Positions 1 to 64,000 of a stretch of DNA of 64,000 nucleotides are shown piece after piece. Each line of letters begins with the position of its first letter. The stretch's first letter is position 1. The position numbers and the translations under genes were made by a program. Source of the stretch: Argopecten irradians (lineage: Eukaryota > Mollusca > Bivalvia > Pectinida > Pectinidae). The notes beneath the pieces were generated by a model, which searched no databases, was not told the origin of the DNA, and saw only the letters and a program-made list of their open reading frames with translations. Location of the stretch: assembly GCF_041381155.1 (NCBI RefSeq), contig NC_091143.1:23215695-23279694 (forward strand), written 5' to 3'.

Positions 1-3000
1 GCAGGTTGTGCCAAGGGACGCAACTCATCATATGCTCAAGATACTCATAACATGACAGGTCACTGGGCATGGTCAGTCTATTATTATCGGACTCTACTTT
101 ACTCACTCTGCCACAAAAATGTCTCGTCATGATATAAAAAATATATGCTTCTGCTCTAACTAATACATATCAATAGTAGGAATATTCTATGGTTTGTTAG
201 ACATAATTATCCACTTGCGATTTCTGAAATAATTAGGGCTTGATACATGTACATGTAAAATTCAATCATCACATCCGAGTTACTCTCTAGACGCATGGAG
301 ATTAATCAATTCAAATGAACACCGTATTGCATATATATACCTTACTGTGCATAATGGATTTTGAGACCGAAACACATGTCCGGGCGACCGATCGCGATCG
401 GCCATTTTAGATTTTAAAAAAAGTTCGCTACCGCGACTGTTTTCAAACTACTTTAGCATACGCCTTTCCAAATGACTGACTGTTTTTAAGCTAACATTTT
501 TAAAAGTCCTGTTGTGGGTCATATAAATGATAGAACTACTGTATAACTGCACTCTCCAAGATTCCTCGTCAGATCGCTTGTTAAAATCGGCCAACAAATG
601 TTAACCTTCAATATTATTCAAAGCGATTTCTGCCACCGGGGCACGTATATTTTATACATGCGAGTTAAATGTTGAACTGGTGATATTTTAATATTTTCAG
701 TCTGATTCAAATCGTACCGACGGTAGCTGTAGTTTACAATTCGCTTCCTACATATTACTCTATATGTAAATGTATTCGTATGAAATGGAGAACAGCAAAT
801 ATTGTCAATACCATGTATGTACATATAACTCTTTGAATACTATATTCATAAATATTCTCTGTCATGAAAACTTCACAAAGACACTCCCCAATCGGTCACA
901 GCGTATTCAATACATAATACTTTTAAGATATTCGGGAAATTTAAACTGTTCAGTAATTTAAATGACCGTATTTTCACGGTCGATTGATTTTAATCAGATT
1001 TATAATGGGGGCAGCATATTTTACCTGAAGTATATTAGTTATACGGTAGGTTAGTTTTGTAACAGGTGGACAATACAGGTAAAGCTTTGTAATAATGACC
1101 TACTTCTTCACAATTCGGCCATTTGTACGAATAGTCTTATCTGATCAGCCATTGATTCACACGTGATTTTTTTTTTATTCTCATCTCAGTGACAGTTCAG
1201 TCTGCCTGTGTGGATTTCAAAACGAAGATTGTGAAAACTATTTTTTATATTAACTTTTATACGTCAACCCAAGACGGCTCCTTTTAAAATTTTATTTTGG
1301 AAGTTGATAATGATATACCAACAATACAAAATGTACATATGACATGACTCAGAAAGACAAGATATCAATATTAATAAAGCTGTAGTGGATAAACACAGTG
1401 CTTCGTCAGAGATACCAACAGATTTCGTTGAATTTCTTTGAATGTCTTGTAAAATTATTTTTATCTATATGTAATGATATATACTATATGTATATATGAG
1501 ACGTTTTGTATGGTTAGATGTTTAGCAATGTCTAGTTTGTGTTCATATAATATCATCATCATTAGCTAGGGCCACGCTACCCATTCGCATGTTCGTTATT
1601 AACGAATCAATCTGGCTTATTGCTAAAATGAATTCATCCTAATTCGCAAAAAATGCTAAAAAAAATTCTTTACACACTGGATATCCAATCATGCGGACAC
1701 AAACTTCAAACATTGTTTTTTTTCCAATCGGATTACTTTCATAGCAAGTCTTAAACAGTTCATAAATTAATCAGTTACTGTACCATATATATTTTAATGT
1801 TGAAGGGATGTAAAGGAACAATATGCACAACGGAGTATGGTTTGTGTGTACTTTTCAATGGATGCATAAAATACATAATTTGATGCTTCTTAGTAATTTG
1901 ATACATGTATGAAATGCTGTGAATGCACAATTTGCTAAATGAAATTCTTATTTGCTAAAGAGAAAAAAAAATCATTTTTGCAACTTTTGCTGAGCAAACA
2001 AGAAAGTTAGTGCGAGCCCAGATTAGATAAAACAATTATCGATATTAATTCATATTTATGTATATTAGTATAATGACTTTAGAGAGAGGCCATATATAGG
2101 CATGATACCTGTTGCCCAATTCCCATTGTTTTAAACGTCTGACAATAAACTATTCTGAAATGAAAACTTACTTTTTTTACTTGTGTTGACGAGGGAAGAT
2201 TACTATCAGAAGATTTTAATTCAGTACATATTTCCTTTACTGGACCATCGTTCACATCAAATTGTTATCGATTGTGCTTTATTTCGTCGATTCTCTTACC
2301 AAATGAAATATATATTATATTTCACTGATATCGGGAGGGGGAAGCGTAATAATATCGTTAAAACTTATTACACATTGTAGGTATATAAGGTCACCACTGG
2401 CCAAGACCGATTTTATTCCTCATTTTACCATTTTTATTCAAAGAATTCAAAGATATAAACCTTATATCACTCATGAAAACTAGACAATAATAATTGTAGG
2501 ACGCACGACACAGGATTAAAGTGCGAAGGCCATTGTAAATAACAAGTCAGTGATTATTAAGATATTCATTAATCAGAGATCGAAAGTTGGATACTCCCAT
2601 GCTAAACAGAGCGAAATTCGTTTATGCTGATATTGATTTTCTACTTACAGAATTTAGCATGCTTGTGACCTTTACAGTCTATAAAAACATGCATGTACGT
2701 AGATGCTTCTGTGCCTAATATAAAGTAACGAAATAAGTTTTGAACACCATCAAAACTTTGTTAGGCAATAGGTATACGTAACACAGTCGAATATTGATAA
2801 AGGTATGCGTGATATCACCTTGTACAATGGAACTGAGATCTTCCTTGTCTGTGTAAACAGAAGCAAACATCCTTTAACACAAGATTATTTTAAGTTAGAC
2901 AACCCATGTCCCCGGCACGGAGGGTATCGGCTAATGTCAAAGTTACAGTGAGGATGCTTGAAACAGCTGATATAACCCAGTGTACAAGTATGGGACTGGA

Positions 3001-3332
3001 CCCTTCCTAGATTGTGTAAATATTTGACGTACGATAGCCATACACTGGCTAAAAACATCAGATAACACTAGATTCTTTGAAGTACAGAGGAGTCTCTGAC
3101 TCACAAAAGTAAAGTCTAAGAGTAAAGTCTCGTGTTTCATTCATTTGCTTTTATCTGAAATAATAATGATTTGGTGATTTTTGGAAATATAAAAACTTAA
3201 AATATAATTTCTAGTTGAGTTATCTTATCATGCAAAATACTTGAGTTATTTTTTTTTAGAATTTACCCTAATAAATGATATTTTGAAATGAACTTCTTTT
3301 CTTTTTACCATTGAGTTTAAAAAAAATCTAAA

Positions 3333-3334
<2 letters not shown>
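1..3334. other. AT-rich stretch without recognisable gene
   Basis: Only short random frames are present. A 14-bp palindrome CCGATCGCGATCGG lies at 388-401. Nothing else stands out. Confidence 0.5.

Positions 3335-3366
<32 letters not shown>
3335..3366. repeat. Poly(A) run of 32 bases
   Basis: An A-run abruptly followed by CGCGTTCGCGAC. It could be the tail of a retroposed sequence on the plus strand, but no recognisable body lies before it. Confidence 0.6.
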
Positions 3367-3367
<1 letters not shown>

Positions 3368-3899
3368 GCGTTCGCGACATTTTGTCCATTTTCCATGCAG
3401 ATTTCATTTCATGTGGCGAGAGTTATCCCTCTTTGAACTGAAAAAAAACTACGTCCGTAGAGGCAAGTTTTTCTAATGCCAGGAGTATTGAGCTGCTCAA
3501 AATTTTGATTGCGGAAAGCATTCGCCTATGTGCATGCTCAAACTATGCGCTTATTATCGGCTGTTGTTCGCCGGTGTACGCAAATGTAATGGGAAAATGG
3601 ATTAAACAACCACCCCGTCAACATAACGAGCTAAAGCATTTTGTAGCGAATGTATACTGAGCAAAGTGTTTGTATTACGACTGTTTTACATTTTGGTTAC
3701 GAACAATTTGCGAATTCATCAAATAACTAGCGCTTCGCGTGAACCCAAACTACTGTTTAATGACAAAATTCGCCATATGTCATTTGTAGCCTATATGGGG
3801 GTGTAATGATGTAGTTGCCATCTAACAATATACCAATGAACTTGTCTTAGTCCAGTAACTGCAGAGAAGAACACCAAGAGTTGTTTGTTTGAGACGATG

Positions 3900-4530
3900 G
3901 CTTTATAGAAGGCTGCAACTGGGACGATTCGCTTTCAAAGCTCACTAATCTGGCTTCCTCCCAGAATGCATGGCTAAAACACGACTTCCGGATAATGTGG
4001 AGCGTGTTCTCTTGGTTGCAATAACCCTACGCCACTTGGCCCTAGTACAAAATACAGGCATATAAGATACACATGCAGAGACCACACGACAACTCCTACA
4101 AAGCTTTCAGAGAAGTGCGTTAAGCCATAGTGGAGATTTCCCCTTCCTATTCCTATAAGCTCGTATCCTTGAACAGACGATGGCACCTTCTCCACCGATG
4201 GTCTTTTTCCTTCAACACAACAACTTCTTGTTTTGGCAGAAGGGGATTCCTCTACATTGCTAGTCCGTTGCTTTCTCCTTCCATGTTTCCCCCTCCACTT
4301 GCCAACAGAAGGGAGAGTATCAGGTCCGTCTCAGGCATCACTAGGACCTAAAACGACTTCCATTTCCTCCTCATTGACAGCAGTAGCTTCGGGAAAGGTT
4401 GGATTGGGCGACCTGGCGGTGGCACAGGACGGCTTTGGTTTGGCAGCAGACTAGTCTGTATCTGGAGGAGATAGGACAGGAGATGCAGCCCTCAGCTAGC
4501 TCTACCTCCCGTTGCTCTTTGCCATTTTGT
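3900..4530 (-). pseudogene. Possible degraded transposase-like coding remnant
   Basis: The minus strand is GC-richer than its surroundings, with stretches of plausible protein in changing frames: SCATARSPNPTFPEATAVNE, RTSNVEESPSAKTRS, then VEKVPSSVQGYELIGIG and YGLTHFSESF. A GYxLIDL-like segment of this kind occurs in Mutator/Kolobok-like transposases of invertebrates, which is my only basis for the guess. Confidence 0.25.
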
Positions 4531-4619
4531 TGCTATGGTGTTGTTGTGAACAGTGACACCGAACGAGTGCGCTACTTTTATGATCGAAATGCAGATGTCC
4601 AACATGAGCAATACAACCA

Positions 4620-7610
4620 TACGTGACAATCGCATTACTTCCGATATGTTTCCTCAATACACACGTTATAAATTCGTAAATATCTCTACCGCGATATTCT
4701 ATAAAATAACGATGAAAGACAGGCTAATCTCGAATAGTCACAACAATCAATTCAGCAATAAGTAAGTCCAAAACGACTTGCTAAAGTTGCAGTTACGATA
4801 TGTACTACTATCCAGCTAAGTTGCACTTCCTGGAAACCATGGTCTAATTCAGTGTAATTTAAGACCCTTCCAAACATCACCATTTTTTGTATTGCCGTAT
4901 TTTCTGTCAACAAAGACGTTTATGTGTTGCATATCTTATATCATCAACAATACCCATGGGTACGAGTTTAAGAACAACGTATTTTACAGTGCCATACACA
5001 CGAACCTTTATTTTCTCGATCGAATTCAGTTGCTGTGTGGAATAGCCTTTCAACCGACGATATGGCTTTCTATTTTTCAAATTGTTTCAGATTGTGAAAG
5101 TACATTTCTTCAACCTTTGATAGACATGTCCCTCTTAACTGCATTGTATTTTTGCTTTGCTTTCTACAACTTATTGCAAATTGATTATAAGATGAGTAAT
5201 ATATAGGCTATATATTTCACGTACATGTAAAACCTTTTATTTCAAACACCAATGTGCAAATGTATAACAAGAGATATGCAAAAGTGCACTGCATTTATAC
5301 AACAATTATTGCGTTTTTATTGCCGTAACTGAAACACAATGTGATGCAATAGGGACATTTAAAGTTTTACTTGTGGCTTACAATAATAGCTTGTGTACTA
5401 GACGTGATGTTTTGCATAGAAGTTGAACTACTCGAGCTTCAATATAAGTAGTAACGATTTCCACGCGACAAGGGACAAACTGATCATGGGAAACAATCTA
5501 TACATATTACTTAAGAAAATAAACCATGGAGGTTCCCTTCTACCAAACATAACAATTGTTAATGTTACAGCTTCAAGTTTATGCGAGTTGCTTTTTCTTC
5601 GTCTATATATACATATATTTTAATTTTCTTGGTATGTTCCATCAGTGTCAAGCAGAATAAAGAATAATTGTCTTACTTTATGTTGACTCTGCCATTTTTT
5701 TCTACGTGTATTTCTAATCATGAAAAGCTATGAAGAATCAGACACAGATAACTATAATATATTCATTATTGTTAAGCACAACGCGTTTGGTTTTATCTAA
5801 GCTTCGAGGATGCCAAAATGTCTTAATCTTATTTTTGGCATACATGTATCTTAAAGGCTGCACAAACACGTTTATTAGACAAAGTCCTTCATATATCTCT
5901 GAAGTTTTGGCCAACGGACGATCAATGTATTTTAAATGCTAAAATATATATGAAAATATACTGCAGTGCATTTTTTTCCGTTGTGTCACACTATTCCGCA
6001 CATGCCCTTATCCTTTTGGGACCATAACTACACAAGATACCATACAATCACACTCTTTTTCATGTCTTTTTTTAGAACGATCTGTTCAGGAAAGTATTCG
6101 GCGATCCAGGCTTTAATATTTCCTCCCATATATTCCATAGAAAATCATAACAAGTAGGGAACGTGACTATCCCTTTTTCTACCCCTAGGGAACGCAAAAC
6201 CTCCACCAGTACATGTTTGATGTAGGTAGTAGGTGTTCGTCTCCCGAGTTTTTTTTAGCTAGCCCAGTGTCTCGAAACAGATAGGCATTTATTCTCCCGA
6301 TTCCTTGTCTGGTGTAAAGGTGATGAGGTTGAACTCTTGTTTTATGTTGGTATGCAGGATCGACAACAGACATGTTATCGTCACGGTTCTTGTACACTGT
6401 GATTAAGACTTCTATTGTCTACCAGTAAATACCTTGGAATTTAACCAACAACCATGTTAGTTATTATCATCTATTCGAATGATGGGTTTTTAGACCCAAA
6501 TATTTTTTTCTAAAAATAACGAGAATAAAAAAATATATTTGGGAGGGTATTTCTCTGTGAATAATCACGATTAAGTCATGATATTAATTGGTGGCAAAAT
6601 GTTTGAAATATTTTTTTCACCTGTTTGATCGTCAATGTTATTCTTTGTTACGTAGTCTTATTTATTATCCACGTAAAATGAGAATGAATTGATATGTCCT
6701 GATAGAGGGTGAGAAAATGAATAGTAATAGAACACGATTGAAGGAATTTTATTTTCTGTTTCTGTGAGAAAGAGAACGAAAGAATATGAATGAGGAGAAT
6801 ACAATCAAATTCCAAAATGAAAATCAATAAAAATATATACTAATAAATCATTAAAAATAGTACCAACAAAAAATAAACAAATGTACGATGATGAAATGGC
6901 TCCGTGCTAGAAGACCAAAGACTTAAAACGAATAAATATTAAACATTACCAGCACAATCTAACAAATACTTATTCCACTGCATTAAAGATGAACTAACTT
7001 TTGTATTTTTTTTATAAGTTTAAAAGTTGATTTTTCAATTATTACTCTTTGTTACTGTATGTATAGGTACATGGCAATCCAATTCTAAACCAAAAAAAAG
7101 GCACACAGGCTTATGCTCAGTTCTCGAACATAAAAATGTTGAGTCAAGACTTCCAGTGTATCTTATCAGTCCTCCCCTATGTAACCTTCTTCACCCTGAT
7201 ATCATTACACAGCTACACAGATTTACAGAATCTATATCGAGCTATGTAATCGTATCAGACGAGAACCGCCAACTCTCCAAGGAGACTCAGCAACACCGTA
7301 ATGATAAAATAACCAACATTTGTCATTAGCAAAAGTCGGAAGGACTCATCCGCATGTCAAAATGGCGGATTATTAATAAGACAGATCAGCAGAAACTGTT
7401 ACAATCGATTAGGATCGCACACCAGGTAAAAACAGGTCTAGCAACAGCTGAATCTAAAGGACAACCGATGATGCATTTGAGGGAGCTTGCGAAAATACAT
7501 TAACAGGACGGATGCAACTGACGTAGAAGACTACACCATGGATGTCATTCAAGACAAATTAGAAAATGACACATGTAGATATCTGGACTCTGAATAGAAA
7601 CTCAAATAGC
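4620..7610. other. AT-rich stretch without supported gene
   Basis: A 100-codon frame at 7027-7329 begins with a hydrophobic stretch (MIFQLLLFVTVCIGT) but has ordinary noncoding composition after it and no promoter or poly(A) context. I see no other structure. Confidence 0.45.
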
Positions 7611-7619
7611 TCTTGAAAG

Positions 7620-7866
7620 ACATTGGCTCCTTGAATGACATTGGTTCCTTGAATGACATCGGCTCCTTAAATGATCTAGGATCCTTGAATGACCTTTTCT
7701 CCTTGAATGACATTGGCTCATTGAATGACGTTGGCTGCTTGAATGACCTTGGCTCTTTGAATGACATTGGCTCCTTGAACGACATTGGCTCCTTGAATGG
7801 CATTGGCTCCTTGAATGACCTACAATGTAGGCTCCTTGAATGACCTTGGCTCATTGAATGACCTTG
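7620..7866. repeat. 18-bp minisatellite, about 13 copies
   Basis: The unit is CATTGGCTCCTTGAATGA with point variants. As 18 is a multiple of 3, the array is open on both strands (SLNDIG on plus, SFKEPM on minus). There is no signal peptide, splice pattern or conserved flank, so I treat it as noncoding. Confidence 0.8.
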
Positions 7867-7869
7867 ATA

Positions 7870-10850
7870 GTTAATATGCCGTACAGTAAAATCAAACAAA
7901 GGAGAAAGGTTTTACTAAATCCGTCTGGAATGAAGGTTGCCGTAGCGGAAATTGCACTTGAGTATAGTTGAGTGATCATTTAACGATTAAGCGATAGATA
8001 AAGGTTTACTTTAAAGGAAATCTTGTCTATTTTAGTAGTACTGAACCCATTAACTCGGAGTCTTTCTTTGCTTTTTCCGAGGACAGAATTAATACTTATA
8101 ACCAAGAGTTTTTTCGTCTAGAAGAAACGCCTGACTTCTAGGATCAGAAGGTATAGAGACGAGATATCGAGGATGGAGCTTTTATAGCAACAAATTAGCA
8201 CCAGACAAGTCCTACACATTATTTCATTGCCATGGCAACATGGTGTGGCGATTGCTGGTCATAGTTTGTAACTAGAAGCTTAGAAGACAATTTTCAGGTT
8301 ATCGACAAATGGTACTTACTGGCCATTGGAGGTGCATGGTTCCATATCTAAGGATATTAATGCTGGAATTTCCCTTTATTGTATTTATATTTCTAATTTT
8401 AAATTAAAATTAACTTAGTGTTTAAGGAAACTACGGTGTATATTAAATATATCGCATAACACGGTCTTTGTTTAGTCACTATAAAGACGCTGTTCATTGC
8501 CAGGAAAGTACAATGAAAACCCTATACTATTTTTTCACGACGAATACCATAATTGCATTTATTGTATCATTGTGGATCTCAAGCAGAACATGTAACACTC
8601 TTTAAACTAGGGATAATTTGCAAGCCTAAATGTATAACTCACTTCTATGATACAGTTAAACAGAATGAAAATGATCTAAAGGGTATGCATCATGACCGAC
8701 CTTAGAAATGGCACGAGTACACATAATGGCATTATTATTTTTGTGTACTTTTTCCTGAAATGTCCATTTTTCCCATTTTTTTCAAAATTTGTAAGCTGTA
8801 CAACAATTTACGAGTCATGAGTTGTAGTAAATGTTAGCCAAAAGTATGATATACATGTACACACGATTCAACGTTACGTTCAAGTGACCAAAGAAGTGAT
8901 TTAGAGATGTGTACGTGCAAAATTTACTAGTCCAAATAGAGGATGATACCTTATTAAAGCTAGAAGCGAAATATGAAAAAAAACTTTTATGATATCTTAT
9001 TTTCAACATAAAAAAATTGCCTAGAATATGTCTCTCAAATGAGGTACATGTGTAACCTTTCACTTCTAGTTTAGTAACTGATGAGTACCATAGAATAATC
9101 AGTTGCTCAACAATTGGAAAACAACAATGATGTTGTCGTTTAGCAAAGCAATCTGTAACAGACAGGGATACACTACCGTCGTACATCGATAACTATTCCA
9201 AATGTTAATCACTAAACCTGTCGTATTCACAGTCTTGGGAGCTCACTGATTTGATTTTTAATGAAGACCCGTTTTAAAACACATTTGTGCTTTAAATTCA
9301 AGTGATAAATCCAGAGAAAGCTTGATAAAGCAGCTGTTCGGAAGGTCTCATAATCATTATTGCCACCAACCCTCAGCACCTTGGAGTGTTAGCAAGCACC
9401 TCAGGAGCAGCAAATGACGTAATTACTTCTGTCAAATGTTTCAGGAATAAGTTCACGACAAATATTCTCGTGATTGAAGATTTCTCTCCAGACATCTCTA
9501 AGATTCTGAACGTATCTTAACTACCACCATGCATAATTGCACTATGTAAAAATATATACATAGTAATTAAAATTCACGAATCTTTGTCATCAATCTGTTA
9601 ATGTTAGCTTCTTTTATTGATTCCTCTTTGTTGTACACCACTTACGGAGATAATAAAAACAATATAGTATGCCGCCAACCTAGCACCCTATTGTCATAGA
9701 AATTAGCATTGATTCGCACCAGTACGTGACAATGAGGCGAGCCTAATAACTATTATGGTACACATTAGCCTTCTCTGCTTGTGGTGAAGCTGTATACAAA
9801 TATTGTTTGGTTTGTTTTGTCAATGCCAGATAAATAACACAATTTTCTTAAACCTTAATGCAACGACGACAACAGAGTCTCGGCACCTTTATGTAAATAG
9901 CTGCGTTCACTAGCTTCCTTCTCTCACGTGGAGCTATAATTAAGATATAATTGTCCCATTGGAACTATAACGACCCAGAACAGCGCTTGCCTCGTGGAGA
10001 AAAAATGGTTTATTGCAGATGTGACCTGTGTTTCCATGGATACCTCTTAGACACTAAGACGAAAGTGGGTTACCGTTAAGATTCCAGAATACACTAGTCT
10101 GAATTGCTAAATACACTTGTATTGTTTACATATATAGTTTTCTGCGTGGCTACTTTTGTGCAAGCTATCATTCGATATGTGTCTTCACAGTTACAGTTTT
10201 GAGAGCATTGTTGTACGGTTTACTTTCTAGATGTTTGTGGCACAGACGCGAACCAGTGATATCATTATCGTTACGTGATGTCGGTGATTACACAGTTGAG
10301 AGTAAAACAAGATGACGCTATATAGATTTACAGTAAGTTATACCCGCTCACTCATGTCATCGGATTTTACATCTCACGAGCTTTTATCTATATAACAAAG
10401 TAAATAACACATACTCTCCGCTGATACGTATTATAAGATTTACCAACTTTTTCTTAGTGATACGTCTGTATACTTAGATATTCCTTGAAGGCTGGTACAC
10501 AACGCTGTTGTGGCTTTAAGTTTATTTTTAAAAGTCGATTATAAAAATTCTCGGAATAGTGCGGCAAACTACAGTGAATTATGACTCTGTTTGGCCATTT
10601 AAAGTTTGTACAAATGGGGTTACTTGATACGTGGCTTCAAAATAGCTTTATTGAAAAAAACATACAGGGAAAAACATCAATACCATTCAGAATAATATTT
10701 CCTGTACCTTTTTCATATTTGTAACATCAACACTGAATTTAAAGCAAGGTTCAGTAACTAATCAACATTCACTTCGTTATTGGTAGAGTATGACACTTAT
10801 ACCGACTATAATAATAATAAAAATCCTATGTGTGCTTTGTTTTCGTGGAA
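7870..10850. other. AT-rich stretch without recognisable gene
   Basis: The longest frame, 123 codons on minus at 8815-9186, shows no domain, no exon signals and random-looking composition. No repeats were noticed. Confidence 0.45.
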
Positions 10851-10852
10851 TA

Positions 10853-11225
10853 TCATAAAGATGCTCTACCGCTGACAGAGCATACGTACATGATACTCAT
10901 AATTTGAACAATAATTGGTGTTTTCTCATGTAAATGTATGTCTAGTTAACACAAATAATAATATAAAATAACTTGTGTTGCTTTTAGTGGATAGGGAATC
11001 AGTACTTCATTCCATAAACGGCATAATGCCATGGGTTTTTTTTTTCAGGCCGCAATCAATTATTTTCAATATTTTTATCTTGAAGTTAAATAAGAGGCTC
11101 AAACTTTTCAATGGTGGTAATGGTGTAAAGTAAGTAACTTTTATAACTGAAGAAAAAAACTGATTCATCAGCTTATGTTTTTGACAAAAAAATACCATTC
11201 GTCAGCGATGTAGCATCTTTTTAAG
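10853..11225 (+). mobile_element. MITE-like element, family M1 (copy 1)
   Basis: The ends read AAAGATGCTCTACCGCTGACA and, in reverse complement at the right, AAAAAGATGCTACATCGCTGACG. Inner landmarks are ATCAGTACTTCATTCCATA, TTATCTTGAAGTTAAAT and TGGTGTAAAG. There is no coding capacity. Two other copies are at 31.7 and 32.9 kb. Confidence 0.65.
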
Positions 11226-12630
11226 TTATTAAATGAAACCTTCGCCCTTTGCATGTATACATAGGAGTAGACATCATTGATATCGTTCACACATTTTGAA
11301 TACCAGCTAACAGCCATTTTGTTCAAGGCTAAACTAAATTTATTGTGTTTGTCTGCCTAAAAACTGTCTTCGTTGACTTTATGGGACCTTGTCATCAATC
11401 CGCTTGACATTTCATTTAGTCTACAAATTGTTCTTTATCGCCACTATAAATATCTTTACCACCAAACAGTCCTTGAAAGAGTGAAGTTTGATAGACTTTC
11501 TAGTATATAGGTTTTATAGACCAAATATCTTAAATAGGACATACAAAACTGTAAAGTCGTCAAAATAGGGGAAAATGGGAAAACTAAATAACCGGTAAAA
11601 AGTCGCGTCAAAGCTTTGTAAATGGTAGTATAGAAGTATAACTGTTCGTGCACTATTTTACCAGCAAATTCCAATATTACTCCAATTACTCTCCAGTGAA
11701 TCAGAAAATGGGACACCTACCAAATGCACTCATACAATGTAATAAATTTAATCATCTCCATAAACTACATCTAACAACAGAAAATACGCACAAGTGTATA
11801 CTATAAGAAATCTTGCGGTGATTTTGAAGACTCGCTGAAATCTGGCTCTGGATCACTCATGCTTGTGTATCTTTGGTACAAGCCTAACACAGCAAAATAT
11901 GTTGTCAATACGGAGAATATCTTTCACTGCATAACCACCCACAATTGCACAGCTGTACACGTTTGATACTTAGCACTACATAGTGATCAGTACATGTAGC
12001 TGATTAACAAGCCTTATATGTGTTATATCCACTGACTAATACAGACATGTTATCATCTGTACAGAGTGGAACAAAGCGTGATTACCTAGATTATTGATAT
12101 TCAGTTATCTATTTGTCAATGAAGCACCATAAAATATATTTGTTGTCCTTCTGTGCTGTTTGATACTATAAACGGTAAAAGGTTACTGAAATTAAACCAT
12201 TGCTAAAGGACAGTTCTAGGTCAGGCAACTTGAGATAAGATTACAATATTTTAGCTTCACAAAGCATTTAGACTTTCTGTCGGATATTGATTAATACATA
12301 CTTTCGATTTGACACCGAAAGAAATTATTAACAAAATATACGCTGATAATAGGAAAGTGGCAACAAAACACACGTACACCTGATGATGGTCTAGTGTCGG
12401 TATCCAGTTAGAAGATGCAATAGACCTATCATCTCGACAAAGGATAAGAATGGACCTTATACATGTGGATATTTGTGGTATACTTACCTGACGAGGATCT
12501 GGATGGCTAGTAATGAATAACTTAAGAATACTTACCGGATAAGGCAAGTGAGTTCATTATTCAATAAAACGCCAGAAAAGGGGTTAGATGATTATGATCC
12601 TTATTCCATTGGAGCTTTTTGGTAGACTTA
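11226..12630. other. Noncoding stretch with several minus-strand donor-like sites near its end
   Basis: Nothing is recognisable until 12480-12540, where minus-strand GTAAGT sites follow TCGTCAG and TTATCCG. These might mark small exons of the gene suggested at 12.6-12.7 kb. Confidence 0.3.
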
Positions 12631-12631
12631 C

Positions 12632-12707
12632 CTTGAGGGATCCGGGAGGGGCCATAATCCAATGACACACTGCGAACAGCGGGAAGTTTTGGCCGGGGGG
12701 TATTCAT
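12632..12707 (-). CDS. Candidate coding exon, unknown product
   Basis: This is a GC-rich island on the minus strand with ATG at 12707 and the donor GTAAGT at 12631-12626 after CCTCAAG. The ATG frame gives MNTPRPKLPAVRSVSLDYG and six more codons. A second frame is also open across the island and further upstream (HGKVLIREDEYPPAKTSRC, CVIGLWPLP), so the frame is uncertain. Several further CTTACC (minus GTAAG) sites lie at 12480-12540. No complete gene could be built. Confidence 0.25.
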
Positions 12708-13162
12708 CCTCGCGAATCAACACTTTGCCGTGCGTGCTACAACACGTGTGTCAACATTAAAGCTGGGATCCTCACCAGCAAAAATGATACTTGAGTGCTT
12801 CGTTAGGTGTTTGATGTTGTCTATAATCCAAATCGTGTCTATAGTTGGGATGATCGCCCTGGGAGAGTGGACATGAATAATTAATGTTTGTGAGATGCCA
12901 GTGATATTTTTCTAGTCCTGTGTAGATTCCGGCTCCTTTTTAAGGTCCAGATATATCACGTGTTTATTAGCTTAGTATCTCAACACAACAAACATGCCCG
13001 TCTCACGGGTACGATGTCTGAAAAATGTCATCGAGTTGGCATCTAACACAACCGTTAGTCCATGACATTTAGAGCGAATGTTTATGTTCTCAGCTGGTCC
13101 ATTTCAATACCCTGATCAGCACCGCTGAAATATGATCGTGTCAAATGAAAGCGATTCCACAG

Positions 13163-13235
13163 ATTGTAGAACTATTTCAAAAGACCACTACTGCGATCGA
13201 CCAGGAACAGCGAAGTACTGTCACCACGGAGGCAG
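13163..13235 (+). CDS. Candidate small exon, frame uncertain
   Basis: Between the acceptor-like GATTCCACAG (to 13162) and GGCAG|GTACG (donor at 13236) two frames are open. One reads IVELFQKTTTAIDQEQ. Another, starting after TTGTAG, reads HYCDRPGTAKYCHHGG, whose cysteine and glycine spacing recalls an EGF-like domain start. Neither can be confirmed without neighbours. Confidence 0.18.
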
Positions 13236-13696
13236 GTACGAGAGCAGAATAGGCTAGCAGAACACAAGGTGACATCGCAAAGCTGGTATACCGCAAACGG
13301 TGTACCTGGGTTTGTGTGATTTATCATGTAAATAACTAATCTGAGTATCCTCACCAACCGTTCAAGAATCAACAAAGCATTAATGTAATGGCTTCACTCA
13401 TCCTTTATAATTTATTGGTTAAACAACTTCCCAGTTATGCCTGCCTTTAGAAATTCAGATGCAGTACTATGTAGTACGAAGTCATATTGAATCTGTTCAA
13501 CGACCTTTCTAGTTATTTTTTATGTTTGAGAGCATGATCAATGTAAAGATTGTTGTCACAAATTGATCTATGAAAATTATAACAAATAACCCGTAATTCA
13601 TACATTGCCAATTCAGAATAGGCGTAAAATTGCACATTTTATCTGTAACATGTAAGGTTGATATAGCTTAAGGCGTCGCTACAGAGATGATTTAAT

Positions 13697-13885
13697 TTTA
13701 TTAGTTTATGTCTTATTATAACAGTCAGGGTCGTTTAAGGACTTGTCAGGTTTGTTGTTAGAAGAAAGCCGGTGTACCCGGTGAGAAAACCATCGACCAG
13801 CGGTCAGTACCTTGCAATTGCCCCAAATGGGATTCGAACTCGCATACCAGAAGTGGAGCGTTTGTGTTCATATGTCGGGACACCG
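13697..13885 (-). repeat. tRNA-derived SINE, same family as 19.6 kb
   Basis: The minus strand reads GAGTTCGAATCCC (B box, 13841-13829), AAGGTACTGACC, ATGGTTTTCTCACCGGGTAC, AAGTCCTTAAACGACCCTGA and GACATAAAC. The tRNA-like head is poorly preserved. Confidence 0.6.
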
Positions 13886-15097
13886 TTACTACAGAGGAAA
13901 AATAATAATGTTATATTAATTGTTCTGAAATGACTCAATAATGGTCGCAATGCCATAACAGTTTTCCTGTAATGAATCTTTATATGAACACTATTATGAT
14001 CTACTTCCGGGTTTGAGTAATCAGACATAACATTTTCCTGTCCTGTGTTCTCCAATCATCATGTCAAACATTTATTGACTAGTGCATATTTAAAAACTTA
14101 TAAAACACATGATGAAATATTAAAAAGCTCGACAAAAATGATGCTATGACACAGGCTATATGCTGCATTACTTGACAGAAATAATGCTATGGTACCAGTT
14201 ATATTCTATATCACTTCCAATACTACTGACAATCTTTCACAGACAGACTACACGCGTTAAGTTTGTATTCAAAATTCCTATTCTAGAACAGACAATTCCC
14301 TATGTTTTGATGGTTTTCAATGTTCTAGACGAAAGCCCCACTGTGGCATGGCGAGACATGGTATTACCGTTTGGCTTGACTTTACCATGTCGATTCCTCC
14401 AATGGAATATTTCTGACTAAACTGACCTGCATAACGTATCCATACAAACAACAATATGTACATTACTCCTATTGATTTCCCAGTGGTACCAACAGTGTGT
14501 TACTTTTATCCCAATAGTCCAGGATTGGCATGGCAGAGATGATGTAGTGGTGGATTACAAAGTTAACATGTTTATTGGCTATACTCAATAAAAATGAAAG
14601 CAATACTATAATGCATATGTTGGCACGAAAAATCTGGCAAATTAAAGGATAATCTCATTTCCATCAGCGTTCATTGCTTTAAAGGATGTCGTTACCCCGA
14701 AAAATAGAAATAAAACACAGCAAAAATATGGAATGAATCATTGTATATTAATTTCACGTGAATCCCAGTCAAATATAATGTATCATGAATAGGAAAAGAA
14801 TCAGACAGTTGTGAGATCCTTTTCAATGTTGCGGTAATGTAGATGCTAATTGCTTTATGCCTTGCCTTGTTTACAGAACACTTGATAATCATTCATCTGT
14901 GACGCATGCATATAAATCTAGGCAGAAAATCAAGGATACTTGTGGGTCATGACGTTTAGTGACAGATTATGACAGGGTCACATTATCTTCATTCTTTCTC
15001 ATAGAAATTATGAATTCTGTATTAAACAAAAATCAAATTCTGATAAATCCTGGCATCCATTCAGTATATGTTGGTAATGGATATACAGTGGAAGTAT

Positions 15098-15430
15098 GGA
15101 CACATTCATACTATGATCTCCGCTTCCAGTCATTTCTCTCCTTCAAAGTTTAGGGCAAATCAATATTATAATTTGTGCTTGCACCCGTTTTACCCCATCA
15201 AAGAAAAGGACACACTGATATTATAATCTCTGGTACCTCTCATTTCTTTCCTTCAAAGTAAAGGGCATATCAATATCATAATTTCTGCTTCTACCCGTTT
15301 GACCCCGTCAAAGAAAAGGACACACTGATATTATAATCTCTGCTTCCACTCTTTCCCCTCCGTCAAAGTATAGGACACACTGATATTATAATCTCTGCTT
15401 CCACTCATTTCACCCCGGCAAAGTGTATGG
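15098..15430. repeat. 55-bp tandem repeat, about six copies
   Basis: The period is 55 bp, judged from GGGCA/GGACA at 15153, 15208, 15263, 15318 and 15373. Two subtypes alternate (TCAAAGAAAAGGACACACTG and TTCAAAGT..AGGGCA). One more unit (GTTGCTTCCACTCATTTCAC) lies beyond the foldback element at about 15760. Confidence 0.7.
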
Positions 15431-15442
15431 TACATATATATT

Positions 15443-15744
15443 CATCCTCGATACTCCAGGGGTTGCGATCACTGACGTTATATCAACCCCTGGACTATCT
15501 CATAGTAGAACAGAAGGCAGTCCAAAAGAAAAAATCTGAACCAATCACAGGCCTTCGAAGAATACAGAGAATGCGGCGCCCAACTTCAAAGACACGCACT
15601 CGACCATAGTATACTGTTATACCGCTGTTTTGATGTATTTTAAAGGAATAATTTTTTCTCGTTTTGTTGCCTTCAGTTTTACTATGAGATAGTCCAGGGG
15701 TGGATATAACATCAAATAGAGTATCTCTTGGAGTATCGAGGATG
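15443..15744. mobile_element. Foldback element inserted in the 55-bp array
   Basis: The left arm CATCCTCGATACTCC ... CCCCTGGACTATCTCATAGT is mirrored at 15680-15744. The right side resumes the 55-bp repeat sequence, showing insertion into the array. A diverged relative lies across 23.5-24.58 kb. Confidence 0.6.
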
Positions 15745-16216
15745 ATCGATATTACAATTGTTGCTTCCACTCATTTCACTTCGTCACATGATGTCATATG
15801 GGTGGTTTAATACACGATGTGACCCTATAGTAATATATAAATTACGAGACCGAAAAGAATTTTGCTTGTTCCATCGTAATAGTGTTGACATGAGTTTGAT
15901 AATCATCCCAAATAATTTATACAATACAACTTAAATCGTTTTTGTATTTTTTTTCTTTTACCGAATGAACTTTCTTTTATTACGTTCATGATGACATTCG
16001 AAGGACACGAGTAAAATACAAAGAACGATTTCCAATAACCATGCTTACATTAACCTTGGAAAACGTGTGCAATTGCAAGCTTCACCAAAACCTTTTTGTG
16101 ACTCTTGGTGATCCCGTCAGTATCTTTGAATAATAAATAACATTTTGCGCATTTTCAATTGACATTGGGGACTTCTTAGGAAATATGGGTTGCCCTGAAA
16201 AGGCCGTTTGCGGTTT

Positions 16217-17216
16217 CAGTAAATATTCCTTAATATTGTTCGACCATTCTTTCTAGCATCTACCTTTCCCTTATCACAAACAATTTTACCAGGTTTTTTT
16301 TTTCAAAAAGCAAAGCAGAGTAAATCAGCTATCGTTCAGACTATTTCATTTTGACTGGTATCATTTGGAACCTGTTTGAAAAGAGAAATCTATATAAATT
16401 CTAACATTCTCATTCTAAAAGCATAAAATATCACAAAGACAAAAAAGAAATAATGATCGGTTAGAGAAGGAAGAAAAGAACCAATGAGAATTAATCTTAA
16501 AGAAAGAATAATCACTTACAAAGAATGCTAAAATGACGAATTAGCACTATAAATGATACCAGGTATTGTGCATTTCAATCTTACTTTAATGCTACAACAT
16601 CCCTCATTTATATCTTTAATTTGTTTTTAAGTTTCTCCGAGGACAACGGCCTCTTTAACGAAGTTTAAGATTAACGTATGATGTTTTTGTTGTCATCCTT
16701 ATTTTATGACAGTGTCGAACGTTTTTATCTGACGCCATTACTGTATAATGGTTGTTTTCAAAAGACACAACGACCCATGAGGAAGCGAGCATATTACAAA
16801 TGTCAAAGTAATTCAAAATGCAAAAAACATTTCGAAGAATGAATGCTATAATGGTAAACAGAGTTATTTTAAAAAAAAACCCCATTACAAGTAGTATTTA
16901 AAATTAATATTTTTTTTACTCAAATCATTAGAGTAAGTGTACCATTTGACAGCCTCTACTTCATTATTGATTTATACCGTGACTGGATTCATGTACGATA
17001 AATGGTAAATGGCGAAAAAGACGAAAAGTACACTTACTCTAATAATTTGAGTAAAAATATTCATTTATATTTAAATAGATATATATATATATATTTATCA
17101 CTGACCTAGATTTGTATCTGCTGATGCCATCGATGATGAGAGACGCTTATTCTTCCGAAACATACTGTACACGTTCTATTGCACTTTTTGAATGATGATG
17201 ATAATAATCTGTTTCA
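16217..17216. repeat. Tandem duplication of about 1 kb, copy 1
   Basis: It starts GTAAATATTCCTTAATATTG and ends ATAATAATCTGTTTCATAG, and the same sequence recurs at 17224-18972. No gene is visible inside. Confidence 0.75.
16912..17057. mobile_element. Small MITE-like element (copy in duplication 1)
   Basis: 146 bp with inverted repeats of about 30 bp: TTTACTCAAATCATTAGAGT at the left, and ACTCTAATAATTTGAGTAAA at the right. It is repeated at 18661-18806 as part of the duplication. Confidence 0.6.
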
Positions 17217-17223
17217 TAGTTTG

Positions 17224-18972
17224 GGTAAATATTCCTTAATATTGTTCGACCATTCTTTTTAGCATTTACCAATCCCTTATCACAAACAATTTTAACAGGT
17301 TTTTTTCAAAAGGCAAATCAGGGTGAATTAGCTATCGTTCAGACTATTTCATTTTGACTGGTATAATTTGGAACCTGTTTGAAAAGAGAAATCTATATAA
17401 ATTCTAACATTCTCATTCTAAAAGCATAAAACATCACAAAGACAAAAAAGAAATAATGATCGGTTAGAGAAGGAAGAAAAGAACCAATGAGAATTAATCT
17501 TAAAGAAAGAATAATCACTTACAACAAAGAATGCTAAAATGACGCATTAACACTATAAATGATACCAGGTATTGTGCATTTCAATCTTACTTTAGTACTA
17601 CAACATCCTTCGTTTATTTCACAGACGTGCAGTGATATGTCAGCGAGCAAACCCATCATTTAGGTAACTCAGAGTCAGATTTATGTTTCAATACACGCAG
17701 TGTATAAATCTGTCTCGCCTCTAAAAATAACAACATGACCGTTTCCAGCAAGTAGCTATTGTTGCTAAAGTATTTTGTTATGTAACCGTATTATTGGTAA
17801 TAAATCAATAATAAGAACAGAATGTAATAGGAAAACACATTTTATAGTACATTGCACAGCTAGGAATAATTGTGAGATATCATAATTTTCATTTTAAAGT
17901 CACTACACCACCAACAGCTATAGGCGATACGTCTATCATTTTTCTATATTCTCACGATACATTGTAGTTTGTGTCCTTTTTGAGACAGACAGTATTAGAC
18001 TGTAAAGTAACTATCTTTCGCATGCGATTTACTTTCGAGAATTTCACGATGCATGATAATCACGAAAGTTTATCTGCGCGAACTGATGTAAACATTTTGT
18101 TAAATTGATATGGATTTCCAATCAATATTCAAATCCGCGAATGTTAATCTTTGCGAACTTGTTGTGAAATGAAAATCGCGAAATTTAATAGCCGTGAAAA
18201 TAAGCTGGTTGAGTTGTTATGCTTTTGCATTTAACCAAAATAAAAACCATGTAACAGTTATGTGTTCAAATCTTTAAAGAGATGATAATATACTAGTTAC
18301 CAGCCTGCACTTCTCGGGAAAAGTTTGTGTTGTTTATACCTCTATCAGTAGTCAATATCTGTCACAAAAATCCGACAATTTGTTTTTAAGTTCCTCCGAG
18401 GACAACGGCCACTTTAACGAAGATTAAAGTTAACGTACAATCAATGTATGATGTTTTCCCATTTTTATGACAGTGACGAACGATTTTATCTGACGCCATT
18501 ACTGTATAATGGTTGTTTTCAAAAGACACAATGAAGAATATAGCATATTACAAATGTCAAAGTAATTAAAAATGCAAAAAAACATTTCGAAGAATAAATG
18601 CAATAATTCTAAACAGAGTTATTTAAAAAACCCATTACAAGTAGTATTTAAAATGAACACTTTTTACTCAAATTATTAGAATAAGTGTACCATTTGACAG
18701 CCTCTACTTCATTATCGATTTATACCGTGACTTCATTCATGTACGATAAATGGTAAATGGCGATATAAACGAAAAGTACACTTACTCTAATAATTTGAGT
18801 AAAATATTCATGTATATTTATATAAATAAATATATATAAATATATTCATCACTGACCTAGATTTGTATCTGCTGATGCCATCGATGATGAGAGACGCTTA
18901 TTCTTCCGAAACATACTGTACACGTTCTATTGCACTTTTAGAATAATGATGATAATAATCTGTTTCATAGTT
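17224..18972. repeat. Tandem duplication of about 1 kb, copy 2, with about 760 bp extra
   Basis: 17224-17611 matches the first part of copy 1 and 18376-18972 matches the rest. The stretch 17612-18375 is present only here. It could be an insertion in copy 2 or a deletion in copy 1. Confidence 0.72.
18661..18806. mobile_element. Small MITE-like element (copy in duplication 2)
   Basis: Same 146-bp element and inverted repeats as 16912-17057, carried by the duplication. Confidence 0.6.
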
Positions 18973-19599
18973 TGATATCATGTACCATACCATTATTTAA
19001 TTGCCCTTGCCATTTCAGTATGGTTTTGTAATACACTTTTCTTTATTGTAATTACTTATAAGTGGTGTAAGTGGTGTACTATTACACCACGATCTTCAGC
19101 TGAATTTATGATTACAGATTATAACTCGAAATATAATTTCTTTTGTATTAAATATTTACAAAATTGTTTACCCTAAAATAAAAGTATTTCAAGATTACAC
19201 TGAATCGATAACCTTATCATCCACTTACTCGTCCAGGTCGATGTCAGCACATTCCAAATCTAAAGTTACATAAATAGTACAACAAATATCAGGAAGTTTC
19301 CTTGTACGAAAGACAAACATCCTGGCAGGTTAGTTACCAGAACAATCAATAAAAAAAATCTCTCTAATGGAGCATTTCACAATACAGGAGCTTCATTCTG
19401 AGATGAGCATAATTAAGTTTGCGACACGCACAACACCATTTGTTATAGACTTTTCTCAGATAATAAAAGTATTCTAAAAGCAACATCGAGGTACTATGAA
19501 AAGAGGCAAATGTTAACTTAAAAGTTGATTGTACAGTTTTCATTTTTTTTCCTTATTTTTGTTGTTTTTGTGTGTTTTGTTTTACTATATAATTATCGG

Positions 19600-19795
19600 T
19601 TATCGCGGTGGCCGAGTGTAAGAAAATGTCTCGACATATTTCCAAAAGCCCATAACCGAGTCCGAATCCCAAATGGGACATTTGTCCGGTACTGACCTCT
19701 GTTCGGTGGTTTTCCTCCGGGTACTCATACTTCCATCCAACTGTTACGTCCTTAAATTATCATAGCTGTTAATAGGGCGATAAACATAACGTACC
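19600..19795 (+). repeat. tRNA-derived SINE
   Basis: The head GCGGTGGCCGAGTGTAAGA resembles a tRNA A box and GAGTCCGAATCCC (19658-19670) a B box. The body has GGTACTGACC, CGGTGGTTTTCCTCCGGGTA, GTCCTTAAA and GTTAATAGGGCGATAAAC, shared with the SINE at 13.7-13.9 kb. The conserved CTCCGGGTAC block fits the Nin-DC type of central domain known in bivalves, from memory only. Confidence 0.65.
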
Positions 19796-19799
19796 CAAT

Positions 19800-22360
19800 C
19801 ATCGTTAACTATTAGATTAATTACTTTTTTCCCGGATTACGGTTTCCAGTTCCAGTCACGGCGTGAGTGTTGGATATATCATCTAAACACAACACGTAAT
19901 CATTCCTGGAAATTATTGCGGATCAATACGGAAACGACATACTGTCAGGATAGCTTTCTATTTATTTGGGACTTGTCAAGGTCGTTAGCTACACGTGATG
20001 TTCTCAACAAAGTGTCAGTCATTTATCTACCCCATAGATAGAGTTTTATTCACACGTTTCCAGCTATAATAGCATCATATAGTGTGAATAGTAGAAACAC
20101 AATCCTTTCATACACATCCATATTATGATGTTTCTGGTATTCCACGCATGTATACCTACTGAAATCTTATAATATAAATTGCAAACCTAATTTCTTATAT
20201 TCCTCTTAACACTGACTTAAAACATATCTGTATGTTTTTATATTAAGGATGGCATGGCTATCCATACAGATCTGTTTTGAGTATTACATTCTGTTCAGGG
20301 AGACTGGAGAAAAAAGTGAACAGGTATAGAAACATAAAATTCTCATCAATCTTTTTTTGGGTCGACACCGGTTGTGTCTGATTTTGTCATCCTGCATTAC
20401 CCCCTGTTGTGGCAAGCATCAATCCTTTTTACAAATATTTACATAATGTGTTTTATTACTTACTTCTTAAGTCAAAATGATAAAAAATAGAAGGAAAACA
20501 AGATGACAAATATTTTTTTTTCGAAATAAAATAATGATATTGTTTTTAACGATTTTGGTTTTCATATTATCAGTTCTGTTTGTTTCAAATATGACGTATA
20601 CCTATTTTGCGTAATGTGTATTTTTTATGTGTTTGACTGTAACAATAGTGTCAAATAGATAATTTATATGACTATTGTTATAAAATCAACACTGGATGGT
20701 TTATTATGTATGCTGCTGCAAGCATATATGTATGACATTCTTTCAAACAATTTCATGAAATGTTCTCAGCAATCTAAATGCCAAAAATATTTAAATGAAA
20801 TCGTAGAAATGATAAACAATTTTTTTAATACATGCAGTTGCAATTATATTTTGATCAATTAAAATCAGTTATACACACAACAATATTCTATATGTAGAGA
20901 AAATATGACAAATGAACATCTATACTTCTTAGTACAAATTACGTTGAAATCTAGTGCACGACAAAATTAACACGCATTAATCAGGACACATTATTCTGGC
21001 GGACAGAGGAAGGTTAAAACCTTGGGCAGACAGTTCGCAGACTACACTGGCAAGTCTGACTGAAAAAAAAACACCAAGAGAATAAGAAATGATAATAATA
21101 ATTCCCGCAAGACTTTACTTCTAATTATAACAGATATCCTAATGGGGAATAAAGACGATTATATGAGGTGGGGTACCAAACATCACACGTCTGCAAGGTT
21201 CTGCAAGCGCACAGAGGATCGAGATGTCACTTAGTGTGGTACATCCCCATGGGAAGGCGTAATAATATAATGTAATCTCGGTATCACACTGGAGGACATT
21301 ATAATGTAAAATTGCACGGGTATGACAATAGTAATTTTTCCGATTACTTCAGTCTATAGCTGGTCTAGGTTGGAGATGCTATCAACAGGCTTCCTGATAA
21401 GATAATATCAGCACATTTGAAAGAAAAAATATGCAAATATAAATGACATTTTTTCTGCTTCCCCAGATATCTGCGATATAGTTTGTTTTGTATAAAGAAA
21501 AAAAACAAAAACAAGTGAGTATACTGAGGGAGTCGATTTATTATTGTGGAAATTCTCTAGAAGGATAGAAATGTTCCCTAGACTGAACGAAGCTATTGTC
21601 GATTAGAAATTCAATCACAGTTCATCCTTTGGGTAGGGAACTTTATCACACATTCCCTAACTTTGGAGTGATATTCCATTCAAGTACTTTTCTGGTAACT
21701 AGTATAAACGCCATTTGCATATACTCTTATTGTTTTAAATAGAGATAAAGATTGGTATGGTCGCCAATGGTGTATTTTTTCTGCGTACGACTAGTTTTGC
21801 GGTTAATACAGTTGTTTTTCCCGTCTAAAGCACAGCAAAAGACTTCTGCTTTTGAAGAGATTATCTCACTACCATCACAATGTGATCTATACCATTGGAT
21901 AATTGACTGATTTCCGGAGTATTTCCCATCAGAGACTCAATGACGTTCATCATCACAGTGTATTACAGTTATATTTTATTCCGGGCTCATCACATGACCC
22001 GTACGAGATTTATAACGAGATTTATAATCTTGGTATTGGTTTATAAATCAGGAAGGCACCGACTAATCTAAAACTGATTTATTGCCATACAAATCATCGA
22101 GGTCATAGAGGTTTGGTGATTTCTCCAAGTTGTCGTTCATAAGAACCGATACTGCTGTATGTGTTTTTATCTGACCGATATCCAAGTGCTATTGCAATCA
22201 ATGTTTTAAAAAGTTTTATTTCCTTAGTTTAGGTAATTGTTTTCCTGGATTTAAACACAAATGGTGGATTTGCTCAAGTTTCGATGGCGAAATCACCAAA
22301 GATATCCACAGACAACGGTCACTTGGGTTCGGAGGTTAACAGAATCGGAAGGGTTAGTGG
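19800..22360. other. AT-rich stretch without recognisable gene
   Basis: I see no coding region, array or element that I can support. Confidence 0.45.
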
Positions 22361-22363
22361 TAA

Positions 22364-22764
22364 CGTGACGCTACCCAAATTGGTACACTTTTTGAAGATA
22401 ATTGTTAAATTTTTCTAACTTGTGCTTGAATTAAGATTTTCTCTTAATTTTCAATAACTCGATGCCTAAAGTTTTAATTTCATGATTTGTTTACTTAACA
22501 GCAGTGCATAGAGAGCTTTGAAGCATCCCCGGCTGTGTTTCAGCAGGTTCGAGTACCCAAAATTGTACACCTCATAAATAGGGATAATGAGCAACAGAAA
22601 AGCTAAAAAACATATGAAAATTGTCACAGTTACTATTCAGCACCTTAATTTCTGTTCAGGACAATAATTGGTAGTTTAGAGTGTTATCTGAAAATTCAAC
22701 TTCATATATATTAAAAGTCTACCATTTTGGGTAACGTACCAATTTGGCTAGCGTCACTTTAGAA
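22364..22764. mobile_element. MITE-like element with GTGACGCTA termini
   Basis: GTGACGCTACCCAAATTGGTAC near the left end is mirrored at the right by GTACCAATTTGGCTAGCGTCAC. The stretch between is noncoding, with an inner degenerate copy (TACCCAAAATTGTACACC). Confidence 0.55.
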
Positions 22765-23387
22765 TTTCAGACAACTCATGGCTCTACATGTTACATGTGT
22801 TTAATTGCTACAATGTAACCAGAAGGGTAAAGTAAGGTTTTCGCTGGCAGTAGATCTCACAAAGAGTTATATTGCTAAAATAGTTACAACTATGTCAGGT
22901 AAAACACACTGGATCAACCAAAGAGGACAATTACAACTACTAACACAAATATAGCATATTTTGAAGTATCACTAAAGAAGGAAATTACAACTGTATTCGT
23001 TTTTATCATCTTTTTAAACCGTAAATTGTCATGACATTTTATCGTTACCATGGTTACCTTACTAATCTATTTTCTTATTCTTCTTTTATTACCACGACAC
23101 ACAGAAAAAAGAAGAAATTAAGGAAACAAACGAAGCACATTAATTCATAATTTTCCGAATTAAAGACTAAAACAATACAATTATGTTGGTTGTTTAATTG
23201 ACGAGTTGTGCTCGTTTTCATATTATGTAAATAAGGACGGTTTCAAATGTCTCTTAATAACAGCATCGTAATCTTAACAGGATCTTTATTGGTTTTTACG
23301 AAGGTGTAATTTCTTTGAATTATTATTTGAACTAATAAAAGTACTGGTATCACAAATTCGAGTTGAAGGGCTAACCTGCATACTTCC

Positions 23388-25960
23388 TATAAAAGGACGT
23401 GTACGGTTTTGGAAATGAATGAAACCAGAGCATCCATCAATCCATTCATCTAGAGTATTGAAAATGTCTCATCCGAAGGTAATGTGTTAGTACACTCAAT
23501 CACTAAAGGCAGCGGTTCCTCATTGTAAAATTGAATGCAGTTCAGGACAAAAAAAAAAAAAACTCTGACCAAACACAGGACTGCAGAAACCATCCTTTGA
23601 AGATAACGACGCCAAACTTCAAAGCCTCACAGACATTTAAAAAACACATAAGGTACTCTGAATGTTATTTGATGCACATGTAACCCAGATCCAATGCAGA
23701 AGATAACCACTTCATATCAAAATCCAAGCTTTTCATATTCATGTATCAAGTTTTCATTTTCTATCGATAAGTTGTTCACGTTTTAGGATTTAGCTGCCAT
23801 TATTATGCACTATTGGTCAGTGCCTAGGGTGAAGAAAAAGTTGTATTGTGTAATGAAAAAGAAATTCATGTGTGAACTTTGTTCACTCAAACTCTGTTTG
23901 TTAAGTTTACATTTCTTTGATTTCACTGAGATATGTTAACCAAGCTACATCCAACGCGAGTGCTTCTTATGTGTGCAGCTCAGGCTTTTAATTGGACGGA
24001 GACATTGATTGATTTGAGTCTGAGGCCAAGGGACCATAAAACCCATGACAACCTGCACTTTCAAAGAATTATGTGAAACGAGAATAATGAAGAGAAATAG
24101 TCGTGAGGGGAAACGTTTAATTGCTAGGCATCAAACCAGCGGAAATATCGTCTGGGGAGAGAGAGAGTGGATATGATAGTGATCACACGGGGAAAGCTGA
24201 CATTTACCTGGTGGGCACGTGCGTCGGTGTTAAGTCGGTGAATTAAGAAATAAACAAGAAATTTCAAACCATTGCATCTTTTCTTGCAAAGAATTCTGAA
24301 TACGCTACACTCGGTGCGCAACATCTTTTGTATAACATGAGACAGGCGTTTTATGTACTTTGATGTCCACCTACAGAGATCGGTTGATCGACTTACGATA
24401 CACTGTATTGGCTTTCAAGTTGGGTGTCGTTTTTTCATAATCTTTAAACGAAATCTATTAAGTAATCAAAGCCCTGTGTTTGGCTTGTATTTCTCTCCTT
24501 CTGAATTGCATTCAGTTTTGCTATGACATAGTTCAGGTGAGGTCATAACGACAGAGATAGAAGCCCCTGGACTATCGAGGATGACGTTACAATGACTTCT
24601 TGGCTATCAAAAATGACTATCATGAGTTTAGATGGGTTAAGCTATCAAATATCACTAGCTCAAACGAATGTTCGGCTAGCACCATGCCACATGATCACTG
24701 ACATTGTCAAATGTGAAACAATGGTTGCATGTATATTTTCAATCGATCGCTTGCATTTGTATGCATTACTGATATTGTTACGGTTGAACAAACTTGAAAT
24801 GCTGATTGAAAAGTATTCTTTTCTCCCATGAAAATTTCATGCTATTTTTAATGGTGGGAAATGTTTCGAATGATAAAAAAACATCAGCTGAGGAATTTTA
24901 ATCAGTTAGCACGTCTGTAGCGTTAATGAAGATAAGTTTGTTCTTTTTATAAACTGAATTAAAGCAATTTGAAAAGTGTTTCCCTCAGCGAGCATGATGT
25001 ATCTTCAACATCTAGCACCAAGCAGCAGACTGACGTTAATGACGTCGGCTTGGATTTCATGTGTTACAATCTAGGTCGTATCTGATTCAATGTCATTATT
25101 GTGGTATCAGAAATGTCCTTTTTAGCAGGAGCGTGACAAATAATATTCTAAAGGGCGTTAATTTTAAATTTCCAATATGTGTTTCTTGCTAGCGATACAA
25201 CTTTACTGATGTAATGGTTTTTAGCTCTAAATGTACTCGCTTCTAATGGTTTTAGCGTGCATATGAAGTATAATCCATTGGGGATAAAAGGGAGACAAGG
25301 TACATTGCATCTTCGAAGGTTACTGAATGATTTTAGTTCACCATTAAAACGATCATAAAACGAGGATTTTGTTCCATTTTGTCAAAATTTTCTGATTTCC
25401 CTGTAGATTAAATGTAAACAGGGACTACATTGGCCTCCTTCTTTCATAATTTTATATAACATATTTTCATGCGTCACGAGCGGGCAATGTCGACAAATTA
25501 ATCAACATTTTACCGTTTTTTATTTAAAAACCAAAAGAAATTAATAAAAAAGTAAGATGTTATCAATAGAAACATCAACTTTGATTTACAATATTTCTAT
25601 TAGATCATTTGAAATCTGAAATTCAAATCATCAAATGGTGATTGTTGTGGATCGTCAAGAATCGGACGCCTATAATTGTACTATCTATGTTAATACACAC
25701 TAAAATGAGATAGAATTGAACTGAAATTGAAAGTTCAAGTAATCATAAATCTCACGACAAACATGCGTTTCTTATTGACACATTTGTATTCATGTCAGGC
25801 GACATTCATTTCACAGCGTCAGCCATTTGATCTCAGGACGTGCCAGGTTGCGTTAGACGAACACCTGATGAGCTGTGTCAGAGTGTTAGACACCTCAACT
25901 CTGCGTCCAGATATGACCAGCTTTCTGACGCCAAGCACCGATGACATTGCTACCCTTTAA
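23388..25960 (+). CDS. Candidate small two-exon gene
   Basis: TATAAAAGG at 23388-23396 is followed by ATG TCT CAT CCG AAG (23464-23478) and a donor GTAATG, phase 0. A phase-0 acceptor at 25797-25798 opens a 53-codon GC-richer exon (25799-25960: ATFISQRQPFDLRTCQVALD, EHLMSCVRVLDTSTLRPDM, ending DIATL-stop). An alternative phase-0 exon at 23984-24076 reads AFNWTETLIDLSLRPRDHK. No AATAAA follows closely. The pairing is only a possibility; the foldback remnant would lie in the intron. Confidence 0.22.
23500..24585. mobile_element. Diverged, split relative of the 15.4-kb foldback element
   Basis: 23525-23660 resembles the inner part (GCAGTTC, CAGGACTGCAG, CGCCAAACTTCAAAG) and 24505-24585 resembles the right arm (GCATTCAGTTTTGCTATGA, CCCCTGGACTATCGAGGATG). 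Roughly 850 bp of other sequence lies between them. Confidence 0.35.
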
Positions 25961-26216
25961 AAGCATGACTCATAAAATGCTACGATTGTATGTTAATAGC
26001 AATTTAGGATTACACTCGGTATCATACAATCATGTAGCGGTGGTGTACAGGTCTGTTTATTCTCCATAAAGAGTCAATGATGGTATTGGGTAAAATACGT
26101 ACGTAAATGGTATATAGTTTATCATACGAGAAATATGTTTTTTTTTTAATTATTATTTTAGATAATCCTTGGATTCTTTTAATTTATTAATATCAAAAAG
26201 AAAACGTTTCGATTAC

Positions 26217-26396
26217 AGTAAAACACGTTTATAACCAACACGATTCCAACATATATATGGATATGAGCAGAAAGACTCAATGTAATGAAATAATTGAACA
26301 GAATATACGACATTTCTTATACAGGTGTAAAACGGAATATGTTTATAACGGAGTAATTTCCTTGGATCCAAGGGATTCGTTATAACTGTGTTTTAC
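26217..26396. mobile_element. Short MITE-like element
   Basis: CAGTAAAACACGTTTATAAC at the left is mirrored imperfectly by GTTATAACTGTGTTTTACG at the right. It is about 180 bp and noncoding. Confidence 0.45.
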
Positions 26397-26495
26397 GATA
26401 TATACCAGTTTTAGTCCTGGAAAAACCCATGTATTTTGATATCATCGAATAATTGTATATGTATTTTCTGACCTAAGCTCTACTTAAATTTACAC

Positions 26496-27046
26496 TGTCG
26501 TGTCGAGAGGTGAGACAATGGTTCTACAGTGATAGGACTTACCTGTATCGTATACCTGTCGTGTCGAGGGGTAAGGCAATGGTTCTTCAGTGATAGGACT
26601 TACCTGTATCGTACACCTGTGGTGTCGAGGGGTAAGACAATGGTTCTACAGTGATAGGACTTACCTGTATCGTATACCTGTCGTGTCGAGGGGTAAGACA
26701 ATGGTTCTGCTGTGATATGACTTACCTGTATCGTATACCTGTCGGGTCGAGGTGTAAGATAATGGTTCTGCTGTGATAGGACTTACCTGTATCGTACACC
26801 TGTTGTGCCAAGGGGTAAGACAATGGTTCTACTGTGATAGGACTTACCTGTATCGTATACCTGTTGTGTCGAGGGGTAAGATAATGGTTCTGCTGTGATA
26901 GGACTTACCTGTATGGTACACATGTAGTGTCGAGGGGTAAGACAATGGTTCTACAGTGATAGGACTTACCTGTATCGTACACCTGTTGTGCCAAGGGGTA
27001 AGACAATGGTCCTGCTGTGATAGGACTTACCTGTATCGTACACCTG
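26496..27046. repeat. 61-bp minisatellite, nine copies
   Basis: The unit contains GTGTCGAGGGGTAAGACAAT, GGTTCT, GTGATAGGACTTACCTGT and ATCGTATACC, repeated at exact 61-bp steps (26556, 26617 and on). On the minus strand each unit carries ACAG|GTAAGT, a perfect splice-donor consensus. The last unit overlaps the end of a candidate exon at 27031-27166. Confidence 0.85.
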
Positions 27047-27166
27047 TTGGAAGCCCCTCCGTCTGTGCGTGAAGCAGTCCATTCTGTCGGACAGATCCCT
27101 AACGAAGCCCTCCCCGTAACACTGACGACAGAAAAGTAGCCCCATAATGGTAACCCTATCGATCAT
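27031..27166 (-). CDS. Candidate coding exon, unknown product
   Basis: The minus strand has an open 45-codon stretch that ends ACAG before GTAAGT (27030-27025), in phase 1. Residues include VTIMGLLFCRQCYGEGF and RMDCFTHRRRGFQQVYDT. It is GC-richer than its surroundings, and only this frame is open. It could begin at the ATG at 27166 or after GTGTAG just upstream. I do not recognise the family, and no partner exon could be assigned. The adjoining minisatellite repeats the donor region of this exon. Confidence 0.35.
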
Positions 27167-27169
27167 CTA

Positions 27170-28690
27170 CACTTCACACATAATGAATCTATGCTCGAAA
27201 TTTTCTTCAGACATTTAAATCAAGTAAGTTCAGGGCTCGAGTGATCACAAGGGATGACAATCAATCTCATCCTTACTCCCTTATGTGAGATTTTCCATCA
27301 AGTCCTATTATTTTTGTCTCACTAAACAATCTGATTCAATGCTAATCGACAACAATCACGGTTTTTTTGGCCCATATTTTCCTGAGAATCTTTCGGCCAT
27401 CATTCACTCGATGGAATCATAAACATAACAATGCGATAGGTCTAAGTACAAACGGTTTATAGTTCAGTGTTTTGGTAAATGATGGTAAAATAACATGCGT
27501 GCCTTATAAGTAACAGGTCAAATGTGACTTTGAGGTTTGTTAACATTATCAAAAACCTTAACACCTTGAACAATCGTATAATTAAAGTGATATGTTAAAC
27601 CATAAGTTAGTGTTATTTAAACTGATTAGAAGAACTATGTGGAATTGTTTGCTTTCGTCTATTATTTTCCTTCAATATTAACACCAATCATTCATAATTA
27701 AATGAACAATTGATTTTGTTGATTGCTTTCACACTGAACGCAGAGATGACGTTTTGTGAACGGGTCACCTTTACTTTGCTTCGTTCTTACCAAAGAGTAT
27801 ATTGACCATGTTTACAAATCTCTCAGCAATTGTGTAACATATGTCGACAAAAGTTTGAAACTTAACCCAGACTTGACCTAGTTTTGTGCAGCAGACATGG
27901 TAAATGCCCTAGAGATGGCATACTCTTCCGGAACACTAAGTTCGTTCTCATTAAACTAGTCTCGTATCTTATCTTTATCCATTACTGATGAATCTAGTGT
28001 TCTATTGTTTATTCGTTATCGAGTCCCCATTCGCGATTTAAAGCCAGCAGTATTTGACCTACTTTAATACAGACAATTGAATGACAAACCACAGGCTGTA
28101 TTGTTATCTGACACAGTCCGGCAAACGACATACTGACATGACATTACTCAATTTCATTATGATCAAACATAGATGAACTAGTATAATTGTATTGAGTGAC
28201 TATTGGTGACATGCATCAAAGCCGAGAACATACATCAATCTGTTTCCCCTGATAAAGTTATGTTTTGTTTTTACTTTTACTTATCTCCTACTTTACACAT
28301 TTGAATTAATACATACCATGGAAAGCAATTTTACAAATCATATGGTGATAGAAAGACGTGTTTAGTCTAAAACAAATAAAAAATGTTTGCCGTCAGCTAT
28401 ACACCCTTGTTTATAACAAAATAAACATGATTATGGTTCGCATGCGACTTGCTCTTGCTAAAGAATTCTTTTTTTTTCATGATTTCGACCATAAAACTTC
28501 TCCAAAGTCTTCATCATTCGATATTCTATCAGATTGTATTTGATACATTGAGTGTTCTCTTTAATGACTAACTTTTATGATGTTTGGCGTGTTTCCTATA
28601 TGAAATCTTCAATCTAGCATTTGTAATATTATATCATGCTTCATCCTTTGAATTTTTCTAAATCTAATAAATTTAAAAAAAAAGTTGTAT
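27170..28690. other. AT-rich stretch without recognisable gene
   Basis: Only short frames are present, and there are no clear repeats before the foldback element at 28693. Confidence 0.45.
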
Positions 28691-28692
28691 TT

Positions 28693-29055
28693 AAGCATTG
28701 AAGTCACTATTTTTTAATTTCATCCGAGTATGAAAGAAATTTTGTTTGCAAACTGTGTGAATCCGCGTAGCGGATTCTTACAAAAGTTTGCAAACAAAAT
28801 TTATTTCATACCCCGATGAAATTAAAAAATAGTGACTTCAATGCTTATAATTAATTTTCCAGACTACTTTATAAAATGAAATACGTTTACACGTACGATT
28901 CCATTGATTTTTTCCAAGGGATTATTTTTTCCAAATCAATACGCAACGTCAATGTTTTTATTGTGACGTCACGATAACGTCGGGTTTCCGCGCCATTCTC
29001 GGGGTTTTTTTCATCGTGAAATGAAAAAAAATGAATAGGCCAATCAGAAAGCCAG
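28693..29055 (-). mobile_element. Foldback repeat family R1, copy 1
   Basis: 28693-28846 is a 154-bp near-perfect inverted repeat (AAGCATTGAAGTCACTATTT at one end, its complement at the other) around the palindromic core AATCCGCGTAGCGGATT at 28760-28776. The rest, read on the minus strand, is the tract CTTTCTGATTGGC ... CGAGAATGG ... TTGACGTTGCGTATTGAT. Two other copies exist in the window. It abuts the poly(A) signal of gene 1. Confidence 0.7.
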
Positions 29056-29194
29056 AAACGAAGAGAAAATTAATTATATCAATTTAAACTTTATTTTCAG
29101 AAGTGTATAAATATATCACAAATATATATTCAGACAATAAATGGATTTTTCGAATGGATGTAGCTATGGAGATCACACCATGAACCTCGCCTTG

Positions 29195-30481
29195 TTAGTA
29201 TAGCACTCGTTCTGAAATTACAAAAGACAAACGGCATTTACATGGATGTCATGGATCGATATAACAGACAGGTACACAGGTACAGGTGTTAAAGAAAAAA
29301 GGTTCTGAATGTGTATACACTTTCCGTCCTGCAATAATGATATCATTGATCATATAAAATCAGTTTATTTCTGGAACTAATGCTATATATGTAAACGATA
29401 GAATTATATATTTCTTTAACCACCCTAGAAAGGAGGCGATTAAAACACAAATATGTACTTACGTCTATATACGTGTGGTGTGGGATTTGTGTTTTTGGGG
29501 TATCTGGAATATACATCCGGGTACCTGGGGTAGATATCTGGGTAACGTCCGTAAGCTGTAACAAATTATGGTAATATTAATCTAAACTATAGCCGGCCTG
29601 TTTACTCGCAAAATATTTAAAAGGCACATTGTTGAATGATGGTAACTATAATAATCAAATCGTATGAGAATATATTTTGATTAATAATCAACTTACTATT
29701 TCTAGCATAATCTCCAGTAGAACGTCTGTAACCTATTAAAAGGAAGTCGAATTCATATATTGTCAGTAAATATAATAACAATAAAATAAATTACATGATT
29801 GTCAACAACACAAACGCAAAATATTAACTAATAGCAAAATGATACACTACAAATTAGACTACAACTTGTCTTCCTGCTATAGTATGCTTTAATGTATGTA
29901 TGGAATGAAATTTGCTTTTATTATTAAACGAAGGTATTAAACCGTTTAGATTTAATACGAAATACCGAATAGATAACATTAGCATATGATTAAACTATAT
30001 GTTCGTCAAATTGAAAAAGTTCATTTTTTGTCGATCATATATATACTTATTTAAAATAACTACGATATGAAAAGAGATGTTATGAATGATGTCTAGATTT
30101 AATTTAAAAAAATACCTATCTTAGAGATAGAGTATTGAAAAAATCCAACTCACGTCTGCCGGTGTGTGTGCTCTGATGAGTTGGGTACATCACGGTGTCA
30201 TGGTGTCCAAGCACACGAGACAGTCCTGATCCGACATAGGCATTCCCAACCTGTTCCACACCAAGGAAACCATTCCTCACCAATCCAGAGTGGACGGAAC
30301 CATCAAAGCTATTTCTGACCAGTCCTGAGTGTCCGGAGACCAGATGTCCATTCCTGATGGTCCCATGGGGGTACCTATTCCAGTCGTCATCATGGGTAGG
30401 ATAGGTTGGGCGGCGGTAGGTCGAGGCCAAGGTCACACCGACACAAACCGTGACAATGACTGCTAAGGTTACACCGTTCAT
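29195..30481 (-). CDS. Gene 1: secreted basic Tyr/Arg/Gly-rich protein, four coding exons (157 aa)
   Basis: I read coding exons 30481-30154, 29732-29697, 29555-29463 and 29211-29195, all joined in phase 1 with GT-AG borders (donors GTGAGT, GTAAGT, GTAAGT). The product is about 157 residues. Residues 1-20 are a signal peptide (MNGVTLAVIV...TLAS) that matches the other four family members. The mature chain is basic, with SGLVRN repeats, the segment GHHDTVMYPT that lines up with GHQGPVLYPT in gene 2, and a C-terminal run of RYP repeats before VLY-stop. A noncoding first exon lies at about 31107-31070, behind a 584-bp intron that ends four bases before the ATG. A poly(A) signal AATAAA (minus strand) is at 29090-29095. 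It is likely an extracellular matrix-type protein; its function is not recognised. The C-terminal exons differ from genes 2-5, so this is the most diverged member. Confidence 0.78.
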
Positions 30482-31069
30482 TGTCCTAGCAAAGAAAAAT
30501 GGATTGATGTTAAATAAAAAGTTAACGTTTTCCCAAAGTATCTTCCATGTGTTTCAATTACAAAGTGTTTAGGATGCATGTTATGGTGACAGAACAAACA
30601 TTTACAACATATCATCAAGGGCCAGATTTGAATCGACTGAAAGTAGACCATCTGAAACCATAAGGTAAAAAACTCAAATAGTCGTGCAGTCACAGGGTTG
30701 TTTATTTAAATAAAGAATGTCAATTTAGATATTAAAATATAAATTGAAAAAAAAATTACAATAGGAAAACAAACCGGAAAAGCTCTATGATGTTCTTATA
30801 AAATTCAAAAATGCTTGCAATAGTTTGAAAAATTCCTTTAATAAGTTTATACTTTATTATTTTTATCATCATAATTGAGTAAATTCTTAATAAAACGTAC
30901 ATCCCTTCAGGATATGTCAAATAAGTGGGTGACTTTAAAAACTAAATGCTATGTAAAAGTAGTATTCAAGACAGCATCATAAATACAGCATGAATATTTG
31001 GTTATAGGTATGAGATTTCGCAGCTATTAAGTGTTAAATATCTTTAATAGGAGATTAATTTTTACATAC

Positions 31070-31139
31070 CTTGTTTGTTGTTTTCAGGCTGTTCACTGAA
31101 AATAAACTGAACGTTTCAGTTGCTCCAGCCATATTTATA
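31070..31139 (-). promoter_or_regulatory. Gene 1 TATA box and 5' UTR exon
   Basis: On the minus strand TATAAATA lies at 31139-31132, with an expected transcription start near 31107. The short noncoding exon ends at 31070 in AACAAG before the donor GTATGT (31069-31064). The same donor hexamer closes the noncoding exon of the other four genes. The 40-bp upstream module of genes 2-5 is not clearly present here. Confidence 0.6.
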
Positions 31140-31712
31140 GACAGATCTAGATACATTGACCAGGAAGAGGAAAGAATTTCTACAATAGTGAACTAATGGA
31201 CCATGCATTGTTTGAACTTTCCCATCACCACAATATTACTCAAGGCTCGGTATACCACTGATTGTATAATATTAATCACAGTCCTACCTGTATGACCTGA
31301 CATAAATCAGTTGACCTAATTACGATGTTACTGTATAAGACTGGTGTAGGCGGTTTACACTGCTTCAATGATGGCTCAGGTATTGTTTATAGGATTTTCT
31401 TTTGCGTTGTCTTGTCAAATAGATACGTCATATTGTTCTCAAATTGGCCTTGTTACTGCCCTCGTTAAGGTCATTTTAAAACCACAAATACGGTACTGTA
31501 TTCCCGTGAGTACCGATATCGATGATTAATAACGTCGCAAATTACATTTAATGATGAGGTAAATATATTAGAATGATGTCCAAACATATAAGAAATAAAT
31601 ATCCGATGCTATTTTTCTTTCATGTGTGCGGAACATTCTTATAATGTAGTCAAGTATTAAAATAAAAGCATTTAGAAAAGCTATCTCAGCTACTAGATTT
31701 GATAAAAAGGTT

Positions 31713-32077
31713 TAAAGATGCTCCACCACCGACAGAGCATAAATGGTATCCATCATTTGAGCAATAATCGGTGTTTAATCGTGTGTACATATGTCTAATT
31801 AACACAGAAAGTAATTCAAAATAATTTCTTTTGCTTTCGGGGCATGCGCAATCAGTACTGCATTCCATATAGGACATAGTGCCACGGAATTTTTCGGGGT
31901 GCAATTAATTATTTTTCGTATTTTTATCTTGAAGTAAAATTTGAAGGTCAAACTTTTCAATGGTGTTAATGGTGTAAAGTGAGTAACTTTTGTAACTGAA
32001 GAAAAATACTAAATCGTCTGCTCCTGGTTTTGATAGAGAAAAATTACCATTTGTCAGCGGTGGAGCATCTTTAAACA
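31713..32077 (+). mobile_element. MITE-like element, family M1 (copy 2)
   Basis: The terminal inverted repeats TTTAAAGATGCTCCACCACCG and CGGTGGAGCATCTTTAAA are nearly perfect. The interior matches 10853-11225 in the same orientation. It sits in the gap between divergent genes 1 and 2. Confidence 0.7.
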
Positions 32078-32856
32078 TACAGTTTTTCTTTTCTCGGATT
32101 GCGTGCGCTTGATTGTGAATTATTGTGAATCAAAGATAGCTTGATGATACTACACGTGTGAATCTACCCATTGTTTTGACCATATATATGAGAAACTGAA
32201 GCAATATTTTCCAAATTGTTTGTTTTATCAGTATGAATGTTTGCATAACAAACAAAACCAGTGCTGTCTTGAATAAATAATAGTAACACACAGTCAACAC
32301 ATTCTATTTGTTCAGAATAGCAGTATACTTATGTTATTTCTAACCCCGATTTTTTAAGATAAAGATCAAAATACCAGGTTTGGCTAATGCTTTCTTAAAT
32401 TTTGAAGATTAAAACAAAATCCGGTACGACATTTGGATGTCTGTGTTTCCTGATATTTTAGACATGACAGGTACATTTAATACACTATTTTACTGACTGG
32501 ATATCAGCTCATTCGCAAAGATAACTCTTCTGATTAAGAGGAAGATAAAACGTATTAAATCCCTGTATGCTTCAAGTTAAAAAAACTGTCAATAATATTA
32601 GGCTTTATAAAAACCACTAAAATGTATCAATAATCAATAATATAAAAATGTTATAATCTAAACTCCATATTCATTAAACCTTTCCAAGTTTGAAATAAGA
32701 ACCCAAATAAAATATGAAAGCATAATACTGCGTAAATAATTTCACTCAGTCATTTGAAATGTTTTCAACACGACTGACAATAAAATCATTCTAATACACA
32801 TGGCATTACTTTTTTTAATGATGCCTTTGGTTTGGAATTACATATTTAGAACTTAA

Positions 32857-33214
32857 AGATGCTCCACCGCTGACAAATAGTATTTTTTCACTATAAAAAA
32901 CGAGAGCAGACGATTTAGTATTTTTCTTCAGTTAAAAGTTACTTACTTAACACCATTACCAACATTGAGAAGTTTCAGCTTATAATTTTACTTCAAGTTA
33001 AAAATATGAAAAATAATTAATTGCATCCCGAAAAAATTCCATGGCACTATATCCTATATGGAATGAAGTACTGATTGCGCCTGCACCAAAGGTAAGATAA
33101 TCTTTTTTATTTTATTTTTTGTGTAAATTAGACTATATATACACGATTAAACACCAATCATTGTTAAAATGATGAATATCATTTATGCTCTGTCGGCGGT
33201 GGAGCATATTAAAA
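32857..33214 (-). mobile_element. MITE-like element, family M1 (copy 3, inverted)
   Basis: The ends are AAAGATGCTCCACCGCTGACA and GTCGGCGGTGGAGCATATT. The interior is the reverse complement of the 31.7-kb copy, so the two form a large inverted pair about 0.8 kb apart. Confidence 0.7.
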
Positions 33215-33597
33215 TACAAATAACACACAAATGATCGCTTTAAAACAAAAAGGTCTTTTAGTAAGTTAAGGTGTTTCGGTAAATTTTCTATATAATATAT
33301 TCAATACGTAATTTTTTATGAATGAAGTTTACTACGACCACATGCCTCATTAATTCATCGCCCCCAGACACTGATTTAATATGTGGTGACACTCCGTCAT
33401 TAATATCCAGTCAAGTGTTAAGTTAATTAGAATAATCACACTTCGACCTGTAACCAAACATATGAATACATTTTAAGATTTATAATTAGTTAAACTGTAA
33501 TTCGTGACGTCATAGGTGCTACCACAAAATAATAATTAATTAATCACTTTTGTTTTAAGTTGTAAAAAATACGTAGATAGTGTAAAGTAGTATATGT

Positions 33598-33697
33598 AGT
33601 CATCTTTGTATTTCCTGATATGGATGTGTATATAAAGCTTGTGATTATTGTTTGGTCATCACGGTTATAGACTTATCTCTCAGACCGACAACATAAG
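33598..33697 (+). promoter_or_regulatory. Gene 2 core promoter module and 5' UTR exon
   Basis: The 40-bp module starts AGTCAT at 33598, contains TTCCTGATATGG, and ends in TATATAAAG at 33629-33637. The likely start is at TCATC near 33657. The noncoding exon ends at 33697 before GTATGT, followed by a 723-bp intron. A TGACGTCA palindrome lies at 33505-33512, 124 bp upstream of the TATA box. The same elements and spacing occur at genes 4 and 5. Confidence 0.75.
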
Positions 33698-34424
33698 GTA
33701 TGTACATGGTATAAGTTACACGTTTGGTGGCTATGTCTTTATAACAACCTATATTGATACATGTAAATCAATACTGTTTTAAATACAGGTACAAAAGAAC
33801 TACGTTCCTACAGCTCGCGAAATTAAATCGCAATGAAAAAGTGAAAAAGGTTGTTATATTAGACATGAAAACGCGAATTGATGTCTCAAAAAAAACCCCA
33901 AAAAACCCATGACCTTATATATTTTTCCTACTTATCAATATAACAGTCTTATCTTAGATACCTTACATAGTATTTGTGACTTGTATTATATTTGCGAGGT
34001 GTTTTTTTTAGAAACAAAAGTTTTCGAAGAGTATTTCTGTTATCACTAGAAAATACATGCATATTTGGAAATCATTTTCAATCATATCAAAGACCTGTAT
34101 TAATGTAGAAAATTCCTAGCTATGAACACTTTTGACTATTAAAATCATTGGCGTTTGGTAGACTGCCAAACAATCGTGTGGCGCTTATTTCGATGTATCA
34201 TTTAATATTCGAGAGCTACAATCTGATTAAAACAAGATCTTCAAAATGCTTATGCTATGGCTTCATACCATAAGCGTAATCTGGTTTTGATAATAGTTCA
34301 AAACAAAATTGTAAATAAATTGCAACTTTTATGACAAGCCTAAATTACTACCAAACTTTACTTCCATAAAAATACGATATCCATTAATTCGTAATTTTAC
34401 TTTCTGCTTTTTTCTCTCAGAAAA

Positions 34425-35398
34425 ATGAAAGGACTTAGCCTGGCAGTTATTGTCTCGGTTTGTGTTGGTGTGGCTATCGCCTCAATCCTACCACCAAACT
34501 ACATGTCGTCAGACGATGACGGAAGCAACTACCCCTTAGGACCCGGTGAGGGCGGTATGTACCCTGGAGGGCCAGGAGGTCCTATGGGCCCGGACGATGG
34601 AATGTACCAAATGGGACCAGGAGGGGAAGGAGGTATGATTACCATGGGACCTAGACCAATCGGACCAGGATACCCTGGATCTATGGATGATGACCAGGTG
34701 CCAGTCATGAGTGGTCAGGTGGGAGCAGGATTCCCGGGTGTAGTTGTGAACGGTCAATTTCCAATGGGTTACCCCGGACTGGTAAAGAAAAGTCATGTCC
34801 CCATCAAATACCCAGGGCACACCAGACATGGCTTTATGGCAACTGTAGTATCGGCGAATAATGGTCATGTCAAAGTTATACCACGTATACCACGCCCGAA
34901 CGTCTTCTACAGACCAGGCCAAGTAGGAACCACTGTCGTCAGTCCGGGACAAATAGGATCCACCTTTGTCAGGACAGGACTAACCGGGGTTGTGGGGCAC
35001 CAGGGTCCAGTACTCTACCCTACAATCGGAAGGAAAGTTGTCTACCCAGTTATGTCAAGACCAGGTAAGTACTTACACGTTTAATTGTCGCCACCGATAG
35101 ATATATACAGATACAAAGGCGAAATCATTTTTTCTGCTTCGCGCTTCAACTTTCCCGCGAATAGATTGAAACATTAACTTAAATAGACTTTTCAAAAAGA
35201 TAAACCAATGTTCACGTTGAATTCAACTCAATCTGGCGTTGAATTTTACCATTTCTTCCGACATAAAGGGGGCTGTATTCTTTTCTCAAATTGTTGTTTT
35301 CTACATTAGGTTTCTCATTAACATCATACATATGTAAACTACTGAAGTACTGATGATGAATCTAATATATAACTTTTCTATTTTCTACAGGATATTAA
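34425..35398 (+). CDS. Gene 2: secreted Gly/Pro/Met-rich repeat protein (215 aa)
   Basis: Exon 2 runs 34421-35064 and starts four bases before the ATG. The last coding exon begins at 35391 and adds only GY before TAA, joined in phase 1 by GTAAGT and TTTTCTACAG. Residues 1-20 are a signal peptide (MKGLSLAVIVSVCVGVAIAS). The mature chain starts ILPPNY, carries an acidic DDDG patch, about three copies of an 11-residue Met/Gly/Pro repeat, the conserved block HTRHGFMATVVSANNG, PGQxG repeats, and the C-terminal motif GRKVVYPV. It is the closest relative of genes 4 and 5 but has far fewer 11-residue repeats. It is probably an extracellular structural protein; I do not recognise a named family. Reading through the donor would give a false 219-residue end (GKYLHV). 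ATTAAA at 35645-35650 is a possible poly(A) signal. Confidence 0.85.
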
Positions 35399-36084
35399 AA
35401 TCTGTGATATACACTCTCTGGAGGTAAACAGAAGAATGAAGAAAGATATATCGGTGTTATTAGTGGAAAGTTCTGAAACATATCTGACTGCCGCCAATGA
35501 ACCAGTTGTCTCTATTCATCTTATAACAAATCCATGTTTTAAAATCGATTTTGTATGTCGTTTGTCTCATGTACGTTTATGATCTCATTCATTTAAAAAA
35601 ATGTTTCATGTCCTTTGTAAACATTTAAATTATTGGTTTTCATCATTAAACACATTTTCTTTAAGACATATACTGTTTTTGTTTCTATTCTATTTGACAT
35701 CAGTACAAGTCAAGTCTATAAATCGAATGAATGCAAAAAAATTACTTGGATAATGAAAACCAGTTTATGACAAAATTATTACTTTCTCGTTCAGATATAC
35801 GGTCATGTCGTAAATATCATAAGACGTTAAAAATAATGATTGCCTCCGTAGACAAATGAGCCAGATAGTTATATAATAAATGCAACCTGAAGGTTCATGG
35901 TATTTAAGATTAATTCGTTTAATGGTGGAATATAAATGAGTTTATAGTGGATTTTCCACATGTAAATGACTCACACCCAATAACGACAAATAAACGAAGA
36001 ATATGCTAAGTGTCAACCAAAAATTTGAATGTGGTAAGTTTTGGTTTGATCTATATTGGTTAACGCCCTGTAAACCTGTCAGGG

Positions 36085-36300
36085 TCAATTCCTAAAAATA
36101 AGCTTTGTATGCAAAATAATATATCTTACAGAGAGGCACAATGCTTTGTGATATTGCTATAACATTACGATATTTTGTATTATATTGGATCCTCGTAAAA
36201 CTTAAAAATGACCTTTGTATGCAAAATAATATATCTTACAGAGAGGCACAATGCTTTGTGATATTGCTATAACATTACGATATTTTGTATTATGTTGAAT
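36085..36300. repeat. 110-bp direct tandem duplication
   Basis: CTTTGTATGCAAAATAATAT starts at 36103 and again at 36213, and about 87 bp are almost identical in the two copies. Confidence 0.75.
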
Positions 36301-36304
36301 CCCT

Positions 36305-38485
36305 GTATGACCTAAAAACTGATAATTAATTAGGATACCAAGATGTGTTGGTAATGTCTAGCAAATTCTTGCATCAAATAGGTAATCCTCAATTAAATAT
36401 GGGTATGCTATTACCCGCAGAGGTTGGTGCTTGGAGCTTATATTGATATGAATTGTAGCTGTTATTAATATATATATAAGTAAAACTGGCTTTAAATTAC
36501 TTAATAGGTCTAGACAAATTTGCAATATGTATATATTGCTTTCCACAGAATCCAAAACAATGACAAATACATTAGATCATTTTTCAAGCGTAAAACAGTA
36601 TTAAGAAAGGATACAGCTATGTGTTTCCATTGTGGTAAAAGAGCCACAACCGCTGCACTGTTATGAGTAAGCAACCATAGCTTGAATAGGAAATATGAAG
36701 TCAACGATCATTATTCTTATCAATCATACACACGATCTAAATACTTTTTTACCAATTAACACAGCCTTATCAGAAGGGCTACTCTGAAGATTAGGATATG
36801 GAAATAAAGGCTTGCAGCCTACGTTCATCATCATCATCGAAAGTTAGTGTAATTTGTATGATATGGACATAGAGTCTTGCAGCGTGTACGTCGAATAGCT
36901 ATCGTATTAAATGGTATAACATCTTAATTACATTGATTAAATATATGTTTTACACATTTAACGATGACAAAAGAGATACATTGAAGAATGAAGTTCTCAG
37001 TATGGATATTGGAGATGCCACAGATTGGAACAAATACATGTTACCCGAACATGGATATTGTGTGATTGCTTATGTAAAAAGTCACTTTCGAAAAAAAGGA
37101 AAGACTTCACTAATTGATCATCCTTTTTGGAATTGCAAGCAGTTTGAACATAATAAGGAATCAAAACATTCATGGGATGCAATTTTTTCTATAATAGAAA
37201 ATAAAACCGCCTCTGAGACTATTAAGTCATGGAACTCACTGGAAAAATTTTAATGGGCAAAACGTAACATGGATAGATAGCTGGCCAACGATCCGGTGTA
37301 CAAATACTAAGATATAAAATCTCCGTGTAGTGTATCAGTAACAACACTTACCTTATCCTAGTGGAAGACTACTAAAACGTAGTCTAATATAGATCAAACA
37401 TTATGATTAAAACTTTGAAATTAGGAAGGTGAAAACAGACCAATTATCAAAGATTTTCTTTCTTATTTTTCGTAATGTAATTGCTATAAGTTAAAAAAAT
37501 TCCCAGTGCTTTTGAATCTGTACTTAGTTATGTATTGCTGCAAATTTTATTTAATGAGTTAAAGGGTCATCGACCCGGGTGAATGTCCAGAACAGTTATA
37601 TCGATATTTTTCTTTGGTGGATGACATCACAAATCACATTTAAAGGTAAGAAAATCTATAAGAAAGATGTCGAAATAAAGAGAAAATTGAAAATAATCAT
37701 TTTTTATATTGTATCCTTTTATTGCATTTCAGAAATACTTAGTTAACAATTAAAGAAAATTTAAACAACAGGCGCAATGCCTATATCAGTCTTCTTCTAT
37801 TACATCCGGTTAGGCTTGGTATACAGATAATATGTATCAATTGATTATTTCTACAGAAATTGTATATCACAACATGTGAAATATCTACTTTATTATGGAT
37901 TAAGGAGTATATTCATCATGAAATTAAATAGAATAGGTGATATAATTAAAGAGATAACTACTATTCATAATTATTTAGAAAAAAGAAAACAAAAATATTA
38001 TTTGATAAAGTGAAGACACAACATATTTCCACCAAGTCTAAAATGAAAAGTTATATGTAATTTATATATATAATAAACAATAATAACACACTCACACACA
38101 TTCATTCGCACTTTCAAACTAGAATGTTATGAGGTGTATTTAACATAACAAACTTGCCTTGCTATAATAGTAGGTAATACGTAGATTGAATTAATTGTAT
38201 AGTCACCTCGATCAACTTGTTGTTCAGAATGTTAACAGTAATACAAATGATTTACTTATGAATTCTAAATATATGTCTCCTTGTCATACCTTCGCTACGA
38301 TTGTCATTCACCACTGCTCCAGTATCAGGACTTATCCCCCACTCACTGCTTTGATATTTGAAAATGGTTAAATAAATTATATCCTTGGTATGGGAGCGGT
38401 GGTGGATGGCAATTCTCAAAACATTGGTATCTCTGACACCTCCCTGAACACATCTTTCGCGTATATTAAGTGTATTCTTTTATGA
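36305..38485. other. AT-rich stretch, one unassigned frame
   Basis: A 106-codon plus frame at 36933-37253 (WNKYMLPEHGYCVIAYVKS, SWDAIFSIIENKTASETI) looks somewhat protein-like but matches nothing I know and lacks visible signals. The rest shows no structure. Confidence 0.3.
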
Positions 38486-38489
38486 TTTT

Positions 38490-40280
38490 GCATCCTTCTA
38501 TTATGTGGTGATATCCATCCAAATTCAGGCCCCAACCAAAACATTCAGCTAGAAAATATAACTTTATGTCACATAAATATATGTTCATTGCGTAACAAGC
38601 TCCACATCCTTGAAGCCGAATATTCTGATTTTGACATATTATGCATATCCGAGACACACCTCGGTACTACCATATCCGATATTGATATTGCATTAGAGCA
38701 CTATGGTCATGTATTAAGGAGGGATAGAGATAACAACGGTGGTGGTGTACTTATATACGCTAAAACTAACATTAACGTTAGACGTAGGTTAGATCTTGAA
38801 TGTAATAATCTTGAACTGATATGGTCTGAAATCACAACACATAATAAAACTATTCTACTTGGCTGTTTATATCGACCCCCTAATTCCTTAGTTAATTACT
38901 GGGACCTACTTGATAATAATATTAATAAAGTTATAGACACACAAAAAGACGTTATTCTTGTAGGTGATATAAATCAGGATATGTTAAATCTTACTCCTAA
39001 TTCACATCTTCACAGACTTTTACTAAAATACGGATTAGAAAATACTGTTTCTGAACCTACTAGGATTACTTCGTCTTCTTCAAAATCATTAGATGTAATT
39101 ATCACTAATAATACTAATTTAACGACTAATACCACTGTACATACTCCATCCTGCAGCGATCACTCTCCTATAAGTTCCGATATAAATTTTAAATCATTTA
39201 AAAACATGCATACAAAAAGACTTTCTTATACTTTAATACTGCAGACTATGATGGGACAAATGAATATCTTCGTTCTATTGATTGGGCTGTCGAACTACAA
39301 GGAAGTATTGATAATATGAACTGATAAAATCTTAGCAGCTATTAACCTATTTATACCTCATAAAACAGTAACTATCAGAACCAATGATAAATTTGGATGA
39401 CAAATGATATACGAGTAATGATACGTAGAAGAAATCGTCAACATTCTAAAGCCAAATTATATAACACTCCTGCCTCATGGAACAAATTTAGAACCATTCG
39501 GAATCAGGTTATTTCTTCAATCCGTGATGCAAAAGAAAAATATCTATCTAAACTTCAGTCCTCTTTAATTGATAAATCTATGCCGCCTGGTAAATGGTGG
39601 CGAATAGCGAAGTCAGTTATGAATCTTAATAACAAAAATGAAACCAACTAATTATTAATGGTGATCTAAAACTACATCCTATCGACAAAGCTGAATCATT
39701 CAATGAATACTTTACATCTATATCTGTTTCTAATAAGAATGTTGACGATTTACCTCCTGACAGTCCTCAGCCACAGCATACATTTTCCGCTTTCGACATT
39801 ACATAACAAGACATAATTGGTCAACTTCATCTTCTCAACACCAATAAACCTTCAGGTCCTGATACTATTCCTCCTCAATTCATAAAGGGTGTCCCTCAGT
39901 CAATTATAAAACCTCTTTCATGAAATATTTAATAATTCTATATCAACTGGTATGCTTCCTGATGTGTGGCAAAATGCCAATGTTACACCCATATATAAAG
40001 GTAAAGGTTTACGAAGTGACCCTTCTAGTTATAAACCTATTTCTGTGACTCCTATTTTTAGCAAAATTTTGGAAAAAATTGTGTTTAAAAATCTTTTTAA
40101 CTTCCTTTCCAGACATAACATAATCTCCGAATATCAATTAGGATTTTTTACCTAAAGTTTCAACAACCTATCAATTATTAGCTATATATGACACAATTGT
40201 AATAACATTTGGATAATGGCAAAGAAGGGAGATTGATATTTTGTGATATAAGCAAAGCTTTTGATCGTGTCTGTTCCTTT
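38490..40280 (+). mobile_element. CR1/jockey-like LINE fragment (endonuclease and start of reverse transcriptase)
   Basis: Frames read through GDIHPNSGP (38507-38533), the kind of motif that precedes the endonuclease in CR1-type LINEs. Next comes an APE-type endonuclease: INICSLRNK, ISETHL, NNGGGVLIY, GCLYRPPNS, GDINQD, PTRIT and CSDHSPI (38560-39190). The linker region with PPGKWWRIAK follows near 39,590, then the start of the reverse transcriptase (TPIYKGKG, SSYKPISVTP, KILEKIV near 39,985-40,110) and CDISKAFDRV near 40,240-40,275. Several frame changes and stops separate these parts, so the copy is dead. It ends abruptly at about 40280, where a fragment in the opposite orientation begins. 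Confidence 0.85.
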
Positions 40281-41045
40281 ACTATTAAAGGCAAGTCCTA
40301 AGTGGTAATGAGATTCATTTTCTCCAATTACATTATTATTAAACAAAAGGTGTGGATAATCACTGTTTTGTCTACGACTAAAATTCATTGCTATTGTTTT
40401 ATTAGAACTGCAGAGGGATGAAAGTATTTTTAAGTTGGAGGAACATAAAGATATTTACATTGTTGGTAATAAAAACATCTATCAATGTATCAGTGGTATT
40501 AGTAATACGCGTCGGCGTTTGTATAAGATTTTTTAATTGATATTTATTTAAAAGCTTAAAAAGATGAGAAGAAGGTTTCATCTTTAGTAGGTCGACATTA
40601 ATATCACCAGTAATTATAATGTTATGAGTAGTATTAATAAGATTATCTAATGTATTATCAAGTTTGTTCCAATATTCAGCTGCTGTATTGGAAGGTCTAT
40701 ACAAACAACAAAGAAGTATTTTTTTTATTTGAGGATCGAATTTCTAAAATAATATGTTCAATAATTTCAGTTTCTAAATCACTTCTGTGATTAACAAGGA
40801 TATTACTTTTTGTGTATATCAAATGCCACCACCATGCTGAAGCTGTCTATCTCTTCGATACAAATTAGGATGAGATCTTAGATCATTATTCAATACATTA
40901 GTGTCCAATTGCGTTTCAGTTAAGCATATGATATCCTTATCGGAAAATTCTGCATCAACTAAATCAATTTTGTTCCTTAGAAACCTTACATTTAGGTGTA
41001 GTATTGATAGATCATTGAAGCAGTATTTTTCATCAGAAGAAGTCG
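40281..41045 (-). mobile_element. Second LINE fragment in inverted orientation
   Basis: The minus strand reads, from 41,040 downward, an endonuclease start (LHLNVRFLRNKID, IICLTETQLD, RRDRQ, GGG), then YRPSNTAAEYWNKLDN, GDINVDLL and TPTRIT to about 40,500. It then jumps to a late reverse transcriptase segment (YPHLLFNNN, NESHYHLGLAFNSKG) at 40,390-40,290. The middle of the element is missing. It is related to, but not the same copy as, the plus-strand fragment it abuts. Confidence 0.8.
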
Positions 41046-41451
41046 TGGATGGACCTGATGTTTATGTGTATGTCACCTGACATGATAAGTATGTAATACT
41101 TTATGTTAGTAGTAAAAGGACATAAAAAGCAAGTCATATTTAATATTCTACATTCATACACACTCATACTTACAAAAAATAATATAAATCAAATCTAACA
41201 AAAAAAGCAAAAAAAAACAAAAAAAAAACAAAAAAAAAACAAAAAAAACAGTTGCACAAAACAGGAGTGAGGACAGGTACATGAGGTTGATCTCTCCTCC
41301 ATATATGTACACACTTATTGTATGTGCATGAATTATCATACAATTGTCTCAATGATATTGTGCTCATAATAGCATGTTATATATTATGCGACGTTCGATG
41401 TATATTCGTGTATCTTGATTCCCTTTTGTGCACACAGCCATAATGTCCTCA

Positions 41452-41695
41452 AGTCAATTTCGGGTCAATTTCAGGTCAATTTTTGGTGATTTTGTTTTAG
41501 GTCAAATTTACCCAAGAACAAAAAAACTTGAAATTGACCCAAAATGTATATAAAATTGACTTGCAATTGACCTGAATTTAACATGAATACATTTTCATGT
41601 CAATTTCAGGTGAAATATAACTGAAGTTTTCTTCATGTAAATTGATATCAATTTCAGGTCAAGATGTTGCCAGGTCAAATTGACCTAAATCAACA
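41452..41695. repeat. Cluster of GGTCAATTT-type repeats in both orientations
   Basis: TCAATTTC(A/G)GGTCAATTT occurs repeatedly on plus and its complement (AATTGACCTGAA, GAAATTGACC) near the middle. It forms an irregular inverted cluster with no coding potential. Confidence 0.6.
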
Positions 41696-41699
41696 TTGC

Positions 41700-43130
41700 C
41701 TGTGTACGTTACAAACGGTCAGCTGTAGATAACACTTCAGGCAGTAAGATATCATGTCTATTTCATACAGAAGAACACAACAGTGTCCACGTCTGAGGTA
41801 CTATTTATGTCACTAACAGGCGTTATCTAGTATGAACATGGTTTTTAGATTATAACATTTTAGAATCTTTTTTTGTTAATTTAAGTAAGCTTGAATTCAT
41901 TAACCGACGATGACATATTCTCGTGTCAGTAGAACAGTTGATCGACCACATCTAAAATATCTACTTGTACGAATTTATTAAAAAAAAATCATCATACATA
42001 CGGGCATGTAGGAACTCTCAGTTGCTGAATTAGGAATTTAAATGATATTGAAAAAGAAAACTCTTTGCTTTCTCTGATGACCCAACGTTGTGGCCTCTTA
42101 CATTTTTTCTATATAATGAACGTGAAATATTCCCAACAACTAAACTGATTGACCATTTTGAACTTACCTGACATTAATGTTCTCATATTGATTAATCATA
42201 ACGACACAATCATGTATTTATATTGCATCAAGGTGATAAAATATACGGCGTTATACATTGCCTTGTTTTTATTTTGTAAGTGGGTTTAGGTGCCAGCTTT
42301 GATGGATTAGTCTACAATTACATCTAATAAGTCTGTCTATGAATTATCATCGTGCTTTTGAAAAACTGAAAAAAAACATCATTACTGTTAGATTTGTTAG
42401 ATGTAGTTAATGTTGTTTTTATTAATATGAGAAAATGATATCATCGATAGGTAGTTCCAGATTTTAAATCAACAATTAAAAATCAAAATCCTGACAATCT
42501 TATAATCTTTAAGTTATATTTCTAACATAAAATTAAAATTAAATACAATTAGTAAAATGTTCTAAATTACGATACTTACAATGAATATGTTTTGATTTAA
42601 CAAAGTCAAGTAAGAGTTCAAAAGAAATTGTGTTAGTAGTGGCAAAAAATGATATTTACATCTACAATGCAGTAAAATGCGTTCATACTGTCAGATTATG
42701 AATCCTAGTTGTGGTCAACGATTTCTTTTCTTACTTTTACGATGCTATTAAGAATGATAAATTGAGTTAGCTAATGTCTATAAAATATTTATACATTTTT
42801 ATCAGTGCCTTTCAATGATTTGCATACTTTATCAAATCCGAAAAAAAATAACAGGTCAAAATGTTCGCCCAGTCATGGCACATGAAACTTTAGAAATTAA
42901 AAAAAAAAAAAGTTACATAAAATAGTTGGACAGTCTTGGTTATTTTGTTCTTCTTGTTGAAAACAGGAATGAGAACAAAGGGTATTCGTATGTGTTTGGG
43001 TAAGTGTCGAACTAAATACATAATTTCCAATTTAAAGTATATTCTCGGACTCAAAGCATATTTACAGCAGACTCCTCAAACGAAATGTGATGAATGGGAA
43101 ATTGGATAAAAAAGTATCAACGCAATCAGT
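41700..43130. other. AT-rich stretch without recognisable gene
   Basis: I looked here for further exons of the relic at 43.1 kb, in particular an RYP-repeat exon on the minus strand, and found none. Confidence 0.4.
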
Positions 43131-43133
43131 TAC

Positions 43134-43169
43134 CATTAGTAGCATAATCTCCAGATGACCGTTTGTAAC
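43134..43169 (-). pseudogene. Orphan exon matching exon 3 of gene 1
   Basis: On the minus strand this 36-bp stretch follows TACAATAG and precedes GTAACTG, and it encodes YKRSSGDYATN in the same phase (1 to 1) and at the same length as exon 3 of gene 1 (YRRSTGDYARN). No matching signal-peptide exon is visible upstream, where a 46-bp minisatellite lies, and no RYP-repeat exon is visible downstream. I read it as a relic of a lost minus-strand family member, or an exon of one whose other exons I failed to see. Confidence 0.55.
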
Positions 43170-43470
43170 CTATTGTAACATATACATTACAAATGAATCC
43201 ACGAAAATAACTGAGAGAGAACTACGAGTACAATATATTTTTGTACAGGTAATGTTGTTGACTGCCTTTGAAACACGGGTTGTAGAGAGTAGTTAAAGGA
43301 GTTAACACTTGCCGTTCATGAAAAATCAGGTTCATAAATGCATTGGTAATTATACTAAATCAAATACTTATACCATGAAAAGAAGACAATTTCTACGAAT
43401 AAAAAGTCAACAATCGTGAGTAATTGTTGTTACAATAGTTTTTTTTATTAGAGAACAAAGAATCAACATA

Positions 43471-44325
43471 GTTCACAAAACAATCAAACAATGAGTACAA
43501 AACCAGATTTCTTTTGTTTTAATACTGTTTATAACAATGAGTACAAAGCCAGATATATTTTGTTCACATACTGTACACAACAATGAATACAAAGCCAGAT
43601 ATATTTTGTTCACATACTGTTCACAACAATGAGTACAAAGCCAGATATATTTTGTTCACATACTGTACACAACAATGAGTACGAAGCCAGATTTATTTTG
43701 TTCACATACTGTTCACAACAATGAGTACAAAGCCAGATTTATTTTGTTCACATACTGTTCACAACAATGAATACAAAGCCAGATTTATTTTGTTCACATA
43801 CTGTTCACACAACAAAGAGTACAAAGCCAGATATATTTTTGTTCACATACTGTTCACAACAATGAGTACAAAGCCAGATATATTTTGTTCACATACTGTA
43901 CACAACAATGAGTACGAAGCCAGATTTATTTTGTTCACATACTGTTCACAACAATGAGTACAAAGCCAGATTTATTTTGTTCACATACTGTTCACAACAA
44001 TGAATACAAAGCCAGATATATTTTGTTCACATACTGTTCACAACAATGAGAGTACAAAGCCAGATTTATTTTGTTTACATACTGTACACAACAATGAATA
44101 CAAAGCCAGATATATTTTGTTCACATACTGTACACAGCAATGAATACAAAGCCAGATTTATTTTGTTCACATACTGTTCACAACAAAGAGTACAAAGCCA
44201 GATATATTTTGATCACATACTGTTCACAACAATGATTTCAAAGCCAAATTTATTTTGTTCACATACTGTTCACAACAATGAGTACAAAGCCAAGTTAATT
44301 TTGTTCACATACTGTTCACACAACT
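43471..44325. repeat. 46-bp minisatellite, about 18 copies
   Basis: The unit is AATGAGTACAAAGCCAGATA followed by TATTTTGTTCACATACTGTA and CACAAC, at 46-bp steps with small length changes. Because 46 is not a multiple of 3, the long frames across it are artefacts. It lies between the orphan exon at 43.1 kb and gene 3. Confidence 0.85.
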
Positions 44326-44949
44326 GTTTAAATGTTAACAAAAAATTATGTACATTTGTATCATTTGCAAACTTAGTGTTTAGTCCCATCTAAACATAAT
44401 GTTTTCTTTCCACATATGTGATGAGTCAAATTTCTATGCAATTTGTTAAAGTCGGCTCCTAATGGTTATGGTATCAAGTTTGTTTAAAAGTAGAGGATTT
44501 GTGATAAAAAGAATCACTATTAAATCAAGATTTTGCTTTGTATTCTTATTGAAGCGTTTTTCTTAAATTGCGTGTTTGAAAGTGTATTTAAGGAAAATAA
44601 GGACATTATGATAGAGTACATGTTGTATAATATGTTTCTCTTTGAAGCAGGAAATACTTTAATTAAGTTAAACTTTTTATATCTTTTGTAGAGTTTACAA
44701 CGGTTATATGCCTCATAAATTCCCTGCCAGACATTGCTGTAAGTATTCTGACGTGTGAAATGAGCCTTAGAAAGATAATTCTTCGACCAGCACCAATATA
44801 TATATATATATATATTGAGAATTATAATTAGTTTAAGTATGATTTGTAAAGTCATTGCAGATTATTAACAAAAAATAATCATTGATTTATTATCTTTGTC
44901 ATGAATAAATAAAAAACCAACTCGTAGTTTAGAATGCAAATTTGTCTTT

Positions 44950-45061
44950 AGTCATGTTTCTATTTCTGGAAATAAATCTGTATATAAAGGATCGAGTTCT
45001 TCTTCGGTTATCGCAATCCTTAACAAAGACATTCATCGCCGACTATCAGCCAGATTACCAG
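44950..45061 (+). promoter_or_regulatory. Gene 3 core promoter module and 5' UTR exon
   Basis: AGTCATGTTT begins at 44950 and TATATAAAG lies at 44981-44989, the same 40-bp span as in genes 2, 4 and 5, though the TTCCTGATATGG core has diverged. The likely start is near 45009. The noncoding exon ends at 45061 before GTATGT, and a 474-bp intron follows. Confidence 0.65.
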
Positions 45062-45539
45062 GTATGTCTCTCATATGAGATCATGATTATGATTATGAGA
45101 CACTTTAATCAATATTCAATGTAAAATCTAAAGTATTATTAAGTTAAACTGCTAGGGTTAAAACAAGGAAACGTTTTGGAGTCGGATTTATCGCCAGAAA
45201 GCACATTCGATTTCAAACACTTTGGATCAAAGAACTATTCAGATAACATCTTATTACATAGCTTAAGAGTTTCGACCTGTTTTTCTTTCAAATATATTTT
45301 TATTGAAAGATGACCGAATTTGTAGTTTATTGAAATTAATGAAACTGGTTTGATGATGTCGTTATTCGCACTGAATTCGTGATAACGTGAAAGCCTAAAC
45401 AGGCTTTGAAACGTTAAAGCGAAATGCTGTTTACCAATGCTGTATATTTTATAACAAACCCCGGAAAGCTAGCAAAACATAACTCAAACCAAATGTTGAT
45501 GTGATGTGAATATTTTTATTATTTGTTTTTCTCAGAAAC

Positions 45540-45965
45540 ATGACCGGGCTCAGTTTGGCACTTGTTGTCTCAGTTTGTGTCGGGGCGGCTTTCGCCTCCA
45601 TTATACCAGATGAAGAGCTCAACTTTCCTATAATTCCTCCAAAGGGGATCATACCAGTTCCCCCAGTTTACCCAGGACCAAAAGTAGATGATGACGATTA
45701 CCACCGGTATCCGGGGTACATCAGATATCCACCCTACCCCGGACATGGATACGCCGGTTATGGATACGCCGGACATGGATTCCCTGGTCATGTATACCCC
45801 GGACATGTTGGACCAAAAGTTATCCCAGGCGGGTATCACTACATCCCCAGGGGTGGACCACGTGGAGGAAGACGAGGTCCCATAGCGTTTCCCGGATATG
45901 GAAGGAAGATTGTCTATCCAATTATACCAAGTAAGGACAAGTTTAACCATTCACGTAAACTGTAA
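45540..45965 (+). CDS. Gene 3: secreted Gly/Tyr/Pro-rich protein
   Basis: Exon 2 begins at 45536 after TTTTTCTCAG, and the ATG at 45540 opens a 20-residue signal peptide (MTGLSLALVV...AFAS) like that of its neighbours. The mature chain has IIPP/PVPP and DDDD segments, then YPGHGYAGYGYAGHGFPG-type repeats, a basic RGGPRGGRRG stretch, and YGRKIVYPIIP, which matches the C-terminal motif of genes 2, 4 and 5. The end is unresolved. By family logic a donor GTAAGG at 45931 in phase 1 ends the exon at residue 130, and candidate last exons start at 46144 or 46687, with poly(A) signals at 46254-46259 and 46805-46810. Unspliced, the frame stops at 45965 (141 aa), with AATAAA at 46002-46007. It replaces the Met-rich repeats of genes 4/5 with Gly/Tyr repeats. 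Confidence 0.75.
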   Translation: MTGLSLALVVSVCVGAAFASIIPDEELNFPIIPPKGIIPVPPVYPGPKVDDDDYHRYPGYIRYPPYPGHGYAGYGYAGHGFPGHVYPGHVGPKVIPGGYHYIPRGGPRGGRRGPIAFPGYGRKIVYPIIPSKDKFNHSRKL

Positions 45966-46789
45966 ATACGATGGGCATTGGTTATCATTAGGTATCTCAG
46001 AAATAAATACGGCTTGATGTGAAATAATGTTATTATGTCTACAATGTACGTGATTAGTGTGTGCAAAGCGTGTAGGCCGAACCCAAACTATGACCAATTT
46101 CTTTAACAAAGGTGACTTACGTTTTGATATTTGCTGCTTTTAGATACCTTTCGGGAATCCGAATCGAGTATGGGTATAGCGTACATATAGTACTTGCTTG
46201 ATCGTATAGCTATGTGAATAGAAATTTCAACCGTATTAATTAAAATCGTTCGCAATAAAGTGGAATTTGGAGTTCTTGTTTTATTTTTCTTACGGGGTTA
46301 AGAACATATATTTTAATGTTGCGTTTTGCTTTGTTGTTATCAGGCAGAATTAAATTCACCAATTGGCCTTCTGTTAATTGCATCTTTAATTGATAATCCA
46401 CAAAACTGTCTAAATTAGCATTTTATAATTGATTTGTTATATGATCATCATGAACTTGATCAAAGGAGTGCGTAGCATTAAATGACCAATATACATATAT
46501 TATATAAGATACTAACACTATAAAATATTTCCAATGTAAAATATTAATAATATTGATAATATTACATACATTTGTATAATATTGCATGTTCATCATAGTA
46601 AACATATCGTCATGAATATATTAAATGTACCAATGAAATATTGAATATGAAAAGCTATTGTTATTTATCTGTTGAATCTTCAACAGAACACTGAACTCAG
46701 TAATGGACAGGCTCTAGGTGAAGGAGGACAAACGAGGGAGCAGACTGACGTCATTCCGCGAAAGGACCAGTTGTAAGCCTTCGTCCTGG

Positions 46790-47935
46790 ATTTTTCTTTA
46801 AGCCAATAAAATCTATTCCTCACCTAGTACTTATTTTGTTTTATTTTATCTAAAGATGTTATTAATTTAGTGAAATGTGTAATTCAACTTGTCTTCTGTT
46901 TGCTGTACATGTCCAATTTAATTGACATTTTAAAACTGTAATTTGTCTGAATTCAACCTAGATTTATATCGCTGATATTTTGAATAGAACATAAGACCCA
47001 AACTTATAATAAAATCTGTCTTCATCTTGAATAACTAAAACTGTTATCGTCATGAATATACAAGAAATAAGACTTAGTCATTTCATGAAAATTAGATATG
47101 GTAATGCAACAGTAATCATTATATTACTATATAATAAGGCATTGTGTTTATGGAAGTGTAAACGCAATGGCGTATGAATAAAAAGCTAGTATCATGTCTT
47201 GAATACTTCTAGTTCAACGCCGTTTTAGATTTAACGACAAACATGCAAATAATTCAAACAAATCGATTAAAAAGTGCCTTATATTGGATTAATGGTGTTA
47301 CACATATCATGGGATATGTGCTCTACATGTATTGCTAACGCTCAACATTCGATATGTATGGATATATCCATTGCGTTTGTACCATCGTTTACGCAATAAA
47401 AACAATGTTCAATTTCTGACATTTCTATATAAATACCGTGTTGTATTGATAGCGCCTTGGTAATTCTAGCATATAAACGTCCAATCCTTACTCGATAAAC
47501 AGTTTGCGACATACAATGCCTGAATTAATAGGTTTGTTGATTTTGAAATGACCTACATGAATGACCTATGCCTATGACAATACTAAGGGCGGAGGCGTCC
47601 TCTCCATCCATCCATAACAATTATTGCAGAGTAAAGTATAAGCTATTCGTTAATATAAACTCGGTTAACTGAGGCAAGTCAAATAGTTCAAATGTCTCTC
47701 CCGGTCAGTTTTGCCCTTGTTTTTTTTAAGATCTGGCTTTCGTAAATGCCAAGTAGAAACCATGTCAAAATGTCAGCAGAAACCCGGCGTTTTCCCAACT
47801 AGCTTGTGTATGTTGTCATGAAAACGTTCTGCCATTAATTTCGTTTTTCTAATTTCTGATCCATTGAGATATGATAATTTATCAAAATATATTCATCGCG
47901 GTGAAAGAGACATGACCGATATATATTGAAAGCCA
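46790..47935 (+). repeat. Older diverged copy of the duplicated 3' flank (unit 1)
   Basis: Blocks here align in order with unit 2. Examples are CCTCACCTAGT near 46820 and 55815, ATGCAACAG near 47105 and 56142, the stretch near 47280 and 57340, and AGTCAAATAGTTCAAATGTCT near 47680 and 58635. A further block at 50000-50195 matches 59130-59310. The match is clearly weaker than between units 2 and 3. LINE fragments split unit 1 after 47.94 kb. Confidence 0.65.
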
Positions 47936-48109
47936 CGTCAACATCTTTAGCGAGAAACGTGTGTAACTGGAATGGGAAATGTTATCAAAGTGTTTACTAA
48001 TAGAAGTATGTCTATCATTGGTTTTGGTATAAAACATAACCTTGAACTTTGCTTTCTACATGATCGTATCATGATTTCACAGGGGAAACATTTAATAGTT
48101 TATTTACCT

Positions 48110-48855
48110 CGACCATTATCAATCCTTATTTTTAACAAAATCATCGGTCTAATGTTTAGATCATTCTCATATATGAGCCCTCAAATGTTCCTGGCACTGT
48201 ATAAATCACTTATTCGTCCAATTGTGGAATACGCAACACCAGTATCCTCACCACACCTGGTCAGAGACATGACCGTCATTGAAAATGTACAAAGACGAGC
48301 AACAAAAAGGATACCGTGTTTAAAGCATCTATCCTACCAAGATCGCTTAAAGAGTCTAAGTCTACCAACACTTCAATATCGTAGAGAGCGCGCAGATATC
48401 ATCCAAACCTACAAAATTCTAAATCATTTGGACATACTGAACGTTGAGTCACTATTCGATGAAATTGGACGAACTTCAACAAGGGGGCACTCCAGAAAAC
48501 TATATAAAAGGCAATTCAGACTGGGAAAATCAGGCCACTTCTTCAGCAACAGAGTTATCAACATCTGGAATTCTCTACCAGAGGAAGTGGTGTGTTCACC
48601 ATCTCTTAACACCTTCAAGTCAAGACTCAATAAGTACTGGAAAAACCACCCAGCAAAATTTCAACCATCTTTCTGACAAAATTGTATAAATCGGGTGAAT
48701 AAATTACTCACAGGAATGGACAGCAAACCCTGTGATATTCTAAATCCATGGAAACTTTTTAATCAGTGTTTTTATCAGTGTCTGGCACTTATATATGTGT
48801 CGGTATCTCATTACTATGAGATTAAGTAACATTATGTATATATATATATCTCCTG
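48110..48855 (+). mobile_element. 5'-truncated LINE, C-terminal end of the reverse transcriptase ORF
   Basis: The open frame gives FNKIIGLMFRSFSYMSPQMF, LYKSLIRPIVEYATPV, IENVQRRATKRIP, SYQDRLKSLSLPTLQYRRER and FSNRVINIWNSLPEEVV, then stops at 48676. This is the typical tail of CR1/jockey-like non-LTR elements (thumb and C-terminal region). The catalytic part is absent, as expected for 5' truncation on insertion. A short AT-repeat follows near 48,838-48,850, a plausible 3' end. The open frame can be extended upstream to 47972, but the residues before 48,110 do not look like the family. Confidence 0.8.
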
Positions 48856-48859
48856 TTCC

Positions 48860-49998
48860 CCTAACAACGGAAAAGGATTTCAACATTAATGAAATGACTG
48901 TATATACATTATTTTAAGCAACCGGAAGTCCATAGTACGCGTTAGGAGTACACAATGTCATTGTTTGAAGAAACTTTAATACATCTCCACAAGCTAGTCT
49001 TAGCTTACCAATGATGTCAACTGAGCGAATACTGAGCGAATACAAATTTCAAGAGACATGTATCCCATTAGTACTTTCTGAGAAATAGCTGTAACAAAGT
49101 TCAACTAACAAAGACTATTGTGGTTGCCTGTTGACCAAATTGTTTATCAATAGGTCCTTAAAGATGTATTTCCGGTAATTTTCACTGTAACGATACATTG
49201 CTTAAACATTTGATATTTGAACATACACATGTAACTTATTGATTAAGCTCCTCAAAAGAATAAGTCGGCCTATAAGAGCGCCGAAATCTAGGGATCATAT
49301 ATTCCTGGTTTTGAATACAGCGCCTTCAATCACAGCCATGTTCAGTACCTTCGGCTTTTGTCGGCATTCCGAATCGTACCACGTGACTTATGTCTACACG
49401 TCCTGCACGTGGTGATCCAGGTAACTAGCGTAAGCGCATATGTGTTTGTTTACGTTTTCCTTCTGGCTAATATGAGCAAATCGTGCTGGTATATGTCCAC
49501 AGAGCGAGTATTTGAAACATCTAATTCACACATTGCCGTAATTCAATATTGTGTGTATCAATTATTGTAATGTGCAAGCATTATTTTCTTTGTAGAGGTC
49601 GACCGCATGTTTTGTTTATGAAAAAAATTGTTGACATTTGGTTTCACAACTCTCGTGTTACTTCGAGATTGTCGCGACGATGTTCGGAAGAGTTCGGAAT
49701 GATTCGGCATCTTTCGAGTTTATTTTTGACGTGTACACGTTAAAAAGATTTTTTACTTCTATAATTAAAAATACTTCCAGTGCTGCAACTTTATAAAAAG
49801 TGGTATAAGTAGAAAGTTTAAACCTCGGACAGACGGGGAAAAATGTGTATAACACTTAAACAGTTTTCACTATGACAAAAAGAGCGAAAGTGATAGACCA
49901 TACAACTTTAAAGGCATTATCCAAAACTAGGGTCTAAATGTTGAGAATGATATCTTCAGTACTTTCGAACAAAGAACGGTAACATCAATCGTTTACGG
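48860..49998. other. Stretch between two LINE fragments without recognisable gene
   Basis: It is slightly GC-richer at 49260-49430 but has no sustained frame. It has no counterpart in unit 2 that I can see, so it may be part of what was inserted into unit 1. Confidence 0.35.
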
Positions 49999-50214
49999 GG
50001 CAAAGCAAAGCAAAGGTAAGAAAAAATGGCTTTGACGTCATCAAATCATTAGAAGAACACTATTTGGCAAGACGTAACATTGATGGATAATGTTTTGGTA
50101 TGAAGAGCTGGACCACTACGTTACGTCATCCTCTCCAAGATCACTGGCTTATGGCTTATGGCTCCACGATATATTGAAAAGGCAAGATAAGGCAAATTTT
50201 GTAGGAGCCAATGA

Positions 50215-51870
50215 GGAACCGTTACATATTGACTGGACCGCAATATCTGTCTAATACAGATGTAAATACGAAATGGTCTTTAATACGAAATAATTTAAAG
50301 GACAATGAAGATAAATATGTACCATCTAAAACTTTTAAATCAGGAAAAATGAAGCAACATATCATTCCGTTGGATACCGAAACTAAAGAGAAAATAAAAC
50401 TCAAGAACTCTTTGGAAAGCGATTAAAAAGAGATTACAGAGAACTTCTATTTCCACAAGAAAACGAACGCGATTTTACGCAATTAGAGTGTGAATTAGCC
50501 AAGAGGTCGAAGGAAAACCTGAATTTAATCTGGCAATAAATCGGTAAAGGTGATCTCCACACGGATTACAGCAACGAAACATCAGCGAAAACTTACAGAG
50601 ATTGTGGAAAAGTTTATAGAGACGGGAATGGTACCAACAGGACGGAAAGAGGCACATGTATGTGCGATCTACAAAAAAAGGGAACAAATCTCTCGCTGGA
50701 ATTTACAGGCCCGTCAGTCTTACGCCAGTTGTGTGCAAAATAATGGAAACGTTTGTTCGGCAACACTTGGTAAATCATATGAAAGCCAACTCCCTGTTCA
50801 GTAACAAGAAATATGGTTTTATATCGGGAAGATCAACAACTCTTCAACTCCTTACATTTTTTGACCAATGAACTAAAGCACTAGAAAATGGAAAATCTGA
50901 CTGTATCTGTATCGATTTTCAGAAGGCGTTTGAAACCGTACCACACAAAAGATTACTTAAAAAACTAAAAGCATATGGAATACATCACACTGTCGTTAAA
51001 TGGATAGAGGATTTCTTTCACGATATGCAGCAGCGAGTTGTAATTAATGGAAATAATTCGGTTTGGAGACCCGTCACATCTGGAGTACCACAAGGGTCTG
51101 TAATAGGTCCGATATTGTTTGTTGTAAACATAAATGACCCCCCCCCCCCCGGATACTCTGCACTCTGAGACATACCTGTTCGTGGATGACACGAAAAATA
51201 TTCAGAGTTATCACTGAAGAAAATGATCAAATCATTCTACAAGAAGATCTCCATAATATATTAGCATGGTATGATAAATGGCTCAAGAAATTGCATCCTG
51301 GGAAATGTGTACACATGCACTAAGGAAGGACAAGTATATACAACTCTAAAGAAATCACAAGTGGAAAACGACTTTGGAGTAATGATCGATAGCAGTCTCG
51401 AATTCGAAAACCATATATTTGAAAAAATCAAGAGAGCAAATACGATGATGGCAATAATAAGAAGAGCATTTATAAATTCATGGATCAGAAACCTTCCTAT
51501 TATTATATAAATCATTAGTGAGAACTCATCTTGATTTCGCATGTGCTATCTGGTTTCCGTACAAAGCGAAATACATCGAAGGGCAACAAAGCTGGTCGCT
51601 GAAATTAAAATCCTTTCATACATAGACAGACTAAAATATCTACAGTTAAATGTACCAACATAGGCGTTCAGGAGACAGCGAAGAATATGATAGAAATTTA
51701 AAAAATAACCAACGGAATGTACGATCGTGAAGTCACGGGATTTTTGAAGATGTGGAAAGATGTTTCGTCGCGGTCCGGAAATAGAGGAAATTCTTTAAAA
51801 GAATACCCTCAACAATGTCACCACTGAAAAAGAGAAAAAAAAACAGTTTTTCACTGCGTACTGCAGCGGT
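50215..51870 (+). mobile_element. Degenerate CR1/jockey-like LINE reverse transcriptase
   Basis: Over several frames one reads the pre-RT linker (WSLIRNNLKDNEDKYVPSK), then YRPVSLTPVVCK near 50,710, GFISGRSTTLQLL near 50,818, [18 protein letters not shown] near 50,918, [14 protein letters not shown] near 51,079 and FVDD at 51179-51190 (the FADD box with A to V). Next come FGVMIDSSLEFENHI near 51,375 and the C-terminal region. Stops, frame changes and a run of C's near 51,140 show the copy is inactive. It breaks the unit 1 homology and ends just before a 16-bp tandem repeat. Confidence 0.82.
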
Positions 51871-51891
51871 GTGGAATAAGTATTATCTGTT

Positions 51892-51990
51892 TTCGGACTA
51901 TCGGGCCTTCGGACTATTGGGCCTTCGGACTAACGGGCCTTCGGACTATTGGGCCGTAGGACTAACGGGCCTTCGGACTATTGGGCCGTA
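51892..51990. repeat. 16-bp tandem repeat, six copies
   Basis: The unit TTCGGACTATTGGGCC alternates with variants (TATC, TAAC, GTAGG start). It is GC-rich and sits between the end of the 50-kb LINE and the start of unit 2. Confidence 0.8.
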
Positions 51991-52414
51991 GGGATATAAG
52001 GGTGTCACCTTCGGTTGCAACCTTCATCAATACGTTTATATTAAAAAACAGAGTCAAACAGAACAAACACTGCGTATCACATGTATTCTAATTAATATCT
52101 TTATCATTATCTAGGTGTGCGTATATAGAGTGTGTATAATGGATGTGAATTATGGTAATCATATGACGACAGGCGTTGGTGTTAGAAGTCCTGACAAGCT
52201 TAACAATTCCATCAGTAATATTCAGTCGCATATGTACATTTCATTACAACGACAACCCTTCGACCAGTACTTGTATAAATTCATTACCATGTTTTATTAT
52301 TAGCTCAACTCCGTGACGTCATACGAAAGCGAGGAGTTACATATCACGACGTAAGAACCTACTCATTTCCTTGCATGTTGATGAAAACGCAGTTTGTCGT
52401 GTAGATCTATAGTT

Positions 52415-52526
52415 AGTCATGTTTGTACTTCCTGATATGGAACTCTATATAAAGTCGAGGGTTCTGACTTGGTCATCACATTCTTACAGCAGCAGTTACC
52501 ACAGCAACCAACAGCTAGTAAACAAA
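52415..52526 (+). promoter_or_regulatory. Gene 4 core promoter module and 5' UTR exon
   Basis: The module starts AGTCAT at 52415 and ends TATATAAAG at 52446-52454. The likely start is TCATCA near 52474. The noncoding exon ends at 52526 before GTATGT, and a 452-bp intron follows. TGACGTCA is at 52314-52321, 132 bp upstream of the TATA box. Confidence 0.75.
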
Positions 52527-52983
52527 GTATGTACATTGTGTTATGTAACATTACAGTATTCAAACCGTTGTTAAGGCTAACAAACTTTGGCCAATGTCAT
52601 CACTTGTCTCAAGATAAGCAATAACATAGGCAAAGCATGAAGTAAATTGTTTTCAATGAAAAAGTGATTCGATCATCTTTTTCAGAAAATCGTTTTCTTT
52701 TTAATCCTAGGTATATGGAGATTATAAACGAACAATTTAAGCAAGTGTGATGAAATGTGTTGATACATTGTAGAATGTTGCTGTACGTTCATATTTGTTT
52801 TTACTTATTTCGATTACTGTTTCTCGTCTTTCCTTACTCTAATTCTAGTGTGAATCGCCTGATTTGTTCTATTTAACCCCGTATATTTTGATACATGAAG
52901 GTGATATCTATTACACTTAACTGATGTTACCATTGCTGCTATATAAATACATTTGTATTTGTTTTTGTTTTGTTTTAGCAAAA

Positions 52984-54275
52984 ATGGATGGACTAAACCT
53001 AGCAATTATTGTCTCAGTGTGTGTTGGTGCAACTATCGCCTCAATTCTACCTCCCAACTACCCTCCTCCAGGCGACGATGGGGACATGTACCCTATGGGG
53101 CCAGGAGGTCCAGGGGTTATGGTACCTATGGGGCCGGAAGGGGGAATGTACCAAATGGGATCAGGAGGCGAAGGAGGTATGCTTCCCATTGGACTAGGAG
53201 GCCAAGGGGCTTTGTTACCTTTGGGACCTGGAAGCGAAGGAGCTATGCTTCCCATGGGACCAGGAGGTCAAGGGGCTATGGTACAAATGGGCCCAGGAGA
53301 AGACGGAGGTATGATCGCCATGGGACCTGGACCGATTGCGCCAGGATACCCAGGTTCTGTGGATGATGACCAGATGCCAATTATGAATGGTCCTATAGGA
53401 ACAGGACGTTCAACACCAGTAATGAATGGACCAGTAGTAGGTCACTCAGGAATGTTAATCAACGGTCAGGTTTCTGTGAGTTACCCTGGACTAGTCAGGA
53501 CAAATCATGTCGGCATTAAATTCCCTGAACACACAAGAAACGGCTTCATGGCAACTGTTGTATCTTCCAAAAATGGCCAGCTCACAATTCAGCCAGCCGT
53601 GAATACCTTTGCTAGACCAGGACAATCAGGGACCACTATCGTTAGACCAGGACAGTTAGGAGCCACCTTGGTCAGACAAGGACAGCCAAGAACCACCCTT
53701 TTCAGGACAGGATTACCGAGGATGGTGGGGCATCAGGGTCCCGTACTGCACCCCGCACTCCGACGAAAAGTTGTCTACCCAGTTATACCAAGACGTGGTA
53801 AGCTTTAAATGATTATATATGAACAAATGATAATCTCTACACATATTGGGTAACTATCGCTTGATAGGGAGTACTCTTCATGTCAGAGACAACAAGATAA
53901 GTACAAGTGAATTATGTTGGCATTGATTTTGATTCGAACAAAAGTTTATTTAAGAAAATTACCTTCGCCCGAATATTTCCTCGTTTCTCCATATCAGATT
54001 ATGTAAATTGAAGATACAACAAAGATAAAACCTAACTCAATTATATACAAATATTTCTTCCAATAATGTACCGTTATTTAGAGTTTTCATTATTTACAAA
54101 CACCTTTCCGTTATCTAATTGATATAATAAAATAGTCTAAGAATGTGGAATAATGAACGTCAGGTATATTATTGAACACATAATAGTGAATGAAATTGAG
54201 GATTTATTGATTATACCGAATCATGATCATCAATCATGGAAACTTATCGAAATTAATTTTTCCACAGGTTATTGA
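52984..54275 (+). CDS. Gene 4: secreted Met/Gly/Pro-rich repeat protein (273 aa)
   Basis: Coding exons are 52984-53797 and 54268-54275, joined in phase 1 (donor GTAAGC, acceptor TTTTTCCACAG). The second adds only GY before TGA. Residues 1-20 are the signal peptide. Residues 35-113 hold eight copies of an 11-residue repeat of the form M-x-x-M-G-x-G-x-x-G-G/A (one copy shortened to 9). A DDD patch is at 127-129, the conserved block HTRNGFMATVVSSKNG at 183-198, four roughly 10-residue xRPGQxGTT repeats at 210-249, and RRKVVYPVIP at 260-269. There are no cysteines after the signal peptide. It is probably an extracellular structural or matrix protein. An in-frame ATG at 52924 lies in the intron pyrimidine tract and is not the start. 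A poly(A) signal AATAAA is at 54613-54618. Confidence 0.88.
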
Positions 54276-56231
54276 ATCCCGTGATAGAGCCCACTGTATC
54301 ATCAGACATTGGAATTTACTGGCGTAATTCATTTCCATGGTAATCTAAAGCATAAAGAACTTTACATTACGTCTGACATATACAATGCATGATCATACAA
54401 GTGAACGTCATTAGAACGAAAAACACCATCCGGATGAGGCGAGAATGGGAAGGGCAAACAAATATGCAATTCAATGCAGCACAGCTTTCATCGTCATCCA
54501 TGAACGAATCCGTAATTTACCTCACATATATGTATCTGTGTCATGAACTTTTGTGGTTTCTGTGTTTTGTAAACTTTATCGTTTGTTTTATTTAAATGTT
54601 TAAATTTTATATAATAAAATATATTTTTCTACAAAGTGTATGCTTGACTTGTATTGTTTTAAATTATCATTTTGATAACAAAAACTATCATTAACCCAAA
54701 ATAAATCGGACGAAAGCGACAATCACCATAAATAACACGGATTACCCAACGTCTCCAAAGTGAGATTATTGTGGCGAAGAAAACGTAATGTTTACCTTGG
54801 TTCTAGCACAATGATTAAGGTTGCACTGCAGTCCTCAAATCTTCTGGATTACTGATTGGTTTGATGTGATCTACTCAAACAGAATGTATCATATATATGA
54901 TAGAACCACATTAGTAGATTATTACAACTTATCGCGTAAATAAAACATCATGATCTTGTTGGTTAGTAATCAACGCAGAAGATTTGTGTTGTTTTGCCAA
55001 TTCTTCCGATACGTCGGAATTGATATTGCCAGTGCAATGTGGCGATAAAAAGGAAACTACACAAGATCATAAAGAAAAAAAAAAGATTAATAACTTAATG
55101 TATTCAGTGAAAAACACACGTCAAAATTTATTTATAAACGTGAAAGGAAGAATCGTAGTTAAGTGACATGAGATAATCTTTTGTCGAATCCCGTATATTA
55201 AAATAAAATTTAGGAGGATGTTATTCATTCCATTGTAAAGAATGTCGTGAAAAAGGTAACGGATAGTTTTGATTCATTGATGGAGGCTGCAAAGCTCAAT
55301 CTTTCCAGATTACATATTGCTTTGGTATGAGCCACTTAAAATGTACGAAAAGTAGAAACAGGAACAACAAAACGTCACTGAAGCTTGTGTCTTTTGTATC
55401 TTCTAAAAAATAGCTTTACGAGTGTGAAACAATATTCCATATCCAACAACTCCGAGTTGTGTGACCTGTTTCTACTACAATGAAATCATCTACAAGAAGG
55501 CCAAAATAAGATGAATTTATTTTCCGACATATGCAAAAAAGGTGTAATAATGTCATCATAAGCAAACATTCAAAACTCTTAGTTGCTTAAAGAATGTATT
55601 AATAACAAATAATTTTTATTATGTTCAACACTTCACTTCCATGCATTCATACTCACTGAACGTCGTTTTGAATCGAGATTTCTATAGGCACGTGTACTTG
55701 AACAATTAACCGCAAAGTGATTGTTGTCGATCTACATTCGGAAATGTCTACGGCAAAGTGACATATACTTCCCGCCAAATAATTATCAAACCATTGTTAT
55801 AAATAAAATCCATACCTCACCTAGTCTGTGGCATTTAACTTGAAGAAATTTAAATTATTTTTTTCTAATAATTACATAAACGACTGGCAACTTGTTTGCC
55901 TTCTGTTTGCTGCTCATGTACTATTTTACCATAACACTTTGAAAATGTAACTTGTCCAGATTTACCATAGATTCATATAACTGATATTTCAATATAAAAT
56001 AAGACCCAAACTTTTTTTTATAAAATCTGTTTTCGTGCAAGTATCAACAGCTTTGAGACATCTTGGATAACCAAATCCGTTTCTGTTATCGCCATGAGTA
56101 TACAACAAATAAGATATAATCATTTCATGAAAATTATACACGGTGATGCAACAGCAATAATTATATTAACATATGTAAAAAGGTAAGAGTAAACGCAATG
56201 ATGTATAATATTTTTCTTTGTTTCATACTTA

Positions 56232-57244
56232 AACCGGCTTTCTGATTGGCAAATTCGTTTTTTGCATACTACTGTGAAAAAAATAAATAACAAGGACATA
56301 ATCATTCAGATCCCCCGCCAATGGAGATATCAAAGCTGAAGTAAGTTTGATTGTGGAGACTTATGTGTATGGAAAAAAATCAGGAAAAAGTGCAAAAAAT
56401 GAAAACCTAAAAATAGCAAAAGGTACTACTAGACAAAATTAATGTGTCTATGAAGTGGAAATATCTCTGCTGGTTTTAGAGTTATGCTCCGGAAATGAAC
56501 CTGCTACAAAAATATGATAATTTCAGCAATGTTTCTATGGTTACAGAAAAAAGCACAAAAAGCGAAAACCTAAAAATAGCAAAAGGCACTACTAGACCAT
56601 AAGAACAATGTGGCTATGAAGTTTTATGGAAATATCTCTGCTGGTTTTAGAGTTGTGCTCCGGAAACGATTCTTATACAAAAATCTGCCATTTTCAGCAA
56701 TGTTTCCATGGTTACGGAAAAAATGCAAAAAATGAAAACCTAAAAATAGCAAAAGGCACTACTAGACCATAAGACCAATGTGTGTGTGAAGTTTCGTGGA
56801 AATATCTCTACTGGTTTTACAGTTATGCTCCGGAAACCATTCGTACGGACGGACGGACGGACGGACGGACGGAACCCATTTGTATATCCCCCGCCAACGT
56901 CGTTGGGCGGGGGATAAAAATAATCCGAGAATGGTGCCAAATCCCGACATTATCGTGACGTTACAATAGAGACATTGACGTTGCGTATTGATTCGGAAAA
57001 AAAGAGTCTATTGGAAAATCATTTGAATAATACGAGTAAATATATTTCATTTTAACAAGTAGTCTAGAAAATTAATGAGAAGCATTGATGTCAATATATA
57101 TATTTTTTAATTTCATAGGGTTATAATAGAAATTTGGTTTGCAAATCTTTTATGCAGAATCCGCTACGCGGATTCGAACAGTTTGCAACCAAAATTTCTT
57201 TCATGCCCCGATGAAATAAAAAAAAAATAGTGACATCAGTGCTT
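56232..57244 (+). mobile_element. Foldback repeat family R1, copy 2, interrupted by the Pearl-like element
   Basis: It starts CCGGCTTTCTGATTGGC. After the insertion it continues GAGAATGGTGCC, TTGACGTTGCGTATTGATT, and ends with the foldback at 57080-57244, centred on AATCCGCTACGCGGATT. It is the same family and order as 28693-29055 in the opposite orientation. Confidence 0.7.
56310..56915 (+). mobile_element. Pearl-like (nonautonomous Helentron-type) element
   Basis: The 606-bp insertion starts ATCCCCCGCCAATGG and ends in the hairpin ATCCCCCGCCAACG / CGTTGGGCGGGGGAT (56886-56915). Its core is about 2.7 tandem copies of a 163-170 bp unit (TAAAAATAGC at 56408, 56571 and 56741), followed by seven ACGG repeats at 56845-56873. 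A roughly 160-bp tandem core plus an ACGG microsatellite is the published layout of bivalve Pearl elements. The matching site in unit 3 (63,800) lacks it. Confidence 0.7.
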
Positions 57245-57418
57245 GAATACAAAGCAAGTGTCATACCTTAACTAGTTCAATCCTGTTTTAGATTCAACGT
57301 GTGAACATGCAAATGATGTAACAAATGGATTAAAAAGTGTATTGGATTAACGGTGTTACACATATAATGCGATATATGTTCTACATGTACTACTAACGCA
57401 CAACATTCGATATATAGA

Positions 57419-57590
57419 GGTTACACAACGAGTGGTTGTTAAATATGGAATTTATTCCATACTAGTGAGTTATTTTTTAAAAGTTACAAAAGACACGAGC
57501 TGTGGCGAGTGTCTTTTGTAACATTTAAAAGAAAACTTACGAGTGTGGAATAAATGCCATATCGAATAACCACTCGTTGTCGTGTGACCT
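57419..57590. mobile_element. Foldback element R2
   Basis: The left arm AGGTTACACAACGAGTGGTT pairs with AACCACTCGTTGT and TGTGACCT on the right. The inner arms include TTACAAAAGACAC / GTGTCTTTTGTAA around a short loop. Single-arm relatives lie at about 55390-55480 and 62920-62985 (GTGTCTTTTGTA, TTACGAGTGTG, GTTGTGTGACCTGTTTCTAC). Confidence 0.55.
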
Positions 57591-57599
57591 GTTTCTACC

Positions 57600-59619
57600 A
57601 CAATTATATCCGTTTTTAGCCGATATAAATACGACGATGTGTTTGCCAATATATGCAAATAATTATAATAAGATGCAGAGATATTTTCATAAGCAAAAAA
57701 GTTCTAATTTATATTCAAAAAATCATATTTTGATAAAGAATCAATTCATATAAAAGTCTTCGAATTAGAAACTTTATGATGAAAAAATTCTCATTTAACG
57801 CATTATTAAAGTTATTTGTTTCAATGTTACTTAAAATATAACACTCTTTGTCGAACTATAAAAAACAGGCGCATAGCCGTGCCGTTTACTTCCCACCAAA
57901 TAATCATCAAGCTATTGCAAACAAGTTCAAGTCCGTTTCAGACTAATTTACTCTACCAAACTCACCAGTATTAAGATAGTTTTCCGTCAAAACGAGTTAC
58001 ACATATATTTATACTTCACATAAAAACGTCACGTTTTTGGCACATGCAATGACCTCGACGCATACTGTACGCTTTCCAACAGTAGTTTTGACGTCCGGCG
58101 GCGATCACGACATATATTGTTGCGTGACGTCACTCGATTACGGAAGACGTTGACAAATGAAATCGTTGCTTTGAGAAATAAATAGTACGTTCAAAGTTCA
58201 CCCTGTCAGCCAATCAGAATGCGTTTAGAGTTTATACCACGTGTGTGTTAATCAACAGCTGCATCGTTTATCTGAGTCCCCGAGAGTTTAATAATACCGA
58301 CTATTGTGGTTGAAATCTGTATCCATCAGTTTGAGACACACGTACCTGAATTTATAGGTTTGATGATTTTGAAATGATCTTGATGCGTGAACCATGCCAC
58401 CTATTTTCTTTCGATAATGGTAAAAATAATTTCTCACCTAATTATATTGTCTCGAGATAAAATATTGCCCGAGACAAAATTGATGGTCAGGACCCCTGCT
58501 TTATCTGGAGGGCTGGGACCCCTGTTTTATCTGGAGACAGTACTAATGAGCGGAAGCGTCCACTTCATCTGTCCATAACAATTATTGCCAGTAAGAAAAC
58601 AACTATTTGTTAATATGAATTCTGTTAACTAAGACAAGTCAAATAGTTCAAATGTCTATCCCGGTCAGTTTTGTCCTTGTTTTTTAAGATTTGGTTATCG
58701 CAAATGCCAAGAAGGAACCATGTCAAAATGTCAGTAGAAACCCGGCGTTTTTCACATTGGCTTGTGTATGTTGTCATTAAAACGTTCTGTCATTTATTTC
58801 TTTTTGCTAATTTCTGACCCATTGAGATGTGCTGATTTGTATTCATCGCGATGAAAGAGACATTACTGATATATCTTGAAATGACTATTAATTTGCTGAT
58901 ATACGCAATGTGAAAGGATACCATTACATATAAAAAAGAAGGTTGTACTATTTTATTCAAGGATATCCTTTGATTTATATTGATTAATACCATTTTTTAA
59001 GGAGGTTTCTGACAAATTCATTATGTTTAAATGCATTTCATTTGGCTTTTATTAACAAACTAAATCAACAAATGTACCACTTTATGTGCCCATATGGTGT
59101 TGGTACCATTTGCCAAAAGGAATCATACGGAGCAAGGGAAAGCAAAGCAAAGAAAAAATGGCTCTGACGTCATCAAGTCCTTAGAAGAGTATTATTTAAC
59201 AAGACGTAACATTGATAGATAATGTTAGGGTATACAGAGCTGGACCACTACGTTATGTCCTCCTCTCCAAGATCACTGGCTTATGGCTCCACAAGATATT
59301 GAAAGGCGTCAAATCTTACGCTTTATATCTAGGTCATACGTCATAATTTTATTTAAATAAATGAACAAACAAAAAATCAATTATTATTTTTTTCTTGTAT
59401 AGTTTAGTATTGCAAACGTTATTACTTGTCAAAATCGGGACATAATCGGGACATGTTTTTGGGACAATCTGTACATACATCATTATGTCGTAATATGTGG
59501 AAGGTCCATTCATTCACGGTACGAACGTCAAGGTGTACCTTTTGGTCCGTATTAGTTTAATACTATATCACGATTTCTAACCAAACACGAGTCCGTAATT
59601 TGTTCTAGTTTTAATATTA
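57600..59619. other. 3' part of unit 2, noncoding
   Basis: It holds sequence shared with unit 1 (58340-58870 with 47515-47930, 59130-59310 with 50000-50195). There is also a local direct repeat of GGACCCCTG(C/T)TTTATCTGGA at 58490-58540. No gene is visible. Confidence 0.5.
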
Positions 59620-60034
59620 TTTTCGGTTGCGACCTTCACCAATACTTTCATATTAACAAGTGTCAAACAGTTCAAATACTATATATCACATGCAATCTAA
59701 TTAAAATCTATATATTCATTTAGGTGTGTGTATATACAAATATGTAGTGTGTGTACATTGGTTGTAAATTATGGTAATGATATGACGACAGACGTTGGTG
59801 TTAGAAGTCCTGACAAGCTTAACAATTCCATCAGTAAATATTCAGTCGCATATATACATTTCATTACAACGACAACCCTTCGACCAGTACTTGTATAAAT
59901 GTATTACCATATTTTATAATTAGCTCAACTCCGTGACGTCATACGATAGCGAGGAGTTACATATCACGACGTAAGAACCTACTCATTTCCTTGCATGTTG
60001 ATGAAAACGCAGTTTGTCGTGTAAATCTATAGTT

Positions 60035-60146
60035 AGTCATGTTTGTACTTCCTGATATGGAACTGTATATAAAGTCGAGGGTTCTGACATGGTCATCACA
60101 TTCTTACAGCAGCAGTTACCACAGCAACCAACAGCTAGTAATCAAG
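60035..60146 (+). promoter_or_regulatory. Gene 5 core promoter module and 5' UTR exon
   Basis: AGTCAT is at 60035 and TATATAAAG at 60066-60074, nearly identical to gene 4. The likely start is near 60094. The noncoding exon ends at 60146 before GTATGT, and a 451-bp intron follows. TGACGTCA is at 59934-59941. Confidence 0.75.
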
Positions 60147-60602
60147 GTATGTACATTGTGTTATGTAACATTACCGTATTCTTACCGTTGTTAAGGCTAA
60201 CAAACTTTGGCCAATGTCATCACTTGTCTCAAGATAAGCAATAACATAGGCAAAGCATGAAGTAAATTGTTTTCGATGAAAAAGTGATTCAATCATCCTT
60301 TTAAGAAAATTGTTTTCCTTTTAAACCTAGGTATATGAAGATTCTAAACGAACAATTTTAAGCAACTTTGATGAAATGTGTTAATACATTGTAGAATGCT
60401 GCTGTACGTTCATATTCTTTTTACTTATTTCGATTACTGTTTCTCGTCTTTCTTTACTCTAATTCTAGTGTGAATCGCTTGATTTGCTCTATTTATCCCC
60501 GTATATTTGATACATGAAGGTGATATCTATTACATTTAACTGATGTTAATATTGCTGCTATATAAATACATTTGCATTTGTTTTTGTTTTGTTTTAGCAA
60601 AA

Positions 60603-61905
60603 ATGGATGGACTAAACCTGGCAATTATTGTCTCAGTGTGTGTTGGTGCAACTATCGCCTCAATTCTACCTCCCAACTACCCTCCTCCAGGCGACGATGG
60701 GGACATGTACCCTATGGGGCCAGGAGGTCCAGGGGTTATGGTACCTTTGGGACCGGAAGGGGGAATGTACCAAATGGGATCAGGAGGCGAAGGAGGTATG
60801 CTTCCCATTGGACTAGGAGGCCAAGGGGCTTTGTTACCTTTGGGACCTGGAAGCGAAGGAGCTATGCTTCCCATGGGACCAGGAGGTCAAGGGGCTATGG
60901 TACAAATGGGCCCAGGAGAAGACGGAGGTATGATCCCCATGGGACCTGGACCGATTGCGCCAGGATACCCAGGTTCTGTGGATGATGACCAGATGCCAAT
61001 AATGAATGGTCCTATAGGAGCAGGACGTTCAACACCAGTAATGAATGGACCAGTAGTAGGTCACCCAGGAATGTTAATCAACGGTCAGGTTTCTGTGAGT
61101 TACCCTGGACTGGTCAGGACAAATCATGTCGGCATCAAATACCCTGGACACACCAGAAACGGCTTCATGGCAACTGTTGTATCTTCCAAAAATGGCCAGC
61201 TCACAGTTCAGCCAGCCGTGAATACCTTTGCTAGACCAGGACAAAAAGGGACCACTATCGTTAGACCAGGACAGTTGGGAGCCACCTTGGTCAGGCAAGG
61301 ACAGCCAAGAACCACCCTTTTCAGGACAGGATTACCAAGGATGGTGGGGCATCAGAGTCCCGTACTGCACCCCGCACTCCGACGAAAAGTTGTCTACCCA
61401 GTTATACCAAGACGTGGTAAGCTTTAAATGATTACATATGAACAAATGATAATCTCTACACATATTGGGTAACTATCGCTTGATAGGGAGTACTCTTCAT
61501 GTCAGAGACAAAAAGATAAGTACAAGTGAATTATGTTGGCATTGATTTTTATTCGAACAAAAGTTTATTTAAGAAAATTACCTTCGCCCGAATATTTCCT
61601 CGTTTCTTCATATTAGATTATGTAAATTGAAGATACAACAAAGATAAAACCTAACTCAATTATATACAAATATTTCTTCCAGTAATGTACCGTTATTTAG
61701 AGTTTTCATTATTTACAAACACCTTTTCGTTATCTAATTAATATAATAAAATATAATCAAGATTGGAAAAATTGGATTAAGCTTGAACATCAGGTATATC
61801 ATTGAACACATAATAGTGAATGAAATTGAGGATTTATTGATTATACAGAATCATGATCATCAATCATGGAAACTTATCGAAATTTATTTTTCCACAGGTT
61901 ATTGA
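60603..61905 (+). CDS. Gene 5: secreted Met/Gly/Pro-rich repeat protein, recent duplicate of gene 4 (273 aa)
   Basis: Exons 60603-61416 and 61898-61905 have the same splice sites, phase and Gly-Tyr-TGA ending as gene 4. The product has the same domain order: signal peptide 1-20, eight 11-residue Met/Gly repeats, HTRNGFMATVVSSKNG, PGQxG repeats and RRKVVYPVIP. By eye I count about 19 base differences from gene 4 over the 814-base exon, roughly ten of them changing the protein at nine residues. Examples are F180Y and E182G, which restore the YPGHTR form also seen in gene 2. There are no breaks, so both copies look functional. The poly(A) signal is the weaker ATTAAA (62243-62248), where gene 4 has AATAAA. 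Confidence 0.88.
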
Positions 61906-63749
61906 ATCTCGTGATAGAGCCCACTGTATCATACGACATTGGAATTTACTGGCGTAATTCATTTCCATGGTAACCTAAAGCATAAAGAACTTTACATTAC
62001 GTCTGACATATACAATGCATGATCATACATGATCATCATTACAACGAAAAAACACCATCCGGATGAGGCGAGAATGGGAAGGGCAAACAAATATGCAATT
62101 CAATGCAGCACAGTTTTCATCGTCATCCATGAACAAATCCTCAATATACCTCACATATTTGTATCTGTGTCATGAACTTTTGTGGTTTCTGTGTTTTGTA
62201 AACTTTATCGTTTGTTTTATTTAAATGTTTAGATTTGATATAATTAAATATATTTTTCTACAAAGTGTATGCTTGGCTTGTGTTGTTTTAAATTATCATT
62301 TTGATAACAAATACTATCATTAACCCAAAATAAATTGGACGAAAGCGACAATGCCCAAAAATAACAAGGATTACCCAACGTCTTCAAAGTGAGATTATTG
62401 TGGCGAAGAAAACGTAATGTTTACCTTGGTTCTAGCACAATGAATCAGGTTGCACTGCAGTCCTCAAATCTCGCTCAAATAAAACATCATGATTTTGCTG
62501 GTTAATAATCAACGCAGAAGATTTGTGTTGTTTTGCCAATTCTTCCGATACGTCGGAATTGATATTGCCAGTGCAATGTGGCGATAAAAAGGAAACTACA
62601 CAAAATCATAAAGAAAAAAAAGAAGATTAATAACTTAATGTATTCAGTGAAAAACACACGTCAAAATTTATTTATAAACTTGAAAGGAAGAATCGTAGTT
62701 AAGTGATATGAAATAATCTTTTGTCGCATCACGTATATTAAAAAAAAATAGGAAGATGTTATTCCATTGTAAAGAATGTCGTGAAAAAGGTAACGGATAG
62801 TTTTGATTCATTGATGGAGAATGCAAAGCTCAATCTTTCCAGATTACATATTGCTTTGGTATGAGCCACTCAAAATGTACAAAAAGTAGAAACAGGAACA
62901 AAACGTCACTGAAGCCTGTGTCTTTTGTACTTCTAAAAAGTAGCTTTACGAGTGTGAAACAAAAGTTGTGTGACCTGTTTCTACTACAATGAAATCATCT
63001 ACAAGAAGGCCAAAATAAGATGAATTCATTTTCCGACATATGCAAAAAAGGGTATAATAATGTCATCATAAGCAAATATTAAAAAAATCTTAGTTGCTTA
63101 AAGAATGTATTAGTAACAAATCATTTTGATTATGTTCAACACTTCTCTTCCATGCATTCATACTCACTGAACGTTTTTTTGAATCGAGATTTCTATAGGT
63201 ACGTGTACTTGAACAATCAACCACAAAGTGATTGTTGTCGAACTGCATTCGATAATGTCTGCGGCAAAGTGACATCTACATCCCACCAAATAATTATCAA
63301 ACCATTGTAATAAATAAAATCCATACCTCACCTAGTCTGTGGCATTTAACTTGAAGAAATATAAATTATTATTTCTAATAATTACATAAACAACTGGCAA
63401 CTTGTTTGCCTTCTGTTTGCTGCTCATGTCCTATTTTACCATAACAAATGATATTTTGAAAATGGAACTTGTCCAGATTTACCCTAGATACATATCGCTG
63501 ATATTTCAATATAAAATAAAACCCAAACTTTTTATTACAAAATCTGTTTTCGTGCAAGTATCAACAGCTTTGAGACATCTTGGATAACCAAATCCGTTTC
63601 TGTTATCGCCATGAGTATACAACAAATAAGATATGATCATTTCACGAAAATTATACACGGTGATGCAACAGCAATAATTATATTAACATATGTAAAAAGG
63701 TAAGAGTAAACGCAATGATGTATAATATTTTTTCTTTGTTTCATACTAA

Positions 63750-64000
63750 AACCGGCTTTCTGATTGGCAAATTCGTTTTTTGCATACTACTGTGAAAAAA
63801 AAAATAGGAATATTCCGAGAATGGTGCCAAATCCAGACGTTATCGTGACGCTACTATAGAGACATTGACGTTGCGTATTGATTCGGAAAAAAGAATCTAT
63901 TGGAAAATCAATTGAATCATACGAGTAAATGTATTTCATTTTAACAAGTAGTCTAGAAAATTAATGAGAAGCATTGATGTATATATAAATTTTTTAAATT
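63750..64000 (+). mobile_element. Foldback repeat family R1, copy 3, cut by window end
   Basis: CCGGCTTTCTGATTGGC, GAGAATGGTGCC and TTGACGTTGCGTATTGATT follow without the Pearl-like insertion. The sequence ends just inside the foldback arm at AAGCATTGATGT. Confidence 0.65.

Follow-up and report, generated by a model that had tools for sequence, protein, structure and literature searches.

A tandem cluster of putative secreted, cysteine-free structural protein genes in Argopecten irradians

In this article, we describe five genes in a 64,000-nucleotide stretch of the Argopecten irradians genome (NC_091143.1, positions 23,215,695 to 23,279,694; hereafter the window) that we read, with a probability of roughly two in three, as a tandem cluster of paralogs encoding small, secreted, Cys-free and largely disordered structural proteins. 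A first-pass annotation had proposed a clustered, secreted, diverging and low-complexity family of structural type, and the gene structure, the constraint on the coding sequence, the composition and the predicted disorder lend support to this view. By analogy, the evolutionary style is best read as that of the pearl-oyster shematrins, and the likeliest setting would be mollusc shell, ligament, periostracum or byssus.

A shared secretion signal and gene layout

The cluster holds five intact open reading frames, each a single coding exon: gene 1 on the reverse strand (30116-30481, 121 residues, about 101 of them mature) and, on the forward strand, gene 2 (34425-35084, 219 residues), gene 3 (45540-45965, 141 residues), gene 4 (52984-53808) and gene 5 (60603-61427), the latter two of 274 residues each. 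The window around them carries abundant transposon fragments and tandem repeats. The signal peptide M-x-G-x-x-LA-x-x-V-x-VCVG-x-x-x-AS, noticed at first sight of the DNA, is present in all five proteins, and its predicted core (residues 6-18) has a mean hydropathy of 2.6-3.0 in each; by the -3,-1 rule for signal peptide cleavage, the cut may fall after residue 19 and not after residue 20. At the DNA level, the core GTNTGYGTNGG matches five times in the window, once per gene, against 0.48 matches expected, and none of 100 shuffles reached five. Furthermore, when gene 4 was omitted as a near copy of gene 5 and each remaining signal peptide was held out in turn, the profile of the other three recovered it in all four tests (E 6e-8 to 3e-12); among unrelated open reading frames, the top score per run was E 0.43-0.98. 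Neither the signal-peptide profile nor a coding-DNA search (E up to 1) found a sixth member within the window, and no orphan promoter lacking a gene was found there.

The noncoding first exon and the intron ending just before the ATG, also part of the first-pass annotation, are supported in five of five genes by a TATA box, a donor and an acceptor. The inferred layout common to all comprises a TATA box, a short noncoding exon, a GTATGT donor and an intron of 450-722 bp that ends 4-6 bases 5' of the ATG. For gene 2, a proximal promoter block (33427-33637) terminates in the TATA box TATATAAAG (33629-33637) and precedes a putative intron at 33698-34419 (GTATGT...CTCAG); it is 67% similar to the gene 3 block (44767-44989), where promoter similarity and the TATA-donor pattern place the box TATATAAAG at 44981-44989, and splice signals the candidate intron at 45062-45534. 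The TATA-donor pattern likewise places boxes at 52446-52454 (gene 4) and 60066-60074 (gene 5), with splice signals pointing to introns at 52527-52977 and 60147-60596, all on the forward strand. On the reverse strand, gene 1 has a TATA-like box at 31132-31139 and a predicted intron at 30486-31069, with the GTATGT donor at 31069-31064 and the acceptor TAG ending at 30486. The pattern itself, TATAAA-N(55-80)-GTATGT, was defined post hoc from sites already known; the window contains one match ahead of each gene, five in all, and none elsewhere, where 1.39 occurrences were expected and one of 100 shuffles got to five. The region upstream of gene 1 escaped a promoter profile derived from genes 2-5, so that exon 1 of this gene rests on the TATA-donor pattern and its spacing.

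Two other interpretations of this layout were rejected. In-frame upstream ATGs at 52924 and 60543 would extend genes 4 and 5 to open reading frames of 294 residues, but such an extension would read through the polypyrimidine tract and the splice acceptor, and the remaining three paralogs begin MxG. Similarly, retroposition was discarded as the origin of the copies since these retain the inferred intron.

Homology, duplication and constraint

Comparison of the sequences supports homology of genes 1-5 in both the signal peptides and the mature chains. Mature-chain similarity exceeded 2000 residue shuffles in all six pairs tested (of 10 possible), a test that controls composition and not repeat order, and genes 1 and 5 aligned in short segments only. 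The motifs first thought to be shared across the cluster turn out to be more restricted: RKVVYP is found in genes 2, 4 and 5, whereas gene 3 has RKIVYP and gene 1 has neither; GHxxxVxYPT is exact in genes 1 and 2 and in no other; and HTRxGFMATVVS holds for genes 2, 4 and 5 but is missing from genes 1 and 3, with EHTR in gene 4 versus GHTR in genes 2 and 5. An acidic motif that had escaped mention, DD-x(1-5)-YP, is present in all five genes. Between genes 2 and 5, the NG86 method gives dN 0.22 and dS 0.73. In the more distant comparisons, those involving genes 1 and 3, dS was saturated or the estimate failed.

Judged by their sequences, gene 4 and gene 5 arose in a recent duplication (265/274 residues identical), and the supposed five-member cluster, although its five genes are intact, thus comprises four distinct paralogs and one duplicate. 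The left copy with gene 4 (52010-57113) and the right copy with gene 5 (59622-64000, reaching the window end), both on the forward strand, form a DNA-level block of 92-95% identity, its three aligned pieces being 94.5%, 92.5% and 92.8% identical, and the left copy alone has approximately 0.6 kb between the second and third pieces. The coding sequences differ at 19/825 positions, compared with 25/448 in the intron, 50/1032 downstream and 36/395 upstream (Fisher p 0.003 and 0.004, and 2e-5 for all three flanks together). NG86 yields dN 0.016 and dS 0.044 for this pair and YN00 dN 0.019 and dS 0.032, a ratio that is weaker evidence of constraint. The coding sequence has changed more slowly than its flanks, which is the pattern of working genes. 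Spurious open reading frames or dead copies might be suspected in so repeat-rich a region, and we consider this highly improbable given that the secretion signal, splice signals and promoter are all shared and the coding sequence is less changed than its surroundings.

Composition and likeness to known secreted proteins

The mature chains are free of Cys in five of five proteins, with pI 9.3-10.0 and masses of 11-26 kDa, and the low complexity claimed for them is strong in genes 2, 4 and 5, present in gene 3 and weak in gene 1. Genes 4 and 5 carry a clear 33-bp, 11-residue Gly/Met/Pro repeat followed by a basic C-terminal part; gene 2 has a shorter form of this repeat in its Gly/Met/Pro N-terminal part, ahead of a basic Val/Gly/Pro C-terminal part; gene 3 is rich in Pro, Gly, Tyr and Ile; and gene 1 is basic and composed largely of Gly, Arg, Thr, His, Leu, Val and Ser. 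At least 25% Gly over 80 residues is reached by four of the five genes (maxima 0.250, 0.325, 0.362 and 0.362, gene 3 standing exactly at 25%) versus 0/11 control open reading frames of at least 100 codons. Gene 1 counts against the main reading, being not Gly-rich (maximum 0.163), without the C-terminal RKVVYP motif and with a promoter missed by the profile of its neighbors.

The highest 19-residue hydropathy of the mature chains is 0.55-0.98 in all five, with no transmembrane segment, and they are probably disordered, as modeled for gene 5, where a signal helix (residues 3-21) is followed by an unstructured remainder. The mean pLDDT of that model is 34.5 and, on a shallow alignment of five sequences, such a low value is a weak sign of disorder. 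Short secreted chains could also be precursors of neuropeptides, hormones or antimicrobial peptides, and GLVRN does occur twice in gene 1, with two to three dibasic positions per protein, two Gly-dibasic sites in gene 3 and one each in genes 1 and 2. However, the dibasic sites are few and flank no repeated peptides, Gly-dibasic sites are lacking in genes 4 and 5 and Cys is absent, making a peptide-precursor role improbable.

Searches of Pfam, NCBIfam and the PDB assigned the proteins to no named family. Pfam gave no match to the five proteins (E up to 10); the one NCBIfam match (gene 3, E 0.25) lay far under its cut-off and was taken as chance, as were the best PDB sequence matches of genes 1, 2, 3 and 5 (E 1.8, 0.97, 0.13 and 0.15, all to unrelated molecules; gene 4 was omitted as a near copy of gene 5). 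No relative was confirmed among 23 pattern matches in viral contigs or 30 in prokaryotic contigs, and the window held no tRNA gene and no Rfam family at the gathering threshold. Twelve short peptide words from the five proteins had no match in literature text, a literature search for novel Met-rich or Gly-rich shell families found nothing, and PMC8032588 and PMC10543319 offered no closer match to the cluster. Published work on matrix-gene promoters of Pinctada includes a nacrein promoter study (PMC3439604).

Shematrins end in a basic Lys-Lys-Lys-Tyr type C-terminus, seen in 0/5 of the cluster proteins, and the scallop hinge elastomer abductin is a Gly/Met-rich, elastomer-like protein built on the repeat FGGMGG, which has no occurrence in any of the five. 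Shematrins and KRMPs of Pinctada are described as secreted, repetitive, low-complexity and lineage-specific families that duplicated and then diverged (PMC4897951), and the cluster resembles them, by description only, in being secreted, repetitive, duplicated and diverged; the acidic DD-x-YP motif and the Met/Pro repeats are its own characteristics. In Pinctada fucata, shell-matrix genes lie in tandem clusters, with five Gly-rich shematrin genes in tandem in two scaffolds (PMC4759782), and most top-scoring insoluble proteins of nacre, prism and ligament are reported to have a Met-rich region (PMC7591529). For the Met-rich proteins MRNP, LMP and NU-5 of shell or ligament matrix, a scaffold role has been proposed (PMC7591529), and MRNP has been located in nacre (PMC4660305). 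The likeness to these three lies in Met-rich segments, which are confined to three of the five cluster genes, and NU-5, with a mass of approximately 180 kDa and regions rich in Glu, Met and Ser (PMC7591529), differs in scale from the mature proteins of the cluster.

Within the main reading, it is a serious but uncertain candidate, somewhat short of an even chance, that these are bivalve shell, ligament or periostracum matrix proteins with a role akin to the Met-rich insoluble scaffold and Gly/Tyr-rich prism proteins. The Gly/Met/Pro repeats are consistent with such a matrix, as are the 11.7-13.1% Met in the N-terminal segments of genes 2, 4 and 5 and the tandem arrangement, but Met is absent from the mature chain of gene 3 and occurs once in that of gene 1. 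A less likely form of the same reading has byssal or other adhesive or mucus proteins secreted by a foot or skin gland. Basic, Gly-rich, Cys-free chains do suit adhesive secretions in general, whereas Tyr rises to 12% in gene 3 alone. Silk-like proteins, as delimited by the SilkSlider criteria, are reported from mussel byssus, polychaete tube cement and the scallop hinge ligament (PMC4944945); the Gly content of that class is found in four of the five cluster genes and not in gene 1, alongside a predicted secretion signal, with the proviso that the class is compositional and not a homology family.

A proposed mechanism and what it would mean

We propose that a compact unit, running from the TATA promoter through a short noncoding exon and one intron to the secretion signal and the acidic DD-x-YP motif, would have been copied by DNA-level duplication while the mature part diverged, probably through repeat gain and loss, giving the Gly/Met/Pro form with its 11-residue repeat (genes 4 and 5, shorter in gene 2), the Gly/Tyr/Pro form (gene 3) and the short basic, His-containing form (gene 1). 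Transcription from the shared promoter would take place in a secretory epithelium, and the products would be released into an extracellular material where they may assemble through flexible Gly/Pro/Met segments, with the acidic N-terminal cluster contacting the basic C-terminal part and possibly with oxidative Tyr cross-linking. A bolder and doubtful extension is that what is conserved is the delivery cassette, from promoter and noncoding exon through intron and signal peptide to the DD-x-YP motif, and not the mature protein, so that the locus would generate new extracellular materials, its copies offering different chemistries (Gly/Met/Pro elastomer-like, Gly/Tyr and basic/His) that are co-expressed and co-assemble via shared acidic and basic ends.

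Fast-evolving genes for shells, threads and other secreted materials are already known, and the cluster is a further example of this pattern, not a new one. If it is expressed in a matrix-secreting tissue, it would provide a compact natural series, from old paralogs to a fresh duplicate, of how chemistry changes under the same promoter and secretion signal, and its short Gly/Met/Pro and Gly/Tyr sequences could be drawn on for biomaterials.

A common secretion signal and predicted upstream gene plan

Five intact open reading frames (genes 1 to 5) lie along the window, with gene 1 (121 aa) on the minus strand at 30116-30481 and the others on the plus strand at 34425-35084 (219 aa), 45540-45965 (141 aa), 52984-53808 (274 aa) and 60603-61427 (274 aa), and all five carry the signal M-x-G-x-x-LA-x-x-V-x-VCVG-x-x-x-AS. 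Its core DNA pattern, GTNTGYGTNGG, has five matches in the window, one per gene, where 0.48 would be expected, a count that none of 100 shuffles reached. Since a profile made from all members recovers those members by construction, four signal peptides were each held out in turn (gene 4 being excluded as a near copy of gene 5), and the profile of the rest recovered them at E 6e-8, 3e-12, 4e-9 and 1e-11, while the top unrelated ORF per run scored E 0.43-0.98. The pattern in every gene and the recovery of all four peptides bear out the first-pass annotation, which had described five genes with one secretion signal.

That annotation had also proposed a noncoding first exon and an intron ending just 5' of the ATG, and all five genes have the corresponding signals: a TATA box, a GTATGT donor 67-79 bases past the start of TATAAA, and an acceptor 4-6 bases 5' of the ATG, delimiting putative introns of 450-722 bp, that of gene 1 being 584 bp long, with every splice site a prediction from sequence. 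Across both strands of the window TATAAA-N(55-80)-GTATGT occurs five times, each time at one of the five genes, with 1.39 expected by chance and at least five in 1 of 100 shuffles, figures that describe specificity within the window and are no independent test because the pattern was framed after the sites had been seen. A block around the TATA box is common to genes 2 to 5, and the proximal promoters of genes 2 and 3 align over 226 columns at 67%; however, a promoter profile made from genes 2-5 missed the upstream region of gene 1, whose first exon therefore rests on pattern and spacing. CRE-like TGACGTCA sites stand at 33505, 52314 and 59934, 124-132 bp 5' of the TATA box in genes 2, 4 and 5, among eight in the window (0.76 expected), five of which are away from these promoters.

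Mature chains of a probable secreted, structural type

The mature chains (pI 9.3-10.0, 11-26 kDa) lack cysteine throughout. The N-terminal parts of genes 2, 4 and 5 hold 30-31% Gly, 12-13% Met and 18-19% Pro and their C-terminal parts are basic, with a 33-bp tandem repeat detected in genes 4 and 5; the chain of gene 3 is rich in Pro, Gly, Tyr and Ile, and the short, basic product of gene 1 has 9% His. The glycine criterion of silk-like structural proteins (SilkSlider; at least 25% Gly in an 80-residue stretch) is reached by four of the five, gene 3 at exactly 25%, whereas gene 1 stays at 16%, and by none of 11 other window ORFs of at least 100 codons. An AlphaFold2 model of gene 5 from the five-member alignment has a signal helix at 3-21 and short strands at 190-196 and 199-204, joined by an NG turn in the GFMATVVS region, and its low pLDDT (mean 34.5, no residue above 70) is, with so shallow an alignment, weakly consistent with disorder.

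Local alignment scores of the mature chains exceeded all 2000 residue shuffles in all six pairs among genes 1, 2, 3 and 5 (out of ten possible), and BLASTP joins genes 3 and 2 at E 7e-7 and genes 1 and 5 at E 3e-4. The shared pieces are patchier than first described: RKVVYP occurs in genes 2, 4 and 5, but gene 3 has RKIVYP and gene 1 neither form; GHxxxVxYPT is exact only in genes 1 and 2; and HTRxGFMATVVS is present in genes 2, 4 and 5 but not in genes 1 and 3. DD-x(1-5)-YP, which the earlier description did not mention, falls within residues 30-38 of genes 1, 2, 4 and 5 and residues 50-58 of gene 3; this motif, picked by eye, arises in residue shuffles of the five chains 9, 56, 138, 16 and 21 times per 5000.

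Genes 1-5 probably form a tandem family whose products are secreted, disordered proteins of a matrix, and the reading as secreted genes of structural type is well supported. Two other kinds of product were considered: for arrays of processed peptides the dibasic sites (2-3 positions per protein) are too few and badly placed, although genes 1 to 3 each have one or two Gly-dibasic sites, and the absent cysteine counts against disulfide-rich peptides.

Duplication, constraint and surrounding repeats

Genes 4 and 5 sit in two copies of one block, 52010-57113 and 59622-64000, which are 92-95% identical over three aligned pieces, the second reaching the window end, and the two copies could instead be alleles kept as neighbours by the assembly. 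Read as a recent duplication, the pair differs at 19/825 coding positions, 25/448 in the intron, 50/1032 downstream and 36/395 upstream, the coding sequence having changed less than the intron (p 0.003), the downstream DNA (p 0.004) and all three noncoding parts pooled (p 2e-5). Ratios of dN/dS, approximate owing to repeats, are 0.37 (NG86) or 0.61 (YN00) for genes 4/5 and 0.31 (NG86) for genes 2/5, and pairs with genes 1 and 3 have dS of at least 1.5 or one that is not computable. Such sequence comparisons favour purifying selection in working genes, though modestly for the youngest pair, 4/5.

Between the oppositely oriented genes 1 and 2 lies a 365-bp inverted repeat pair (31711-32074 and 32853-33214, 85%); 10856-11220 holds a further copy (78%), and the pair may mark an inversion that turned gene 1. 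LINE-type endonuclease / reverse transcriptase gene fragments occupy 38486-40152, 40405-40743 and 50620-51165; of ten ORFs compared with Pfam, three score above the cut-off of an endonuclease or RVT_1 model, and another two hit RVT_1 with scores short of it. Satellite-like arrays are found at 26491-27047 (61-bp unit, about 9 copies) and 43487-44320 (46-bp unit, 18 copies), and a block at 16213-18974 repeats segments within itself (16213-16614 with 17219-17620, 93%; 16618-17223 with 18377-18974, 89%). Self-complementary elements at 28692-28847 (88.7%) and 57425-57580 (82.1%) are probably short inverted-repeat transposons, the first being part of a longer element that recurs near 57 kb and 63.9 kb.

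Parallels in pearl-oyster matrix families

None of the five proteins hit a Pfam model, NCBIfam gave one match that we take as chance, and a PDB sequence search with genes 1, 2, 3 and 5 gave weak hits, the best at E 0.13. Searches of viral and prokaryotic contigs confirmed no related locus, and twelve peptide words from the proteins were absent from the text of the papers searched, which counts for little since such sequences stand mostly in figures and supplements beyond a text search. The closest published parallels are the shell-matrix systems of pearl oysters, in which matrix genes form tandem clusters, among them one group of five shematrin genes on two scaffolds (PMC4759782), shematrins and KRMPs are lineage-specific families that have duplicated and diverged extensively (PMC4897951), and Met-rich proteins are common in the insoluble matrix of shell and ligament (PMC7591529). 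These systems are alike in style, set beside genes 1-5 by description only, and by analogy provide a lead, not an identification, with a mollusc shell or byssus setting plausible. On the boldest reading, what is conserved would be the unit of promoter, signal and acidic motif, with the mature chain free to change; genes 1-5 add to an already known type of gene family.
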